Source: Amycolatopsis sp. 2-15 (GTDB taxonomy: Bacteria; Actinomycetota; Actinomycetes; Mycobacteriales; Pseudonocardiaceae). From it: a stretch of DNA of 64,000 nt. Every line of letters begins with the position of its first letter. Positions within the stretch are counted from its first letter, which is position 1. Below are positions 1 to 64,000 of this stretch, piece after piece. The notes under the pieces are model-generated. The model saw only the letters and a program-made list of their open reading frames with translations, made no database searches and was not told the origin of the DNA. The DNA is taken from contig NZ_CP127294.1 in assembly GCF_030285625.1 (NCBI RefSeq), positions 9,618,001 to 9,682,000 of the forward strand, written 5' to 3'. The position numbers and the translations under genes are program-made.

Positions 1-450
1 GGTAGAGCGGGTGCGCAATTCCGCGGGTGTCAGCGGCGGCGCGGTGCCCGGATGGGTTCGCGAGCCCGCCGCCCTTGGTTGTCCACGACCAAGCCGGCCG
101 GAGATCTTGAGCCCTGCGGATGTGGTTGAGGTGGACGGGTGGGCAACTCCCGAGTCGGGTGAGGCTGTGCCCGGGCTCGCAAGCCCGCCACCCCTGGCTG
201 TCCACAACCGAGCCGGACCGGAGATCCGGAGCCCTGCGGACATGGTTGAGGAGAGCGGGTGAGCAACTCCCGAGTCGGGTGAGGCTGTGCCCGGGTTCGC
301 AAGCCCGCCACCCCTGGTTGTCCACAACCGAGCCGGACCGGAGGTCCTGAGCCCTGCGGACGTGGGCATTCCCGAGTCGGGTGAGGCTGTGCCCGGGTTC
401 GCGAGCCCGCCACCCCCGGTTGTCCACAACCGAGCCGAGTTGTGGACAAC
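1..450. repeat. 120-bp tandem repeat, about 4 units, each with a DnaA-box-like nonamer
   Basis: The word GCCCTGCGGA recurs at 111-120, 231-240 and 351-360, giving an exact 120-bp period. Unit 1 (1-120) is diverged, units 2 and 3 are nearly identical, and unit 4 lacks about 18 bp and ends near 450. Each unit holds one match or near match to the actinobacterial DnaA box TTGTCCACA: 79-87 (last base G), 198-206 (first base C), 318-326 (perfect) and 420-428 (perfect). A fifth perfect copy lies inverted at 441-449, 12 bp beyond the fourth. No credible gene lies in 1-602; reading frames across the repeat give only 40-residue low-complexity shadows. The array may extend beyond the window edge. A role in DnaA binding is inference. 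Confidence 0.85.
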
Positions 451-602
451 CGGGCGTTCCGCGCCGCTTTCGCCGGGTTTCGTCGGGGTGGGCCGATAGG
501 ATGGACAAGGGCACGCCCCCCAGGGAGGGCGGGGCTTTGCCTCCCAGGCCGCGTCGCGCCGGTCAGGCGGGGCGCAGAGCAGGTGCGGTGCAGGTACGGT
601 CG

Positions 603-1397
603 TCAGCGGCGGCGCAGTGCCCGGATGATCATGAAGACCACGAACAGCACCGCGGCGCCCGCGGCGACCGGGATGAGGCGTTTGGCCACGGACTGGCCCG
701 CGTAGTCCAGGAGGTCGATGGCTTCGGTTTCGCCGGTCGAGCCACCGGAGGGGACGCTGCGGAGCTGGGGTTTCGGGGCCGCTGAGCCGGCTTCGGCGCT
801 GTCGGCGGCGGATTGTTCGGCGAGGTCGCCCTTCGCGGCCGCTTCGGCAGCCGGAGCGGCCGAAGTCGCCGGAGCGGTCGAAACCGAGCCTGAGCCGGCA
901 GACGCCGCGGCTGAACCAGCCCCGGCGGCGCCAGCGCCTGCACCCGCGCCGTCAGCGCGCAGTGAATCGGCCAGGTTGCCCGCGAAGGTGTCCAGCAGTT
1001 TCCCGCCCACCTCCGAGATCAGGCCGCGGCCGAACTGCGCCGGGCGGCCCGTGATGGCGATGTCGCTGCCCACGTCGCCGTGGGTGCCGCCGTCGTCGGT
1101 CGAGCGCAGCGTCACGGTCACGGTCGCCGCGGCGGTGCCGCCGCCGCGGGAGTCCTTGCCGGAGGCCTTGATGACGACCTTGCGGGCCGCCTCGTCCTTT
1201 TCTAGGAACTCGCCGGATCCCTTGTACAGCAGGGAGATCGGGCCCAGCTTGACCTTCACCGTGCCCGTGAAGGAATCGCCCTCCACCTTCGTGAGCGCGG
1301 CCCCCGGCATGCACGGGGCGACGCGCTCGGGGTCGATGACGGCCTGCCAGACCTCCTCCAGAGGCGCGGGGACGGTGAATTCGTGGTCGAGCCGCAC
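603..1397 (-). CDS. coxG: CoxG-like SRPBCC protein with C-terminal membrane anchor
   Basis: The 264-residue protein opens with an SRPBCC/CoxG domain (about residues 1-150: an early FTVPAPLEEVW, then a CMPGA motif). A long Ala/Gly/Pro-rich linker follows, then a hydrophobic helix near the C-terminus with an RALRRR tail, which predicts a cytosolic domain tethered to the membrane. In CO dehydrogenase clusters CoxG helps recruit or mature the enzyme at the membrane (family knowledge). I chose the GTG at 1397 because a GGAGAGGAGG ribosome site lies about 7 nt upstream and the domain begins right there; an upstream in-frame start would add a basic, non-conserved stretch. It is the last gene of the coxSLM-G set, about 100 bp after coxM. 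Confidence 0.85.
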   Translation of the reverse strand: MRLDHEFTVPAPLEEVWQAVIDPERVAPCMPGAALTKVEGDSFTGTVKVKLGPISLLYKGSGEFLEKDEAARKVVIKASGKDSRGGGTAAATVTVTLRSTDDGGTHGDVGSDIAITGRPAQFGRGLISEVGGKLLDTFAGNLADSLRADGAGAGAGAAGAGSAAASAGSGSVSTAPATSAAPAAEAAAKGDLAEQSAADSAEAGSAAPKPQLRSVPSGGSTGETEAIDLLDYAGQSVAKRLIPVAAGAAVLFVVFMIIRALRRR

Positions 1398-1496
1398 GGG
1401 CCGACCTCCTCTCCTTCGAACCGCAGAACCAAAAGCCAAGAACCGATGAGGCCCACCTTACGGCCGCGACGGCCGAAAGGTGGGCCTCGTCGACAA

Positions 1497-2351
1497 TCAG
1501 GCTCCGACCGCAGCCGTCAGGGCACGGCCCGTGAGCACCCGCGCGAGGTGCTGCCGGTACTCGATGTCGGAGTTGCCGTCCGCTGCCGGGTTCGTGCCGT
1601 CGGCGGCGTGCGCGGCGGCGGCGCGGATCACGTCGGCGTTGGCCGAAGCGCCCACCAGCGCCTGTTCCACGGCGACGGCACGCACGGGCGTCGAGCCCAT
1701 GTTCGTCAGCGCCACGTGGGCCTCCTCGATCACGCCGCCCTCCGTGCGGACGGTGGCCGCGACCGCGACCATCGACCACGCCTGCGCCACCCGGGTGAAC
1801 TTCTCGTAGTGCGCGCGCCAGCCCGTGTGCTTGGGCAGGCGCACCTCCACGAGCAGCTCGTCGGGCGCCAGGGCCGTGGTGAAGAAGTCCTGGAAGAAGT
1901 CCGCCGCCGCTACCGTGCGACGGCCGCCGGGGCCGGCGATCACGAGCGAAGCTTCCATCGCCAGCACCGGCGCCGCCAGGTCGCCCGCCGGGTCGGCGTG
2001 CGCGATGGCGCCGCCGAAGGTGCCGCGGTGGCGCACCTGCGGGTCGGCCACGGTGTCGGTGGCCGCCTTGATCAGCGCGGCGTGCTCGGCGACCAGCGGG
2101 TCGCGCTGCACGTCGTAGTGCGTGGTCATCGCGCCGATCACGAGGTCGCCGCCGTCCTCGCGCACGCCGCGCATCTCCGCGACCTTGCGCAGGTCGACGA
2201 GCGTGGTCGGCGCGGCCAGGCGCATCCGCAGCACCGGCAGCAGGCTCTGCCCGCCCGCCAGCACCTTCGCGTCCTCGCCCGCGGCGGCGAGCGCCTGCAC
2301 GGCTTCGTCCACACTGGACGGAGCCACGTACTCGAACGGGGCCGGGATCAC
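1497..2351 (-). CDS. coxM: Molybdenum hydroxylase FAD-binding (medium) subunit, CoxM-like
   Basis: This 284-residue protein is a CoxM/CutM-type FAD subunit. The N-terminal FAD-binding domain shows the family signatures AGGQSLLP (about residues 35-42) and a GTFGGAIAHADP segment near residue 115, both of which contact FAD; a CO_deh_flav_C domain follows. It passes electrons from the [2Fe-2S] subunit to the final acceptor in the heterotrimeric enzyme. The GTG start at 2351 overlaps the coxL stop as GTGA, so translation is probably coupled. Length is normal for the family (about 280-290). Substrate specificity cannot be read from this subunit. Confidence 0.92.
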   Translation of the reverse strand: MIPAPFEYVAPSSVDEAVQALAAAGEDAKVLAGGQSLLPVLRMRLAAPTTLVDLRKVAEMRGVREDGGDLVIGAMTTHYDVQRDPLVAEHAALIKAATDTVADPQVRHRGTFGGAIAHADPAGDLAAPVLAMEASLVIAGPGGRRTVAAADFFQDFFTTALAPDELLVEVRLPKHTGWRAHYEKFTRVAQAWSMVAVAATVRTEGGVIEEAHVALTNMGSTPVRAVAVEQALVGASANADVIRAAAAHAADGTNPAADGNSDIEYRQHLARVLTGRALTAAVGA

Positions 2352-4785
2352 TGGGCACCTCCGGAGGCGTCGATCGAACCGAGGCCGCCGCCGGCCTCCG
2401 AGCCGGCTCCGCCGGCGTCCGTGGTTCCGTGCTGGACGGCATGCCACACCCGCATCGGCGTCAACGGCATGTCGATGTCGTTCACGCCGAAGTGGCGCAC
2501 CGCGTCGATCACGGCGTTGACCACCGCCGGCGTCGAGGCGATCGTGCCCGCCTCGCCGACACCCTTGGCGCCCAACGGGTTCGTGGTCGACGGCGTCTCG
2601 GTGCGCGCCGTGGTGAACGAGGGCAGGTCGGCCGCCGAGGGCAGCAGGTAGTCGGCGAACGTGCCCGTGGTGAGCGTGCCGCTCTCGTCGTGCACGGCCT
2701 CCTCGAACAGCGCCTGCGCGATGCCCTGCGCGAGCCCGCCGTGCACCTGGCCCTCCACGATCAGCGGGTTGACCACCACACCGACGTCGTCCACGCACAC
2801 GTACGAGCGCAGCTTGACCCGGCCCGTCTCCGTGTCCACCTCGGCGGCGCACAGGTGCGTGCCGTGCGGGTAGGAGAAGTTCTCCGGGTCGAACGTGGCG
2901 TCGGAGTCGAGCGAGGGTTCCATGCCGTCGGGCAGGTTGTGGGCGGCGAACACGGTGAACGCGATGTCCTGCATCGTCGTCGACTGGTCCGTGCCCTTGA
3001 CGGTGAACTTGCCGCCGGCGAACTCCAGGTCGTCCTCGGAGCACTCGAGCAGGTGCGCCGCGACCGGCTTGGCCTTGGCCACCACCTTCTCGGCGGCCTT
3101 CACGACAGCGACACCACCGACCACCAGTGATCGCGAACCGTAGGTGTCCATGCCCTTGTGCGAAGACTGCGTGTCGCCGTGCAGCACCTCGATGTCGTCG
3201 AACGGCACTCCCAGCTGGTCGGCGAGGATCTGGCTCCACGCCGTCTCGTGCCCCTGGCCGTGGCCCGAGGCACCGGTGGTCACCTCGACCTTGCCGGTCG
3301 GCAGCATCCGCACCGACGCGTACTCCCAGCCGCCCGCCGCGTAGTCGAGCGAGCCGAGCACGCGCGACGGCGCCAGGCCGCACATCTCCGTGAACGTGGA
3401 GATGCCGATACCGAGCTGCACCGGGTCACCGGAGTCGCGGCGCTGCTGCTGCTCGCGCCGCAGGCCGTCGTAGTCGAACAGCTCCTTGGCCTTCTCGGTC
3501 GCGGCCTCGTAGTTGCCCGTGTCGTAGGTCAGGCCCGCCACCGTGGTGAACGGGAACTCCTCGTGCTTGATCCAGTTCTTCTCGCGCAGCTCCATCGGGT
3601 CCATGCCGAGCTCGTCGGCGAGCTCGTCCATGATCCGCTCGACCGCGAACGTCGCCTCCGGCCGTCCGGCGCCGCGGTAGGCGTCGGTGAGCGTGGTCGT
3701 GGTGAACACGTTGGTGCAGGCGAAGTGGTACGCGGGGAACTTGTAGATCGCGTTGAACATGAACGCGCCGAGGATCGGCACGCCCGGCCCGACGAGCCCG
3801 ATGTAGGCGCCCATGTTGGCGAGCAGCTCGACCTTGAGGCCGGTGACGGTGCCGTCGGCGTTCGCGGAGATCGTGATGTCCTGGATCTGGTCGCGGCCGT
3901 GGTGCGCGGTGAGGATCGACTCCGACCGCGATTCGTTCCACTTCACCGGTTTGCCGAGCTTCTGTGCCACGAGGACGGTCATCATCTCCTCGGGCAGCAC
4001 GCCGATCTTGCCGCCGAAACCGCCGCCGACGTCGGGGGCGATCACGCGCAGCTTGTGCTCCGGGATGCCCAGCGTCAGCGCGGTCATCACGCGCAGGATG
4101 TGCGGCACCTGCGTGGCCGACCACACCGAGATCTGCGTGCCCGTCGGGTCGACCACGCACGCGCGCGGCTCCATGAACGCCGGGATCAGCCGTTGCTGGC
4201 GGAACCGGCGCTTGAGCACGATCTTCGACGACGAGATCGCGTCCTCGACGTTGCCGCCGGTGCCCGCCTCGGCCGAGTCGAACTTCCAGACCGCGCTCTC
4301 GTTGGTGCCCAGGTCCTCGTGCACGAGCGGCGCGCCCTCGGCGAGCGCGGCCTCCATGTCGAGGACCACGGGCAGCTCGTCGTACTCGACGTCGATCGCC
4401 TCGAGCGCGTCGTGGGCCTCGGCCGACGAGCGCGCGACGACCACCGCGATGCCTTCACCGGCGAAGTTGACCTGGCCGTCCGCCAGCACCGGGCGGCGCG
4501 GCGACTTCATGTCGGGCGTGATCGGCCACGCGCACGGCATGCCGATCGACCCGTCCGGGTCCAGGTCCTTGGCGGTGTAAACCGCGATGACACCGGGTGA
4601 ATCCTTGGCCGCCGACACGTCCAGCGACACGATCTTGGCGTGCGCCATGGGGCTGCGCAGCACGGCGAGGTGCAGCATGCCTGGCAGCACGATGTTGTCG
4701 GTCCAGCGCGTGCGGCCGGTGATCAGCCGCTCGTCCTCCTTGCGGAGCCGGGCCTTTCCGACTTCCGGCTCGATGGTCGCGGTCA

Positions 4786-4786
<1 letters not shown>
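2348..4786 (-). CDS. coxL: Molybdenum hydroxylase large (catalytic) subunit, CoxL form II type
   Basis: The 812-residue protein has the aldehyde oxidase/xanthine dehydrogenase a/b hammerhead and molybdopterin-binding domains. The active-site loop reads AYRGAGR (residues 369-375). Form I CO dehydrogenases that oxidise CO have AYRCSFR with the catalytic Cys; AYRGAGR marks the form II group, whose substrate is often unknown. The C-terminal GVGEAG motif supplies the conserved Glu near the Mo centre. The start is taken as the ATG at 4786 (TGATG overlap with coxS); a GTG directly before it (4789) is equally possible. The subunit binds Mo-MCD cofactor and is expected to be cytosolic. Calling it CO dehydrogenase is homology only. 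Confidence 0.92.
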
Positions 4787-5301
<515 letters not shown>

Positions 5302-5735
5302 CAAAGGCCTCCAAGAGCAAATGCCCGCCTGACCCGGGTGGGGGCCGGCGGGCCGGTTCGGGAACGGCCAAGGTCGATCGTGATCGGCCTCACAGGGGAG
5401 CCTGCTACTCCTTACGCGCGCGGACAAGTCCTGATGTCGCACATCCGGGCTGAGATCCCGCATCTGCACGCTTATGCGCAGTGCCATTCCGCAGATGCGG
5501 ACCTCCGTCCGGGTGATTTTTCCACCCGGCGGCAAAACTCACCCGAGTCTCAGATGGACGGTCGCGACATGGTCGACTTCCGCCTGGGCATGGGGATTTC
5601 CGGTCATTCGCCCACCGCGCGCGTGGTCGCTCGAGGATTGACCGTTGGTTCACCGCATTGTCGGGTCCAAAGTGGATTTTTATCCGCAGATACGGTTCTT
5701 CTGGGCAATTGTCTCCGCATATGCGGATTCATGCG
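5302..5735. promoter_or_regulatory. Upstream region of the cox operon with three TCCGCA-N2-TGCGGA palindromes
   Basis: No gene is visible here. Three near-identical 14-bp palindromes occur: 5488-5501 (arms perfect, centre GA), 5683-5696 (TCCGCA-GA-TACGGT, two arm mismatches) and 5714-5727 (TCCGCATATGCGGA, perfect). A weaker relative (CCCGCATCTGC) starts near 5457. The last two sites are 31 bp apart, about three helical turns. They look like operator sites for a dimeric regulator controlling coxSLMG transcription toward lower coordinates. The regulator is unknown and no obvious candidate gene is adjacent. Confidence 0.6.
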
Positions 5736-5767
5736 AAAGTCCCGCACACCGGGGCGTGCGGGACTTT
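5736..5767 (-). terminator. Perfect 12-bp stem hairpin after the xdhC-like gene
   Basis: AAAGTCCCGCAC (5736-5747) pairs perfectly with GTGCGGGACTTT (5756-5767) around an 8-nt loop. It starts 11 nt beyond the stop of the XdhC-like gene, and its A/T ends could supply a short U run on either strand. It insulates that gene from the cox promoter region. Confidence 0.75.
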
Positions 5768-5778
5768 CTGAAAAACAC

Positions 5779-6891
5779 TCAGCTGTGGATCCGGCCGGAC
5801 AAAGCGGCCAATCGTCGTCCGGTTCCGCTCCAGCGCAGCGAAATGATCTCCGCCGCGATCGACACCGCTGTCTCCTCGGGTGTGCGCGCGCCCAGGTCCA
5901 GGCCGATCGGCGACGAAAGCCGTTCCAGCTCCGGCTCTGTGATGCCGGCTTCGCGCAGGCGGGAGAACCGGTCGTCATGGGTCTTGCGGGAGCCCATGGC
6001 GCCCACGTAGCCGACGTCGAGCCGCAGCGCGATCTCCAGCAGCGGCACGTCGAACTTCGGGTCGTGGGTGAGCACGGCGATCGCGGTGCGGCTGTCGATG
6101 CGGCCGGCCTCGGCCTCGGCGGCGAGGTAGCGGTGGGGCCAGTCGACCACGACTTCGTGCGCGTCGGGGAACCGGCTGCTGGTGGCGAACACGGGCCGCG
6201 CGTCGCACACCGTGACCTGGTAGCCGAGGTAGGCGCCCATGCGCGCCATGGCGGCGGCGAAGTCGATGGCGCCGAACACGAGCAGTCGTGGCGGCGGTTC
6301 GAACGAGTTCACGAACACGGCCATGCCCTCGCCGCGGCGCTGGCCGTCCGGCCCGTAGCGCAGGGTGCCGGTGCGGCCGCTGGCCAGCAGGCCGCGCGCG
6401 TCGTCGGCCACGGCGTCGTCCATGCGCGAAGAGCCGAGCGAGCCTTCGACGCGGTCGGGCCACACGATCATGCGCTCGCCGACCAGGCCGGGCGTCTCGT
6501 GCTCGACGATCGTGACCACGGCGACGGGCTCGCCGCCGCGCACGGACTCCACGACCCGGTCCAGTTCCGGCATCGAGTCGCGGTCCACGTGTTCCACGTA
6601 GATGTCGATGATCCCGCCGCAGGTCAGGCCCACGGCGAAGGCGTCGTCGTCGGTCACGCCGTAACGCTGCAGCACGGGCTTGCGGTCGGCGACCACTTCC
6701 TGGGCCAGCTCGTACACGGCGCCCTCGACGCACCCGCCGGACACGCTGCCGGCGACGGTGCCGTCCGGCGCCACCACCATCGACGCGCCCGGTGACCGCG
6801 GCGCCGACGAGAACGTGGCCACGACCGTGCCCAGGCCCACCGTCTCGCCCGCCAGCCAGCGGCGGTACACGTCGTCCAGTACGTCACGCAT
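5779..6891 (-). CDS. XdhC/CoxI family molybdenum hydroxylase maturation protein
   Basis: The 370-residue protein has an N-terminal XdhC_CoxI domain with the conserved SGGCVEGAV motif (its Cys is thought to help hold or sulfurate the molybdenum cofactor) and a C-terminal Rossmann-like XdhC_C domain (LLVFGAIDFAAAMARMG, then VCDAR). XdhC proteins bind molybdopterin, protect it and promote its sulfuration before insertion into the apoenzyme (family knowledge). The ATG at 6891 lies 8 nt inside the end of the preceding VWA gene, indicating coupling. The gene probably serves the cox-type enzyme encoded just downstream. Confidence 0.9.
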   Translation of the reverse strand: MRDVLDDVYRRWLAGETVGLGTVVATFSSAPRSPGASMVVAPDGTVAGSVSGGCVEGAVYELAQEVVADRKPVLQRYGVTDDDAFAVGLTCGGIIDIYVEHVDRDSMPELDRVVESVRGGEPVAVVTIVEHETPGLVGERMIVWPDRVEGSLGSSRMDDAVADDARGLLASGRTGTLRYGPDGQRRGEGMAVFVNSFEPPPRLLVFGAIDFAAAMARMGAYLGYQVTVCDARPVFATSSRFPDAHEVVVDWPHRYLAAEAEAGRIDSRTAIAVLTHDPKFDVPLLEIALRLDVGYVGAMGSRKTHDDRFSRLREAGITEPELERLSSPIGLDLGARTPEETAVSIAAEIISLRWSGTGRRLAALSGRIHS

Positions 6892-7999
6892 CGGCAATCT
6901 CCCCGAGCAGTCGTTCCAACGTCGCCAGGCTGTGCCCGGCCAGCAAGCGGTCGATGTGGGGCAGAGCAGCGACGATGCCGGATTGAACCGGAGCGTACCC
7001 CTCCCGACCCGCGTGCGGATTAACCCAGAATACGGCGTGCGCGAGCCGGCGCAGCCTGCCGAGCTGTTCGGACAGCAGCGCGACGTCGCCACGCTCCCAG
7101 CCGTCGGAGAACACGGTGACCACGGAGCGGCGCGCGATTCCGCGCTGACCCCAGCGGTCGAGGAACACCCGCAGCGTCTCGCCGAGGCGCGTGCCGCCGG
7201 CGAAATCGGGCACCGCGTTGCCGGCCGCGAGCATGGCCTGCTCCGGATCGCGCTGCCGAAGCTGGCGCGACACCCGCGTCATGCGCGTGCCGAGCGTGAA
7301 GACCTCGACGCTCGACGGTGCGGACCGGGTGAGCACGTGGGCGAAGCGCAGCAACGCGTCGGCGTAGGGGCTCATCGAACCGGAGACGTCGATGAGAAGC
7401 ACCGTTTTCCGCGGGCGGGTGCCGCGGCGGCTGCGGACGAGGCGCACGGGTTCCCCACCGTCGGCGAGCATGGCGCGCAACGTGCGGGCTGGGTCCAGCC
7501 GGCCGCGGTGGGCGGGGCGGCGGCGCGCCGCGCGGCGGCGCGGCGGAACCGGTTTGAGCGTGGCCAGGAGCTCGCGCAGGTGCTCGCGCTCGGTTTTGGT
7601 GAGCTCGGCGAGGTCACGGTGGCGCAGCACTTCGTGGTCACTCGCGGCGACTTTGAGGCTGTCGGGTTCTTCGTCGCCTTCGCTGCTGCCACCGGCGTCG
7701 GAGGTCAACGGTGCGATGCGGGCACGCTTCTGAGCAGGGACGGACTGGGTGCCGCGGCGGGTCTCGTCGCCGTCGAACCAGCGGGCGAAGGCCTCTTCGT
7801 AGCGCGGCAGGTCGTCAGGATCGGAGCACAACGTGAGCCGGCCGGCCCAGTAGAGCTGCGTGGGCTCCGCGATGTCCACCTCCGCGACGGCCGCCAGATA
7901 CGCCTGCACACGCCGCGCATCACACGCGACGCCCGCCTCGCGCAGTGCCGCCGCGAACCCGGCTAAGCCGGCCAGCGGATCGGCGACGTCGGTCTCCAT
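6884..7999 (-). CDS. VWA-domain protein, CoxE-like
   Basis: This 371-residue protein ends in a von Willebrand A domain with a clear MIDAS motif DVSGSMS (D204, S206, S208), later TxxGT-type and FSDGWE segments. The N-terminal half is variable and charged. CoxE-like VWA proteins act with a MoxR AAA+ ATPase (CoxD) in maturing Mo-hydroxylases, including cofactor assembly in Oligotropha (family knowledge). The ATG at 7999 has GGAGG 4-5 nt upstream. Its expected partner, moxR, lies upstream but is separated by about 920 bp of non-coding DNA instead of being adjacent. Confidence 0.88.
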   Translation of the reverse strand: METDVADPLAGLAGFAAALREAGVACDARRVQAYLAAVAEVDIAEPTQLYWAGRLTLCSDPDDLPRYEEAFARWFDGDETRRGTQSVPAQKRARIAPLTSDAGGSSEGDEEPDSLKVAASDHEVLRHRDLAELTKTEREHLRELLATLKPVPPRRRAARRRPAHRGRLDPARTLRAMLADGGEPVRLVRSRRGTRPRKTVLLIDVSGSMSPYADALLRFAHVLTRSAPSSVEVFTLGTRMTRVSRQLRQRDPEQAMLAAGNAVPDFAGGTRLGETLRVFLDRWGQRGIARRSVVTVFSDGWERGDVALLSEQLGRLRRLAHAVFWVNPHAGREGYAPVQSGIVAALPHIDRLLAGHSLATLERLLGEIADA

Positions 8000-8919
8000 G
8001 CCTCCATTGTGCAACGGTTTCGCCCCGCGCGGGTTTCTCCGGCCACGCGCGAGCGCGCACGCCGCCCCTCCCCCGGGAAGACGCGCGCGCTCAGCGGCTC
8101 CGCGCAGCGACCACCCAAGGTAGCGGGAGGGCGGGCGCGCGGAGACTTTTGGGGAAAGATCGAGAAGGTGGGGTGGTGGCTCTGGGCGCCGGGTTTGCGC
8201 TTCGGTGGCGCGGTTGGGTGCGGTCGGTGCGTGGCCGGGCCGGTTCAGTGCCGGGGTTCGGTGCCGGGGTTCGGTGCCGGGGTTAAGTGCCGGGGTTAAG
8301 TGCCGGTTTGCAGTGCCGGTTTGCAGTGCCGGTTTGCAGTGCCGGTTTGCAGTGCCGGTTTCCGCGCCGGGTCAGAGCACGGGGAAGACCGCGGCTGCGC
8401 GATCGATCTCGGTCATCCACACGGTCTTCCTCCTCTCGGCCGCTTCTGTCGCGGTGATGGGAAAAGCATGACTCGCGGGCGGTGGTCCGGTCAACGCAAT
8501 CAACTGCAGTCCACAGTAGACGAACGAGAGCCGCAACACTTTCGCGGAACGGCGCCGCCGCGGAGAGCTGTTTTTCGCCTCGCGCGATCACCGCCACGAA
8601 GCGCGGCTCAGCACGACAGCCGCCCTCGGCGCCGCGCGAACGCCGCGCCCAGGGCGGCGACCCGAGGCGCGGCAGGAGAACAGCGCCCACTCGCGGACGG
8701 TTGCGCCACGGAGAGCTGTTTTTCGCTTCGCGCGGGCATCGCCACCAGCGCCACGCACCGCGGCGGGCGGCGCCGGCACCGCGCTCGAACGCCTCGCCGA
8801 AGCAGCCGCTCCGGGGCGCGGCACGGAGAATCCGGGCCTGGCGCCGTGCGAGGTCGCCAGCGCCGCCTCCGCGTCAGGATGGGCCGTGCGCGAGTCGGCA
8901 TCGCCGCCGCCGAGCAGTG
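8000..8919. other. Non-coding, repeat-bearing gap between moxR and the VWA gene
   Basis: I find no convincing gene in this 920-bp stretch; open frames here are Arg/Pro-rich shadows. It holds a 13-bp minisatellite (8244-8358) and two copies of a GAGAGCTGTTTTTCGC block (8563-8578 and 8711-8726), 148 bp apart, each followed by a TCGCGCG-like word. Short echoes of the moxR 3' end (CTGTTCTCCTG on the minus strand) also recur near 8670. The pattern suggests local duplication or expansion that pushed apart two genes normally adjacent in cox clusters. Confidence 0.6.
8244..8358. repeat. 13-bp minisatellite, about 9 copies
   Basis: Tandem units share the core AGTGCCGG. Variants are TTCAGTGCCGGGG (8244-8256), TTCGGTGCCGGGG twice, TTAAGTGCCGGGG, a shorter TTAAGTGCCGG, then TTTGCAGTGCCGG four times from 8307 to 8358. 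Unit length is 13 bp except for the 11-bp middle copy. Because 13 is not a multiple of three, this is not a coding repeat. Homogenised sub-blocks suggest slippage-driven expansion. Confidence 0.9.
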
Positions 8920-9840
8920 TCAGGAGAACAGCGTGTCCAGTTTGGCGCGCACGCGGTCCATGTCTTCGCTGTACTTGAGGACCGCGCCGAGGGTGCGGGC
9001 GGCGGTGGCGGCGTCGAGCTCGTCGCGGTCGAGGGCGAGGAGGGCGCGGGCCCAGTCGAGGGATTCGGCGACGCCCGGGGGCTTGAGGAGGTCCATGGCG
9101 CGGAGGCGGTGGACGGCGTCGGCGACCTGGCGGGCGAGGGTTTCGCCGATGCCGGGGATGCGGCGGCGCAGGATGGTGATCTCGCGGGCGAGGTCGGGGT
9201 GCTCGAGCCAGTGGTAGAGGCAACGGCGCTTGAGGGCGTCGTGGACCTCGCGCGTGCGGTTGGAGGTGAGCACGACGAGCGGCGGCTGCTCGGCGCGGAC
9301 CTCGCCGTATTCGGGGATCGTGACGGTGTACTCGTCGAGCAGCTGGAGCAGGAACGCTTCGAACTCGTCGTCGGCGCGGTCGATCTCGTCGACGAGCAGC
9401 ACGCACGGCGCCGTGGTCAGGGCCTGCAGCAGCGGGCGCGCGAGCAGGAAACGCTCGGTGTAGAGCGAGCGCTCGGCGGTCTCGGCGTCGAGGCGACCCC
9501 CGTCGGCGGCTTCGAGGGCGCGCAGGTGCAGGAGCTGGCGGGGGAAGTCCCATTCGTAGAGGGCCTGCGCGGCGTCGATGCCCTCGTGGCACTGCAGGCG
9601 CACGAGCGGCAGGTCGAGCGCAGCCGAGAGCGCCAGCGCCAGCGACGTCTTGCCCGTCCCCGGTTCGCCTTCGCAGAACAACGGGCGGCGCAGGCGCAGG
9701 GCGAGGAACCCGGCCGTCGCCAGCCCCTCGTCGGCGAGGTACCCGGTGGCGTCGAGCGCGGCGGTGAGCTCTTCGGGTGAGGCGAGGGACTGAGTCACGC
9801 TCCCGATCGTAGGGCTCCCGGGCACAGTTGCGCCGGTCAT
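8920..9840 (-). CDS. MoxR-family AAA+ ATPase, CoxD-like
   Basis: The 306-residue protein has Walker A GEPGTGKT (about residues 58-65), Walker B CVLLVDEIDR, and a sensor segment VLTSNRTREVHDALKRRC, all typical of MoxR ATPases. Such ATPases work with VWA proteins as chaperones; CoxD is needed to build the active site of CO dehydrogenase (family knowledge). The ATG at 9840 overlaps the mocA-like stop as ATGA. A GTG at 9798 is an alternative that matches the usual N-terminus (TQSLASPEEL) more closely, so the first 14 residues are doubtful. The gene is the last of the pca-IclR-mocA-moxR run. Confidence 0.88.
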   Translation of the reverse strand: MTGATVPGSPTIGSVTQSLASPEELTAALDATGYLADEGLATAGFLALRLRRPLFCEGEPGTGKTSLALALSAALDLPLVRLQCHEGIDAAQALYEWDFPRQLLHLRALEAADGGRLDAETAERSLYTERFLLARPLLQALTTAPCVLLVDEIDRADDEFEAFLLQLLDEYTVTIPEYGEVRAEQPPLVVLTSNRTREVHDALKRRCLYHWLEHPDLAREITILRRRIPGIGETLARQVADAVHRLRAMDLLKPPGVAESLDWARALLALDRDELDAATAARTLGAVLKYSEDMDRVRAKLDTLFS

Positions 9841-10865
9841 CCCGCCGTCTTCGGGGTCCGCCCCAGGTCAGCGGGCCGGTCGACGTCATGGCCGCTGCCC
9901 AGATCCCCGCACTCGACGAGCACGACGTCTCCCCGGCCCCGCAACCAGTCCCGCGCCCCGCGGTCCCCCTGCGCCGACGCGGCTACCTCGCCCCACCACC
10001 GTCGCCCGAACAGCACCGGATGCCCGGGTACGCCGTCGTACGCCGCTCGGACAACGGCCGTCGGAGAAGCTTTCGCGACCACGCGCGCCAACGCCGCCGC
10101 CGGCACCCACGGCAGGTCGACCAGGTGCACGAGCACCGCCACGGGCCCGCTTTCGGCGCCCTCCGGGAACTGGTCGGCGAGCGCCGCCAGCCCCGCCTTC
10201 AGCGACGCACCCATGCCGCCTTCCCAGCCCTCGGCGTAAATCGCCAGGCTTGGGTCGGACAGCAGCTTCGTCACGTCCTCGGCCGCCGCCCCGACCGCCA
10301 CGCGCACCGGGCCGCACCCGGCCTCGACGAGCGTGCGCAACGCCCGCCGCACCAACGGTTCCCCGTCCAGCTCGACCAGCGCCTTCGGCCCACCGAACCG
10401 CCGCCCCGCCCCGGCGGCGAGCAGCAGCCCCGCCACGCGCGGCGCCGCACCGGTTCCGGGTCCGGCCGGCGCGGCCTCCGGGTCGCCGCTCGCAGCGGTT
10501 GCCCGGTCGGTCTGCGGGCTTGCCGGCGATTCGGTCGATCCACCGGCCGCCGCAGCCGAGCCTGCTGTCCGCTGACGAGCCGCCGAGGTCGTTTGCTCAC
10601 CGCTCGCATCAGCGCCGACGCCGGCGGCGAACTCCGCCGCCTCGGCATTCGCGGTGGCCACTCCCGGCCGCGCGGCCACGAGCGCCGGAGCCGCACCGGT
10701 TCCGGGTCCGGCAGGTGCGGTGTCCGGCTCGCGGTTCGCAGCAATCGGGCCGGCAGGGTCACTTCGCGCGGAGTCGGCCTGCTTGTGGCCGGCGGTGGCA
10801 CCCGGCCGGCCGAAAGTGAAGTCGGTCGGCGCGGCGGCGGGGGCGGTGGTGAGCGGGTCAGCCAC
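9837..10865 (-). CDS. MocA-like molybdopterin nucleotidyltransferase with long Ala/Pro-rich N-terminal extension
   Basis: Residues about 144-342 form an NTP-transferase domain with LLLAAGAGRRFGGPKAL (starting near residue 147) and a late LVDLPWV metal-site segment, matching MocA/MobA enzymes that add CMP or GMP to Mo-molybdopterin. The context of a Mo-hydroxylase using MCD suggests the cytidylyl form. The first 143 residues are Ala/Pro/Gly-rich, without recognisable fold, and contain APAGPGTGAAP twice (about residues 50-60 and 132-142), mirrored by a 23-bp direct repeat in the DNA (10444 and 10690). The GTG at 10865 overlaps the IclR stop by 8 nt. The extension may be real, or the true start may lie further in. 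Confidence 0.8.
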   Translation of the reverse strand: MADPLTTAPAAAPTDFTFGRPGATAGHKQADSARSDPAGPIAANREPDTAPAGPGTGAAPALVAARPGVATANAEAAEFAAGVGADASGEQTTSAARQRTAGSAAAAGGSTESPASPQTDRATAASGDPEAAPAGPGTGAAPRVAGLLLAAGAGRRFGGPKALVELDGEPLVRRALRTLVEAGCGPVRVAVGAAAEDVTKLLSDPSLAIYAEGWEGGMGASLKAGLAALADQFPEGAESGPVAVLVHLVDLPWVPAAALARVVAKASPTAVVRAAYDGVPGHPVLFGRRWWGEVAASAQGDRGARDWLRGRGDVVLVECGDLGSGHDVDRPADLGRTPKTAG

Positions 10866-11664
10866 GGACGGCCTGCGCGGGGCTGGAGCCGGCGAGGTCG
10901 GCGGCGATGGCGTGGGCCGTGTCGAGCAGGGGCGGGATCAGGTCTTCGCGGACGGAGTGGGCGGGGGTGCGGCTGGCGTGCGTGGAGATGTTCACGGCCG
11001 CGACCGCGCGGCCCTGGCGGTTGCGGATCGGCGCGGCGACCGAGCGCAGGCCCTCCTCGAGCTCCTGGTCGACCATGGCCCAGCCCTGCTCGGCGACCTG
11101 CGCTAGCTCGGCCTCGAGGGCGGCGCGGTCGGTGAGAGTGTGGGACGTGAGCCGGTCGAGCTCGGTGATCAGGAAGTAGGCCTCGAGCTCCGCCGCCGAC
11201 ATGTCGGCGAGCAGTACGTGGCCCATGGACGTGGCGTAGGCCGGGAAGCGCGTGCCGACGTTGATGCTCACGGTCATGATGCGCGAAACCGCCACGCGCG
11301 CGACGTAGACGATGTCCGGCGGCTCCAGCACCGACACGGAGCTGGATTCCCGCACCTGCGCGGAAAGCCGCTCCAGGTGCGGTTGCGCGACCTCCGACAG
11401 CGACAGGCTCGACAGATACGCGTACCCCAGATCGAGCACGCGAGCGGTCAGCGAGAAGTACTTGCCGTCGGTGCGGACGTACCCGAGATCCACGAGCGTG
11501 AGCAGGAACCGGCGCGCGGCGGCGCGCGTGAGGCCCGTGATCCGCGCGACGTCGCTGAGCGTCGGGTGTGGCGCCTGGGCGCTGAAGGCCTTGATCACCG
11601 CCAGCCCGCGCTCCAGCGACTGCACGTGGTGCGCGCCGCGTTCGGCCGGTTCGTCGGAGTCCAT
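10858..11664 (-). CDS. IclR-family transcriptional regulator (PcaR/PobR-like)
   Basis: This 268-residue protein has an N-terminal winged HTH (HVQSLERGLAVIKAF, then ITGLTRAAARRFLLTL) and a C-terminal IclR effector domain ending near VNISTHASRTP. Regulators of this subgroup control aromatic catabolism in response to protocatechuate or beta-ketoadipate (family knowledge). It sits 10 bp after pcaC at the end of the pca genes, so it probably regulates them. A GTTCG-N5-CGCAC site upstream of pcaI (17032-17046) is a candidate target. The ATG at 11664 was chosen because the HTH follows immediately and upstream sequence reads as antisense-like Arg-rich peptide. Confidence 0.88.
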   Translation of the reverse strand: MDSDEPAERGAHHVQSLERGLAVIKAFSAQAPHPTLSDVARITGLTRAAARRFLLTLVDLGYVRTDGKYFSLTARVLDLGYAYLSSLSLSEVAQPHLERLSAQVRESSSVSVLEPPDIVYVARVAVSRIMTVSINVGTRFPAYATSMGHVLLADMSAAELEAYFLITELDRLTSHTLTDRAALEAELAQVAEQGWAMVDQELEEGLRSVAAPIRNRQGRAVAAVNISTHASRTPAHSVREDLIPPLLDTAHAIAADLAGSSPAQAVRG

Positions 11665-11674
11665 GCCGCGAACC

Positions 11675-12088
11675 CTATCCGGCGTCGGGGACCTGCGCGG
11701 TGGGCTCGCCCAGTTCGGCCAGCGTGCGCTGGGCGATGGCCATCGCCGTGTTCGCCGCGGGCACGCCCGCATACACGCCGGTGTGCATCAGGACCTCGCG
11801 GATCTCCGCGGCGGTGAGGCCGTTGCGGATGGCCGCGCGGACGTGCATGGCCAGCTCGTCGTGGCAGTGCAACGCGGTGAGTGTGGCCAGCGTGATGCAG
11901 CTGCGCGTCTTGCGGTCCAGGCCGTCGCGCGTCCAGATCGAGCCCCACGCGGCCTCGGTGATGTACTCCTGGAACGGCTTGCTGAACTCCGTGGTCCGGG
12001 CCACCGACCGGTCCACGTGCTCGTCGCCCAGCACCTCGCGGCGCACCTTCATGCCCGCGTCGAAACGTTCGCCCGGAACGTCGACCAT
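11675..12088 (-). CDS. pcaC: 4-carboxymuconolactone decarboxylase
   Basis: This 137-residue protein belongs to the carboxymuconolactone decarboxylase/AhpD fold. Visible motifs are EYITEAAWGSIWTR, TLATLTAL-HCHDEL and EIREVLMHTGVYAGVPAAN, the usual PcaC pattern. It decarboxylates 4-carboxymuconolactone to beta-ketoadipate enol-lactone. The ATG at 12088 overlaps the pcaD stop as TGATG (a GTG lies just before it). In many actinomycetes PcaD and PcaC are fused as PcaL; here they are separate, overlapping genes. Confidence 0.93.
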   Translation of the reverse strand: MVDVPGERFDAGMKVRREVLGDEHVDRSVARTTEFSKPFQEYITEAAWGSIWTRDGLDRKTRSCITLATLTALHCHDELAMHVRAAIRNGLTAAEIREVLMHTGVYAGVPAANTAMAIAQRTLAELGEPTAQVPDAG

Positions 12089-12867
12089 CACACTGCCTCC
12101 GTGATCTGCTCGAGGATCAGCCGCGTGAACTCCGCCGGCTGCTCGTAGTTGCCCAGGTGCGCGGCCGAGGCGACGACCTCGAACCGCGCGCCCGGGATGC
12201 CTTCGGCGATGAGCCTGCCGTGGGAGTCGGGCGGGGTCGCGGGGTCGTCGGCGCCGGAGATCACCAGCGTCGGCGTGGTGATCTTCGGCAGGTCGGCCAG
12301 CTGGTCCATCCGCTCGATCACGCCGCAGCAGGCCGCGTATCCCTCGTCCGGGCAGTCGGTCATCATCCCGCGCAGGAACGCCATCTCGTCCGGGTGCGAC
12401 TGCGCGTACGCCGGCGTGACCCAGCGGCCCACCCCGGCCTCGGCGACGGCGCCGGTGCCCTCGGACCGCACCAGTTTCGCGCGGTCCGCCCACATCTGCG
12501 GCGGGCCGAGCTTCGCCGACGTGCAGCACAGCGTGAGGCTCCGCAACCGCTCGGCCGCGTGCACCCCCAGCCACATCCCGGTCATCCCGCCGAGCGAAAG
12601 CCCGACGAGGTGTGCCCGCTCCACACCCAGGTCGTCCAGCAGCGCCAGCACATCGCCGCCCAGGTCGGCCAGGTCGTACGGGCCGTCCGGCACGGGCGAA
12701 GCGCCGTGGCCGCGCGTGTCGTACCGCACGACCCGGTAGCCGCGCTCGACGAGCGGCGCCACCTGCGGGTTCCACATGCGGTGGTCGCTGCCGATCGAGT
12801 TGGAGAACACCACCACCGGGCCGTCGCCGCGGCCCTCGACAACCCGGTGCACCGCCACGCCGCTCAC
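12088..12867 (-). CDS. pcaD: 3-oxoadipate enol-lactonase
   Basis: The 259-residue alpha/beta hydrolase shows RYDTRGHGAS, the nucleophile elbow GLSLGG (Ser nucleophile), a late ISGADDPATP acid region and a C-terminal SAAHLGNYEQP catalytic His. This matches PcaD, which opens beta-ketoadipate enol-lactone to beta-ketoadipate. The GTG at 12867 has GGAGG 7 nt upstream. Only 31 bp separate it from pcaG, so the pcaB gene expected between them is missing. Confidence 0.92.
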   Translation of the reverse strand: MSGVAVHRVVEGRGDGPVVVFSNSIGSDHRMWNPQVAPLVERGYRVVRYDTRGHGASPVPDGPYDLADLGGDVLALLDDLGVERAHLVGLSLGGMTGMWLGVHAAERLRSLTLCCTSAKLGPPQMWADRAKLVRSEGTGAVAEAGVGRWVTPAYAQSHPDEMAFLRGMMTDCPDEGYAACCGVIERMDQLADLPKITTPTLVISGADDPATPPDSHGRLIAEGIPGARFEVVASAAHLGNYEQPAEFTRLILEQITEAV

Positions 12868-12898
12868 GCCTGTACCTCCAAAGTGGACAGATAATCGA

Positions 12899-13450
12899 TC
12901 AGAGCGCGAAGAAGACCGTCTCGCCCTTGCCCTGCAGCCGCACGTCGAAGCGGTAGCCGTCTTCGGTCTTCTTCGCCACGAGCGTGTCCCGGCGCTCGGC
13001 CGGCACGCTCGCCAGCACCGCGTCGCCCGAGTTGTCCTGGTCTTCGAAGTAGATCCGCGTGACGACCCGGTTGAGCAGCCCGCGCGCGAACACCGACACG
13101 TCGATGTGGCGCGCCTGCTGGCCCTGCTCACCGGGCAGCACACCCGGCAGCAGCGTGAGGATGCGGTACTCGCCGTTCTCGTCGGTGGGGCACCGGCCGA
13201 ACGCGCGGAAGCCCGACTCGGCGCGGCCCCGCGGGTCGTCCGGGTGGTCGAACCCGCCCTGCGGGTCGGCCTGCCAGGTCTCGATCAAGGCGTCGGGCAC
13301 GACCTCGCCCGCGCCGTCGGTGACGGTGCCGCGAATCCAGAACGCGCCTTCGGTGCCCTCGGGCACCACGAACGGCCCGTCTTCCCACGGCAACCCGATC
13401 GACAGATACGGGCCGACGGTCTGCGACGGCGTCGTGAGCAGCTCGCCCAT
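12899..13450 (-). CDS. pcaG: Protocatechuate 3,4-dioxygenase alpha subunit
   Basis: The 183-residue protein has the intradiol dioxygenase beta-sandwich core: TPSQTVGPYLSIGL near the N-terminus, ALIETWQADPQG in the middle and HIDVSVFARGLL. The alpha chain is structural and lacks the iron ligands found in the beta chain. With PcaH it forms the (alpha-beta)n-Fe(III) enzyme that cleaves protocatechuate to 3-carboxy-cis,cis-muconate. The ATG at 13450 overlaps the pcaH stop (TGATG), which suggests balanced synthesis of the two chains. Confidence 0.95.
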   Translation of the reverse strand: MGELLTTPSQTVGPYLSIGLPWEDGPFVVPEGTEGAFWIRGTVTDGAGEVVPDALIETWQADPQGGFDHPDDPRGRAESGFRAFGRCPTDENGEYRILTLLPGVLPGEQGQQARHIDVSVFARGLLNRVVTRIYFEDQDNSGDAVLASVPAERRDTLVAKKTEDGYRFDVRLQGKGETVFFAL

Positions 13451-14184
13451 CAGTCCTCGTCCTCCTCGTCCTCGAACACCGACTGCTCACGGCCGCGCAC
13501 GACGATGTCGAAGTCGAAGGCCAGCGCCCACTCCGGCACGGTGCGCTCCAGGTTGAAGCGCGAGATCATCCGCTGCCGAACCTTCTCGTCGGGGATCGAG
13601 TTGAAGATCGGGTCCTGGTAGAACAGCGGGTCTTCCGGGAAGTACATCTGCGTGACCAGCCGCTGCGTGAACGCCGAGCCGAACACGGAGAAGTGGATGT
13701 GCGCGGGGCGCCAGGCGTTGTCGTGGTTCTTCCACGGGTACGCGCCGGGCTTGATGGTGGTGAACTCGTAGCGCCCGTCGTCGTCGGTCAGCGCGCGGCC
13801 GAGCCCGGAGAAGTTCGGGTCGATCGGCGAGGGCCAGCGGTCGCCGGTGTGCCGGTAGCGCCCGCCCGCGTTGGCCTGCCAGATCTCGACGAGCGAGTTG
13901 CGGATCGGGCGGCCGTCGCCGTCGAGCAGCCGGCCGGTGACGATGATGCGCTGGCCCTGCGGCTCGCCGTCGTGCTGGCGGGTGAGGTCGTTGTCGAGCT
14001 CGCCGAGGCGGCCCGGGCCGAGCAGCGGCCCGGTGACCTCGGTGAGCATCTGCGGGAGCAGCACCAGCGGCTGCGACGGGTGGCGCAGCTTCGTGGAGCG
14101 GTAGCCCGCGAAGTCCAGCGGGGCGTTGGCGTCCTCCGGCTCCCGCGGGTAGCGGGGCAGGCGGAGATCGGTGGGAGCGGCCAC
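13450..14184 (-). CDS. pcaH: Protocatechuate 3,4-dioxygenase beta subunit
   Basis: This 244-residue intradiol dioxygenase subunit carries the non-haem Fe(III) ligand regions: GGRYRHTGD (Tyr), GAYPWKNHDNAWRPAHIHF (Tyr and two His), and an N-terminal PcaH_N-like segment. LVEIWQANAGGRY is the family hallmark. It is the catalytic chain that ring-opens protocatechuate. The C-terminus ends in an unusual acidic tail (EDEEDED). The start is GTG at 14184, 39 bp after pcaF. Confidence 0.95.
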   Translation of the reverse strand: MAAPTDLRLPRYPREPEDANAPLDFAGYRSTKLRHPSQPLVLLPQMLTEVTGPLLGPGRLGELDNDLTRQHDGEPQGQRIIVTGRLLDGDGRPIRNSLVEIWQANAGGRYRHTGDRWPSPIDPNFSGLGRALTDDDGRYEFTTIKPGAYPWKNHDNAWRPAHIHFSVFGSAFTQRLVTQMYFPEDPLFYQDPIFNSIPDEKVRQRMISRFNLERTVPEWALAFDFDIVVRGREQSVFEDEEDED

Positions 14185-14223
14185 GGTTCCTCCAATCCGG
14201 TCGGTGGTGTCAGAGCAGGGGTG

Positions 14224-15405
14224 TCACTGGCGTTCGAGGACGACGGCGAGCCCCTGGCCCACGCCGATGCAGATCGCGGCGACGCCGTAGCGCCCGCCCG
14301 TCTGCTGCAGGCGGTTGGCGAGCGTGCCGAGGATCCGGCCGCCCGACGCGCCGAGCGGGTGCCCGATCGCGATGGCCCCACCGTGGACGTTCATGAGCTC
14401 GGGGTCGAGCTCCTTCCACTCCTTGAGGCACGCCAGCGACTGCGCGGCGAACGCCTCGTTGAGCTCCACGGCCGCCACGTCGCCCCAGCCGATGCCGGCG
14501 CGCTCCAGCGCGATCTCGGCCGCCCGGACCGGGCCGACGCCGAAGATGTTGGGCTCGACACCCGCCGCACCGCGGCCGGCGATCCGGGCCAGCGGCGCCT
14601 TGCCGAGCCGCTTGCCGGCGGCCTCGTCGCCCAGCAGCAGCGCCGACGCGCCGTCGTTGATCGGCGACGAGTTGCCGGCCGTGACCGTGCCGCCGTCGCG
14701 CTTGAACGCGGGCTTCAGCTTGGCCAGCTTTTCCATCGTGGAATCGGGCCGGATGCCCTCGTCCCGGGTCAGCTCGACGCCCTCGACCGGCACGACGTGG
14801 TTGTCGTAGAAGCCCTCGTCCCACGCGCGCGCCGCGTTGACGTGGCTGCGCACCGCGAACTCGTCCTGCTCCTCGCGCGTGATGCCGTAGCGCTCGGCGA
14901 GGTACTCGGTGGAGTCGCCGTTGGAGATCACGTACTCCTGCGGCATGGCCGGATTGACCATGCGCCAGCCCAGCGCGGAGTTGTACAGCGTCTGGTTGGC
15001 GGCCGGGAACGCCTTCTCCGGCTTGGCCATCACCAGCGGCGCGCGGCTCATGGACTCCACCCCGCCGGCGGCGATCAGCGACGCGTCGCCGACCTGGATC
15101 GTGCGGCTGGCCTGCATCACGGCATCGAGGCCCGAGCCGCACAGGCGGTTGAGCGTGCCACCCGGCACGGTCACCGGCCAGCCCGCGAGCAGCGTGGCCA
15201 TGCGCGCGACGTTGCGGTTGTCCTCACCGGCGCCGTTGGCGTCGCCGAGCAGCACCTCGTCCACAGCGGACGGATCGAGGTCGTTGCGCTCGGCCAGCGA
15301 CTTCAGCACGGTGGCCGCGAGGTCGTCCGGACGCACCTTCGCCAGCGCGCCGCCGTGGCGACCGAAGGGGGTGCGGACCGCGTCGAACAGGAATACGTCG
15401 CTCAT
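14224..15405 (-). CDS. pcaF: Beta-ketoadipyl-CoA thiolase
   Basis: The 393-residue thiolase has nucleophilic Cys89 in TLNRLCGSG, the GGVESMSRAP loop, the GHPLGASG His motif and a CIGVGQG C-terminal Cys motif. In this operon it should cleave beta-ketoadipyl-CoA to succinyl-CoA and acetyl-CoA, the last step of the pathway. The ATG at 15405 overlaps the pcaJ stop (ATGA). By sequence alone it could be a general acetyl-CoA acyltransferase; the context makes PcaF likely. Confidence 0.92.
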   Translation of the reverse strand: MSDVFLFDAVRTPFGRHGGALAKVRPDDLAATVLKSLAERNDLDPSAVDEVLLGDANGAGEDNRNVARMATLLAGWPVTVPGGTLNRLCGSGLDAVMQASRTIQVGDASLIAAGGVESMSRAPLVMAKPEKAFPAANQTLYNSALGWRMVNPAMPQEYVISNGDSTEYLAERYGITREEQDEFAVRSHVNAARAWDEGFYDNHVVPVEGVELTRDEGIRPDSTMEKLAKLKPAFKRDGGTVTAGNSSPINDGASALLLGDEAAGKRLGKAPLARIAGRGAAGVEPNIFGVGPVRAAEIALERAGIGWGDVAAVELNEAFAAQSLACLKEWKELDPELMNVHGGAIAIGHPLGASGGRILGTLANRLQQTGGRYGVAAICIGVGQGLAVVLERQ

Positions 15406-16157
15406 TCGCCGGCCTTCTTCAGGGATCGGAGCAGGGTCAGTTCCTCGTCGGTGGGCGCCGGGGTGATCTTGAGGTCCGCCGCCACCTTCAGTTTCCACCC
15501 GGTGGCCGCGATCACCTGCTCGACCTCGATGCCGGGGTGCACTTCGGTGAGCGTGAGCTCGGCGGTCTCCGGGTCGGGCCGCATGAGGCCGAGGTCGGTG
15601 ACCACCAGCGTCGGGCCCGCGCCGCGCAGGCCGAGCTTCTCGCGGTCGCCCTTGCCGGTGCCGTGGCCGAACGAGGTGATGAAGTCGACCTTGTCCACGA
15701 ACGCGCGGGGGCTCTGCCGCAGCACGATGAACACCTCCTTGCAGGAGGCGGCGATCTCGGGCGCGCCTCCCGCACCGGGGAGGCGGACCTTCGGGTCGTG
15801 GTAGTCGGAGCCGATCACGGTCGTGTTGATGTTGCCGAACTTGTCGAGCTGCGCGGCCCCGAGGAACCCGACGTCGATACGGCCGGGCTGCAGCCAGTAG
15901 TTGAAGACCTCGGGCACGCTCACCACGGCGTCGGCGGTGTCGGCCAGCTCGCCGTCGCCGATCGAGAGCGGCAGCCGGGTCGGCTTCGCGCCAAGGCAGC
16001 CGGATTCGTAGATCAGCGTGAGGTTCGGCGCGTGCGTGCGCCGCGCCAGGTTGGCCGCGGTGCTCGGCAGGCCAATGCCCACGAAGCAGGACATGCCCTC
16101 GCCGAGCGCGCGCGCCGCGGCGATGCTCATCATCTCGTCGGCGGTGTACTCGCTCAT
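15402..16157 (-). CDS. pcaJ: 3-oxoadipate CoA-transferase subunit beta
   Basis: This 251-residue protein is the B subunit of a class I CoA-transferase; IYESGCLG holds the catalytic Glu, and GFLGAAQLDKFGNINTTVIG is the family's conserved glycine-rich segment. With PcaI it moves CoA from succinyl-CoA to beta-ketoadipate. Start ATG at 16157 overlaps the pcaI stop by 4 nt. Confidence 0.92.
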   Translation of the reverse strand: MSEYTADEMMSIAAARALGEGMSCFVGIGLPSTAANLARRTHAPNLTLIYESGCLGAKPTRLPLSIGDGELADTADAVVSVPEVFNYWLQPGRIDVGFLGAAQLDKFGNINTTVIGSDYHDPKVRLPGAGGAPEIAASCKEVFIVLRQSPRAFVDKVDFITSFGHGTGKGDREKLGLRGAGPTLVVTDLGLMRPDPETAELTLTEVHPGIEVEQVIAATGWKLKVAADLKITPAPTDEELTLLRSLKKAGE

Positions 16158-16963
16158 GCCTTCACCCCGGTCAGCTCGTTCAGCCACTTGGTGAACTCGT
16201 CGCGGTCGCGCCCGATCAGGTCCCACGCCTGGTAGGCGGAGTTGTCGCGCTCGTAATAGCCCGCCGCGTACGACGGCTTCGCGCCACCCGGCACCTCGGC
16301 GACAGCGGTGACGGCCCACGTCGGCAGCACCAGCGCGCCCGGCTTGGGCTCCAGCTCGTCGACGACCTCTTCCACGGTGACCAGCGACCGCTTCGCCGCC
16401 AGCACCGCTTCCTTCTGCACGCCGGCGATGCCCCAGATCTGCACGTTACCCGCGCGGTCGGCGCGCTGGGCGTGCACGATCGTGACGTCGGGGTTCAAAG
16501 CGGGGACCGCGGTGAGCTGCTCACCCGTGAACGGGCAGGTGATCGGCTTGATCGTGTCCGTCTGCGCCGGCAGGTCGGTGCCCGTGTAACCGCGCAGCAC
16601 CGCGAACGGCAGCCCGGACGCGCCGGCGACGTAGCGGTTGGCCATGCCCGCGTGGCTGTGCTCCTCGATCTCCAGCGGCACCGGCCAGCTGTGCTGCACG
16701 GCGTCGCGGAACCGGTGCAGCGAGCCGACACCCGGGTTGCCGCCCCATGAGAAGATCAGCTTGCTCGCGCAGCCCGCGCCGATCAGCTGGTCGTAGACGA
16801 TGTCGGGGGTCATCCGCACCAGCGTGAGGTTCTTGCGCCCCTGCCGGATGATCTCGTGCCCGGCCTCGACCGGGATGAGGTGAGTGAACCCCTCGAGCGC
16901 GACGGTGTCCCCGTCGTGCACCAGCTCGGCGACCGCCTCGCCGAGCGACAGCACCGTAGCCAT
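16154..16963 (-). CDS. pcaI: 3-oxoadipate CoA-transferase subunit alpha
   Basis: The 269-residue A subunit of the CoA-transferase shows VALEGFTHLIP near the N-terminus (the CoA-binding loop position), FSWGGNPGVGSLHRFRDA and HAQRADRAGNVQIWG. It is the first gene of pcaIJFHGDC-IclR. The ATG at 16963 has GGAAAGG about 7 nt upstream. A candidate IclR-family operator and the promoter lie 70-80 bp upstream. Confidence 0.92.
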   Translation of the reverse strand: MATVLSLGEAVAELVHDGDTVALEGFTHLIPVEAGHEIIRQGRKNLTLVRMTPDIVYDQLIGAGCASKLIFSWGGNPGVGSLHRFRDAVQHSWPVPLEIEEHSHAGMANRYVAGASGLPFAVLRGYTGTDLPAQTDTIKPITCPFTGEQLTAVPALNPDVTIVHAQRADRAGNVQIWGIAGVQKEAVLAAKRSLVTVEEVVDELEPKPGALVLPTWAVTAVAEVPGGAKPSYAAGYYERDNSAYQAWDLIGRDRDEFTKWLNELTGVKA

Positions 16964-17031
16964 CGCGAGCCTTTCCGTCCTGTTATCGATCGTGCCCGAC
17001 CACCCGAGAGCGTTCACTCCGGTGTTCGAGT

Positions 17032-17046
17032 GTTCGTATCGCGCAC
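17032..17046 (-). promoter_or_regulatory. Candidate IclR/PcaR operator upstream of pcaI
   Basis: The sequence GTTCGTATCGCGCAC has arms GTTCG and CGCAC separated by 5 nt. From memory, these arms equal those of the 15-bp PcaR site described in Pseudomonas putida (GTTCGATAATCGCAC). It lies 69 bp upstream of the pcaI start, with more GTTC half-sites nearby (17012-17055). Binding by the IclR protein encoded in the same operon is inference. I could not fix the -10/-35 elements. Confidence 0.5.
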
Positions 17047-17119
17047 ACAAGTTCTTGATATGAACATAGCACGCCGGACCGGCCCGAGGCGAGTAGCGCG
17101 AAGAACGACCGAAACCACG

Positions 17120-17153
17120 AAAGGCCCCTCCCGGAGCCGAGGAAGGGGCCCTT
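17120..17153 (-). terminator. Terminator hairpin after the sugar ABC operon
   Basis: A 13-bp GC-rich stem (17120-17132 with 17141-17153, two wobble pairs) closes an 8-nt loop and is followed on the minus strand by a short T run and a second TTT. It lies 20 bp past the stop of the last ABC permease and before the pca promoter, so it should separate the two operons. Confidence 0.7.
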
Positions 17154-17172
17154 CCACTGGATGGGAGGGGAC

Positions 17173-18054
17173 CTATTCCTTCATGCCGCTCGCCGCGATG
17201 CCGCGGACGATGAACCGTTGCGCCACCAGGAACATCGCCACGAGCGGGGCGATGGTCACGAGCGCGCCGGCGAACAGGGCGGGCAGGTTGATCGTCTGCG
17301 CGGTGAGGAACGTCGAGAGCGCGATCTGGGCCGTCCACGACGACGGATCCTGCCCGATGACCAGGGGCCACAGGAAGGAGTTCCAGCTCTCGATGAACAT
17401 CAGCGCGCCGAGGGAGGCGATCATGCTGCCGGAGTTGGGCAGCACGAGCCGGCGGTACACGCCGAGGTAGCCGAGCCCGTCGAGCCGGCCCGCCTCCTCG
17501 ATCTCCGCCGGGAACCGCAGGTAGAAGTTGCGGAAGAGGATCACCGTGAACGCGCTGAACAGGTTCGGCGCGATGATGCCCCACTCCGTGTTCACCCCGC
17601 CCATGGCGCCGACGACCACGAACGTCGGCACGAACGTGACCGACTGCGGGATCATCAGCGTCACCAGCACGTAGGTGAACACCGCGCGCCGGCCCGGCAC
17701 GTTGATGCGGGCCAATGCGTAGCCGGCCATCGAGCCGAACATCGTGCCGACCGGCGCCGTGATGATGGCGATGACGAACGAGTTGAGCAGCGCGTGGCCC
17801 ATCGGCACCGAGGCGTCGGCGAACAGGTCGCCGAAGTTCACCCATGACAGCGGGTCGGGCAGCCACGACCACTCGGGCGAGGCGACCTGCGCGCGCGTCA
17901 TCAACGCGTTGCGCACCATGATGTAGAACGGCAGCAGGAAGATCAGCACGAGCACGGTGGCCAGCGCGTACTTCGGCACGCGGCCCCAGCCGCCCGGGCG
18001 GCGTTCCCGCACCTTCGCCGGTGCTGCTGAGACACTTCCGGTCAGCACGGCCAT
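17173..18054 (-). CDS. Carbohydrate ABC transporter permease (MalG type)
   Basis: The 293-residue membrane protein has about six transmembrane segments and the binding-protein-dependent transport EAA loop, EIEEAGRLDGLGYLGVYRR, through which it touches the ATPase. The C-terminus ending SGMKE is typical of MalG-like CUT1 permeases. It pairs with the upstream permease; the start codon at 18054 lies 1 bp after that gene's stop. No ATPase is encoded here; such systems usually borrow a shared MsiK-type ATPase in actinomycetes (family knowledge). Confidence 0.92.
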   Translation of the reverse strand: MAVLTGSVSAAPAKVRERRPGGWGRVPKYALATVLVLIFLLPFYIMVRNALMTRAQVASPEWSWLPDPLSWVNFGDLFADASVPMGHALLNSFVIAIITAPVGTMFGSMAGYALARINVPGRRAVFTYVLVTLMIPQSVTFVPTFVVVGAMGGVNTEWGIIAPNLFSAFTVILFRNFYLRFPAEIEEAGRLDGLGYLGVYRRLVLPNSGSMIASLGALMFIESWNSFLWPLVIGQDPSSWTAQIALSTFLTAQTINLPALFAGALVTIAPLVAMFLVAQRFIVRGIAASGMKE

Positions 18055-18055
18055 G

Positions 18056-19036
18056 TCAGTCCTTCTTCCCGAAGCCCACGAACTTCCCCTGCAGCAACGT
18101 GATCGCCACGATGATCACGGTCAGCAGGAACGCGCCCGCGGAACCGACGCCGTAGTTCTGGTCGCCCAGCGCGGAGTCGTAGAGGTACACCAGCGGCGGC
18201 TTCACGGGCGCGGTCGCCGTGCCCGAAAGGCCGGTGCCGAACAGGTTGTAGAACTCGTCGAACGCCTGGAACGCCGCGATGAGGATGAGCAGCAGCACCG
18301 CCACCGACGTGTTCCGCAGCTGCGGCAGCGTGATGTAGCGGAAGGCCTGCCACTTCGACGTACCGTCCAGCTCACCCGCTTCGTAGAGCGAAGGCGAGAT
18401 CGCCTGCAGGCCCGCGAGGAAAAGGATCATGTACAGCCCGACCTGCAGCCACAGCCGCAGTGTGACCACCGCGATCCAGTACACCGGCGGGCTCGTCTCC
18501 GACAGCCACGCCACGGGATCGGCGCCGAACAGGCCGCCGATCACGTTCGCGACCCCCGAGGGCAGGCCGTTGAACAGCGCCATCTTCCACACGAGCGCCG
18601 CGACCACGTAGGACACCGCACCAGGAATGAGGAACACCGTGCGGAAGAACGCCTTGCCGCGGCGGATGCTGTTGACCAGCACGGCCAGCCCCAGCGACGC
18701 GACGAACGTGACCGGCACGATGAACACCGTGAACAGCGCGATGATCAGCAGCGAGTCACGGAACGCGGGATCGGACAACAGGAACGTGTAGTTGTCGAAG
18801 CCGATCCAGTTGCCCAGTGAGATCGTGCCGCGCGCGTCGTTGAACGAGAGCAGGAAGCTCCACGCGATCGCGACGTACTTGAACACGCCGAGCCCGATCA
18901 CCACCGGGGCGGTGAGCAGAGTGAACGCGCCGACCGCGCGCCAGTCCACCTTCCGGCGGCGCCGCTTGGCGGGCGCCGCCGGGGTCCTGGTGGAGGGCGA
19001 CAGTACTGAAGCCGACGACGGGGACGAGACGGCCAT
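18056..19036 (-). CDS. Carbohydrate ABC transporter permease (MalF type)
   Basis: This 326-residue permease has a basic cytosolic N-terminus (KRRRRK), about six membrane helices and the EAA motif SLYEAGELDGTSKWQAFRY. It is the MalF partner of the following permease. The ATG at 19036 was chosen, 1 bp after the binding-protein stop; translation is probably coupled. Confidence 0.92.
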   Translation of the reverse strand: MAVSSPSSASVLSPSTRTPAAPAKRRRRKVDWRAVGAFTLLTAPVVIGLGVFKYVAIAWSFLLSFNDARGTISLGNWIGFDNYTFLLSDPAFRDSLLIIALFTVFIVPVTFVASLGLAVLVNSIRRGKAFFRTVFLIPGAVSYVVAALVWKMALFNGLPSGVANVIGGLFGADPVAWLSETSPPVYWIAVVTLRLWLQVGLYMILFLAGLQAISPSLYEAGELDGTSKWQAFRYITLPQLRNTSVAVLLLILIAAFQAFDEFYNLFGTGLSGTATAPVKPPLVYLYDSALGDQNYGVGSAGAFLLTVIIVAITLLQGKFVGFGKKD

Positions 19037-19037
19037 G

Positions 19038-20324
19038 TCAGGCGAGCTGCTTGTCGACTTCGGCCTGGGCGCGCTTCGCCGCGTCGCCGAGCTCGGCGGC
19101 GGGGTCGGCCTGACCGTTGGCGATCTTCGTGGCGGCCTGCAGGAACAGCGTCGCCGAAGCCTTGTTCCACAGACCCGAGTACGAAAGCCCGTTCTGCTGC
19201 GAGATCGTGACGGCGTCCTTCGCCGCGCCGGAGGAGAACTCGGTGGTCTGCGCCGCGACCTCCTTGCGGGCCGGGATGTGGAAGCCGTACTTGACGCACC
19301 AGTCCTTCTGCAGGTCGGCCTGCTGGATCCACAGCCAGTTGACGAACTTTTTGGCGGCGTCGAGGTTCTTGCTCTTCGCGTTGGCCAGCTGGTACCAGCC
19401 GCCGACGCGCGCGACCTGCCGGCCCGCATCGCCGAACTTCGGCCACGGCACCACACCGAAGTCGTCGCCGAGCGCCTTCTTGATGTCCGGCAGCGACCAC
19501 AGGCCGCCCCACTGCATCGCGGTGGCGTTGTCGGAGAACGCGCCGGGGTCGGACCAGTCGGTGGGGTAGCCCTGCAGCAGGCCGCCGGTGTCGTGCAGCT
19601 GCTTGAGGCCCGCGATCGCGGCGACGGCCTCGGGCGTGGCGAACGCGACCTTCTTGCCACTGGCGTCGAAGAAGTCGGCGCCCGAGGACCACAGCAGCAG
19701 GGTGGCGGCCTCGCCGACGCCGTCGGTGCCGATGTAGAGGCCCTTCTGCTTGCTCGTGGTGAGCTTGCGCGTCGCGTCGAGCAGCTCGGCGAACGTCGTC
19801 GGCGGCTTGACCCCGGCCGCGGCCAGCACGCTCTTGCGGTAGTACAGCATCATGACGTCGTCGATCGTCTTGACGCCGTAGATCTTGCCTTCGACGGTCG
19901 CGGTGTCCAGCGCGGCCTTGGAGAAGTCGCCCTTGACTGGGTCGACGATGTCGTCGAGCGGGGCAAGCAAGCCGTTCTTCACGTTCTGGTAGCGGAAGTC
20001 GCCGATCTCGAACAGGTCGGGCGCGTCCGCGGTGAGCATGGCGGAGTTGAGCTTGGTCTCGTAGTCACCGGCGATCCAGCTGACCTTGATCGCGATGTCC
20101 GGGTTGGCCTTGGTGAACTCCTGTGCGTAGCGCTGCACCGCCTGCTGCGTGCCCGATTCGCCGTACGCGTGGTACCACTGGTTGAGCGTGACCTTCGCCC
20201 CGCCCGCGGCACCGGAGTTCTTGTTCAGCGGGTCGGAGGTGCAGCCCGCCAGAGCGGCTCCCCCGGCGAACAGCACGGAGCCGACGAGGAAGCTCCTGCG
20301 CGACAGGTTTGGGGACGGGGCCAT
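19038..20324 (-). CDS. Extracellular sugar-binding lipoprotein of ABC importer
   Basis: The 428-residue solute-binding protein (family 1) starts with a Tat-type signal (SRRSFLVGS) ending in lipobox LAGC (lipid-anchored Cys28). The mature part has the cluster B/CUT1 layout, with PDLFEIGDFRYQNV and a Trp-rich ligand region (AMQWGGLWSLPD). Position next to a ROK repressor and a divergent alpha-galactosidase suggests a galactoside such as melibiose or raffinose as cargo; that is inference. Confidence 0.92.
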   Translation of the reverse strand: MAPSPNLSRRSFLVGSVLFAGGAALAGCTSDPLNKNSGAAGGAKVTLNQWYHAYGESGTQQAVQRYAQEFTKANPDIAIKVSWIAGDYETKLNSAMLTADAPDLFEIGDFRYQNVKNGLLAPLDDIVDPVKGDFSKAALDTATVEGKIYGVKTIDDVMMLYYRKSVLAAAGVKPPTTFAELLDATRKLTTSKQKGLYIGTDGVGEAATLLLWSSGADFFDASGKKVAFATPEAVAAIAGLKQLHDTGGLLQGYPTDWSDPGAFSDNATAMQWGGLWSLPDIKKALGDDFGVVPWPKFGDAGRQVARVGGWYQLANAKSKNLDAAKKFVNWLWIQQADLQKDWCVKYGFHIPARKEVAAQTTEFSSGAAKDAVTISQQNGLSYSGLWNKASATLFLQAATKIANGQADPAAELGDAAKRAQAEVDKQLA

Positions 20325-20333
20325 GACTTCTCC

Positions 20334-21533
20334 TCACAAACGGTCGGACACGAAAAGACTCTGAACGGCGACAGCGGCGGCGCCCCGTGCCCATTCCTCG
20401 AACGGCAGCGGCCGGATCACCAGGCCGCACCGCGCGGCACTGCCGAAGGCCTGCTCCGCGAACGTGCGGCGGATCTGGTCCTCGAACAGGTCGTAGGTGG
20501 CCACACCCTCGCCCGAGACGACGACCCGTTCCGGGCCGAAGAGGTTGACCAGCGCAGCGAGACCGAGCCCGATCGCGTGGCCCGCGGTCGCGAAGACGGC
20601 CCGCAACGGCTCGTCCCCGGCCCGCGCCCGCGCGACGGCCTTGTCCAGCGTCAGCGCCGGATCCCCCGCGACCCGGCGCGCACTCGCGACGATCGCCTCG
20701 GTCGACGCGATCGCCTCCACACAGCCCGTGCCACCGCAGTGGCAGGCCGGGCCGTCGGCTCCCATGCCGGCGACCGGGACGTGCCCGATCTCGCCGGCCA
20801 CCCCGTGCGCGCCGCCGACGAGCCGGCCGTCGAGCACGAGGGCGCTTCCTATGCCGGTACCCACGGTGACCAGCGCGAACGACGAGGCGCCGACACCTTC
20901 GCCGAACCACTGCTCGGCCACGGTGAGCGCTTTGACGTCGTTCTCGAGCGTGGTCGCCAGGCCCGTGCTGACCTCCAGCAGCTCGGCCAGCGGCACGTCA
21001 CGCCAGCCGAGGAACGGTGAGTAGCGCACGACGCCGGTGTCGCGGTCGACGTCGCCGGAGATCGCGACGCCCAGGCAGTAGGCCCGGTCGCGGAAGCTGG
21101 TGGCGCCGTCGGGCGCCGAGCCGGCCAGCAGTTCGGCGACGAGGTCGACGAGCGCGCGCACCACGTGGTCCACGTCGTGACTGGTCAGCGGGTGGTGCTT
21201 GGCCACGCGGATCTGGGCCTGCAGGTCGGTGACCACGCCGATCAGGTCGTCGCCGGTGATCTTGACGCCGATGAAGTACTCGCGGTCGGGCCGGATGGCC
21301 AGCGGGCTGGCGGGCCGGCCGGCGCCGGGCGCGGTGCGTTCGGCGGAGGCGAGCTCTTCGAGGTAACCGGCTTCGATGAACGGGCGCGCGGCCTTCGTCA
21401 CGGCGGCGGAAGAAAGGCCCGTGCGGCGGGCGACGTCCACGCGGCTGACCGGCCCCTGGGTCAGCACCGTGGTGAACACGGTGGCCGCGGCGGGACTCGT
21501 GATCGGCGCCCTTGCCGGTGCACTGCGTGGCAT
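20334..21533 (-). CDS. ROK-family transcriptional repressor
   Basis: This 399-residue protein has an N-terminal MarR-like winged HTH (SRVDVARRTGLSSAAVTKA) and a ROK sugar-kinase-like domain with TVGTGIGSALVL and the zinc motif CHCGGTGCVEA. An intact GEIGHVPV segment is also present. It precedes the sugar-binding gene by 9 bp, so it is co-transcribed with the importer. An AT-rich inverted repeat (21553-21578) in the divergent promoter region is the likely operator, which would let it control both the importer and the alpha-galactosidase. Confidence 0.92.
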   Translation of the reverse strand: MPRSAPARAPITSPAAATVFTTVLTQGPVSRVDVARRTGLSSAAVTKAARPFIEAGYLEELASAERTAPGAGRPASPLAIRPDREYFIGVKITGDDLIGVVTDLQAQIRVAKHHPLTSHDVDHVVRALVDLVAELLAGSAPDGATSFRDRAYCLGVAISGDVDRDTGVVRYSPFLGWRDVPLAELLEVSTGLATTLENDVKALTVAEQWFGEGVGASSFALVTVGTGIGSALVLDGRLVGGAHGVAGEIGHVPVAGMGADGPACHCGGTGCVEAIASTEAIVASARRVAGDPALTLDKAVARARAGDEPLRAVFATAGHAIGLGLAALVNLFGPERVVVSGEGVATYDLFEDQIRRTFAEQAFGSAARCGLVIRPLPFEEWARGAAAVAVQSLFVSDRL

Positions 21534-21552
21534 GCGCGGAACCGTACGACGG

Positions 21553-21578
21553 ATAAATTAACTTCGTCAAGAATTTAT
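21553..21578. promoter_or_regulatory. Candidate ROK operator between repressor and alpha-galactosidase
   Basis: Perfect 7-bp arms ATAAATT (21553-21559) and AATTTAT (21572-21578) flank a 12-bp spacer that itself contains CTT-N4-AAG. The AT-rich arms stand out in this GC-rich region and resemble known NagC/Mlc/XylR-type ROK operators. It lies 19 bp from the ROK start and 31 bp from the alpha-galactosidase start. Confidence 0.7.
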
Positions 21579-21609
21579 TTTTCCGCTGGTCATCCCTACG
21601 CTCTGACCC

Positions 21610-23685
21610 ATGTCCGTGGAATTCGACGTCGATCACCGGCTGTGGCTACTCCGGACCCGGGAGTCGGCGTACGCGCTGCGGCTTGACGAAGCCGGCCAGC
21701 CGCGGCACGTGCACTGGGGCCCGCCGCTCACGCTGGAGCAGGCGACGCAGATCGCGCGCCGGCGCAACCCCGTGGACTCGAGCTTCGACGAACCCGGCGA
21801 CGACCGGGCGGAGCTGGCGACCGAAGGTGGCGCGTTCTTCGGCGTCGCCGGGCTGTCGGCGCGCTTCGCGGACGAGACGCAGGCGCTCGAGTGGGAATTC
21901 AGCGGCCACGACGCTTCGGCCGACACGCTGGTGGTCCGGCTGCGCGACCGGCACTACCCGCTGGAAGCCGAGCTGAACTACCGCGTGCGCGGCGAAGTCG
22001 TCGAGCGCCGCGCAGTCCTGCGCAACACCGGAACCGAGCCGATCTGCTTGCTGCGCACGGATTCCGCGGCCTGGACGCTCCCCCGTCGCGACGCGTACCG
22101 GGTCTCCCACACGACGGGAGCGTGGAGCGCGGAAGCCGGGCTGCTACGGGAAAACCTGCCTGTCGGCGAGACGACACTGACAAGCCGGCGTGGGGTTTCC
22201 AGCCACCAGGCCCAGCCCTGGGTGATGCTCGACGACGGCACCGCCACCGAAACGCGCGGAGAGGTCTGGAGCACGGCGCTGGCGTGGAGCGGCAGCTGGC
22301 GGATCACCGTCGAGCGCTCGCACACCGGGCGCGTGACGTGGACCGGCGGGTTCGGCCACGATGGCGTGCAGTGGTCCCTGAACCCGGGCGAGACCTGGGA
22401 AACGCCCGTGTTCGCCGGGTTGTACGCGGCCGACGGCTTCGGCGGGGCGAGCCGGCGGTGGCACGCGTACGTGCGCACTTTTGTCCAGCCCCACCCCGAA
22501 GAGCTGCGCCCGGTCGTCTACAACTCGTGGGAGGCCACGGGCTGGGACGTCGACGAGCCCGGCCAGCTCAAGCTCGCCGCCATCGCCGCCGAGGTGGGCG
22601 CGGAGCTGTTCGTGGTCGACGACGGCTGGTTCGGCGCGCGCACCGGCGACGCCGCGGGCCTCGGCGACTGGACCGTGAACCGCGACCGCTTCCCCGAGGG
22701 CCTCGGCCCGCTCGTGGCCGAGGTGCACCGCCTCGGCATGGGCTTCGGGCTGTGGGTCGAGCCGGAGATGGTCAACCCCGACAGCGACCTCTACCGCGCG
22801 CACCCGGACTGGGTGCTGCACATGCCGCACCGCGCACGGACCACGCTGCGCAACCAGCTCGTGCTCGACTTCGGCCGGCCGGAGGTCGCCGACTGGGCGT
22901 ACCAGTGGCTGCACCGGCTCGTCGCCGAGCACGGCATCGACTACCTCAAGTGGGACATGAACCGCGCGTTCACGGAAGCGGGTCCCGGTCGCGTCTGGGT
23001 CGACCACGTTTGCGCGGTCTACGGCGTGCTCGACCGGCTGCGCGCCGACCACCCGGCGCTGCGGATCCAGGCCTGCGCGGGCGGCGGCGGGCGCACGGAC
23101 CTGGGGATCCTCGCGCGCACCGACGAGATCTGGGCTTCGGACAACACCGACGCGGCCGATCGCGTCAAGATCCAGCACGGCTTCTCCCAGGTCCTGCCCG
23201 CGGGCGCGATGGCCGCGTGGGTCACCGACAGCCCCAACCCCCTGACCGGCCGCGAGGCGCCGCTCGAGTTCCGCTTCCACGTCGCGATGGCCGGAGTGCT
23301 CGGCCTCGGCGGCGATCTCACGAAGTGGACCGGCGACGAACTGCGGCGCACGGCGGAGCTCGTGGCTCTGTACAAGCAGATCAGGCCCGTCGTGCAGCAC
23401 GGCGCGGCCTACCGGCTGGCCGATCCCGCCGTCTCCCCGCTCACCGCCGTGCAGTTCGTGCTCGGCGACGACGTCGTGGTGCTGTTCGCGCGGCGCCCGC
23501 ACGACCACGGCCGGCCGATCGTCACCCCTGTGTTGCAGGGGCTCGACCCGGCCGCGCGGTACCACGATGCGGAAACCGGCTGCGTGCACCACGGTGCGGT
23601 GCTGCTGACGCACGGCCTGCCGCTGGAGTTCGCGGGCACGGGACCCGCGAGCAGGCTCGTCCGGCTGCGTCGCGAACCTCGCTAG
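21610..23685 (+). CDS. GH36 alpha-galactosidase
   Basis: The 691-residue enzyme has an N-terminal beta-sandwich, a TIM barrel beginning near YNSWEATGWDV, the nucleophile Asp449 in YLKWDMNR and the acid/base Asp511 in WASDNTDA, all as in GH36 alpha-galactosidases. It hydrolyses terminal alpha-1,6-galactosides. No signal peptide is visible, so it probably acts in the cytosol on sugars brought in by the divergent ABC importer. Length is normal (about 690-730). Confidence 0.95.
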   Translation: MSVEFDVDHRLWLLRTRESAYALRLDEAGQPRHVHWGPPLTLEQATQIARRRNPVDSSFDEPGDDRAELATEGGAFFGVAGLSARFADETQALEWEFSGHDASADTLVVRLRDRHYPLEAELNYRVRGEVVERRAVLRNTGTEPICLLRTDSAAWTLPRRDAYRVSHTTGAWSAEAGLLRENLPVGETTLTSRRGVSSHQAQPWVMLDDGTATETRGEVWSTALAWSGSWRITVERSHTGRVTWTGGFGHDGVQWSLNPGETWETPVFAGLYAADGFGGASRRWHAYVRTFVQPHPEELRPVVYNSWEATGWDVDEPGQLKLAAIAAEVGAELFVVDDGWFGARTGDAAGLGDWTVNRDRFPEGLGPLVAEVHRLGMGFGLWVEPEMVNPDSDLYRAHPDWVLHMPHRARTTLRNQLVLDFGRPEVADWAYQWLHRLVAEHGIDYLKWDMNRAFTEAGPGRVWVDHVCAVYGVLDRLRADHPALRIQACAGGGGRTDLGILARTDEIWASDNTDAADRVKIQHGFSQVLPAGAMAAWVTDSPNPLTGREAPLEFRFHVAMAGVLGLGGDLTKWTGDELRRTAELVALYKQIRPVVQHGAAYRLADPAVSPLTAVQFVLGDDVVVLFARRPHDHGRPIVTPVLQGLDPAARYHDAETGCVHHGAVLLTHGLPLEFAGTGPASRLVRLRREPR

Positions 23686-23715
23686 CGGGGCGGTTCGCCC
23701 ACTAGGCTGCCGGTC

Positions 23716-24672
23716 ATGCCCGCTCGCCCGACCATCGCCGTGACCCGCTGGATCCCCGACGAGGCGGTGAAAGTGCTCGCCGAAGCGGGCGAGGTGCGGC
23801 TATCGGACCTCGACCGTCCGCTGACGCCGGAAGAGCTGCGCTCGTTCGTGGCCGGGGCGTCGGCGATCGTCTCGATGCTGCACGATCGGATCGACGCTTC
23901 GGTGGTGGAAGCCGCGGGGCCGCAGCTGGCGGTCGTGGCGAACGTGGCCGTCGGCTACGACAACGTCGATGTACCGGCGCTGGCCGCGCGCGAGGTGACC
24001 GTGACCAACACCCCCGGCGTGCTCACCGACGCGACGGCCGACTTGGCGTTCGGGCTGCTGCTGGCCGTGACGCGCCGGCTCGGCGAGGGCGAGCGGCTGC
24101 TGCGCGCGCGGCAGCCGTGGTCGTTCCACCTGGGGTTCCTGCTCGGTTCGGGGTTGCAGGGCAAGACGCTCGGTATCGTCGGGCTGGGGCAGATCGGTCG
24201 CGCGATGGCCACGCGCGCCGCGGCGTTCGGGCTGCGGACCGTCTACTCGGGACGGTCCGAGAAACCGGACTTCGACGGCGAGTTCGTGCCGTTCGACGAG
24301 CTGCTGCGCCGTTCGGACTTCGTCTCGCTGCACTGCCCGCTCACGCCGGAAACCCGCCACCTGATCGACGCGGCGGCGCTGCGAGCCATGAAACGGACCG
24401 CTTACCTCGTGAACACCACCCGCGGCCCGGTCGTCGACGAGGCGGCGCTGGCCGACGCGCTGGCGGCCGGCGAGATCGCGGGCGCCGCGCTGGACGTGTT
24501 CGAACGCGAGCCCGAGGTCGAGCCGCGGCTGCTGGAGCGTGACGACGTCGTGGTCATGCCGCACCTGGGCTCGGCGACCGTGGAGACGCGCACCGCGATG
24601 GCCGTGCTGGCCGCCCGAAACGTGACCTCGGTACTCGCCGGAGAAGCACCGCTGACGGAGGTAACCCCTTGA
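23716..24672 (+). CDS. D-2-hydroxyacid dehydrogenase (glyoxylate/hydroxypyruvate reductase type)
   Basis: The 318-residue protein has the D-isomer hydroxyacid dehydrogenase layout: an NAD-binding GIVGLGQIGRAM motif (about residues 154-165), catalytic Arg in NTTRGPVVDE, Glu in DVFEREP and His in VMPHLGSA. It is followed by glycerate kinase in a 4-nt overlap, so hydroxypyruvate or tartronate-semialdehyde/glyoxylate reduction to glycerate is the best guess. Substrate cannot be fixed from sequence. Confidence 0.88.
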   Translation: MPARPTIAVTRWIPDEAVKVLAEAGEVRLSDLDRPLTPEELRSFVAGASAIVSMLHDRIDASVVEAAGPQLAVVANVAVGYDNVDVPALAAREVTVTNTPGVLTDATADLAFGLLLAVTRRLGEGERLLRARQPWSFHLGFLLGSGLQGKTLGIVGLGQIGRAMATRAAAFGLRTVYSGRSEKPDFDGEFVPFDELLRRSDFVSLHCPLTPETRHLIDAAALRAMKRTAYLVNTTRGPVVDEAALADALAAGEIAGAALDVFEREPEVEPRLLERDDVVVMPHLGSATVETRTAMAVLAARNVTSVLAGEAPLTEVTP

Positions 24673-25793
24673 CTCGTGTCGTCATCGCCCCGGACAAGTT
24701 CAAGGGCAGCCTCACCGCGGTCGCCGCGGCCGAGGCGATCGCCCTCGGAGTGCGCGACGCGCTGCCCGACGCCGACATCGCCGCCTGCCCCGTCGCCGAC
24801 GGTGGCGAAGGCACCCTCGAAGTGCTGGAGAACGCGGGCGGCGAGCTCGTGCGGCTCTCGGTGCGCGGGCCGCTGGAGGACCACGTCGACGCGCGATACG
24901 TGGTGCTCGACGGCACGGCCTACATCGAGTCGGCGCGCGCGTGCGGCATCGAGTTCGTGGACCCGACGCCGGAGACCGCGCTGACCGCGCACACGTGGGG
25001 CGTCGGCGAACTGCTCGGCGACGCGCTGTCGCGCGGTGCTTCCCGGCTCGTGCTGACGGTCGGCGGCACCGCGAGCACCGACGGCGGCGCCGGCATGCTC
25101 GCCGCGCTGGGCGCCGGGGTCTTCGACGCGTTCGACGCCCCCATCGGCCTCGGCGGCGGCACGCTCTCGCGCGTCGCGAAGGTCGAGCTGGGCCCGGCAC
25201 GCGAACGGCTGGGCTCGGTTCCGGTCACCGTCGCGACGGACGTGACCAACCCGCTCGTCGGGCCGAATGGCGCCGCGGCGGTCTTCGGCCCCCAGAAGGG
25301 CGCGCGGCAGCACGAGGTGACGGAACTGGACGCGGCGCTGGGCCACTGGGCTCAGGCACTGGTCAACGCGGGCGCCCCGGACATTTCGGCGATCCCCGGC
25401 GCGGGTGCCGGCGGCGGAGTCGCGGGCGGCGCCATCGCGGGTCTCGGTGCGACGGTCGCGTCGGGCTTCGACCTCATCGCCGGCCTCACCGGCGTGGACA
25501 CGGCTCTGGTCGGCGCCGACCTCGTGATCACCGGCGAGGGATCACTGGACTCTCAAAGCCTGTCCGGCAAGGCCCCGGCCGGCATCGCCGCCCGGGCCGG
25601 CCGCGCGGGCGTGCCGCTGATGATCCTGGCCGGGCGCATCCAGCTCGACGCCGGCGACCTCGCCAGCCTGGGCGTGGTCGGCAGCAGCGCCCTCATCGAC
25701 CACGCGCCATCACTCGACCACGCACGCACCCACGCGGCCGAACTACTCCGCGCCCGCGCCGGCCACCTCGTACGCACCTGGGCCGCCCGCTGA
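24669..25793 (+). CDS. Glycerate 2-kinase (GarK/GlxK family)
   Basis: This 374-residue protein is a class II glycerate kinase: APDKFKGSLTA at the N-terminus, PVADGGEGTLE, GGTASTDGGAGML and VITGEGSLDSQSL near the C-terminus are family hallmarks. It makes 2-phosphoglycerate from glycerate and ATP. The start is TTG at 24669, supported by GGAGG about 7 nt upstream and a TTGA overlap with the previous stop. With the hydroxyacid dehydrogenase it forms a short glycerate-forming route. Confidence 0.92.
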   Translation: MTRVVIAPDKFKGSLTAVAAAEAIALGVRDALPDADIAACPVADGGEGTLEVLENAGGELVRLSVRGPLEDHVDARYVVLDGTAYIESARACGIEFVDPTPETALTAHTWGVGELLGDALSRGASRLVLTVGGTASTDGGAGMLAALGAGVFDAFDAPIGLGGGTLSRVAKVELGPARERLGSVPVTVATDVTNPLVGPNGAAAVFGPQKGARQHEVTELDAALGHWAQALVNAGAPDISAIPGAGAGGGVAGGAIAGLGATVASGFDLIAGLTGVDTALVGADLVITGEGSLDSQSLSGKAPAGIAARAGRAGVPLMILAGRIQLDAGDLASLGVVGSSALIDHAPSLDHARTHAAELLRARAGHLVRTWAAR

Positions 25794-25800
25794 CAGGATC

Positions 25801-25842
25801 GGGTCCGTAAACGACCACGCTCACCGGACCGGATCCGGACCC
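25801..25842 (+). terminator. Possible terminator hairpin after glycerate kinase
   Basis: GGGTCCG (25801-25807) pairs with CGGACCC (25836-25842), with CGGACC and GGATCC words between them. It starts 7 bp past the glycerate kinase stop. There is no U run, so this is a weak call. Confidence 0.4.
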
Positions 25843-25844
25843 GA

Positions 25845-25971
25845 CCACAACGCGAGATCGCGCCGGTTTCCGGATTGTGCGGTGCGATCGGCCCCCGGCC
25901 GATCCGACCGCACAATCCGGAAACCGGCTTCGCGGCGATCTCGCACGCCCCGGCGGAGCCGGGGCCAAAAA
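25845..25971 (-). repeat. Dispersed palindromic element, copy 1 (3' of the HesB-like gene)
   Basis: Read on the minus strand, the element begins 18 nt after the HesB-like stop with a T-rich run, then a small hairpin GCCCCGGC-TCC-GCCGGGGC (25947-25965), then a long hairpin (25852-25944). The long hairpin has outer arms GCGAGATCGC/GCGATCTCGC, a perfect 21-bp middle stem (25863-25883 with 25907-25927), a 2x2 mismatch and an inner GATCGGCC/GGCCGATC stem. Copy 2 lies at 41326-41458. The two copies differ in the stems in ways that keep pairing. It encodes no protein. Confidence 0.85.
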
Positions 25972-25989
25972 CACAGCAGCGAGATTCAA

Positions 25990-26286
25990 TCAACTCTGTT
26001 GCGGCAGCACCGCAAAGGCCACGTCGCCGGTTTCGTCCTGCTGGACGTCGAGAACCTTGTCGTCCAGGAGAGCGGCGGCCTGGGGTTCGAGGAAGACCTT
26101 CGCGCCGGCGTCGGTGCCCACGACGCGGTCGCCGTCCTGGGGAGAGGGGGCGACGGAAAGCGCGAGCTGAGCGCCCTCGCCCTCCTGCACGCTCTGGAGG
26201 GCGAACCGCAGCCCGCTCTCCTCGGCGCCCTGTTGAGCCGTCAGCGCGGAGATCGCTTCGGCAGCGGCTTCGGTCACGGTCAGCAT
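25990..26286 (-). CDS. HesB-like (A-type Fe-S carrier fold) protein without cysteines
   Basis: The 98-residue protein begins MLTVTEAAAEAISAL and continues with RFALQSVQEGEGAQLALSV and a VVGTDAGAKVFLEPQAAALLDDKVLDV segment, matching the HesB/IscA-like fold. A-type carriers need three conserved Cys to bind Fe-S clusters; this chain has none, so cluster transfer seems excluded. Such Cys-free members are annotated as HesB-like in actinomycetes, with unknown role. It stands alone, with copy 1 of the palindromic element directly downstream. Confidence 0.75.
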   Translation of the reverse strand: MLTVTEAAAEAISALTAQQGAEESGLRFALQSVQEGEGAQLALSVAPSPQDGDRVVGTDAGAKVFLEPQAAALLDDKVLDVQQDETGDVAFAVLPQQS

Positions 26287-26588
26287 CTTCGGCCTTCCCT
26301 TCGTCGCGGTCGGATGCGATGGGTTTTCACGCTAGGGGCGCCCGTTCGGCAGCGCAGCGTGAGCGGCGCACTCGCCGAGCAGCCGTGGGACCGGTCACAA
26401 AGACGTTTGAAAACCGGGCGTTCTGCCCAGTCGCGGGCGCGGGTGCGCGCGGACACTCAAAAAAAACGGAATAGCCGGGGAGCCGCGCGGGCTGAACTAC
26501 GTGAGCGGAGCGCCTGTCAGCGGGATCACAAGTGTTCAATGGCTTCATCAGGTTCACAAGTTTGTGAAGCAGAGGTAGCGTCACGATC
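26287..26588. promoter_or_regulatory. Divergent intergenic region with a TTCACAA-GT-TTGTGAA palindrome
   Basis: This 302-bp region separates the HesB-like gene from the GtrA-like gene. At 26553-26568 there is a perfect inverted repeat, TTCACAA (26553-26559), 2-nt centre, TTGTGAA (26562-26568), ending 20 bp before the GtrA-like start. A partial second copy (ATCACAAGTGTTCA) lies at 26525-26538. The pair look like operator half-sites for a dimeric repressor of the + strand genes. An A-rich run (about 26459-26466) is also notable. No gene is visible. Confidence 0.55.
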
Positions 26589-27077
26589 ATGACCACCACC
26601 AGGTGGACGCCCCGGCCGCCGCTTTTCCACCGGGACCCGCAGCGTCACCACGAGGACCACGAGCTCGGCGGACACGCTGCCTGGTACCTCGTCGCCGGCG
26701 GCGTCACCACGGGCCTGCAGGCCGTGCTCTTCCTGGTTCTGCGCCCCGAGTTCGGCTCGCAGTGGGCGAACCTGGTGGCCATCGCGCTCACGACGGTCGG
26801 CAACACCGAGTTCCACCGCCGCGTCACCTTCGCCGGGCGCGCGAGCAAGGCCGGCCAGCGCCACCTGCAGGACTTCCTCACCTTCGTCTTCTACGCCGGC
26901 TACGGCTCGATCGTCTTGGCCACCCTCGACGCCGTGGTCAGCCACCCGACGGCGTGGGAGGAAACGGCGAGCCTGCTGGCGGCCAGCTTCGTCGGCGGGG
27001 TCGTGCGGTTCGCCGTGCTGCGGTGGTGGGTCTTCGCCCACGCCGAGCCCGAAGCGCCCGCCGCGGACCAGGACTAA
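26589..27077 (+). CDS. GtrA-like small membrane protein
   Basis: The 162-residue protein has about four hydrophobic segments (starting AAWYLVAGGVTTGLQAVLFL) and the GtrA-family hallmark region around NTEFHRRVTFAG. GtrA proteins are thought to help flip lipid-linked sugars, but many actinobacterial members are uncharacterised. It is followed 11 bp later by two DUF202 genes, probably in one transcript. Confidence 0.75.
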   Translation: MTTTRWTPRPPLFHRDPQRHHEDHELGGHAAWYLVAGGVTTGLQAVLFLVLRPEFGSQWANLVAIALTTVGNTEFHRRVTFAGRASKAGQRHLQDFLTFVFYAGYGSIVLATLDAVVSHPTAWEETASLLAASFVGGVVRFAVLRWWVFAHAEPEAPAADQD

Positions 27078-27088
27078 CGTCCGGGTTC

Positions 27089-27472
27089 GTGTCGGAAGAG
27101 AAGCTCGACCCGCCCCACGACGAACCTCCCAGCATCGGCCCTCACAGCGGCGGCACCGAACCGGACTACCGGTTCACCCTCGCCAACGAGCGGACGTTCC
27201 TCGCCTGGCTGCGCACCGCGCTGGGCCTGCTCGCCGGCGGCGTCGCGGTCCACCAGCTGGTGCCCAGGCCCGTCGCGATGAGCTCCGTGCTCGCCGGGCT
27301 GTGCGTGGTGCTCGCGGCGATCCTCGCGGCCGGCGCCTACCCGCGCTGGCGGCACGTGCAGATCGCCATGCGCGCCGGGCAGCCGCTGGCCCGCAGTTCG
27401 ATGATCCTGGTGCTCACCGCGGGCGTGTTCCTGCTGATGGCGGCCGCCGTGGTGCTGGTGATCACGTCGTGA
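27089..27472 (+). CDS. DUF202 (YidH-like) membrane protein
   Basis: This 127-residue protein has an acidic, Pro-rich N-terminus, then the DUF202 signature FTLANERTFLAWLRTALGLLAGG and two more hydrophobic helices. The GTG start at 27089 fits the frame and places DUF202 about 30 residues in. DUF202 proteins are three-helix inner-membrane proteins of unknown function, commonly in adjacent pairs, as here. Confidence 0.85.
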   Translation: MSEEKLDPPHDEPPSIGPHSGGTEPDYRFTLANERTFLAWLRTALGLLAGGVAVHQLVPRPVAMSSVLAGLCVVLAAILAAGAYPRWRHVQIAMRAGQPLARSSMILVLTAGVFLLMAAAVVLVITS

Positions 27473-27774
27473 GCCGGCCCTTCGCGAACGGCGCCCAGCC
27501 CGAACGCACCGGCCTCGCGTGGCGCCGGACCGCGCTGTCGGCCGCCGCGTGCGCGGTGCTGCTGCTGGGTGCCTCGGTGCGCAACGAAGGCACGTGGGAC
27601 ATCATTCCGGCGGTGTTCGCGGCCCTCACCGCGCTGGCGCTCGCGGGGATCGGCCGACACCGGGAGCGATCACTGCGCACCGACCCCGAGCCGCCCGCAC
27701 TGAAACCCGTTCTACCCGCGGTGGTGGCCACCCTCTGTTGCGCTACGGCGGTGTCACTCTTGGTCACGTACTGA
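27469..27774 (+). CDS. Second DUF202 membrane protein
   Basis: This 101-residue protein shows a shorter DUF202 signature (QPERTGLAWRRTALSAAACAVLLL) and three hydrophobic helices. The GTG at 27469 overlaps the preceding stop as GTGA. The two proteins probably form a hetero-oligomer in the membrane (inference). Confidence 0.85.
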   Translation: MSRPFANGAQPERTGLAWRRTALSAAACAVLLLGASVRNEGTWDIIPAVFAALTALALAGIGRHRERSLRTDPEPPALKPVLPAVVATLCCATAVSLLVTY

Positions 27775-27823
27775 GTGGACAGTCCGCACATCCTGCGAGC
27801 AGCGAATCGTACTGTGCGTTGAC

Positions 27824-27846
27824 TGGTCTCGTTTTTATCAAGACCA
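27824..27846. promoter_or_regulatory. Inverted repeat in the sigma-factor upstream region
   Basis: TGGTCT (27824-27829) and AGACCA (27841-27846) flank an AT-rich 11-nt loop. A TTGACT hexamer overlaps its left end, but I could not find a well-spaced -10. It lies about 180 bp upstream of the ECF sigma gene and may be an operator or small hairpin. Confidence 0.35.
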
Positions 27847-28027
27847 CTGCTGCTAACGGGGTATTCGTAGTTGAAATCTGGACTGTCGGCCCGCGAGCCG
27901 CATAAGGTTACGGAGCGTCGCAACGGGAGCGGCAACTACCCGATCATCCGAAGTAGCTGCGACCGCAACATCACAGAGTGTTGACCCCAAGACCAGCGAC
28001 GGTCGCAGGGTCGCCGGGGAGACGACC

Positions 28028-28699
28028 ATGACAGCACCGTCGAAGACGTCCCATACCGAAGCAGCCGCCGACGAAGGCGACGTCCCAGGCTACGTCACGC
28101 CCGAGACACTGCCGAGGCCTGCGGGACGGCTGACGAAGGAAGACCTCGACCCGCTCGTGGTCGCCGCGGGCCGGGGAGACCAGCGCGCGATCACCGAGCT
28201 GCTCCACGTGCTGCGACCGGTGGTGGCCCGCTACTGCCGGGCGCGCATGGGCGGGCGCGACCTGTCCTACCTCTCGGCCGACGACGTGGCCCAGGACGTG
28301 AGCATGGCCGTCCTCAAGGCCCTGCCCGACTACCAGGACCGCGGCGGCTCGTTCCTCTACCTCGTGCACGCCATCGCGGCCAACAAGGTCGCCGACGCCT
28401 ACCGCGCCGTCGCGCGGGACCGGTCCGAGCCGGTGCCGGAGCTGCCGGAGCGGCCGCTGTCTGGGGGCGGCAACGAGCCCGAGTCGTATGCGCTGCGGCT
28501 CGACCTCGGCTCCCGCCTGCAGGAGATGCTCACCCGCCTCGCGCCGCTGCAGCAGGAGATCCTGACCCTGCGCATCATCGTCGGCCTCAGCGCCAACGAG
28601 ACCGCCGAAACACTCGGCATCTCCGCCGGCAACGTCCGCGTCACCCAGCACCGCGCCCTGACCAAGCTGCGCGACATGGTCCAGGGCCAAGACTTCTGA
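28028..28699 (+). CDS. ECF-like RNA polymerase sigma factor (SigD/ShbA-like)
   Basis: The 223-residue protein has sigma region 2 (LLHVLRPVVARYCRARM ... DVAQDVSMAVLKALPDY, then FLYLVHAIAANKVADAYR) and region 4 with an HTH (GLSANETAETLGISAGNVRVTQHRAL). The N-terminal extension with the PETLPRPAGRLTKEDLDPL stretch recalls the SigD/ShbA group of actinobacteria; in Streptomyces ShbA drives transcription of the principal sigma gene (family knowledge). The ATG at 28028 has GGGGAGA 6 nt upstream. No anti-sigma gene follows; the next gene is convergent, 7 bp away. Confidence 0.85.
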   Translation: MTAPSKTSHTEAAADEGDVPGYVTPETLPRPAGRLTKEDLDPLVVAAGRGDQRAITELLHVLRPVVARYCRARMGGRDLSYLSADDVAQDVSMAVLKALPDYQDRGGSFLYLVHAIAANKVADAYRAVARDRSEPVPELPERPLSGGGNEPESYALRLDLGSRLQEMLTRLAPLQQEILTLRIIVGLSANETAETLGISAGNVRVTQHRALTKLRDMVQGQDF

Positions 28700-28706
28700 G
28701 CAAAAT

Positions 28707-29537
28707 CTAGCCGAGCCCATACACGCGCTTGGCCGTGTACTCGAAGACGTCGAGCCGTTCCGGGTCCGTCAGCGGACCCGTGAGCGACACGGCCGCGTCG
28801 AGCACCACCTCGTAGGCCGCCGCCAGCTCGCACACCGGCCAGTCGCTGCCGAACAGCACGCGGTCGGCACCGAACGACGTGAAGACGTGGTCGGCGTAGC
28901 GGCGCAGGTGCCCGATCTGCCACTGCTGCCAGTCGGCCTCCGTGACGAGCCCGGAGAGCTTGCACGCCACGTTGTCCCGCGCGCCGAGCGACGCGATCCC
29001 GTCGGCCCACGGCTGCCACTCTCCCGCCGCGATCGCCGGCTTCGCCGCGTGATCGAGCACGAGCCGCAGCTCCGGCAGCTGCTCGGCCACCTTCCGCGCC
29101 GCCGCGACCTGCGTCGGCGCCACCAGCAGGTCGTACACGAGCCCCGCCGCGCCGACGGCCGCCAAGCCGCGCAGCACGTCCGGGCGCAGCAGCCACTCGG
29201 GGTCCGGCTCGTTCTCCACCTGGTGGCGGATGCCGACGAGCGGGCCGAGCTCCTTCAGCCGCGCCAGCCGGTCGGCGACATCGGGCGCCGTCAGGTCCAC
29301 CCAGCCCACCACACCGGCGATCACGGGTTCGGCCGCCGCCGTGGCCAGGAACTCCTCCGTCTCGCCCTGATCGGAGAGCGTCTGCACCAGCACGGTGGCG
29401 TGCACGCCGGCCGCGTGCGTCACCGCGCGCAGATCGTCCACTGTGTACGGACGGCGGATCGGGTCCAGCGCCGCGCCGGCGAGCCACGGGTAGTCGCGGC
29501 GGGTCGGGTCCCACAGGTGGTGGTGGGCGTCGATCAC
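28707..29537 (-). CDS. Amidohydrolase-family lactonase (L-fuconolactonase type)
   Basis: This 276-residue TIM-barrel protein begins IDAHHHLWD (HxH metal-site motif) and has LVLDHAAKP and a late FGSDWPVCEL, the pattern of the amidohydrolase-2 family that includes L-fuconolactonase and L-rhamnono-lactonase. It should open the aldonolactone made by the preceding aldo/keto reductase. The GTG at 29537 overlaps that gene's stop (GTGA). The exact sugar is inferred from the cluster. Confidence 0.87.
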   Translation of the reverse strand: MIDAHHHLWDPTRRDYPWLAGAALDPIRRPYTVDDLRAVTHAAGVHATVLVQTLSDQGETEEFLATAAAEPVIAGVVGWVDLTAPDVADRLARLKELGPLVGIRHQVENEPDPEWLLRPDVLRGLAAVGAAGLVYDLLVAPTQVAAARKVAEQLPELRLVLDHAAKPAIAAGEWQPWADGIASLGARDNVACKLSGLVTEADWQQWQIGHLRRYADHVFTSFGADRVLFGSDWPVCELAAAYEVVLDAAVSLTGPLTDPERLDVFEYTAKRVYGLG

Positions 29538-30508
29538 TGCGGTCCTCCAGACGTCACGGGCCGGCCGACGGCGTCCGCGCGCAGCAGGCCGGCGTCGACG
29601 AGGTCGGTCCACAGTACGGCGGGCACGACCTTGGCCGCGCGGCGCGCGTTCACCGCCACCTGCCCGGCGTCGTGCGCCCCGATGACCACCGACACCACGG
29701 CCGGGTGTGAAGCCGGCAGGGCGAGCGCGGCCTCCGGAAGTTCGACGCCGTGGCGGGCGCAGATCTCCGCGATCCGCCGTGCCTTCTCCACGAGCTCCGC
29801 CGGTGCGGCCGCGTAGTCGTAGATCGCGCCCGGTTCCACGGTGGCGAGGATGCCCGCGTTGAACACGCCGCCCGCGACCACGCCGACGCCGCGGTCGAGG
29901 CACAGCGGCAGCAGGTCGTCGAGCGCCGGCTGGTTGAGCAGCGTGTAGCGCCCGGCCATGAGCACGTGTTCGAGGTCGAAGCGGCGGACGAACTCGGTGA
30001 GCATCGGCGTCTGGTTCATCCCGGCGCCGACCGCGCCGACCACGCCCTGCTCGCGCAGCTCCAGCAACGCCGGGAAGGCACCGTTCACGGCTTCGGCGAA
30101 GTGGTCGTCCGGGTCGTGCACGTACACGATGTCCACGCGGTCGAGGCCGAGCCGGGTCAGGCTGTCCTCGAGCGACCGCAGCACGCCGTCGCGGCTGAAG
30201 TCCCAGCGGCGCCGGTAGGTGGCCGGCACGTCGAAGCCCTGGTCGTCGCGCTCGCCCGGCGCCGCGGCGTGGGGTTCGAGCACGCGCCCGACCTTGGTGG
30301 ACAGCACGTACTCCTCGCGCGGGTACGCGGCGAGTGCCGCGCCGAGCCGCCGTTCGGAGAGCCCGAGCCCGTAGTGCGGGGCGGTGTCGAAGTAGCGGAT
30401 GCCCTCGTCCCACGCGCGCCGCACGGTCGCGGTCGCCGTGTCGTCGTCGATCGCCTGGTAGAGGTTGCCGAGCTGCGCGCCACCGAGCCCGAGCGGGGAG
30501 AGCTTCAC
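29534..30508 (-). CDS. Aldo/keto reductase (L-fucose dehydrogenase type)
   Basis: The 324-residue AKR shows the catalytic tetrad regions: FDTAPHYGLGLSERRLG (Asp, Tyr), LSTKVGR (Lys) and VDIVYVHDP (His). It resembles NAD(P)-dependent L-fucose / D-threo-aldose 1-dehydrogenases, which oxidise the free sugar to its 1,5-lactone. The GTG at 30508 was chosen because AAGGAG lies 5 nt upstream; the GTG at 30514 would have no spacing. The rhamnose-mutarotase-like gene ends 2 nt before. Confidence 0.85.
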   Translation of the reverse strand: MKLSPLGLGGAQLGNLYQAIDDDTATATVRRAWDEGIRYFDTAPHYGLGLSERRLGAALAAYPREEYVLSTKVGRVLEPHAAAPGERDDQGFDVPATYRRRWDFSRDGVLRSLEDSLTRLGLDRVDIVYVHDPDDHFAEAVNGAFPALLELREQGVVGAVGAGMNQTPMLTEFVRRFDLEHVLMAGRYTLLNQPALDDLLPLCLDRGVGVVAGGVFNAGILATVEPGAIYDYAAAPAELVEKARRIAEICARHGVELPEAALALPASHPAVVSVVIGAHDAGQVAVNARRAAKVVPAVLWTDLVDAGLLRADAVGRPVTSGGPQ

Positions 30509-30510
30509 GT

Positions 30511-30849
30511 TCACTCCTTCACCGGAAGTTCCCAGACGAGCCCGAGGGCCGTCGAAGTATCGGACCGGCTGTCGTCCGTGTCGAGCAGCCGGTTGATGCG
30601 GAGCTGCCACTCGATGTCGGCGGGATCGTCGGCGAGCGCGGCCTTCATGGCGTCGAAGTCGTCGACCTCCACGAAGTGGAACAGGTCGAGCCCGCTGCGC
30701 CAGATCCGCCACGTGCGCACGCCGGCGCGGCGCAGCGCGGTGTCGAGCTCGGGAGGGATCACGGCGTGCACGGACTCGTACGTGGCCTCTTGACCCGGTT
30801 TGAGCCGCGTGCGCAAAGCGACACTTTGAGGTGCCTGGCCGTGGGTCAT
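30511..30849 (-). CDS. L-rhamnose mutarotase-family protein
   Basis: The 112-residue protein is of the RhaM (DUF718) family: VALRTRLKPGQEATYESVHAVIPPEL, then GVRTWRIWRSG and FHFVEVDDFDAM. These enzymes interconvert anomers of 6-deoxyhexoses. In this cluster it may prepare the correct L-fucose or L-rhamnose anomer for the dehydrogenase. The ATG at 30849 has AGGAGGAG 3-5 nt upstream. The promoter is shared with the divergent GntR gene. Confidence 0.88.
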   Translation of the reverse strand: MTHGQAPQSVALRTRLKPGQEATYESVHAVIPPELDTALRRAGVRTWRIWRSGLDLFHFVEVDDFDAMKAALADDPADIEWQLRINRLLDTDDSRSDTSTALGLVWELPVKE

Positions 30850-30896
30850 GTCTCCTCCTGACGGTTTACGTGGCACTCTGTGCTCAGAACACCGAA

Positions 30897-30907
30897 ACAT
30901 CCGAGGT
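30897..30907. promoter_or_regulatory. Candidate GntR operator ACATC-C-GAGGT
   Basis: The 11-mer differs at one arm base from the perfect palindrome ACATC-C-GATGT found at 38327-38337 before the hydrolase gene of the same cluster. It lies 22 bp before the GntR start, in the divergent promoter region. Shared use by the adjacent GntR regulator is inference. Confidence 0.55.
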
Positions 30908-30929
30908 CTCTTGAGGGAGGGCGGTCTCG

Positions 30930-31664
30930 ATGCCCGTCACCGATGTCGCGATCGACAAGATCAAGGACATGATCATCTCGGGGGAGCTCGCGCCGGGCGA
31001 CCGGCTGCCCAAGGAAGCCGAGCTCGCCCAGCGGCTGGGGCTTTCGCGCAGCTCCCTGCGCGAGGCCGTGAAAGCGTTGTGCCTGATCAGGGTGCTCGAC
31101 GTGCGCCAGGGCGACGGCACGTACGTGACCAGCCTCGAGCCGAACCTGCTGCTCGACGCCATGACGTTCGTAGTCGACTTCCACCGCGACGACACCGTGC
31201 TCGACTTCCTGGCCGTGCGCCGGATCCTCGAGCCGGCCGCGACGGCGCTGGCCGCGCTGCACATGAGCGAGGACGACATCACCGAGCTCGGCGCGCTGCT
31301 CGACGAGCTGGCCGACGCGCCGACGGTGGAGGCGCTCGTGGCCAACGACCTGCAGTTCCACCGCAAGATCGCCGACGGCTCGGGCAACCCCGTGCTGTGC
31401 TCGCTGCTCGACAGCCTGTCCGGGCCCACGGCGCGGGCGCGGATCTGGCGCGGCCTCACGCAGGAAGGCGCGGTCGCGCGCACGCGTGAGCAGCACAGCG
31501 CCATCTACGACGCCATCGCCGCCCGCGAGCCGGAGCTGGCCCGGTCGTGGGCGACCGTGCACGTCGCGGGCGTCGAGCAGTGGCTGCGCAGCACGCTCAC
31601 GCAGACCGACACCGGTGCCGCCGACAGCCCGGCCGACGAGAGCCCCGAAGCCGCCGCCTCCTGA
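30930..31664 (+). CDS. GntR-family (FadR/FCD) regulator of the deoxysugar cluster
   Basis: The 244-residue protein has an N-terminal GntR winged HTH (DRLPKEAELAQRLGLSRSSLREAVKAL) and an FCD effector domain (LAVRRILEPAATALAALHM, NDLQFHRKIADGSGNP, EQHSAIYDAI) whose Asp/His residues usually bind a metal that helps hold a carboxylate ligand. An acid intermediate such as fuconate or a keto-deoxy acid is a likely inducer. It is divergent from the mutarotase-reductase-lactonase genes. Confidence 0.9.
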   Translation: MPVTDVAIDKIKDMIISGELAPGDRLPKEAELAQRLGLSRSSLREAVKALCLIRVLDVRQGDGTYVTSLEPNLLLDAMTFVVDFHRDDTVLDFLAVRRILEPAATALAALHMSEDDITELGALLDELADAPTVEALVANDLQFHRKIADGSGNPVLCSLLDSLSGPTARARIWRGLTQEGAVARTREQHSAIYDAIAAREPELARSWATVHVAGVEQWLRSTLTQTDTGAADSPADESPEAAAS

Positions 31665-31678
31665 GCGGCGCCGAAGCT

Positions 31679-31729
31679 CCGTGAAGGGCCCCGCGCGGGA
31701 CTCCGAATCCCGGAAGGGGCCCGTCACGG
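31679..31729. terminator. Bidirectional terminator hairpin between GntR and ABC permease
   Basis: CCGTGAAGGGCCCC (31679-31692) pairs with GGGGCCCGTCACGG (31716-31729), 13 of 14 positions, with an inner CGGGA/TCCCG stem. It lies between two convergent genes and can serve both strands. Confidence 0.75.
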
Positions 31730-31768
31730 AACGGCGAGAAGGTCGGATGATCACGGCCCAGGCGCCGA

Positions 31769-32785
31769 TCAGGTCTGCGGCTTTCCGCCGGCGTAGCGGC
31801 TGATGATCAGGGCGATCAGGATGATCCCGCCGTAGATCGCCTTCAGCCATTCCGCCGGCACCTGCGCGATGCGCAGCAGGCTGTCCACCGACTGCAGGAG
31901 CAGCACCCCGGTCAGCGCGCCGACCAGAGTGCCCTTGCCGCCGTCGAGCGACACACCGCCGATCACCGCCGCGGCGAAGACCTGCAGGATCAGGCCGTCA
32001 CCCTGGTCGGCGCCGAGCGCGCCGACGTAACCGGTGTAGGCCAGGCCGCCGATCGCGGCCAGCACGCCGGCCACGATGAACACCGCCCACGAGATCCGGT
32101 CCACCCGGATGCCCGCCGCGCGCGCCGCCTCGCGGTTGCCGCCGATCGCGTAGAGCGAGCGGCCGACGCGGTGGTAGCGCAGGCCGAGCCCGAAGAGCAG
32201 GAACAGCACCGCGGCCAGCCACACCGACATCGGCAGCCCGGCGAACGTCGTGGTCGCCAGCGCCGTGAACGCGTCGAGCTGGTCGAACAGTGTCTTGCCG
32301 TTGGTGGAGCCGATCTGCGTGCCGCGCAGCACCGTGAGCATCGCCAGCGTGACGATGAACGCGTTGAGCTTGAGCTTCACGATCAGGAAGCCGTTCACGA
32401 ACCCGATCAGCGCGCCCACCACAGGGATCGCGAGCAGGCCCAGCGCCGCCGGCCACCCCGTGCCGAAGCCCGAGGACGTCGCCGGGATCACCAGCATGGC
32501 GCCGATCGCGGGCGCGATGCCCATGGTCGATTCCAGCGACAGGTCGAACTTGCCGGTCAGCAGCACCAGCGACTCGCCCAGCACCACCAGCGACAGCGCC
32601 GCGGCGGCCGAGAGGATGCTGATCACGTTGTCGAACGTGAAGAACGAGTCGCTGATCAGCCCGCCGATCACGAACACGACCACGAGTGCCGGCAGCAGCG
32701 CCAGCTCCCGCAGCCACAGCGACTTCCGCCGTTTCGGGGGCGCCGCGGGCAGCGCCGTCTGCGGATCGCTCATCAGCTCAGTCAT
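31769..32785 (-). CDS. Sugar ABC transporter permease (RbsC type)
   Basis: The 338-residue protein has about nine hydrophobic segments and the BPD_transp_2 signatures LTGKFDLSLESTMGIAPAIGA and YAIGGNREAARAAGI, then AAVIGGVSLDGGKGT. It is a CUT2-type permease for monosaccharides. The ATG at 32785 lies 8 nt inside the end of the ATPase gene. In this cluster the cargo is probably L-fucose or a related deoxyhexose. Confidence 0.92.
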   Translation of the reverse strand: MTELMSDPQTALPAAPPKRRKSLWLRELALLPALVVVFVIGGLISDSFFTFDNVISILSAAAALSLVVLGESLVLLTGKFDLSLESTMGIAPAIGAMLVIPATSSGFGTGWPAALGLLAIPVVGALIGFVNGFLIVKLKLNAFIVTLAMLTVLRGTQIGSTNGKTLFDQLDAFTALATTTFAGLPMSVWLAAVLFLLFGLGLRYHRVGRSLYAIGGNREAARAAGIRVDRISWAVFIVAGVLAAIGGLAYTGYVGALGADQGDGLILQVFAAAVIGGVSLDGGKGTLVGALTGVLLLQSVDSLLRIAQVPAEWLKAIYGGIILIALIISRYAGGKPQT

Positions 32786-34301
32786 GGAGCCCGACTCCTT
32801 CGATGTCGGCCACGAGGTCTCCGTCGGACCAGCCGGCCTGGTGTTCGGCGACGACGGCACCGGCGCGCAGCACCAGCACCCGGTCGGCCAGGCGCAGGTC
32901 GTCGAGCTCGTCGCTCACGATCAGCACCGCCTTGCCTTCGGCCCGCACCCGGTCGACGACCGCGAGCAGGGCTTCCTTCGACTTCACGTCCACGCCCGCG
33001 GTGGGGTTGATCAGCACGACCACCCGCGGGTCGCTCTCCAGCGCCCGGGCCAGCACGACCTTCTGCTGGTTGCCGCCCGACAGGTCGGCCACCGGCTGTT
33101 CCGGCCCGGCCGCGACGATGTCGTACGCGGCCAGCGCGCGGGCCCCGCGGTCGTGCCGCGCACTGGGCGACGCGAACCCGGCCGGGCCCATGCGGTCGAG
33201 CACGGACAGCGTGGCGTTGTCCATGATCGAGTGCTCCAGCACGAGACCCTCGTGGTGGCGGTCGCGTGGCACACAGCCGATCCCGGCGTGCACCGCGGCC
33301 GGGATGTCGCCCGGGGGCAACGGTTTTCCGTCCACGGACACGGTTCCCGCCGAGGGCGAGCGCAACCCGTACACGGTCTCGGCCACCTGGTGCTTGCCGC
33401 TCGCGTTGCTGCCGGCCAGCCCCACGACCTCACCGCGGTGCACCCGCAGCGACACGTCGTGGAAGCCGTCGCCGGACAGCGCGTCGACGGTGAGGACCTC
33501 GGCGGCGTCGACCGCCAGCGGATCGCGGCTCGCCGCGTCGCGCACGGACAGCCCGCCCTGCTCGCCGGTCATGGCGTCGACCAGCTGCGGCCGGCTGACG
33601 TCGGCGACCGGCGCGGTGAGCACGTGCTTCGCGTCGCGCAACACCGTGACGGCCTGGCACACCTCGTACACCTCGTGCAGGTGGTGGGAGATGAACAGGA
33701 ACGTCACGCCGCTGCGCTGCATCTGGCGCATGCGCTCGAACAGCCGCTCGATGGCCTGGCTGTCGAGCTGCGCCGTGGGCTCGTCGAGCACGATGAACCG
33801 CGCGCCGTAGCTCAGCGCGCGGGCGATCTCCACGAACTGGCGGTCCTCCACCGAAAGCTCACCCGCGGGCGTGTCCACGTCCACGGCCACGTCCCACGAA
33901 TCGAGCAGCTCGCGGGCCTGCCGGCGCAGCTTGCGCCAGCCGATGGCGAAGCCTCCGCGCGCCTGCCGGTTGAGGAACAGGTTCTCGGCCACCGTCAGCT
34001 GGGGCACCACCATGGCGTGCTGGTACACGCACGCCACGTGCGCCTTCCAGTCGTCCTGTTTGGACAGCGGCGGCGCGGGCACCCCGCCGAACTCGACGCT
34101 GCCGGTGTCCGGAAGCGACAGTCCGGTGAGGATCGACACGAGCGTGGACTTGCCCGCCCCGTTGCGGCCGACCAGTGCGTGCGACTCGCCGGCGTGCACG
34201 GTGAGGCTCACGTCGTGCAGGGCCACGGTGGGCCCGTAGCGCTTGCCGACGCCGTGGGCACTCACCACCGGCGCGGCCGTCTCGGGGGCGGGCGCGCTCA
34301 C
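32778..34301 (-). CDS. Sugar ABC transporter ATPase, two-domain (RbsA/XylG type)
   Basis: The 507-residue protein holds two ATPase domains. Domain 1 has Walker A GRNGAGKST and Walker B IVLDEPTAQLD. Domain 2 has a GSNASGKHQ P-loop, signature LSGGNQQKV and the Walker B region VVLINPTAGVD, where Asp-Glu is replaced by Ile-Asn, so the second site probably does not hydrolyse ATP, as in a subset of CUT2 ATPases. GTG start at 34301 overlaps the binding-protein stop (GTGA). Confidence 0.92.
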   Translation of the reverse strand: MSAPAPETAAPVVSAHGVGKRYGPTVALHDVSLTVHAGESHALVGRNGAGKSTLVSILTGLSLPDTGSVEFGGVPAPPLSKQDDWKAHVACVYQHAMVVPQLTVAENLFLNRQARGGFAIGWRKLRRQARELLDSWDVAVDVDTPAGELSVEDRQFVEIARALSYGARFIVLDEPTAQLDSQAIERLFERMRQMQRSGVTFLFISHHLHEVYEVCQAVTVLRDAKHVLTAPVADVSRPQLVDAMTGEQGGLSVRDAASRDPLAVDAAEVLTVDALSGDGFHDVSLRVHRGEVVGLAGSNASGKHQVAETVYGLRSPSAGTVSVDGKPLPPGDIPAAVHAGIGCVPRDRHHEGLVLEHSIMDNATLSVLDRMGPAGFASPSARHDRGARALAAYDIVAAGPEQPVADLSGGNQQKVVLARALESDPRVVVLINPTAGVDVKSKEALLAVVDRVRAEGKAVLIVSDELDDLRLADRVLVLRAGAVVAEHQAGWSDGDLVADIEGVGLHD

Positions 34302-35344
34302 AGGTTGTTACCCCACAACGCCTTGTCGTCCACGTTGTCCTTCGTCACGACCGGGGCCGGCAGCTGGTCTTCGAGGATGCCGGGGCTGATCTCGACGATC
34401 GTGGAACCGTGGTCGGTCGGGCCGGGCTGGAACTTCTCCCCCGCCATGGCCTTCTTGAGCCAGTACATGCCGTACTTGGCGTAGGCGTCGGCCGGCTGCG
34501 ACACGGTGGCGTCGAGCTCGCCCGCGCGGATCGCCGCGAGCTCCTGCGGGATGCCGTCGTTGCTCACGAGCACCACGTGGCGCGCGTCGCTCGTGGGGAA
34601 GAACAGGTTCTTGCGCTTGAGCGCCTGCTCGGTCGGCGCGAGGTACGTACCGCCGGCCTGCATGTAGACGCCCTTGATGTCGGGGTTGGCGGTGAGCAGG
34701 CTGTCGAGGCCCGAGGACGCCTTGTCGGCCTTCCACTCCGCCGCGATCTCCAGCACCTTGATGTCCGGGTACTTCTGCTTCATGCAGTCGCGGAACGCGG
34801 CCGAGCGGTCACGGCCGTTCACGGAGGCGAGGTCACCCATCACCTGCACGACCTTGCCGCTCTTCACGCGCTTGCCGATCTCTTCGCACGCCTTGGTGCC
34901 GTACGCCTTGTTGTCGGCGCGCACGACCATGGCGACCTTGCCGCCCTCGGGCGCGACGTCGACCGCGACCACGGGCACGCCCTTGTTCTCGGCCTGCTTC
35001 AGCCCGGCCACGATCGCGGCGGAGTCGATCGGCGTCACCACGAGGCCCTTGACGCCCTGGTTGAGCAGGGTGCCGATGTCGGTGATGAGCTTCGCCGCGT
35101 CGTTGTCGGCGTTCACCGTCGGCAACGCGTCGAGGCCGGTCTCCTTGGCCATCTGCGGCACGTAGTTGTTGTAGGCCTGCCAGAACGGCGAGGTCAGCAG
35201 CGGCAGCGTGGCCCCGACCTTCCCGCCGGTGTCGCCACCGCCGCCCGCCGACGCCGCGGGTTTGTCCTTCGTGGACCCACACGCGGTCAGGACCAGACCA
35301 CACGCGGCCGCCGCGGCGGCGAGCCGGATCACCTTCGTACGCAC
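34298..35344 (-). CDS. Sugar-binding lipoprotein, periplasmic-binding-protein 4 type
   Basis: The 348-residue protein has a lipoprotein signal with lipobox LTAC (Cys22), a short Gly/Ser linker, and a type I periplasmic-binding fold (ATLPLLTSPFWQAYNNYV, LLNQGVKGLVVTPIDSAA, QVMGDLASVNGRDRSAAF). It is the extracytoplasmic receptor of the CUT2 importer. The GTG at 35344 has a perfect AAGGAGG 5 nt upstream. Confidence 0.92.
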   Translation of the reverse strand: MRTKVIRLAAAAAACGLVLTACGSTKDKPAASAGGGGDTGGKVGATLPLLTSPFWQAYNNYVPQMAKETGLDALPTVNADNDAAKLITDIGTLLNQGVKGLVVTPIDSAAIVAGLKQAENKGVPVVAVDVAPEGGKVAMVVRADNKAYGTKACEEIGKRVKSGKVVQVMGDLASVNGRDRSAAFRDCMKQKYPDIKVLEIAAEWKADKASSGLDSLLTANPDIKGVYMQAGGTYLAPTEQALKRKNLFFPTSDARHVVLVSNDGIPQELAAIRAGELDATVSQPADAYAKYGMYWLKKAMAGEKFQPGPTDHGSTIVEISPGILEDQLPAPVVTKDNVDDKALWGNNL

Positions 35345-35375
35345 CGCATCCTCCTTGATGACATGCAAACGGGCA

Positions 35376-36134
35376 CTAGTTCTGCACAGGTCCCCGCGGA
35401 CGCAGGCCGTGCATGCCGCCGTCGACCGCGAGCGCGGTGCCGGTGGTCGACGCGGACAGCGGGCTGGCGAGGTAGGTGATGGCGCTCGCGACCTCGTCGG
35501 CGGTCACGAGCCGGCCCATCGGCTGGCGCGCGGCCAGTGCCGCGCGCTCGGCGGCCGGGTCGGCCGCCGCGTCGAGCAGGCGCCCGACCCACGGCGTGTC
35601 CGCGGTGCCGGGGCACACGCAGTTCACGCGGATCCGGTCGGGCAGGTGGTCGGTGGCCATCGCGAGCGTCAGCGACAGCACCGCACCCTTCGTCGCGGAG
35701 TAGAGCGCGCGCTGCGGCAGGCCGGCCCAAGCGGCGATGGAGCAGGTGTTGACCACGGCCGCCGAAGGCGAGGCCTTCAGGTGCGGCAGGGCGGCGCGCG
35801 TCACCCGGACCATGCCGACCACGTTCACGTCGTAGACGCGGTGCCACTCGTCGTCGCTGTTGTCCGAGACGTCGCCGGCCGCGCCGATGCCGGCGTTGTT
35901 GACCAGCACGTCGATCCGCCCGCAGCGCTCGACGACGGCGTCGATCGCCGCGGTGACCTCGGCGTCTGTCGTGACGTCGCACCGGAAGCCGGCCAGCGGC
36001 TCCGGCACGTCGTCGGTCTTGAGGTCGAGCACGGCCACCCGCGCGCCGCGTTCGGCGAGCAGCGTGGCCGTGGCCAGGCCGATCCCCGAAGCGCCGCCGG
36101 TGACCACGGCGACCAGGCCGTCGAACTCGCTCAC
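35376..36134 (-). CDS. SDR oxidoreductase (2-keto-3-deoxy-L-fuconate dehydrogenase type)
   Basis: This 252-residue short-chain dehydrogenase has the cofactor motif TGGASGIG, an NNAGIG segment and the catalytic YSATK. Placed between fuconate dehydratase and the transporter, it is best explained as the enzyme that oxidises 2-keto-3-deoxy-L-fuconate to the 2,4-diketo acid before hydrolytic cleavage (pathway known from Xanthomonas and Burkholderia). GTG start overlaps the dehydratase stop (GTGA). Confidence 0.83.
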
Positions 36135-37432
36135 TGGGCGTCCTCCGTCCACTCTGGACCGTCCGGGAAGCGGAAGCGGCGCAGGGTCGCGTCGTGCATC
36201 CGCGCGGAGAACCCGGCTGCGGTCGGGGCCAGGTACCGGCCGTCGCGCACGACGGCCGGGTCGGTGAAGTGCTCGTGCAGGTGGTCGACCCACTCGATGG
36301 TGCGGTCGGTGTCCTCCCCGGAGACGGCCACGAAGTCGAACATCGACAGGTGCCGCACCAGCTCGCACAGCCCGACGCCGCCGGCGTGCGGGCACACCGG
36401 AACGCCGAACTTGGCGGCCAGCAACAGGATCGCGAGGTTCTCGTTCACCCCGCCGACGCGCGCGGCGTCGAGCTGCAGCACGTCGATCGCGCCGGCCTGC
36501 AGCAGCTGCTTGAACACCACGCGGTTCTGCACGTGCTCGCCGGTCGCGACCTTGATCGGCGCCAGTGCCTTCGCGATGGCCGCGTGGCCCAGGATGTCGT
36601 CGGGCGAGGTCGGTTCTTCGATCCAGTACGGGTCGAACGGCGCGAGCTCCGTCATCCACGACACGGCCGTGGACACGTCCCAGCGCTGGTTGGCGTCCAC
36701 GGCGACCCGGATGTCCGCGCCCACGGTCTCGCGCGCCAGCTTCATGCGGCGCACGTCGTCGGAGAGGTTGCCGCCGACCTTCAGCTTGATCATCTCGAAG
36801 CCGTCGGCCACGGCCTGCTCGGCCAAGCGCACCAGCTTCGCGTCGGAGTAGCCGAGCCAGCCCGGCGACGTGCTGTAGGCGCGATAACCCTCGGCTTCGA
36901 GCTTCGCGATCCGCTCCTCGCGCCCGGGCTCGGCGGCGCGCAGGATGTCGAGCGCCTCCTGCTCGGTCAACGCGTCGGACAGGTACCGGAAGTCCACGAG
37001 CGACACCAGCTCTTCCGGCGTCATGCGCGCCGCGAACTTCCACAGCGGCAGGTCGGCCCGGCGCGCGGCGAGGTCCCACGCGGCGTTCACGACCGCGCCG
37101 ATCGCCATGTGCGCCACGCCCTTTTCCGGGCCCAGCCACCGGAACTGCGAGTCGCCGATCAGGTCGCGCGAGAGCTGGCCGAGTGCCTCGGCGTCCTCCG
37201 GCACGTCGCGGCCGACGACGTGCGGCGCGAGTGCGCGGATCGCGGCGGCCTGCACGTCGTTGCCGCGGCCGATGGTGAAGGCGAGCCCGTAGCCGTCGGG
37301 GCCGAGGTCGGTGTGGAGCTCGACGTAGGCGGCCGAGTAGTCGGGGTCGGGGTTCATGGCGTCCGAGCCGTCGAGCTCCCGCGAGGTCGGGAACCGGACG
37401 TCGAGCACCTCCATGCCCATGATCTTCGCCAT
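36131..37432 (-). CDS. L-fuconate dehydratase (enolase superfamily)
   Basis: The 433-residue protein is a mandelate-racemase-group enolase: MIKLKVGG (catalytic Lys-x-Lys), DANQRWD (metal Asp), [10 protein letters not shown] (metal Glu), ATGEHVQNR (metal Glu) and [11 protein letters not shown] (His region). The long N-terminus with [17 protein letters not shown] and TIGRGND is characteristic of L-fuconate dehydratases. It removes water from L-fuconate to give 2-keto-3-deoxy-L-fuconate. The next gene starts its stop 1 bp away. Confidence 0.92.
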
Positions 37433-37433
37433 G

Positions 37434-38294
37434 TCAGGCCTGCCTCAGCGTCTGGCGCTGGCGGCCGAGGCCGTCGATCTCCAGCTCGACGACGTCGCCC
37501 TCGCGCAGGTACGGCTTCGGTTCCGGCTGCCCGAGCGCGACCCCCTCGGGGGTGCCGGTGTTGATCAGGTCGCCGGGGCGCAGCACCATGAACTGGCTCA
37601 GGTAGTGGATGATCTCGGCGACGGTGAAGACCATGTCCTTCGTCGAGGAGTCCTGCACCTTTTTACCGTTCACCCACGTGCGCAGGCCGAGGTCCTGCGG
37701 GTCGGGCACCTCGTCGGCGGTCACGAACGCAGGGCCGAGCGGGTTGAACGTCTCGCAGTTCTTGCCCTTGTCCCACTGGCCGCCGCGGTGCAGCTGGAAC
37801 TCGCGCTCGGAGACGTCGTTGGACACGACGTAGCCGGCGACGTACTGGAGGGCTTCCTCGACGCTGTCGAGGTAACGGGCCTGCTTGCCGATCACGACGC
37901 CGAGCTCGACCTCCCAGTCGGTGCTGGTCGAACGGCGCGGGATGAGCACGTCGTCGTCCGGGCCGACGATCACGTCGGGAGCCTTCATGAACAGCACGGG
38001 CTCCGACGGCACGGCGGCGCCGGTTTCCTCGGCGTGCCGGCGGTAGTTCATGCCGATACAGAGGACCTTGCCGGGCGAGGCCAGCGGCGGGCCGACACGC
38101 AGGCTCGCGGTTTCCGGGCCGGCGGCGGGCAGCTCGCCGGCTTCGAGCGCGGCGGCGACGCGGGCGAGGCCGTCGGCCGCGAGGAACGCGCCGTCGACGT
38201 CGGCCGTGAGGCCTGAGAGGTCGTACAGGGTGCCGTCACCGGCACGCACGAACGGTCGCTCTTCTCCCGCGGCTCCGAGACGCACAAGCTGCAC
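37434..38294 (-). CDS. Fumarylacetoacetate hydrolase-family protein (diketo-deoxyfuconate hydrolase type)
   Basis: The 286-residue protein has the FAH fold: [14 protein letters not shown], the metal-binding [10 protein letters not shown] and NDVSEREFQ segments, then [10 protein letters not shown]. In 6-deoxyhexose pathways such enzymes split 2,4-diketo-3-deoxy-L-fuconate to pyruvate and L-lactate. It is the first gene of the run toward lower coordinates (hydrolase, dehydratase, SDR, importer). The GTG at 38294 has a GGGGAA-like site 7-8 nt upstream. Confidence 0.88.
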
Positions 38295-38326
38295 GGACGT
38301 TCCCCTCTCACCACAGCCACATCCAG

Positions 38327-38340
38327 ACATCCGATGTATA
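38327..38340 (-). promoter_or_regulatory. Operator ACATC-C-GATGT overlapping a TATACA -10
   Basis: A perfect 11-bp palindrome (38327-38337) overlaps, on the minus strand, a TATACA hexamer (38340-38335). Start of transcription near 38328 would leave a leader of about 34 nt before the hydrolase GTG. The palindrome nearly matches the site at 30897-30907 next to the GntR gene, so both look like targets of that regulator. Overlap with the -10 suits repression. Confidence 0.65.
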
Positions 38341-38649
38341 GCGCATGAGCCGCGAGGGATCCAGAGGTCTGGAGGATTTGTTGCCAAAAGAGATCGGATC
38401 TCCCTGGTGGGGGGCCCTGGGGACGCCGCTGCCGATCGTCCCTCGGTCCAGGCGTGGGCGCACGCCGGCGCCGGCGCGCTTTCGTCGGATCTTTCCCCAC
38501 GGGCGTGGGGACAGCGTGAATACGACGTGTTTCCTGTGTTTCTCTTGCCACACCTCGGCTTCGGTACCGATTCGGCCGAACCCGTTGAAAACACCGCCGG
38601 GTCGTGACTTGATGGCTTCCGACCCATCGACGCTGTGAACGAGGTGCGG
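38341..38649. other. Intergenic stretch between the deoxysugar operon and the DUF2235 gene
   Basis: About 310 bp without a recognisable gene. A TTGGCAACAA stretch on the minus strand (about 38381-38390) is too far from the TATACA box to be its -35. GTGGGG/CCCCAC words near 38495-38515 could form a small hairpin. I see nothing else. Confidence 0.5.
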
Positions 38650-39693
38650 ATGCCCAAGCGGATCCTGATCTGCTGCGACGGCACGTGGGACTCGGCGGAC
38701 CTGGCCGACGGCGGCGTGCCCGCCCCGAGCAACGTCACCCGCCTCGCGCTGGCCACCGCGCCGGTCGACGAAGCCGGCACGGAGCAACGGGTCTTCTACC
38801 AGTCGGGCATCGGCTCCCAGCGGCAGCGCCTGCTCGGCGGCGCGTTCGGCGTCGGGCTCTCGCGCAACGTCCGCGAGGTCTACACCTATCTGGTGCACAC
38901 CTATGAGCCCGGCGACGAGATCTTCTTCGTGGGCTTCAGCCGCGGCGCGTACACCGTGCGCAGCGTGGCCGGCTTCATCCGCAACTGCGGCCTGCTGCGC
39001 CGCGAGCACGTCGGCCTCGTCAAGCGCGCCTACGGCCTCTATCGCGACCGCAGCGACAAGTCCCACCCGCGCAACACCGAAGCCACGCTGTTCCGCCGCA
39101 CCTATTCGCACGAGCCGCGGATCCGGTTCATCGGCGTGTGGGACACGGTGGGCGCGCTCGGCGTGCCGCTCACCGGCTTCTGGCCCATCGACGTGTTCAA
39201 CCGCCGCTTCCAGTTCCACGACACCGCGCTCAGCTCCACCGTGGACGCCGCGTTCCAGGCCCTGTCGATCGACGAGCACCGCAAACCGTTCGTGCCCTCG
39301 ATCTGGGCGCCGCCCGCCGCGCCCGGCACGGAGCGGATCGAGCAGGTCTGGTTCGCCGGCTGCCACTCCGACGTCGGCGGCGGCGGGCAGACCCAGCGCA
39401 GCCTCTCCGACGTCCCGCTGCGCTGGCTCGCGAGCCACGCCGCGCTCAACGGCCTCGCGCTCCTGCCGGACTTCCCGTGCGAACCCGACGCCCTGGGTCC
39501 GATGTTCCCGTCCCGCAGGGGCTTCTACCGCCTCCTGCCCTCGGTGACACGCGGCATCGGGACCACGGACCCGAAGCACGAGTTCGTCGCCTCCAGCGCG
39601 GTCACCCGCCACAAGCTCGCGGCCGACTACGCGCCGCCGAACCTGGTGGGGTACCTGGCACTGGACGGGCTGGTCATTCCGGTTGAGGTCTGA
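38650..39693 (+). CDS. DUF2235 alpha/beta-hydrolase-like protein
   Basis: The 347-residue protein carries the DUF2235 pattern: RILICCDGTWD near the N-terminus, FFVGFSRGAYTVRSVAGF (nucleophile elbow GFSRG), GVWDTVGALG and WFAGCHSDVGGG. Members include T6SS phospholipase effectors (Tle1-like) and many stand-alone proteins of unknown role. No signal peptide or secretion gene is nearby. The ATG at 38650 has GAGG 5 nt upstream; an in-frame GTG at 38635 is possible. The gene is convergent with the next, 3 bp apart. Confidence 0.85.
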   Translation: MPKRILICCDGTWDSADLADGGVPAPSNVTRLALATAPVDEAGTEQRVFYQSGIGSQRQRLLGGAFGVGLSRNVREVYTYLVHTYEPGDEIFFVGFSRGAYTVRSVAGFIRNCGLLRREHVGLVKRAYGLYRDRSDKSHPRNTEATLFRRTYSHEPRIRFIGVWDTVGALGVPLTGFWPIDVFNRRFQFHDTALSSTVDAAFQALSIDEHRKPFVPSIWAPPAAPGTERIEQVWFAGCHSDVGGGGQTQRSLSDVPLRWLASHAALNGLALLPDFPCEPDALGPMFPSRRGFYRLLPSVTRGIGTTDPKHEFVASSAVTRHKLAADYAPPNLVGYLALDGLVIPVEV

Positions 39694-39696
39694 GCC

Positions 39697-40923
39697 TTAC
39701 CCGACATCGGCGAGGTTGCCCGACTTCAGCTCCTCGTCACTCACCTTCATCCGCCCGTCCACCAGGCGCTGCAACGCATCCCCGTCGTCCCACTGGTTCA
39801 CGTTCATCGCGGCGTGCACCTCGCCTTCGGCGCCGACCCAGAAAGCCGTGAAGTCGCGCGCCGCGAGGTCGCCGCGGACGACGAGGCGGTCGTGGCCGGG
39901 GTCGGCGAGGCCGCGGTACTCCATGCCGAGGTCGTACTGGTCGGAGAAGAAGTACGGCGAATCCAGGTACGGCTCGTTCTCCCCCAGCAGGTTCCCGGCC
40001 ACGTGGGCGCCCTGCGTGCGCGCGGTGGCCCAGTGCTCGACGCGCACGCGGTGGCCGTAGCGCGGGTGGAAGTGCGACGCGATGTCGCCGACGGCGTAGA
40101 CGTCCGGGGCGGCCGTGCGCAGGCCCGCGTCGACCGCGACGCCGCCGTCGTCCGTCAGCTCGAGGCCCGCCGTGTGAGCGAGTTCCACGCGCGGGGCGGC
40201 GCCGACGGCCACGAGGACCACGTCGGCCAGCAGCTCCTCGCCGCTCTGCAATCGCACGCCGCGTACGCCGCTCGGGTCACCCGTGACCTCCGCGACGCGC
40301 TCCCCCAGGCACCAGTGCACGCCGTGTTCTTCGTGCAGGGACTGGAAAACCTCGGCCACCTCGGGGCCGAGGACCTTGCCGAGCGGCCGGCGCCCGGGCG
40401 CCACCACGGTCACGTCCGCGTCGTGCGAGCGCGCGGCCGCCGCGGCCTCGGTGCCGATCCAGCCGGCGCCGATGACCACCACGCGCCGGGCGTCGACGAA
40501 TGCCGTGCGCAGGCTGAGCGAGTCGTCCAGCGTGCGCAGGGTGTAGAGGCCCGGGAAGTTGCCGCCGGGCGCGGTCAGCGGTCGCGGGCGGGAACCCGTC
40601 GCGAGCACGAGCCGGTCGAAGCGGTGCTCGCCGCCGGCGTCGTCGAGGACCAGGCGTGCGCCGAGTTCCAGGCGTGTGGCCGTGAGGTCGGAGGTGAGCC
40701 GGATGTCGTGGGCGGCGTAGAAGCCCTCTTCGTGCACCCAATCGGGTTCGTCGGTGGTGCCCAGCAGCACGCCCTTCGACAGCGGCGGCAGCTCGTAGGG
40801 CCGGTGCGGGTCCGAACCCATCAGCAGCACGTCGCCACCGAAGCCCTTCTCGCGCACCCCGGCGGCGGCCGAGGCCCCCGCGAGACCGGCCCCGACGATC
40901 ACGATCTTGCTCGGCTGTGCCAT
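39697..40923 (-). CDS. FAD-dependent ferredoxin-reductase-like oxidoreductase
   Basis: This 408-residue protein has two dinucleotide folds: FAD motif IVGAGLAGASAA at the N-terminus and NAD motif VVIGAGWIGTEAA in the middle, plus the FAD-binding VYAVGDIASH and a C-terminal reductase domain. It resembles ferredoxin/rubredoxin reductases of the BphA4/AlkT class that feed cytochrome P450s or dioxygenases. No ferredoxin gene is adjacent. The ATG at 40923 has GGGAGG 6 nt upstream. Confidence 0.9.
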   Translation of the reverse strand: MAQPSKIVIVGAGLAGASAAAGVREKGFGGDVLLMGSDPHRPYELPPLSKGVLLGTTDEPDWVHEEGFYAAHDIRLTSDLTATRLELGARLVLDDAGGEHRFDRLVLATGSRPRPLTAPGGNFPGLYTLRTLDDSLSLRTAFVDARRVVVIGAGWIGTEAAAAARSHDADVTVVAPGRRPLGKVLGPEVAEVFQSLHEEHGVHWCLGERVAEVTGDPSGVRGVRLQSGEELLADVVLVAVGAAPRVELAHTAGLELTDDGGVAVDAGLRTAAPDVYAVGDIASHFHPRYGHRVRVEHWATARTQGAHVAGNLLGENEPYLDSPYFFSDQYDLGMEYRGLADPGHDRLVVRGDLAARDFTAFWVGAEGEVHAAMNVNQWDDGDALQRLVDGRMKVSDEELKSGNLADVG

Positions 40924-41116
40924 CCCGACCTCCCGAGTCCCCGCCACCTGCCGCCCGGACGCTACTCCCGTCGCCCGGACGGCACATCCCAGGTGAACTC
41001 GCCCGGAGAACCCGTCGGTAGGCAATTCGGGTGAACCCGCGTAAGACCCGCGTGAGGCGTCCGTCCCACCGCCGCACGAAGCACGACCGCGACGCGGAAT
41101 CGGGAGGGCGAGAGCC

Positions 41117-41320
41117 GTGACAGACCGGGACGAGTGGTCCATCGGCTGCCGGGATCTGGCGGGCAGGCGCAGGGACGTGACGGTGTTCGTGAGCAGCGAC
41201 GACAAGATCGTGCTCGTGGCTCCGCCGGGCGAAGCGGCCGTGCTCGGTCCCCTCGACGTCGGACGGCTGAGGGCCGCGCTGCGCGACGCCGTGGTGGTCG
41301 TGGCGCAGCACCCGGAGTGA
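41117..41320 (+). CDS. Small conserved-looking protein of unknown function
   Basis: A 67-residue protein with a GTG start at 41117 and a GGAG-type site upstream. It is rich in Val/Asp/Arg with a predicted beta-strand pair (DVTVFVSSDDKIVLVAPPGEA) and a C-terminal helix; no Cys, no membrane segment. It resembles the short all-alpha/beta proteins common in Pseudonocardiaceae, but I cannot assign a family. The palindromic element copy 2 begins 5 bp after its stop. Confidence 0.6.
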   Translation: MTDRDEWSIGCRDLAGRRRDVTVFVSSDDKIVLVAPPGEAAVLGPLDVGRLRAALRDAVVVVAQHPE

Positions 41321-41325
41321 TAACA

Positions 41326-41458
41326 GTATTTTCTGCCTCGGCTCCGCCGAGGCGTGCGAGATCGCCTCGCAGCCGGTGTGGGGATCGAGCGGTCGGATCG
41401 GCCTGGCGGCCGATCGCACCGCTCGCTCCCCACGCCCGCGCGATCTCGCGCTGTGGTC
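41326..41458 (+). repeat. Dispersed palindromic element, copy 2 (3' of the small gene)
   Basis: Same plan as copy 1 (25845-25971, opposite strand): an A/T-rich lead, a small hairpin GCCTCGGC-TCC-GCCGAGGC (41335-41353), then a long hairpin with outer arms GCGAGATCGC (41356-41365) and GCGATCTCGC (41440-41449), a middle stem (41378-41393 with 41418-41433, 15 of 16 paired), the same unpaired CG/GC 2x2 site, and an inner GATCGGCC/GGCCGATC stem. Middle-stem bases differ from copy 1 on both arms while pairing is kept. The remaining bases to 41650 show no gene. Confidence 0.85.
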
Positions 41459-41650
41459 ACCCACCTGGTCTAGCGTGTGATGCCGGAATCGCCCCCGGTC
41501 TGCAGTGCCTCCCCCGACAGGCCTCCTCCTCGCCGCCACGGCTGAGCGCCTGGACTGGTGTCGCCGCGGCTGGCTCACCGCGGCCCGGGTGGGTTCGCCA
41601 GGCCGGTTACGATCGCTGTCCAGACCGTGCGTGGAAGGGAAACGGACAGC

Positions 41651-43405
41651 GTGGACGTCGCCGGTGCGACGCTGCCTGCGGCCGACAGCATCAGGCGGCG
41701 GGTCGCGCTGCGGTGGGGTGCGCATGCCGCGTGGGTGCTCGTGCTCGCGATGGCGACGGAGCTGCGCGTGGGCCGGTTCGGGTTCCACCCGTCGGACCAG
41801 GGTTTCATCCTCGCGCAGGCGTGGCGGGTGCTGCAGGGCGAAGTGCCGCACGCCGACATCATCTCCGCGCGGCCGCTCGGGTCGGCGATCCTGCACGTGG
41901 TCGACTTCGCGCTGCCCGGGCCGCTGTTCTTCGCGTCCAGCTGCCTCGCGATGGTGCAGATCGCCCTGACGACGATCGCGTTCGCCGTGCTCGTGACGCG
42001 GCGGCCGGTGCTGTCGTGGGGGCCGGGCCTGACGGCGCTGGTCGCGGCGGCGGCCCTGCTGAACCTCAACGGCTTCCCGCTCATGGCGTGGCACACCGTC
42101 GACGGGATCACGCTCACCGCGTGCGGCGCGTGGGCCCTGGATTCGGGTCTGCGCAAGGGAAACCCGTACGCGCGGCTCGGCGGGCTGGCACTACTGGGTG
42201 CGGCGGTCTTCGTGAAGCAGAGCTTCGTGCTCGCCGCGGTGATCGGATTGGTCTGGACCTTGTGGTACCCGAACCGGCTTCGCCGCCTGCCGGGTGACGT
42301 GCTGGCGTTGGGCGCGTTCGGGATCGCCTACGTGGCCTGGGTGAGCATCGGCGGCGGCTTCGGCGAGATGGTCGGCCAGCTGACGGGCGGCGTGCCCGCG
42401 TACGGCGAACGGCTGCTCGGCTTGTGGCTGGAAGACCCGCAGGTGCTGCTGCGCCCGCCGGTGCGGGAGCTCACGTTCTTCGCGGCGATCGCCGCGGTGC
42501 TGCTGGTGCTCCGGCTCGCCGGCGACCGGCTCGGCGCGGCCGGGCGCGTGGTGTCGTGGCTGCTCGCGCTCGGCGGCGCGGCCGCGGTGGTGTGGACCGT
42601 GGTCGACGGGCGGTTCACGGCTTCGTCGCGCTGGGCCGACGTGCTGTGGTGGATCCTCGCCGTCGCCGTCGTGGTCCACGCGACCGTGCGGCGCAAGGTT
42701 TCCTGGGCGGGGCTGCTCGTGCTCGCGACGGGCTTCATGACAAGCCTCTCCTGGGGCAACGACACCCCGACGCTGCTCACCGGCTCGCTCGCGCTCACGG
42801 CGTTGCTGCTGCTGGGTTTCGTGCTGCCGGACCTCTCGCCGGTGCTGCGCCGCACGTGGCTGACGGCGACGGCGGGCCTGACCGCGGTGGTGCTGTGCGG
42901 CTGGGCGGTCGTGGCGCACCACGACGAAGCCGCGTACCTCGACCTGTCGCACGACAAGCTCACGGCCGACCTCGGCACGGTCAGCCCGGCCATGCGCGGC
43001 ATCCGCACGAATCCCTCGACCTACACCTACGTCGCCCAGATCCGCGACTGCCTCCAGCGCTACCCGGCTTCGCGCGTCGCCGTGCTGCCCGACAACCCGT
43101 TCGCCTACCCGGTTTTCGGGCTGCGCAACCCGTTCCCGCTGGAGTGGCCGCTGCCGTTGGAGATCGTCGGCGACGCGCCACAGCGCATGCTCGACACCGC
43201 GGCGGAGCTGAATCACGAAGGCGACTACCTGGTGCTGTTCGAGACCGTGCCGAACAAGACACTGGCCCAAGGCGGCCCGGTGCCCGCTCAAGTCGGGGCC
43301 GATGCCCCGATCGTCGACTACCTGGGGCTGGAGAACGCATTGCGCGCGCGGCTCACCGGACAACCGGTGGCGTGCGGGAGTTTCGTCGGCAAGTGGGTGC
43401 GCTGA
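41651..43405 (+). CDS. Polytopic membrane protein, glycosyltransferase-39-like
   Basis: The 584-residue protein has about ten hydrophobic helices in residues 20-430 and a soluble C-terminal part. The first loop, FGFHPSDQGFILAQAWRVLQGEVPHADIISARPLG, recalls the acidic first loop of GT-C glycosyltransferases (ArnT/PMT class), where an Asp is catalytic. Substrate and partner lipid are unknown. The GTG at 41651 was chosen from the frame and a GGAAGGG stretch about 10 nt upstream. It is convergent with the MocR gene, 4 bp apart. Confidence 0.7.
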   Translation: MDVAGATLPAADSIRRRVALRWGAHAAWVLVLAMATELRVGRFGFHPSDQGFILAQAWRVLQGEVPHADIISARPLGSAILHVVDFALPGPLFFASSCLAMVQIALTTIAFAVLVTRRPVLSWGPGLTALVAAAALLNLNGFPLMAWHTVDGITLTACGAWALDSGLRKGNPYARLGGLALLGAAVFVKQSFVLAAVIGLVWTLWYPNRLRRLPGDVLALGAFGIAYVAWVSIGGGFGEMVGQLTGGVPAYGERLLGLWLEDPQVLLRPPVRELTFFAAIAAVLLVLRLAGDRLGAAGRVVSWLLALGGAAAVVWTVVDGRFTASSRWADVLWWILAVAVVVHATVRRKVSWAGLLVLATGFMTSLSWGNDTPTLLTGSLALTALLLLGFVLPDLSPVLRRTWLTATAGLTAVVLCGWAVVAHHDEAAYLDLSHDKLTADLGTVSPAMRGIRTNPSTYTYVAQIRDCLQRYPASRVAVLPDNPFAYPVFGLRNPFPLEWPLPLEIVGDAPQRMLDTAAELNHEGDYLVLFETVPNKTLAQGGPVPAQVGADAPIVDYLGLENALRARLTGQPVACGSFVGKWVR

Positions 43406-43409
43406 GTCG

Positions 43410-44747
43410 TCAGTCCGGCACCGTGTCGTCGGGTGATCCGGCCGCCAGCGTCGCGAGCACGTCGAGCGCGGCCGCGAGGATTTCCTTGGGGGGCGCGGAA
43501 ACCGCGAGCCGCACGGCGTTCGGCGCGTGACCCGGCAGCACGGCGAACGAGGCCGCCGGCGACAACGCGATGCCGTGCCGGGCGGCCGCGGCGACGAACG
43601 TCTCCGCGCGCCACTGCTCGGGCAGCTCCCACCAGCGGTGGTACGCGGCCGGATCGCCGACGACGGTGAACCCGGCGAGGCGCTCGTCGAGGATGGCGGC
43701 GCGTTCGGCCGCGTCGGCGCGCTTCGCGGTCTCGACCTCGGCCAGCGCACCGCCGGTGATCCAGCGCGTGGCGGCCTCCATCGCGAACCGCGTGGCACCC
43801 CAGCCGCCCGACCGGACGGCGCCCGCGAGCCGCGCGGTCCACGCCGCCGGCGCCACCACGAACCCCGCGGTGAGACCGGGCGCGACCCGCTTCGACAGGC
43901 TGTCGACGAACACCGTGCGCTCGGGCGCGAGCGCGGCCAGCGGTTCGACGTCCGGGCGCAGGAACGTGTAGATGCCATCCTCGATCACCGGCAGGTCGAG
44001 GCGCCGCACGGTGTCGGCCAGCTCGGCGCGACGCGTCGGCGACATCGTCGGCCCGAGGGGGTTGTGCAGGGTCGGCTGCACGTACAACGCGCGCACGGGC
44101 GCCGCCGCGTGGGCGGCTTCGAGCGCGGCCGGGACGAGGCCGTCGGCGTCGGTTTCGACGGGCACCAGCTCGGCGCCCAAGCGCGTGGCCAGCGCCTTCA
44201 CCACCGGGTACGTCAGCGCTTCGACGGCGAGCCGCTCCCCCAGCGGCACGAACGCGGAGATCGCCGCCGCGATGCCCTGGCGGCCGTTGCCCGTGAGCAG
44301 AACCGTCGCCGGGTCGGGTGTCCAGCTGCCACGGGACAACATTCCCGCCGCGGCTTCCCGCACCGCTTTCGTCCCCGCGGCGCCGACGGGGTGCAATGCG
44401 TCGGTGAAGACGTCGGCGCGAAGCAGCGGCTCCAGCGCGTACGCGAGCTTCGCGGATTGGCTCGGCAACACGGCGAAGTTGAGTTCGAGGTTCACGCGCG
44501 CGTCGCCGGGTTCGGCGAGTGCGGGCTCGGGCGCCGGGCGCGCGGCCCGCACGAACGTGCCCCGGCCGACCTCACCGACCGCCAGGCCGCGGCGGATCAG
44601 CTCGCCGTAGACGCGGGCGGCGGTGGAACCGGCGATGCCTCGGTCGCGCGCGAACCGGCGTTGCGGCGGGAGGCGGTCGCCCGGCCTCAGCCGGCCCGCT
44701 TCGATGTCGGCGGCGAGCTCGTCCGCGACGACCCGGTAGTCGTCCAT
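43410..44747 (-). CDS. MocR-type regulator (GntR HTH fused to aminotransferase fold)
   Basis: The 445-residue protein joins a GntR winged HTH (DRLPPQRRFARDRGIAGSTAARVYGEL) to a fold-type I aminotransferase domain with LLTGNGRQGIAAAI, IEDGIYTFL and the PLP-Lys region VDSLSKRVAPGLTAGFV. MocR regulators sense PLP or amino compounds. Its target is not obvious; it is divergent from the iron-box ABC ATPase. The ATG at 44747 was preferred to a GTG 6 nt earlier because AAGGTG precedes it. Confidence 0.9.
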   Translation of the reverse strand: MDDYRVVADELAADIEAGRLRPGDRLPPQRRFARDRGIAGSTAARVYGELIRRGLAVGEVGRGTFVRAARPAPEPALAEPGDARVNLELNFAVLPSQSAKLAYALEPLLRADVFTDALHPVGAAGTKAVREAAAGMLSRGSWTPDPATVLLTGNGRQGIAAAISAFVPLGERLAVEALTYPVVKALATRLGAELVPVETDADGLVPAALEAAHAAAPVRALYVQPTLHNPLGPTMSPTRRAELADTVRRLDLPVIEDGIYTFLRPDVEPLAALAPERTVFVDSLSKRVAPGLTAGFVVAPAAWTARLAGAVRSGGWGATRFAMEAATRWITGGALAEVETAKRADAAERAAILDERLAGFTVVGDPAAYHRWWELPEQWRAETFVAAAARHGIALSPAASFAVLPGHAPNAVRLAVSAPPKEILAAALDVLATLAAGSPDDTVPD

Positions 44748-44854
44748 CGTCACCTTCGCTTACGCCGTGAACCGCACAGAACCCCGTCCGCATGATGACA
44801 CCGGCTGGTCACGTTCGGCGAATGCGACCCAGGGAACTCCCCGAACGAGGGTCG

Positions 44855-44873
44855 CTAGGTTAGCCTAACCTGT
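44855..44873 (+). promoter_or_regulatory. Iron box (DtxR/IdeR/DmdR-type operator) abutting the ATPase start
   Basis: The 19-mer at 44855-44873 contains TAGGTTAG-CCTAACCT and matches the IdeR/DmdR consensus TTAGGTTAGGCTAACCTAA at 15 of 19 positions. It ends immediately before the GTG start codon of the siderophore-type ABC ATPase. A TAGCCT hexamer inside it would place transcription start at the start codon. Confidence 0.85.
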
Positions 44874-45701
44874 GTGGAACAGACGATCGCGGAAGCACCG
44901 ACGCGGACCGAGCCCCGGCTGCACGCCGAGGAACTGACCCTCGCGTACGACGGGCGCACCGTCGCCGAAGACCTCGGCGTGGTCATCCCGGACAAGTCGT
45001 TCACGGTCATCGTCGGCCCCAACGCGTGCGGCAAGACCACGCTGCTGCGCGCGCTCGCGCGGATGCTCAAGCCCCGCAAGGGCTCCGTCTACCTCGACGG
45101 CTCGGTGATCTCCAGCTACGGCGCCAAGGAGGTCGCGCGCCGCCTCGGTCTGCTGCCGCAGAGCTCCGTGGCGCCCGACGGCATCACCGTCGCCGACCTC
45201 GTCGCGCGCGGCCGCTACCCCCACCAGCGCCTGCTGCGCCAGTGGTCTCGCGACGACGCCGCCGTGGTCGCCGAGTCGATGGAAGCCACCGGCGTCTCGG
45301 ACCTCGCGGAGCGGCTCGTGGACGAACTGTCCGGCGGGCAGCGCCAGCGCGTGTGGATGGCGATGGCCCTGGCCCAGCAGACCGACCTGCTGCTGCTCGA
45401 CGAGCCCACGACCTACCTCGACATCGCGCACCAGATGGACATCCTCGACCTGTGCGCCCAGCTGCACGCCGAACAGGGCCGCACGCTCGTCGCCGTGCTC
45501 CACGACCTCAACCACGCCGCCCGCTACGCCACCCACATGATCGCCATGCGCGACGGCCAGGTGCTCGCCACCGGCGCGCCCGACGAGGTCGTGACGGAGG
45601 AGAACGTGGAGAAGATCTTCGAACTGCCGTGCCGCGTCATGCCATGCCCCGAAACCGGCACCCCGCTGGTGATCCCGAAGTCGGGCCGGCGCGCGGCGTA
45701 G
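44874..45701 (+). CDS. Siderophore/iron ABC transporter ATPase (FepC-like), iron-box controlled
   Basis: The 275-residue ATPase shows Walker A GPNACGKTT, signature LSGGQRQR, Walker B LLLLDEPTTYLD and the H-loop VLHDLNHAARY, matching the FecE/FepC family for Fe3+-siderophore or B12 import. No permease or binding-protein gene is adjacent, so it must serve a transporter encoded elsewhere. No Shine-Dalgarno can fit before the GTG at 44874 because the iron box fills the space; a leaderless mRNA is likely. Confidence 0.9.
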   Translation: MEQTIAEAPTRTEPRLHAEELTLAYDGRTVAEDLGVVIPDKSFTVIVGPNACGKTTLLRALARMLKPRKGSVYLDGSVISSYGAKEVARRLGLLPQSSVAPDGITVADLVARGRYPHQRLLRQWSRDDAAVVAESMEATGVSDLAERLVDELSGGQRQRVWMAMALAQQTDLLLLDEPTTYLDIAHQMDILDLCAQLHAEQGRTLVAVLHDLNHAARYATHMIAMRDGQVLATGAPDEVVTEENVEKIFELPCRVMPCPETGTPLVIPKSGRRAA

Positions 45702-45963
45702 CCGCGCACCTGGGCGAGCGGTTCGGCACGCCGATGTTGCTCTTCCCCCGGTCGGGACGAGCGAAGTCGGGTTCGTCGGGATGAACGATCCGGGCGCCGG
45801 CAGGCGGCCTTCCGAGGCCAGTTCGGGAAAGGCCACCTCGCCCGCGGAGCGCGGCGGCCCCGGGAACCGGCCGCAGTGCCACGTATCGCCCGACGCCACG
45901 CAAGGCGGTTTCCGCGTCGCCGCCGCACCTGCGGTCCTCGGTTAGATTGGTGCTGGAGGTGCC

Positions 45964-46620
45964 ATGACCCGCGAACTCTGGACCGCAGTCGACGACTACC
46001 TGGCCGAAGCCCTGCTCCCCGCCGACCCGGTGCTCGACGCCACCCTCGCCGAGTCGAGCGCGGCGGGCCTGCCGGCCATCGCCGTTTCGCCCACGCAGGG
46101 CAAGCTGCTTCACCTGCTGGCCGTCACCGCCGGCGCCCGCTCGATCCTGGAGATCGGCACGCTCGGCGGCTACAGCACGATCTGGCTCGCCCGCGCCCTG
46201 CCACCCGGCGGCACGCTGGTGACCTGCGAATACGACCCGAAACACGCCGCCGTGGCCCGGACGAACCTCGACCGCGCCGGCTTCGGGCCCGACGTGGCCG
46301 ACATCCGCGTCGGCGCCGCTCTCGACACCCTGCCCACGCTCACGGGCCCGTTCGACTTCGTCTTCATCGACGCCGACAAGGCCAACCTCGCGCCCTACGT
46401 CGCCGAAGCCGTGCGGCTGTCCCGGCCGGGCACCACGATCGTGGTCGACAACGTCGTCCGCGACGGGGCCGTCCTCGAGGCCGCCAGCACCGATCCGTCC
46501 GTGCGGGGCGTGCGCGAGATGTTCGAGGCACTCACCGGCGACGACCGCCTCGACGCCACCGCCATCCAGACGGTGGGCGACAAGGGTTACGACGGTTTCG
46601 TCCTCGCCCGCGTGCGCTGA
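45964..46620 (+). CDS. SAM-dependent O-methyltransferase (family 3, COMT-like)
   Basis: The 218-residue protein is a class I methyltransferase with EIGTLGGYSTIWLA (SAM motif I), VTCEYDPKHAAVA (motif post-I) and FDFVFIDADKAN with metal-binding Asp residues, then VVDNVVRDG. It matches catechol-type and caffeoyl-CoA O-methyltransferases that need a divalent metal. Substrate unknown. The ATG at 45964 has GGAGG 4-5 nt upstream. The 262-bp gap before it shows no gene. Confidence 0.92.
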   Translation: MTRELWTAVDDYLAEALLPADPVLDATLAESSAAGLPAIAVSPTQGKLLHLLAVTAGARSILEIGTLGGYSTIWLARALPPGGTLVTCEYDPKHAAVARTNLDRAGFGPDVADIRVGAALDTLPTLTGPFDFVFIDADKANLAPYVAEAVRLSRPGTTIVVDNVVRDGAVLEAASTDPSVRGVREMFEALTGDDRLDATAIQTVGDKGYDGFVLARVR

Positions 46621-46622
46621 CC

Positions 46623-46673
46623 TGATCGTTTCCGTGGAGAGCGCCCGTGAAAGGCGCCCTCCACGAACGATCA
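46623..46673. terminator. Long bidirectional terminator hairpin
   Basis: TGATCGTT (46623-46630), CGTGGAG (46633-46639) and GCGCC (46641-46645) pair in order with GGCGC (46653-46657), CTCCACG (46659-46665) and AACGATCA (46666-46673) around a 7-nt loop. It separates two convergent genes, and its right arm contains the PBP stop codon. Confidence 0.85.
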
Positions 46674-48650
46674 GCGACCGGGCGGCGCCGTCTGCTTCGC
46701 GAGCGGAGGAGCGAACCGCGGCTCGACCCCGCCGGTCCCCTCGATCGGCTGTCCCTGCTCCGCCTGCACCATGAACGTTCGCCAGATGTCCGCGGGCACG
46801 GTCGAACCCATCAGCTTCCGCCCCTGCGCGTCGAACAGCCGCCGCCCGTCGTCGGAGCCGACCCAGACGGCCGTGGCCAGTTGCGGGGTGTAGCCGATCG
46901 CCCAGGCGTCCTGGTTGTCCGACGAGTTGCCGTGCTGGAACTCGCCCGTGCGCAGGGCGGCGGGGCGGCCGTCGGGCAGGAAGGTCTGCAGCACGTTCGT
47001 GACCTCGGCGGAGATCTTCGCGCTCACGCCGGCGTCGTCGGAGAACGCGGGGTGCGGCTCGTCGTCGTGCTGCCACACGACGCTGCCGTCCTGGGTGAGC
47101 ACCTTGTCCACGAGGTGCGGCGCCACGCGCATCCCGTCGGCCGCGAAGGTCCCGTACGCACCGGCCAAGTCCAAGGGCCGTAACGGATACCGCCCGACCG
47201 CGATGCCCGAGCCGATCAGGAACCCGTCCTTCTCGCGCAGGGTCGGCGAGCCGTCGACCGCCTCCGCGATGCCCGCGTCGCGGGCCGCGGCGCTCACCGC
47301 GTCGGCGCCGACGCGTTTCGCCAGCCCGATGTACGGCGTGTCGGCGCCCGAGGTCATGGCCGTGCGCAAGGTGCACGTGGACGGGCACTTCTGCGGGTAC
47401 TCGAAGTTCTCCCCGAGGAAGTCGATCGCGCCCGGCGCGGCCACGGGTTCGTCCGGCGAGACGCCCGCGCGCACGCCCGCGGTGAGCGTGAACGGGTAGA
47501 ACGCCGAGCCCGCCGCGTGTTCCGTGCCGGCGTAGTCGCGGACGCCGTTGTCGCCGCCGTCGTACGCACGCACCGCGCCGGTGGCCGGATCGACGGACAC
47601 TAGCGCGCCGCGGAACTCCTTCGGCTCGCCCTTCAGCCGGTCGGCCAGCGTCGAGCGCGCGGACTCCTGCGCCTTGCGGTCGAGTGTGGTCTGCACGACC
47701 AGGTTCCCTTGCTGCAGGCGGGAAAGCGGGAACCCGTCCTGTTCGAGCTCGCTGAGCACCTGCTGCTTCACGTGGTACTCGTCGTAGGTCACGCTCGCGC
47801 GCGTCTCCGAAGGCGGCAGGATTTCCTTGCCGGGGTAGGCCATCGTGGCGGCGTCAGCAGGCTTGACGTAACCGCGCTGCACGAGCTTGTCGCGCACGTA
47901 CGTCCAGCGTTTGGCCGCGTGCGCGTCGCCCGAAACGGCCGGGTCGTGCACCGAGGGCGACTGGATCATCCCGGCCAGAAACGCGGCTTCGCTCCAGGTC
48001 ATGGAGTCGTCGAGCGGACGGCCGAAGAACGCGTTCGTCGCGGCCGCCGGGCCGAACGTGCCGCGACCGAAGGAGATGATGTTCACGTAGCTGGTGAAGA
48101 TCTGTTCCTTGCTCTGCTGCTGCGTGATCTTCGTGGCCAGCACCAGTTCCTGCAGCTTGCGCCCGAGCGTCGCGTCGTCGTCGCCGGTCGATTTCTTGAT
48201 GTACTGCTGGGTGATCCCCGAGCCGCCGCCGACACCGGTCAGAAACGCGCGGCCGATTCCGGTGGGGTCGAAGCCCTCGTTGTCCCAGAACGTCGGGTCT
48301 TCGGTGGCGATGATCGCGTCACGCAGCTTCGCGGGCACCTTGTCGTAGGGCACGAAGGAGCGGTTGCCGTCGGCCGGCAGCACCTTGAGCAGCTCGCTGC
48401 CGTCGGAGTACTTCAGCACCACGGTCTTGTCGAGCGAGGCGAGCACGTCCTGCGGGCTGCGGACGTCCATCAGCAGGTAGGCGACCCAGAACGCGATCAG
48501 CGGCAGGCCGACGAAGACGCCGAAGCAGCCGTACGCGATGCGCCGGATCTTGCGCCACCGGCGGCGGCGACGGGCGCGGGGATCGTCGGGCTGCTCGTTC
48601 GTGACACTGCTGGTGGCTCCGTCCGTCTCGGCATCCGTGTCGCGTAGCAC
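46671..48650 (-). CDS. Class A penicillin-binding protein with intact glycosyltransferase but degenerate transpeptidase motifs
   Basis: The 659-residue protein has a basic cytosolic N-terminus (ARRRRRWRKIRR), one membrane helix (about 41-61), a GT51 domain with catalytic ED at 117-118, GITQQYIKK (145-153), RKLQE (Glu168) and a YVNIISFGRGTFG segment, then a transpeptidase-like domain. In that domain the three active-site motifs are changed: SxxK is SAFY (382-385), SxN is SGA (434-436) and KTG is RTG (567-569). So it should polymerise glycan strands but not acylate with penicillin or cross-link. The GTG at 48650 lacks a clear ribosome site; the true start may differ slightly. Confidence 0.85.
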   Translation of the reverse strand: MLRDTDAETDGATSSVTNEQPDDPRARRRRRWRKIRRIAYGCFGVFVGLPLIAFWVAYLLMDVRSPQDVLASLDKTVVLKYSDGSELLKVLPADGNRSFVPYDKVPAKLRDAIIATEDPTFWDNEGFDPTGIGRAFLTGVGGGSGITQQYIKKSTGDDDATLGRKLQELVLATKITQQQSKEQIFTSYVNIISFGRGTFGPAAATNAFFGRPLDDSMTWSEAAFLAGMIQSPSVHDPAVSGDAHAAKRWTYVRDKLVQRGYVKPADAATMAYPGKEILPPSETRASVTYDEYHVKQQVLSELEQDGFPLSRLQQGNLVVQTTLDRKAQESARSTLADRLKGEPKEFRGALVSVDPATGAVRAYDGGDNGVRDYAGTEHAAGSAFYPFTLTAGVRAGVSPDEPVAAPGAIDFLGENFEYPQKCPSTCTLRTAMTSGADTPYIGLAKRVGADAVSAAARDAGIAEAVDGSPTLREKDGFLIGSGIAVGRYPLRPLDLAGAYGTFAADGMRVAPHLVDKVLTQDGSVVWQHDDEPHPAFSDDAGVSAKISAEVTNVLQTFLPDGRPAALRTGEFQHGNSSDNQDAWAIGYTPQLATAVWVGSDDGRRLFDAQGRKLMGSTVPADIWRTFMVQAEQGQPIEGTGGVEPRFAPPLAKQTAPPGR

Positions 48651-48711
48651 GATGGGACGACGGCCGGACGGGTGAAAAGGTTGTGCGGTTCGGTGAGAAA
48701 TTGACGGCGGG

Positions 48712-49419
48712 TCACGACAGGAAGGCCCGCAGCAGCGACGCCGTGCCCTCGATGTGCTCGGCCATCGCGTGGCGCGCGGCCACCGGATCGCCGGCGAGGA
48801 TGGCGTCGACGATCGCCTCGTGCTGGGCGTTGGAGTGCTCCAGGTTGGGCTCGAGCAGGGGGATGCAGTCGAGCAGCTGGTTCACGCGCGTGCGGGCGTC
48901 GGCCATCGCCGTGGTGAGCGAGCTCGACGCCGTGACCTCGGCGATCGCGAGGTGCAGGCGCGAGTCCTTGCGCCGGTAGTCGACGAGATCGGCCGCCGCG
49001 GCTTCGGCGAGCGTGGTCTTGAGGTGCTGGCGGTCGGCCGGGCTGAGCGTCCGCGCGGCAGCGGCCTCGGCGGCGCCGGTTTCGAGCACGTGGCGCAGGC
49101 ACAGCGCGTCTTCGAAGGCGGCTGCGTCGATCTCCCGGGTTTTGCTCTGCGCCGGCTCGGGCAGGTTCTCGTTCACGAACGTGCCGCCGTAACGGCCCCT
49201 TCGTGATTCCACGTAACCCGCGTCGGCCAGCGCGCGGATCGCTTCCCGGAGCGTCACCCGGCTCACCCCGAGCCGCTCGGCCAGCTCACGCTCCGAGGGC
49301 AGCCGCTCCCCCGCGCCGACCACGCCGAGGCGGATGGCCTGCAGCAGGCGTTCGACGGTCTCCTCGAACGCGTTGCCCGCGCGCACCGGCCGGAACAGCG
49401 CCTCGTTCGCGCTAGCCAC
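48712..49419 (-). CDS. GntR-family (FadR/FCD) regulator
   Basis: The 235-residue protein has a GntR HTH (ERLPSERELAERLGVSRVTLREAIRAL) followed by an FCD domain (LCLRHVLETGAAEAAAAR, DSRLHLAIAEVTASS, NAQHEAIVDAIL). The GTG at 49419 was picked because GGAGA lies 6 nt upstream; an earlier GTG at 49431 has no such site. Target genes unknown; it is divergent from the ArsR-type gene across an operator-rich gap. Confidence 0.85.
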   Translation of the reverse strand: MASANEALFRPVRAGNAFEETVERLLQAIRLGVVGAGERLPSERELAERLGVSRVTLREAIRALADAGYVESRRGRYGGTFVNENLPEPAQSKTREIDAAAFEDALCLRHVLETGAAEAAAARTLSPADRQHLKTTLAEAAAADLVDYRRKDSRLHLAIAEVTASSSLTTAMADARTRVNQLLDCIPLLEPNLEHSNAQHEAIVDAILAGDPVAARHAMAEHIEGTASLLRAFLS

Positions 49420-49455
49420 CGACGTCTCCACGATGGCGAGTCTAAGCCCGCGCGA

Positions 49456-49489
49456 TTGCAGAGATCTATTTGCAAAGAATCCTCTGCGG
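49456..49489. promoter_or_regulatory. Three TTGCARAG-type half-sites in the divergent GntR/ArsR gap
   Basis: TTGCAGAG (49456-49463) and TTGCAAAG (49470-49477) lie in direct orientation, and CTCTGCGG (49482-49489) is the inverted form. Together they cover the promoter just upstream of the ArsR-type gene and probably bind that regulator or the GntR one. Confidence 0.5.
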
Positions 49490-49504
49490 TGTAGTTTGTG
49501 TTTC

Positions 49505-50104
49505 ATGAGCTCCGCCGACCGCACCGAACGGATCCTCGACGCACGCACCCTGCGCGCGCTCGCCCACCCGCTGCGGATGCGGCTGCTCGACCTGCTGGAA
49601 CAGGACGGCCCGGCCACGGCCACCGGCCTGGGCAAGCGCGTCGGCGAGAGCTCCGGCACCACGTCCTGGCACCTGCGCCAGCTCGCCGACGCCGGCCTCG
49701 TCACGGAGGACCCTGACCGGGGCTCGAAACGCGAACGCTGGTGGAAGGCCGCCCAGGACTACACCACCATCCGCACCGGCGACTTCGTCCGCGACCCGGA
49801 GCTCGCCGGCCCGATCTCGACGGTCCTGCACCAGCTGGTTGTTCAGCGCCACCAAGAGGAAGCACAGTTCGTCGCCCAGCTGCCGCGGTGGCTGGACCGG
49901 TGGGAACACAACGCCACCATGACCAGCGAACACCTCTCCCTGACCCCCGAGGAAACCCGCCGGATGAGCGACGAGATCATCGCCGTGGTCGACCGCTACC
50001 GCCGCCCGAGCCGACCGGGCGACGACGCCGTCGTCGCCCACTGGGCCGCCTTCCCGCGCACCGCCCACCCCGAAGAACCCACCGACACCCTCGGGACACC
50101 ATGA
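49505..50104 (+). CDS. ArsR-type winged-helix regulator
   Basis: The 199-residue protein has an N-terminal ArsR-like HTH (LRALAHPLRMRLLDLLEQDGPATAT, then SSGTTSWHLRQLADAGLV) and a C-terminal helical domain with no Cys or His metal cluster, so it is probably not a metal sensor. It is the common actinobacterial helix-turn-helix domain-20 type. The ATG at 49505 has no visible Shine-Dalgarno; the mRNA may be leaderless. It overlaps the next gene by 4 nt. Confidence 0.87.
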   Translation: MSSADRTERILDARTLRALAHPLRMRLLDLLEQDGPATATGLGKRVGESSGTTSWHLRQLADAGLVTEDPDRGSKRERWWKAAQDYTTIRTGDFVRDPELAGPISTVLHQLVVQRHQEEAQFVAQLPRWLDRWEHNATMTSEHLSLTPEETRRMSDEIIAVVDRYRRPSRPGDDAVVAHWAAFPRTAHPEEPTDTLGTP

Positions 50105-50322
50105 TTCCGCACCACGTCACGGAACACCTCGTCGCCGCACGCCAGTCCGAACTCCGCACCGCGGCTTCTCGCCACCGCGCCACGGCCGCCGCCGCGCTGC
50201 CCCGCACGCTGCCGACGGCCACCGTCACCGCCCGCCAGCGCCTGGGCTGGCTGCTGGTCCAGACGGGCCTGAGGTTGGTGACCGACCGAGGTCGACGGCC
50301 GCAGATCACCTTGCCGGCTTGA
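50101..50322 (+). CDS. Small protein following the ArsR-type regulator
   Basis: A 73-residue, Ala/Arg/Thr-rich, mostly helical protein starting at an ATG that overlaps the ArsR stop (ATGA). Residues about 45-60 (QRLGWLLVQTGLRLV) form an amphipathic segment that may touch the membrane. Similar small partners often follow this kind of regulator in actinomycetes (often with an efflux gene, absent here). Function unknown. Confidence 0.65.
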   Translation: MIPHHVTEHLVAARQSELRTAASRHRATAAAALPRTLPTATVTARQRLGWLLVQTGLRLVTDRGRRPQITLPA

Positions 50323-50464
50323 GAACTGTTCGGGCGTTGGTCCACTAAGGACAGATGACCTTTCGCTTCAGGCGTCGGTTCCCTATGGAAACCGTCCACC
50401 CCGCGCCCGGCCTCGTGCCTTCACTGCAGCCACTCCTCTCTCCACGTAGGTCCCTCTCCACGGT

Positions 50465-50996
50465 GGGTCCCTTCGCCCGGCGAAGGCCTCCGCCGCACAC
50501 AACCCACCCACGACTCCGGCGCCCACCCAGCCGCGGCGGGACCGTTCGCCCAGCGAAAGCCGCGTGAGCACCGAATCCACCCGCGCCATGGCTCACATCG
50601 GCACGAACGGGACCGTTCGGCCAGCGAAGGTCCCTACCGCACCCACGCCACGGGCGACCACCGAGTCGCGGGACACTTCGCCCGGCGAAAGGCGCATGAG
50701 CGCCAGACCCACTACGCGCCATCGCTCACGCCAGCGCGATGGGACCGTTCGCCCAACGAAGGTCCCCATACCGCCCACCCGCACCACCGGCGACCATCCG
50801 AGCAACGCGGGACCGTTCGCCCAGCGAAAGGACACGTGCGCACCGGATCGAGCGCGCACCGCCACTCACCGGCACGAGCGGGACCGTTCGCCCAGCGAAA
50901 GGACCGCTCGCGCGCCGCGAGGCAACACCGGCCTCAGCGCAAACAGCCCAGCCAGTCACCGAAAAAGCAAGATGGGACCGTTCGCCCTCCGAACGG
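50465..50996. repeat. Eight-copy interspersed hairpin array
   Basis: Eight 22-23-bp copies share a core TTCGCCCAGCGAA (arms TTCGC/GCGAA) preceded by GGGACC: 50465-50486, 50538-50559, 50609-50630, 50670-50692, 50741-50762, 50809-50831, 50880-50902 and 50974-50996. Spacing is 61-94 bp, mostly 68-73. Copies at 50609 and 50741 extend to GGGACC/GGTCCC palindromes. Spacers also repeat: the stretch after 50538 resembles that after 50670 (GCRTGAGC, CGCGCCAT, GCTCAC), giving a higher-order unit of about 132-139 bp. It fills the gap 50323-51024, which contains no convincing gene. Confidence 0.85.
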
Positions 50997-51024
50997 CCCC
51001 ACCCAACCAACACCAACGAGCACC

Positions 51025-52395
51025 TCAGCACTCGATGACGTTCACCGCCAACCCACCGCGCGCCGTCTCCTTGTACTTCACCGACATGTCGGCCCCGGTC
51101 TCGCGCATCGTCTTGATCGCCTTGTCCAGGGTCACCACGTGGCTGCCGTCGCCGCGCATGGCCATGCGGGCGGCGTGGATCGCCTTCGAGGCGCCCACGG
51201 CGTTGCGTTCGATGCACGGGATCTGCACCAGCCCGCCAACCGGGTCACAAGTCAGACCCAGGTGGTGCTCGACACCGATCTCCGCCGCGTTCTCGACCTG
51301 CGCCGGCGAGCCGCCCAGCACCTCGGTCAACCCGGCCGCCGCCATGGCCGAGGCCGAACCGACCTCACCCTGGCAACCGACCTCCGCACCCGAGATCGAC
51401 CCGGTCTGCTTCAGGATCGAGCCGAGCGCCCCCGCCGTCAGCAGGAACGTGACAATGCCGTCGTCCGAAGAGCCGCGGATGAACCGCTGGTAGTAGTGCA
51501 GCACGGCCGGGATGATCCCCGCGGCACCGTTCGTCGGTGCCGTGACCACGCGGCCGCCGGCGGCGTTCTCCTCGTTCACCGCCAGCGCGTACAGGCTGAC
51601 CCAGTCCATGGCGTACAACGGATCCCCGACGCCGTCCTCGGCGATCAGCTTGTCGTGCAACGCCTTGGCGCGCCGCGGGACCTTCAGGCCGCCCGGAAGC
51701 ACGCCCTCGTGCGCGATGCCCGCCGAAACGCACGCGGCCATCACGTCCCAGATCTCCAGCAAGCCGGCCCGAACCGACGAAGCAGAACGCCACGAAAGCT
51801 CGTTCGCCAGCATGATCTCGCTGATCGGCAGCCCCGTCGCCGCGCAGTGGCCGAGCAGGTCGCCGCCCGTGCGGAACGGGTAGGGCACCGGCGTCGAGTC
51901 CTCGACGAACACCGCGTCCGTCTCGTACGACTCGTCGCGCACGAAACCGCCGCCCACGGAGTAGTACGTCCGCGACCGCAGCTCCGAAGTACCGGAGAAG
52001 GCCCGGAACACCATCCCGTTCGGGTGCGCCGGCAGCGACTTGCGCCGGTGCATCGTCAAGTCGACATCCTCGTCGAACGAGATCTCCCGGACGCCACCGA
52101 GCAGCAACCGCCCCGACGACCGGATCGAAGCAACCCGCGACGGCACCGTCTCGGTGTCGACCGACTCCGGACGCTCCCCCGACAGCCCCAGCAGCACGGC
52201 CTTGTCACTGCCGTGCCCGAACCCGGTCGCGCCGAGCGAGCCGAACAGCTCCGCCTGCACCCGCGTCACGCGGTCCAGCACGCCCTCGTCGACGAGACCG
52301 TCCACGAAGGTCCGCGCGGCCCGCATCGGACCGACCGTGTGGGAGCTCGACGGCCCGATGCCGATCGAGAACAGATCGAAGACGCTGATCGCCAT
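51025..52395 (-). CDS. sdaA: L-serine ammonia-lyase (single-chain, [4Fe-4S])
   Basis: The 456-residue protein joins the beta domain ([24 protein letters not shown]) and the alpha domain of L-serine dehydratase. Cysteines in [20 protein letters not shown] and IPCIERNAV are the [4Fe-4S] ligands. It deaminates L-serine to pyruvate. As the last gene of the gcv operon it would drain serine made by GlyA, so excess glycine flows to pyruvate. ATG at 52395, 17 bp after lipA. Confidence 0.95.
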
Positions 52396-52412
52396 TGACC
52401 CGCCCCTTCCCT

Positions 52413-53417
52413 CTAGTGTCTGGCCAGCAGCGAGCTGGCCTCTTGCGCGGCGGGACCCTCGGCGGCGAGGTGCGCCAGGTTCTCCGGCAGTTCCTCGCCA
52501 CGGTGGGCCTTGGTCTGCGCGTAAAGCCGTCCGGCGCGATACGAGGAGCGCACCAGCGGACCTGCCATCACACCGGCGAATCCGAGAGCCTCGGCCGCCT
52601 GGGAGTGCTCCACGAACTCTTCCGGCTTCACCCAGCGGTCCACAGGGTGGTGCCGGGGCGACGGCCGCAGGTACTGCGTGATCGTCAGGATCTCGCAGCC
52701 CGCCTCGACCAGGTCGCGCATCGCGGGCTCGACCTCGTCGGGCGTCTCGCCCATGCCGAGGATCAGGTTCGACTTCGTCACCAGACCGGCTTCGCGGGCC
52801 TTCGTGATGACCTCCAGCGAACGCGCGTAGCGGAAACCGGGACGAATCCGCTTGAAGATCCGCGGCACCGTCTCCACGTTGTGCGCCAGCACCTCCGGCC
52901 GCGACCCGAACACCTCGGCCAGCTGCGCCGGATCCGCGTTGAAGTCCGGGATCAGCAGCTCGACACCCGTACCCGGGTTCAGCTCGTGGATCTGCCGCAC
53001 GGTCTCCGCGTACAGCCAAGCCCCACCGTCCGCCAGGTCATCCCGCGCGACGCCCGTGACGGTCGAGTACCGCAAACCCATGGCCTGCACGGACTCCGCG
53101 ACCTTCCGCGGCTCCGTGCGGTCCAGCGCGGCCGGCTTCCCGGTGTCGATCTGGCAGAAGTCGCAGCGACGCGTGCACTGGTCCCCGCCGATCAGGAACG
53201 TCGCCTCGCGGTCTTCCCAGCACTCGTAGATGTTGGGACAGCCCGCCTCCTCACAGACGGTGTGCAGGCCCTCCCGGCGCACCAAGCCCTTCAGCTCGGT
53301 GAACTCCGGCCCCATCCGCACCTTCGTCCTGATCCACGACGGCTTCTTCTCAATGGGCGTCTCGCTGTTGCGGACCTCGAGCCGCAGCAACTTCCGCCCC
53401 TCGGGCTGCGCGCTCAT
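52413..53417 (-). CDS. lipA: Lipoyl synthase
   Basis: The 334-residue radical-SAM enzyme has the auxiliary cluster Cys55, Cys60, Cys66 ([14 protein letters not shown]) and the radical-[11 protein letters not shown] (Cys81, 85, 88), plus a C-terminal RSSYRAG whose Ser binds the auxiliary cluster. It inserts two sulfurs into octanoyl-GcvH. Its ATG overlaps the glyA stop (ATGA). Presence in the glycine-cleavage operon ties lipoate supply to demand from GcvH. Confidence 0.96.
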
Positions 53418-54688
53418 CGCGACAGGTCCGAGTACAGCGGGTGCTTCTTCGCCAGCAGTTCCACGCGCCCGCGCAGCGTCTGCGCCACGGAGTCGTCGAA
53501 GTCCGGCTTCAGCGCCTCGGCGATCACGTCGGCGACCTCGGCGAAGTCCTCCGCGCCGAACCCGCGCGTGGCCAGCGCCGGCGTGCCGATGCGCAGGCCG
53601 GAGGTGACCATCGGCGGCCGCGGGTCGAACGGCACCGCGTTGCGGTTCACCGTGATCCCCACGGAGTGCAGCCGGTCCTCGGCCTGCTGACCGTCCAAAG
53701 CGGACTGCACGAGGTCCACGAGCACCAGGTGCACGTCGGTCCCCCCGGTGAGCACGCGCACGCCCGCCTCGGCACAGTCCGAACGCGACAGCCGGTCGGC
53801 CAGGATCCGCGAACCCTCGAGCGTGCGCTCCTGCCGTTCACGGAATTCCTCGCTCGCCGCGATCTTCAGCGCCACGGCCTTGGCCGCGATGACGTGCTCC
53901 AGCGGCCCGCCCTGCTGACCGGGGAACACAGCCGAGTTGATCTTCTTCGCCAGCTCCTCACGGCACAGGATCAGGCCGCCGCGCGGGCCGCCCAGCGTCT
54001 TGTGCGTGGTGGTGGTGACGATGTCCGCGTGCGGCACCGGCGACGGGTGCAGCCCCGCGGCCACCAGGCCGGCGAAGTGCGCCATGTCCACCATCAGGCG
54101 GGCGTCGACCAGGTTCGCGATCCGGCGGAACTCCGCGAAGTCGAGCTGACGCGGGTAGGCCGACCAGCCCGCGATGATCAGCTTCGGCTTGTGCTCCACG
54201 GCCAGGCGCTCGATCTCGGCGACGTCGACGATCCCGGTCTCTTTGTCGACGTGGTAGGCCACGACGTTGTAGAGCTTGCCCGAGAAGTTGATCTTCATCC
54301 CGTGCGTGAGGTGGCCGCCGTGCGCCAGGTCGAGGCCGAGGATCGTGTCGCCCGGCTTCAGCACGGCGAACATCGCCGCCGCGTTGGCCTGCGCGCCCGA
54401 GTGCGGCTGCACGTTCGCGTGCTCGGCGCCGAACAGCGCCTTCGCCCGGTCGATGGCCAGCTGCTCGACCACGTCGACGTACTCGCAGCCACCGTAGTAG
54501 CGGCGGCCGGGGTAGCCCTCCGCGTACTTGTTGGTCAGCACCGAACCCTGCGCCTCGAGCACACCCACGGGCGCGAAGTTCTCCGACGCGATCATCTCCA
54601 GCGTCGACTGCTGGCGATCCAGCTCCGCCGCCACGGCCGCCGCGACCTCCGGGTCCACATCGGACAGGTGAGCGTCGAAAGTCGTCAT
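53414..54688 (-). CDS. glyA: Serine hydroxymethyltransferase
   Basis: This 424-residue PLP enzyme shows [15 protein letters not shown], the YYGGCEYVD loop and PLP-Lys in [13 protein letters not shown]. It joins glycine and 5,10-methylene-THF to serine and THF, using the one-carbon unit released by glycine cleavage. The ATG at 54688 directly follows the gcvH stop. A second glyA copy elsewhere for housekeeping is likely but outside the window. Confidence 0.96.
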
Positions 54689-55066
54689 TCAGTTCTCCTG
54701 GGTGAGCGCGGCGTACGCGGCGGCGTCGAGCAGCTCCGGGACGTCGCCCGTGAGCCGCACCTTCAGGAGCCATCCTTCGGTGTAAGGGTCGGAGTTCACG
54801 ACCTCGGGGGTGTCTGATGTGGTCTCGTTCACCTCGACGACCTCGCCGCTCACCGGCGAGTACAGCTCGCTCACGGACTTCGTCGACTCGACCTCGCCGA
54901 ACACCTCGCCCGCGGTCACCGTGCCGCCCACGGCGGGCAGCTGCACGAACACGATGTCACCGAGCGACTCGGCGGCGAAGGCGGTGATGCCGACGGTCGC
55001 GACGCCGTCGACGACGGACAGCCACTCGTGTTCCTTGGTGTAGGACAGGTTCTGGGGAATGCTCAC
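54689..55066 (-). CDS. gcvH: Glycine cleavage system H protein
   Basis: The 125-residue protein has the lipoyl domain with Lys63 in EVESTKSVSELYSPVSG, the site of lipoylation. It shuttles the aminomethyl group between GcvP, GcvT and lipoamide dehydrogenase. Start is GTG at 55066, 14 bp after gcvT. Confidence 0.96.
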   Translation of the reverse strand: MSIPQNLSYTKEHEWLSVVDGVATVGITAFAAESLGDIVFVQLPAVGGTVTAGEVFGEVESTKSVSELYSPVSGEVVEVNETTSDTPEVVNSDPYTEGWLLKVRLTGDVPELLDAAAYAALTQEN

Positions 55067-55080
55067 GGAATCTGGGTCCT

Positions 55081-56187
<1,107 letters not shown>

Positions 56188-56193
56188 CGGATC

Positions 56194-59025
<2,832 letters not shown>

Positions 59026-59070
59026 GGGAGCTCCTCGGGCCGGGCACCGGGCGCAGCGGTGCGCTGGGAA

Positions 59071-59248
59071 CTCCCCCTCTGTCATGGGCACCTGAGAGTT
59101 TCACCGCGCAGCGCGGCTTTCACCTTGGGTGAGGCGCGGGTGCGCCTGCTTTCCAGAGTGGCCTCGCGTGAAGCGGTAGTGGGTACCTGAGAGATTCCGG
59201 GGAGTTTGCTCCTTCGGTGCCCCACCGGTCTCATGGGGGCTCTCCCGC
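59071..59248 (-). promoter_or_regulatory. Tandem glycine riboswitch upstream of gcvP
   Basis: On the minus strand, aptamer I (about 59248-59173) has GGGAGAG, ACCGAAGGAGCAA, CGGAATCTCTCAGGTA; aptamer II (about 59165-59071) has CTCTGGAAAGC, CACCCAAGGTGAAAG, GTGAAACTCTCAGGTG and the closing GACAGAGGGGGAG. These are the RF00504 core motifs in the usual tandem order with a short linker. Glycine binding should switch on gcvP-T-H-glyA-lipA-sdaA. The gcvP Shine-Dalgarno GAGGAG lies about 35 nt after the second aptamer. Confidence 0.93.
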
Positions 59249-59339
59249 TCCTGCTCGAACGGCCCGGTGTTCAGTTGTGTGTGCGAGTACTCGCGGCTAC
59301 CGTACCTGCCGCTTTGCATGCCAGTCTACCTCGGACGGT

Positions 59340-59801
59340 TCACGCCACACCCGCCGAGCCGCGGCTGAAGGTCCGCAGGTGACGGGTCTGCGCGGGGAGC
59401 GTCAGGGAGACCTTCGTGATCTTCGGCGGACCAGCCAGCAGCGCGCACAAGTCGGCACAGCGCGTGAGCAGCACGGCGAGGTCGCGCAGCTCCTCGTCGT
59501 CGGTCCCGAGGCAGGACTGGGCGCACAGCGACAGCAGCCGCGCGGCCTCGCCGCACATCGCCTTCACGGACATGCGGACCATCGCGACCTCGGCGGCCAT
59601 GCCGGAGCACCGGTCGAGCGTGTCGGCGCAGAGCCGCGACATCGACGCCGCCGCGAGCATGACCGGTCCCATCGTGGCCAGTTCGCTGCCGGATTCGGCC
59701 GGCTCGGCTCGCCGCGCGAACGCCCGTTCGCATCGCACCCGGCACAGTTCGCAGAGGTCGGCGACCTCCTGCAGCATCGGAGACGCTTCACGGATCGGCA
59801 T
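59340..59801 (-). CDS. Cys-rich four-helix-bundle-like protein (possible copper binding)
   Basis: This 153-residue protein has about eleven Cys spaced at helix periods: CELCRVRCERAF (about 17-25), RLCADTLDRC, MCGEAARLLSLCAQSC and TRCADLCALL. The pattern of Cys facing the inside of a helical bundle recalls DUF326/Csp copper-storage proteins, which are similar in length, but residue-level proof is missing. No signal peptide. ATG at 59801 has GGGAGG 5 nt upstream. No copper genes are adjacent. Confidence 0.6.
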   Translation of the reverse strand: MPIREASPMLQEVADLCELCRVRCERAFARRAEPAESGSELATMGPVMLAAASMSRLCADTLDRCSGMAAEVAMVRMSVKAMCGEAARLLSLCAQSCLGTDDEELRDLAVLLTRCADLCALLAGPPKITKVSLTLPAQTRHLRTFSRGSAGVA

Positions 59802-59933
59802 GGCACCCTCCCGGACCGGGCGACCGGACCGGTCGCCTCGGTTCCGGTCTACCCACCGCGAAACCGGACAGGGGGCGTCGCCACCGGAACAGGCGGAAGA
59901 TCAACCCGTCCCGGTGACGTTGCGCGCGAGTGT

Positions 59934-60710
59934 CTAAAGCGGAGTGACGTACGCGCCCGAAATGCCACCGTCCACGAGGAACTGCGACGCGGTGATGAAG
60001 CTGGCGTCGTCGCTGGCCAGGAACGCCACCGCGGCGGCGATCTCCTCCGGCTCGGCGAACCGGCCGACGGGCACGTGCACCAGCCGCCGCGCCGCGCGTT
60101 CCGGGTCCTTCGCGAAGAGCTCCTTCAACAGTGGCGTGTTGACCGGTCCCGGGCACAGCGCGTTGACGCGGATGTTCTCCCGCGCGAACTGCACGCCCAG
60201 CTCGCGGCTCATCGCGAGCACCCCGCCCTTCGACGCGGTGTAGGAGATCTGCGAGGTCGCCGCGCCCATCACGGCCACGAACGACGCCGTGTTGATGATC
60301 GAGCCCTTGCCCTGGCGCTGCATGTGCGGCAACGCGGCCTTGCAGCACAGGTACACCGAAGTCAGGTTCACGCGCTGCACGCGCTCCCACGCCGCGAAGT
60401 CCGTGGTGAGGATCGAGTCGTCCTCGGGCGGCGAGATGCCGGCGTTGTTGAACGCCACGTCGACCGCGCCGAACTGGTCCACGGCCGCGGCGAACAGGGC
60501 CTCGACCTGCTCGGGATCGGTCACGTCGGCCTGCACGAACAGGCCCCCGACCTCGTCGGCCGCCGCCTTGCCCTGCTCGGGCGTGAGGTCGCCGATCACG
60601 ACCTTCGCACCCTCGCTCGCCAGCCGGCGCGCCGACGCGAGGCCGATGCCGCTGGCCCCGCCCGTGATCACGGCGACGCGGCCGTCGAAACGCTGCACCA
60701 TCTCTCTCAT
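59934..60710 (-). CDS. SDR-family oxidoreductase
   Basis: The 258-residue SDR has [18 protein letters not shown] and catalytic YTASK, then a C-terminal GGISGAYVTPL. It overlaps the aldehyde dehydrogenase stop by 4 nt (ATGA) and ends the amine-catabolism run. Its substrate could be an aldehyde/alcohol or hydroxyacid from that route. The ATG at 60710 was preferred for coupling; a second ATG at 60701 is possible. Confidence 0.85.
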   Translation of the reverse strand: MREMVQRFDGRVAVITGGASGIGLASARRLASEGAKVVIGDLTPEQGKAAADEVGGLFVQADVTDPEQVEALFAAAVDQFGAVDVAFNNAGISPPEDDSILTTDFAAWERVQRVNLTSVYLCCKAALPHMQRQGKGSIINTASFVAVMGAATSQISYTASKGGVLAMSRELGVQFARENIRVNALCPGPVNTPLLKELFAKDPERAARRLVHVPVGRFAEPEEIAAAVAFLASDDASFITASQFLVDGGISGAYVTPL

Positions 60711-62074
60711 TCCTCCGTGCCCAGGAAAACGTTTTTCGTCTCGGTGAAGGCCGTCGGCGCGTCCGGCCCCAGCTCACGGCCGAGACCCGACTGCTTGAAC
60801 CCGCCGAACGGCGTCCAGTACCGCACCGACGAGTGCGAGTTCACCGAAAGGTTCCCCGACTCCACCCCGCGCGCGACGCGGAACGCCCGCCCGACGTCGC
60901 GCGTCCAGATCGACCCGGACAGGCCGTAGTCGGTGTGGTTGGCCATGCGGATGGCATCGGCCTCGTCGTCGAACGGGACCACGGCCACGACCGGGCCGAA
61001 GATCTCGTCGGCGGCCAGCGGGTCGGCCAGGCTCGCCGGCGTGACGACGGTGGGCGCGAACCAGTAGCCCGGCCCATCGGGCGCGCTGCCGCGAAACGCA
61101 ACAGGTGTCGCGGCAGTGACATACGACGACACCTTCGCGTGGTGCGCCGCGGAGATCAGCGGACCCATCTCCGTGGCGTCCTCGCCGGGATCGCCGACGA
61201 CCACACCCCGCACGGCCGGCTCCAGCAGCTCCATGAACCGCTCGTGGACGCTGCGCTGCACCAGGATCAGCGAACGCGCGCAGCAGTCCTGGCCGGCGTT
61301 GTCGAACACCCCGTACGGCGCGGTCGCGGCGGCCTTCTCCAGGTCAGCGTCGGCGAACACGACGTTGGCGTTCTTGCCGCCCAGCTCGAGCGTCACGCGC
61401 TTCACCTGCGCAGCACAGCCGGCCATGATCTGCTTGCCGACCTCGGTGGAGCCGGTGAAGACGACCTTGCGCACCAGCGCGTGGTCCACGAACCGCTGCC
61501 CCACCACCGAACCCTTGCCCGGCAGGACCTGGAACACGTCCTCGGGGAGGCCGGCCTCGCGCGCGAGCTCGCCAAGGCGGATCGCCGTGAGCGGCGTGAG
61601 CTCCGCGGGCTTGAGCACCACGGTGTTGCCGGCCGCGAGCGCCGGCGCGAACCCCCAGCCCGCGATGGGCATCGGGAAGTTCCACGGCACGATCACGCCG
61701 ACCACGCCGAGTGGCTCGTGGAAGGTCACGTTGACCCCGCCCGGTACCGGGATCTGTTGCCCGATCAGGCGTTCCGGGGCCGCGGAGTAGTAGTTCAGGA
61801 CGTCGCGGACGTTGCCCGCCTCCCAGCGCGCGTTGCCGATCGTGTGGCCGGAGTTGATCACCTCCAGACGCGCGAGGTTCTCGATATCGGCCTCGACGGC
61901 GTCGGCGAAGCGGCGCAGCAGCCGCCCGCGATCACCGGGGGCGACGGCCCGCCAGGCTGGGAACGCGGCGTGGGCGCGGGCGATCGCCGCGTCGGTCTCT
62001 TCGGCGCTCGTGAGCGCGACCGACCGCACCACCTGTTCGGTGGCGGGGTTGATCACGTCGAACATCCTCGTCAC
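60707..62074 (-). CDS. Aldehyde dehydrogenase (PuuC/GabD-like)
   Basis: The 455-residue NAD(P)-dependent ALDH has PWNFPM, LELGGKNANVV (catalytic Glu) and GQDCCARS (catalytic Cys; two adjacent Cys). Set between a gamma-Glu hydrolase and an SDR, it probably oxidises an aminoaldehyde from polyamine or monoamine breakdown. The GTG at 62074 overlaps the PuuD-like stop (GTGA) and has GAGGAG 6 nt upstream. Confidence 0.9.
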   Translation of the reverse strand: MTRMFDVINPATEQVVRSVALTSAEETDAAIARAHAAFPAWRAVAPGDRGRLLRRFADAVEADIENLARLEVINSGHTIGNARWEAGNVRDVLNYYSAAPERLIGQQIPVPGGVNVTFHEPLGVVGVIVPWNFPMPIAGWGFAPALAAGNTVVLKPAELTPLTAIRLGELAREAGLPEDVFQVLPGKGSVVGQRFVDHALVRKVVFTGSTEVGKQIMAGCAAQVKRVTLELGGKNANVVFADADLEKAAATAPYGVFDNAGQDCCARSLILVQRSVHERFMELLEPAVRGVVVGDPGEDATEMGPLISAAHHAKVSSYVTAATPVAFRGSAPDGPGYWFAPTVVTPASLADPLAADEIFGPVVAVVPFDDEADAIRMANHTDYGLSGSIWTRDVGRAFRVARGVESGNLSVNSHSSVRYWTPFGGFKQSGLGRELGPDAPTAFTETKNVFLGTEE

Positions 62075-62811
62075 TTGCGCTCCTCTGCTGCTTCGGCTGC
62101 TGCTACGACCAGGGCCCGGAACAGGCGGACGTCGTCGGTGTCCTGCTCGGGATGCCATTGCACCCCGAGCACGAACTCGTCGCCGGGCAGCTCGGCCGCC
62201 TCGACGGTGCCGTCGGCGGCGTGCCCGGACGCGACCAGGCCGGCGCCGAGCCGGTCGATGGCCTGGTGGTGGTAGCAGTGGCCCTTCGTCTCGGGCCCGA
62301 GCAACGCGGCGGCGCGCGTGCCGTCGACGAGGGTGATGCTGCTGGTGCCGAACGTCGCGGGCGCCGGCTGGTGCGCGGTGTCGCCGAGGGACTCGGGCAG
62401 GTGCTGGGTGAGCGTGCCGCCGAGGGCGACGCTGATCACCTGCAGCCCGCGGCACACGCCGAGCACGGGCTTGCGCACCTCGCGGGCCGCCTCGAACAGG
62501 CCGAACTCGAAGGCGTCGCGGTCCGGGCGCGTGTACGTGGCGGGGTGGGGCTCGGCGCCGTACTTTTCCGGCTCGACGTCGGCACCACCCGTGAGCACGA
62601 GCCCGTCCACGCGGTCGACGAGGCTCGCGTACGCGTCCGTCAACGGCGGCAGCAGCACCGGAATCCCCCCGGCGGCCACGACGCAGTCGGCATAAACCCG
62701 GTGCAGCAGCGTGGCTTCCGTGTCCCAGGCGAGGAACTTGGCCTGCTCGACGTAGGTGGTCAGCCCGATGACGGGTTTCCGGGCGGTGTGCTCAGAGACG
62801 TTCGAAGCCAC
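62071..62811 (-). CDS. Class I glutamine-amidotransferase-like gamma-glutamyl hydrolase (PuuD-like)
   Basis: The 246-residue protein has LTGGADVEPEKYG, the catalytic Cys in LGVCRGLQ, and HPEQD with the His-Glu of the triad. PuuD enzymes remove glutamate from gamma-glutamyl-amino acids such as gamma-Glu-GABA. GTG start at 62811 lies 20 nt inside the end of the glutamine-synthetase-like gene. Confidence 0.88.
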   Translation of the reverse strand: MASNVSEHTARKPVIGLTTYVEQAKFLAWDTEATLLHRVYADCVVAAGGIPVLLPPLTDAYASLVDRVDGLVLTGGADVEPEKYGAEPHPATYTRPDRDAFEFGLFEAAREVRKPVLGVCRGLQVISVALGGTLTQHLPESLGDTAHQPAPATFGTSSITLVDGTRAAALLGPETKGHCYHHQAIDRLGAGLVASGHAADGTVEAAELPGDEFVLGVQWHPEQDTDDVRLFRALVVAAAEAAEERK

Positions 62812-64000
62812 GGATGAGCTCCCAATCGGTCACGGCCTTCTCGAACGCCTCCCGCTCCACGCGGGCGGCGTTGAGGTAGTGGTCCACCACATCGTCGCCG
62901 AAGGCCTCACGCGCGATGCGGCTGCCCGCCAGCACGTCCGCGGCTTCACCCAAAGTGGTGGGCACGGTCGGCTTGTCGGAGCCGTACGCGTTGCCCGTGA
63001 ACTCCGGCTCCAGCGGCAGCTCGTTCTCGATGCCGTGCAGGCCGGCGGCGATGAGCGCGGCGACGGCGAGGTACGGGTTCACGTCCCCGCCCGGCACGCG
63101 GTTCTCCACGCGCAGCGAATCACCGTGACCCACCACGCGCAGCGCGCACGTGCGGTTGTCCGTGCCCCACGCGACGGCCGTCGGCGCGAAACTGCCGCGT
63201 ACGAACCGTTTGTAGGAGTTGATGTTCGGCGCGAAGAAGTAGGTCAGCTCGCGCAGCGCGGCCAGCTGTCCGGCGAGGAAGTGCTCCATGAGCGGCGAGA
63301 AGCCGTGGTCGCCGTCGCCGGGCAGGACCGCTGACCCGTCCGTGCCGCGCAGGCTGAGGTGGATGTGGCAGGAGTTGCCCTCGCGTTCGTTGTACTTCGC
63401 CATGAACGTGAGGCTCTTGCCCTCCTGCGCGGCGATCTCCTTGGCGCCGTTCTTGTAGACGCTGTGGTTGTCGCACGTGGTGAGCGCCGCGGCGTAGCGG
63501 AACGCGATCTCCTGCTGGCCGGGGTTGCACTCGCCCTTGGCCGACTCGGGGTACAGGCCGGCGCCCGCCATCTCGTTGCGGATACGGCGCAGCAGCGGCT
63601 CGACGCGCGCGGTGCCGAGCATCGAGTAGTCCACGTTGTACTGGTTCGACGGCTTGATGCCCTGGTAGCGCTTGTCCCACGCGGCTTCGTAGCTGTCGTC
63701 GAACACGATGAACTCGAGCTCCGTGCCTACAAACGCCTGCAGCTTCTTGTCGGCCAGCCGCTCCAGCTGCCGGCGCAGCACCTGCCGCGGCGACACCGAG
63801 ACGGGGCCACCGCCGTCCACGCGCTCGACGTCGGCGAGCACCAGCGCCGTGCCCTCCTGCCACGGGACGAGGCGAAGGGTGGTGAAGTCGGGGCGCAGCA
63901 CGAAGTCGCCGTAGCCCGCGTCCCAGGAGGAGATCGCGTAGCCGTCCACGGTGTTCATGTCGACGTCGACGGCCAGCAGGTAGTTGCACGCTTCGGTGGC
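62792..64000 (-). CDS. Glutamine-synthetase-like gamma-glutamylamine ligase (partial, N-terminus outside window)
   Basis: The visible 402 residues show the GS catalytic domain: ELEFIVFD, the NPGQQEIAFRYA metal site, GNSCHIHLSL (catalytic Glu/His region) and RVENRVPGGDVNPYLAVAA. This belongs to GlnA-like enzymes (GlnA3/PuuA group) that ligate glutamate to polyamines or ethanolamine rather than to ammonia. It is followed by PuuD-like hydrolase and ALDH, matching the gamma-glutamylation route. The frame is open to the window end; the N-terminal beta-grasp domain is missing from view. Confidence 0.88.
   Translation of the reverse strand, partial: ATEACNYLLAVDVDMNTVDGYAISSWDAGYGDFVLRPDFTTLRLVPWQEGTALVLADVERVDGGGPVSVSPRQVLRRQLERLADKKLQAFVGTELEFIVFDDSYEAAWDKRYQGIKPSNQYNVDYSMLGTARVEPLLRRIRNEMAGAGLYPESAKGECNPGQQEIAFRYAAALTTCDNHSVYKNGAKEIAAQEGKSLTFMAKYNEREGNSCHIHLSLRGTDGSAVLPGDGDHGFSPLMEHFLAGQLAALRELTYFFAPNINSYKRFVRGSFAPTAVAWGTDNRTCALRVVGHGDSLRVENRVPGGDVNPYLAVAALIAAGLHGIENELPLEPEFTGNAYGSDKPTVPTTLGEAADVLAGSRIAREAFGDDVVDHYLNAARVEREAFEKAVTDWELIRGFERL

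Follow-up and report, generated by a model that had tools for sequence, protein, structure and literature searches.

Two hairpins of Amycolatopsis sp. 2-15 that keep their fold while their sequence changes: probably a small mobile DNA repeat with recurrent copying between its arms

Introduction

Two long hairpins in a 64,000-nucleotide stretch of Amycolatopsis sp. 2-15 (contig NZ_CP127294.1, positions 9,618,001 to 9,682,000; hereafter the window) share one plan and differ in sequence on both arms of their stems. A preliminary description read these paired changes as selection on structure, and proposed either an RNA element at the 3' end of transcripts or a structure-borne mobile repeat. The question raised by this locus is which process keeps the fold while the sequence turns over.

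The two copies in the window

The core of each copy runs from the small hairpin to the closing box, at 25852-25965 on the minus strand (copy 1) and 41335-41449 on the plus strand (copy 2), flanked by a leader and a tail, each about 12 nt long. The parts are as follows (window positions, strand and, in brackets, the basis of the assignment).

25990..25992, minus: stop codon of the sense gene preceding copy 1 (synonymous-change pattern of the flank; same end codon in genome G143)
25966..25977, minus: copy 1, T-rich leader GCTGTGTTTTTG, left end of the element (start of information content)
25947..25965, minus: copy 1, small hairpin H1 GCCCCGGCTCCGCCGGGGC (sequence, fold, covariation)
25935..25944, minus: copy 1, box A GCGAGATCGC, 5' side of the 10-bp stem A
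25929..25934, minus: copy 1, 6-nt bulge CGCGAA on the 5' side
25862..25928, minus: copy 1, stem B with the 2x2 CG/GC site and the tip GATCGGCC/GGCCGATC (fold)
25852..25861, minus: copy 1, box A' GCGATCTCGC, 3' side of stem A
25839..25851, minus: copy 1, tail GTTGTGGTCGGGT; family consensus approximately GCTGTGGTCGCC (information content)
41318..41320, plus: stop codon of the sense gene preceding copy 2 (same stop in G143, G139 and G105)
41323..41334, plus: copy 2, leader ACAGTATTTTCT (sequence, information content)
41335..41353, plus: copy 2, small hairpin H1 GCCTCGGCTCCGCCGAGGC (sequence, fold, covariation)
41356..41365, plus: copy 2, box A GCGAGATCGC
41366..41371, plus: copy 2, 6-nt bulge CTCGCA
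41372..41439, plus: copy 2, stem B with the 2x2 site and the tip (fold)
41440..41449, plus: copy 2, box A' GCGATCTCGC
41450..41462, plus: copy 2, tail GCTGTGGTCACCC (information content)

The layout given in the preliminary description was borne out. Both copies are present and carry the box A arms, the 2x2 site and the tip, the small hairpins differ between them (GCCCCGGC/GCCGGGGC vs GCCTCGGC/GCCGAGGC), and the middle stems still pair, with 0 mismatches in copy 1 and three in copy 2 outside the bulge, the 2x2 site and the tip. The predicted RNA folds reach -100.0 kcal/mol (z -9.1) and -96.6 kcal/mol (z -8.8), respectively, and were equalled by 0 of 200 shuffles in either case. The stop codon precedes the leader by 12 nt and the small hairpin by 24 nt at copy 1, and by 2 nt and 14 nt at copy 2.

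A dispersed repeat family

The two hairpins are members of a dispersed repeat family with conserved structure. The covariance-model search suggested earlier returned matches in related genomes; far from lacking further copies, this genome (G000) holds 41 curated ones (22 full-length, 13 short and 6 other), two false positions (6534236 and 8523399) having been removed. The family lies beyond chance, because the pattern GTGCGAGATCGCN{60,90}GCGATCTCGC matched the genome 16 times and its backward control 0 times. The element is about 137 nt long, or about 73 nt in a short form without stem B, and follows a fixed order: a CTGTG leader, an 8-bp hairpin, the 10-bp stem A, a 5-7-nt bulge on the 5' side, the long stem and a tail. 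This plan is preserved even as the sequence turns over. In 79 full-length copies, information content begins at -11/-12 before the small hairpin and falls off past about +13, so the ends are sharp, with a CTGTG leader and a GTGGTC tail. The neighbours of 32 loci in G000 are unrelated, and the 25 best cross-matches listed span 28-58 residues, which fits the element itself. Identical stems in G143 are shared at 4 loci and also at 2 loci.

Distribution and occupancy of sites

Within the genus the covariance model matched 24 of 80 genomes, and within the family Pseudonocardiaceae 13 of 150 genomes, belonging to 5 of 46 genera. Among 29 cross-genus copies that were fetched, 27 have the same plan and 2 were unread. 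The exact pattern, a severe undercount relative to the model search, was found in only 3 of 390 family genomes. Searches of plasmids, phages and viral contigs gave no match, and among named species, a collection that may omit near relatives of the window, the sole exact-pattern match (Rhodobacter maris) forms no hairpin and was taken as chance.

Comparison of sites for 13 copies revealed empty counterparts in both directions. The site of G000 6618046 is empty in both G143 and G139 and that of G000 461198 in G143, and the sites of G143 1080938, 6225896 and 9192560 are empty in G000. At G000 5418800, G143 has no copy; this gap is probably a loss, because G139 keeps a decayed copy there. Copies are retained long-term at orthologous sites, and recent movement looks rare, since for 30 of the 41 G000 copies a flank was recovered in one of the loci taken from around G143 copies.

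Covariation and arm copying

Covariation normally ranks as the best evidence for functional RNA. Here it is real: across many copies, 27 of 48 pairs are altered on both sides, with 364 covariation cells vs 102.6 in shuffles. This part of the preliminary description stands, but the argument that changes on both arms are in themselves a demonstration of selection is not supported by how the arms change. An asymmetric loop, TTCTTCCCTCC/CTCAGTCCAGAA, is kept in 27 of 85 full copies; in 5/85 the left motif is kept and the right arm is wholly or partly a copy of the left one, 9/85 have the right motif only, and 44/85 have neither, so that no direction of copying can be read from them. At one orthologous locus, G105 5765017 retains the loop and G143 2988717 carries the copied arm.

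Furthermore, in 21 orthologous pairs hand-chosen by the analyst, double changes that keep pairing numbered 46 vs 13 single changes to G.T and 24 to A.C. On the sense strand, stem columns of 149 copies contain 55 A.C vs 10 G.T mismatches, and the flanks are without transition bias (1185 A/G, 1128 C/T). The A.C:G.T ratios obtained with internal-loop and 2x2-site columns included were 41:17, 31:6, 15:2 and 29:11; a recount of stem columns only left the direction of the excess unchanged, the second set comprising just 5 mismatches (4:1, p 0.38). Thus, strong covariation is here no proof of RNA selection, because some arms are copied from the opposite arm and A.C exceeds G.T. Both observations fit template switching, and a fold kept through such turnover probably marks a small mobile DNA repeat.

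Gene context and a possible RNA role

A structured RNA in transcribed 3' regions (a terminator, 3'-end stabiliser or processing site) with selected pairing seems unlikely. The covariation would agree with it, as would the strand-polar bulge, 5-6 nt long in 82 of 85 copies, and the G.U-type mismatches, which sit on the bottom strand; were it true, this opposite strand would more probably be the functional one. However, the covariation is explicable by arm copying, and the same-sense stop codon just upstream, present at both window copies, is no general rule. In the synonymous-change test, which replaced codon-usage gene calls that clashed with it, 100 left flanks comprised 40 with a same-sense left neighbour, 27 with an antisense one and 33 uncalled (49, 37 and 27 by a second method, n=113), counts that enter orthologous copies separately and still include the two false G000 positions and the spurious G143 7071463. 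With 27 of 67 called left neighbours antisense, a role at the 3' end of the sense transcript is not supported as a rule.

Right neighbours lend this explanation some support, since 32 of the 33 that could be called converge on the element (42/75 uncalled), as do 47 of 58 by the second method (55/113 uncalled), where 11 lead away. Near-universal convergence is nevertheless not relied on, because it weakened with longer flanks. An intrinsic terminator (a G+C-rich hairpin and then a run of T) is not supported at the two window copies, with 0 terminator-like sites on either strand at window 25700-26100 and 41250-41600. Rfam gave no match at gathering score in window 25600-41700; five related loci gave four matches (E up to 0.1; 23-31 bits vs gathering scores of 45-120), two of which overlap the element. 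Moreover, 56 of 80 congeners are without a match, so the element is dispensable.

A palindrome acting as a host site in DNA, bound by a nucleoid, replication or recombination protein and spread by gene conversion instead of transposition, is more doubtful still. Conservation of the fold amid unrelated neighbours and retention at orthologous loci are compatible with it, but the patchy occurrence in the genus, the relatives' loci without a copy and the turnover of arm sequence speak against it.

Comparison with known element classes

That the family is a REPIN mobilised by a RAYT (Y1 transposase) is disfavoured and very improbable: like REPINs as reported (PMC3116915, in part), it is a dispersed hairpin repeat outside genes whose arms change in compensation, but of 8 genomes in the genus, three of them copy-rich, 0 contain Y1_Tnp (PF01797; control positive in 5 of 14 named genomes, including E. 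coli), and the tags GTAG and CGTC lie within the first 20 nt of 4/85 and 2/85 copies. REPINs and REP doublets are also alike in being multi-copy, non-autonomous long hairpins with conserved ends and a variable stem (PMC3116915, in part); unlike them, the element has unconserved tags, a separate small hairpin, a one-sided bulge of 5-6 nt and a length of about 137 nt.

Two other classes were rejected. A MITE of a DDE transposon would have inverted repeats at its termini and a fixed-length target duplication; here the ends, CTGTGTT... and ...GTGGTCGCC, look like a direct and not an inverted repeat, and flanking direct repeats of at least 12 bases were found at 1 of 108 copies. For a retroelement (group II or retron-like), RVT_1 is not co-distributed with the copies; G139, G110, G007, G222 and G224 have model matches without RVT_1, and G086, G091, G103, G133 and G109 the reverse.

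Integron attC sites conserve their fold rather than their sequence and have strand polarity. The element resembles them in both respects and differs in being dispersed as single copies and in having attC boxes (R-box-like GTTRRRY/RYYYAAC motifs) at its ends in 0 of 85 copies. ERIC/IRU sequences are intergenic imperfect palindromes of enterobacteria with internal deletions and no known mobiliser. The likeness to the present element, an intergenic imperfect palindrome with internal deletions in the same size range of about 127-137 nt, is one of description; the phylum is different and the plan has two hairpins. Enterobacterial RU-1 measures 127 bp (PMC2759123, in part).

Proposed mechanism

Among the options first offered, the structure-borne mobile repeat fits best. 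We consider, with a probability of roughly 0.6, that both copies are members of a dispersed, structured and non-autonomous repeat, REPIN/ERIC-like, that was pasted between genes and whose arms are renewed by template switching. In such a cycle, a host or mobile enzyme would recognise the folded single strand and the two ends, and new copies would be pasted between genes without a regular target duplication. Replication may then stall at the hairpin of a resident copy, where template switching would turn one arm into a copy of the other, with the stem remaining perfect as its sequence drifts. The same process could delete stem B, giving the short form, or produce a second leader, small hairpin and box A.

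Template switching is a known mechanism for the correction of quasipalindromes (PMC8794818; also PMC7202029; both in part), and there too multi-base compensatory changes make the arms mutual reverse complements (PMC8794818, in part); unlike there, it would here act on a dispersed repeat family, in which many independent products can be compared.

Unrelated loci, sharp ends, empty sites in relatives, short forms and occurrence in 5 genera count for mobility; counting against it are the failure to find a mobiliser, the lack of a regular target duplication and the apparent rarity of recent movement. The strict plan across genera could equally reflect function instead. A bolder form of the mobile reading is tentative: an actinomycete family of mobile DNA whose definition lies in its fold and its two short ends and not in its sequence. 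It would travel as a folded single strand with the help of an enzyme other than a Y1 transposase or a reverse transcriptase, and its stem would renew itself by arm-to-arm copying.

Significance

Among the literature titles listed, 12-15 of the many hits per search, none concerned a repeat of this kind in the Pseudonocardiaceae; one may still exist in print. Term look-ups gave 0 actinobacterial terms in PMC3733652 and one actinobacterial mention, within a table, in PMC12306157.

The strong covariation seen here, with its copied arms, few G.T half-steps and sense-strand excess of A.C, points to a mutational cause. Since copies are numerous within a genome and several species share orthologous loci, template switching and selection can be tested directly against each other as its source. 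The repeat is widely spread and without a known mobiliser. If it does constitute a fold-defined mobile family, it would preserve, across genera, a natural record of template switching at hairpins.

Copies and anatomy of the element

Both hairpin elements reported in the preliminary description exist and match what was said of them:

window 25845-25971, minus strand: the 25.9k copy
window 41326-41458, plus strand: the 41k copy

Further copies occur in the same genome (G000; one contig, 10,050,063 bp), where a two-box pattern gave 16 matches vs 0 for a backward control. The 41k copy as BLAST query gave 55 HSPs against G000, part of which are reverse-strand matches to the same palindrome. A fuzzy scan of fetched loci located the small hairpin with box A (the 5' side of stem A) at 43 positions in G000, 45 in the related genome G143 and 25 in G139, with 6 more spread over four other relatives; because the loci derive from BLAST searches that used a single query for each genome, these counts are lower bounds. 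Three positions, two in G000 and one in G143, were false. Without these, the G000 set comprises 22 full-length copies (~137 nt), 13 short forms (~73 nt), one of intermediate length and five without the closing box (the 3' side of stem A).

The information content of the element sets in at -11/-12 relative to the small hairpin and declines ~13 nt past the closing box (79 full-length copies, three genomes).

Parts of the element, 5' to 3'
Leader, 5' end of the unit: (G)CTGTGTTnTCT
Small hairpin, after the leader: 8 bp
GT or G, between small hairpin and stem A
Stem A, after GT/G: 10 bp
Bulge, 5' side after stem A: 6 nt in 54/85 copies, 5 nt in 28/85
Stem B, then a 2x2 site, then stem C, after the bulge
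Tail, 3' end of the unit: ~GCTGTGGTCGCC

The two ends (CTGTGTTGTCTGCC and CTGTGGTCGCC) appear similar in the manner of a direct repeat. Stem B is missing from the short forms, whose junctions vary (18 listed), as would be expected from deletion across the hairpin. Three copies carry GC rather than CG on the 5' side of the 2x2 site, as after tip inversion or tip repair (G000 C1:6520864, L005, and C1:6534428, L026; G143 C1:9405401, L183). At G143 C1:9403672 and 9404954, at G000 C1:2263588 and in the upstream flank of L248 (G119), a truncated leader-hairpin-box A unit directly precedes a complete or second copy, with the junction at or near ...GATCGC|TGTG; this suggests either backward slippage at the hairpin or an insertion within box A. 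The leader alone is tandemly repeated (~13-18 nt units) 5' of the small hairpin at G143 C1:10566192, G000 C1:5230927 and L282 (G007).

Distribution across the genus and family

The covariance-model search proposed in the preliminary description, with a model built from 85 copies (alignment A1), matched 24 of 80 genomes of the genus, 13 of them with nine or more matches (E <= 0.001); match numbers are not copy numbers, since at most 40 candidates were scored per genome and a palindrome can match on both strands. Across an even family sample of 150 genomes, with 21 candidates scored in each, matches occurred in 13 genomes from 5 of 46 genera (E <= 1e-5). Among 29 cross-genus copies fetched, 27 were script-readable, the other two lacking a box pair at 9 of 10. 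In all 27, stem A has 10 bp and a bulge of 5-7 nt comes after it on the 5' side, although the box sequence differs on both sides (GCGAGATCGC, GCGAGTTCGC, GCGAGGTCGC, GCGGGTTCGC). A TTCCCT loop opposite GTCCAG is likely the ancestral form, because it is present in genera g1, g4 and g23.

Covariation and its cause

The covariation claimed earlier is borne out on A1, with one of its rows supplying the structure: 27 of 48 pairs show changes on both sides, and 92.6% of cells pair. Covarying cells number 364, compared with 102.6 (sd 10.6) in shuffles and 24-56 when the partner is slid by 1-3 columns, so pairing is preserved. The step from covariation to selection on structure is not safe. Arm-to-arm copying is favoured over stepwise selection by four facts: the arm motifs, one locus shared by G105 and G143, double changes in orthologous pairs, and the mismatch types.

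Both asymmetric-loop motifs are kept in 27 of 85 full copies. Five keep the left motif with the right arm copied from the left, wholly or partly, and nine keep the right motif alone, one of them with a left-side deletion; the remaining 44 keep neither, so the direction of copying cannot be told in them. At one orthologous locus (flanks 79% and 71% alike) the loop is intact in G105 and the arm is copied in G143. In 21 hand-chosen orthologous pairs, 46 base pairs changed on both sides with pairing intact, single changes led to G.T 13 times and to A.C 24 times, and 47 remaining changes include loops and misalignment.

Mismatches on the sense strand, stem columns only; collapsed, each genome, column and pair counted once
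55 type II copies: A.C 26, G.T 8; collapsed 19:8, p 0.05
30 type I copies: A.C 12, G.T 0; collapsed 11:0
29 loop-free copies, other genomes of the genus: A.C 4, G.T 1; too few for statistical power
8 loop copies, other genomes of the genus: A.C 0, G.T 0
27 cross-genus copies: A.C 13, G.T 1; collapsed 8:1, p 0.04

Overall, A.C:G.T is 55:10 raw and 42:10 collapsed (149 copies); element flanks show 1185 A/G and 1128 C/T differences. Under selection on a sense RNA the sign would be expected to be reversed. The bottom strand may be the folding strand, or G.T may be removed from a folded top strand. Template switching that creates and maintains hairpins has been described (PMC8794818).

Placement relative to genes

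Neighbour orientation was called from synonymous-change patterns of the flanks. Of 100 left flanks, the neighbour was sense in 40 and antisense in 27, with 33 uncalled; of 75 right flanks, 32 had a converging neighbour, 1 had one leading away and 42 were uncalled. With longer flanks (n=113 each) the figures were 49, 37 and 27 on the left and 47, 11 and 55 on the right. The 44 gaps resolved on both sides with these longer flanks comprise 21 convergent, 14 and 8 tandem, and 1 divergent. Some copies provide the stop codon for the gene they enter: at G143 C1:5698328 (L142), a gene that has lost its own stop enters the element and, read by eye, ends at the bulge TGA of CTTTGA. In G143, the 41k site holds two copies face to face, and the 25.9k site a relic plus an oppositely oriented copy at the other gene's end.

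Mobility, age and interpretation

Identical stems are shared in G143 by four different loci, and another by two. The joined flanks of 13 copies served as queries against three genomes, and 20 stretches were fetched; presence/absence calls leave out G000 8331340 and 6544572 and G143 6379797. The site of G000 6618046 is without a copy in both G143 and G139, that of G000 461198 in G143, and those of G143 1080938, 6225896 and 9192560 in G000. The site of G000 5418800 is empty in G143, probably through loss because G139 has a decayed copy there. A short form or relic stands in the other genome for G143 10566192, 7798703 and 6900600 and G000 2662374. The copy at G143 C1:1080938 is a clean insertion flanked by a 25-bp duplication with one mismatch. 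Its target already held GGTCGCC, which is tail-like. Target duplication is not regular, as a flanking direct repeat of at least 12 bases was found in only 1 of 108 copies, and the 1080938 copy is the only one with a long duplication. Judged by their flanks, most G000 copies are old, because 30 of 41 have a flank inside a locus that was retrieved around a copy of G143.

No Y1 transposase, the RAYT type that moves REPINs, was found in 8 genomes, and RVT_1 (the reverse transcriptase domain PF00078) occurred in 19 of 30 with a distribution that does not track the copies. G000 has a single PF00078 match, at C1:3312120-3312740.

Of the two functions first suggested, an RNA 3' element or a structure-borne mobile repeat, the latter is the better. 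The family is read, with a probability of about 0.6, as a REPIN/ERIC-like structured mobile repeat whose mobiliser was sought among Y1 and RVT_1 without success. Among the titles listed by literature searches there was no earlier description of such a repeat for this bacterial family, which is not proof of absence.
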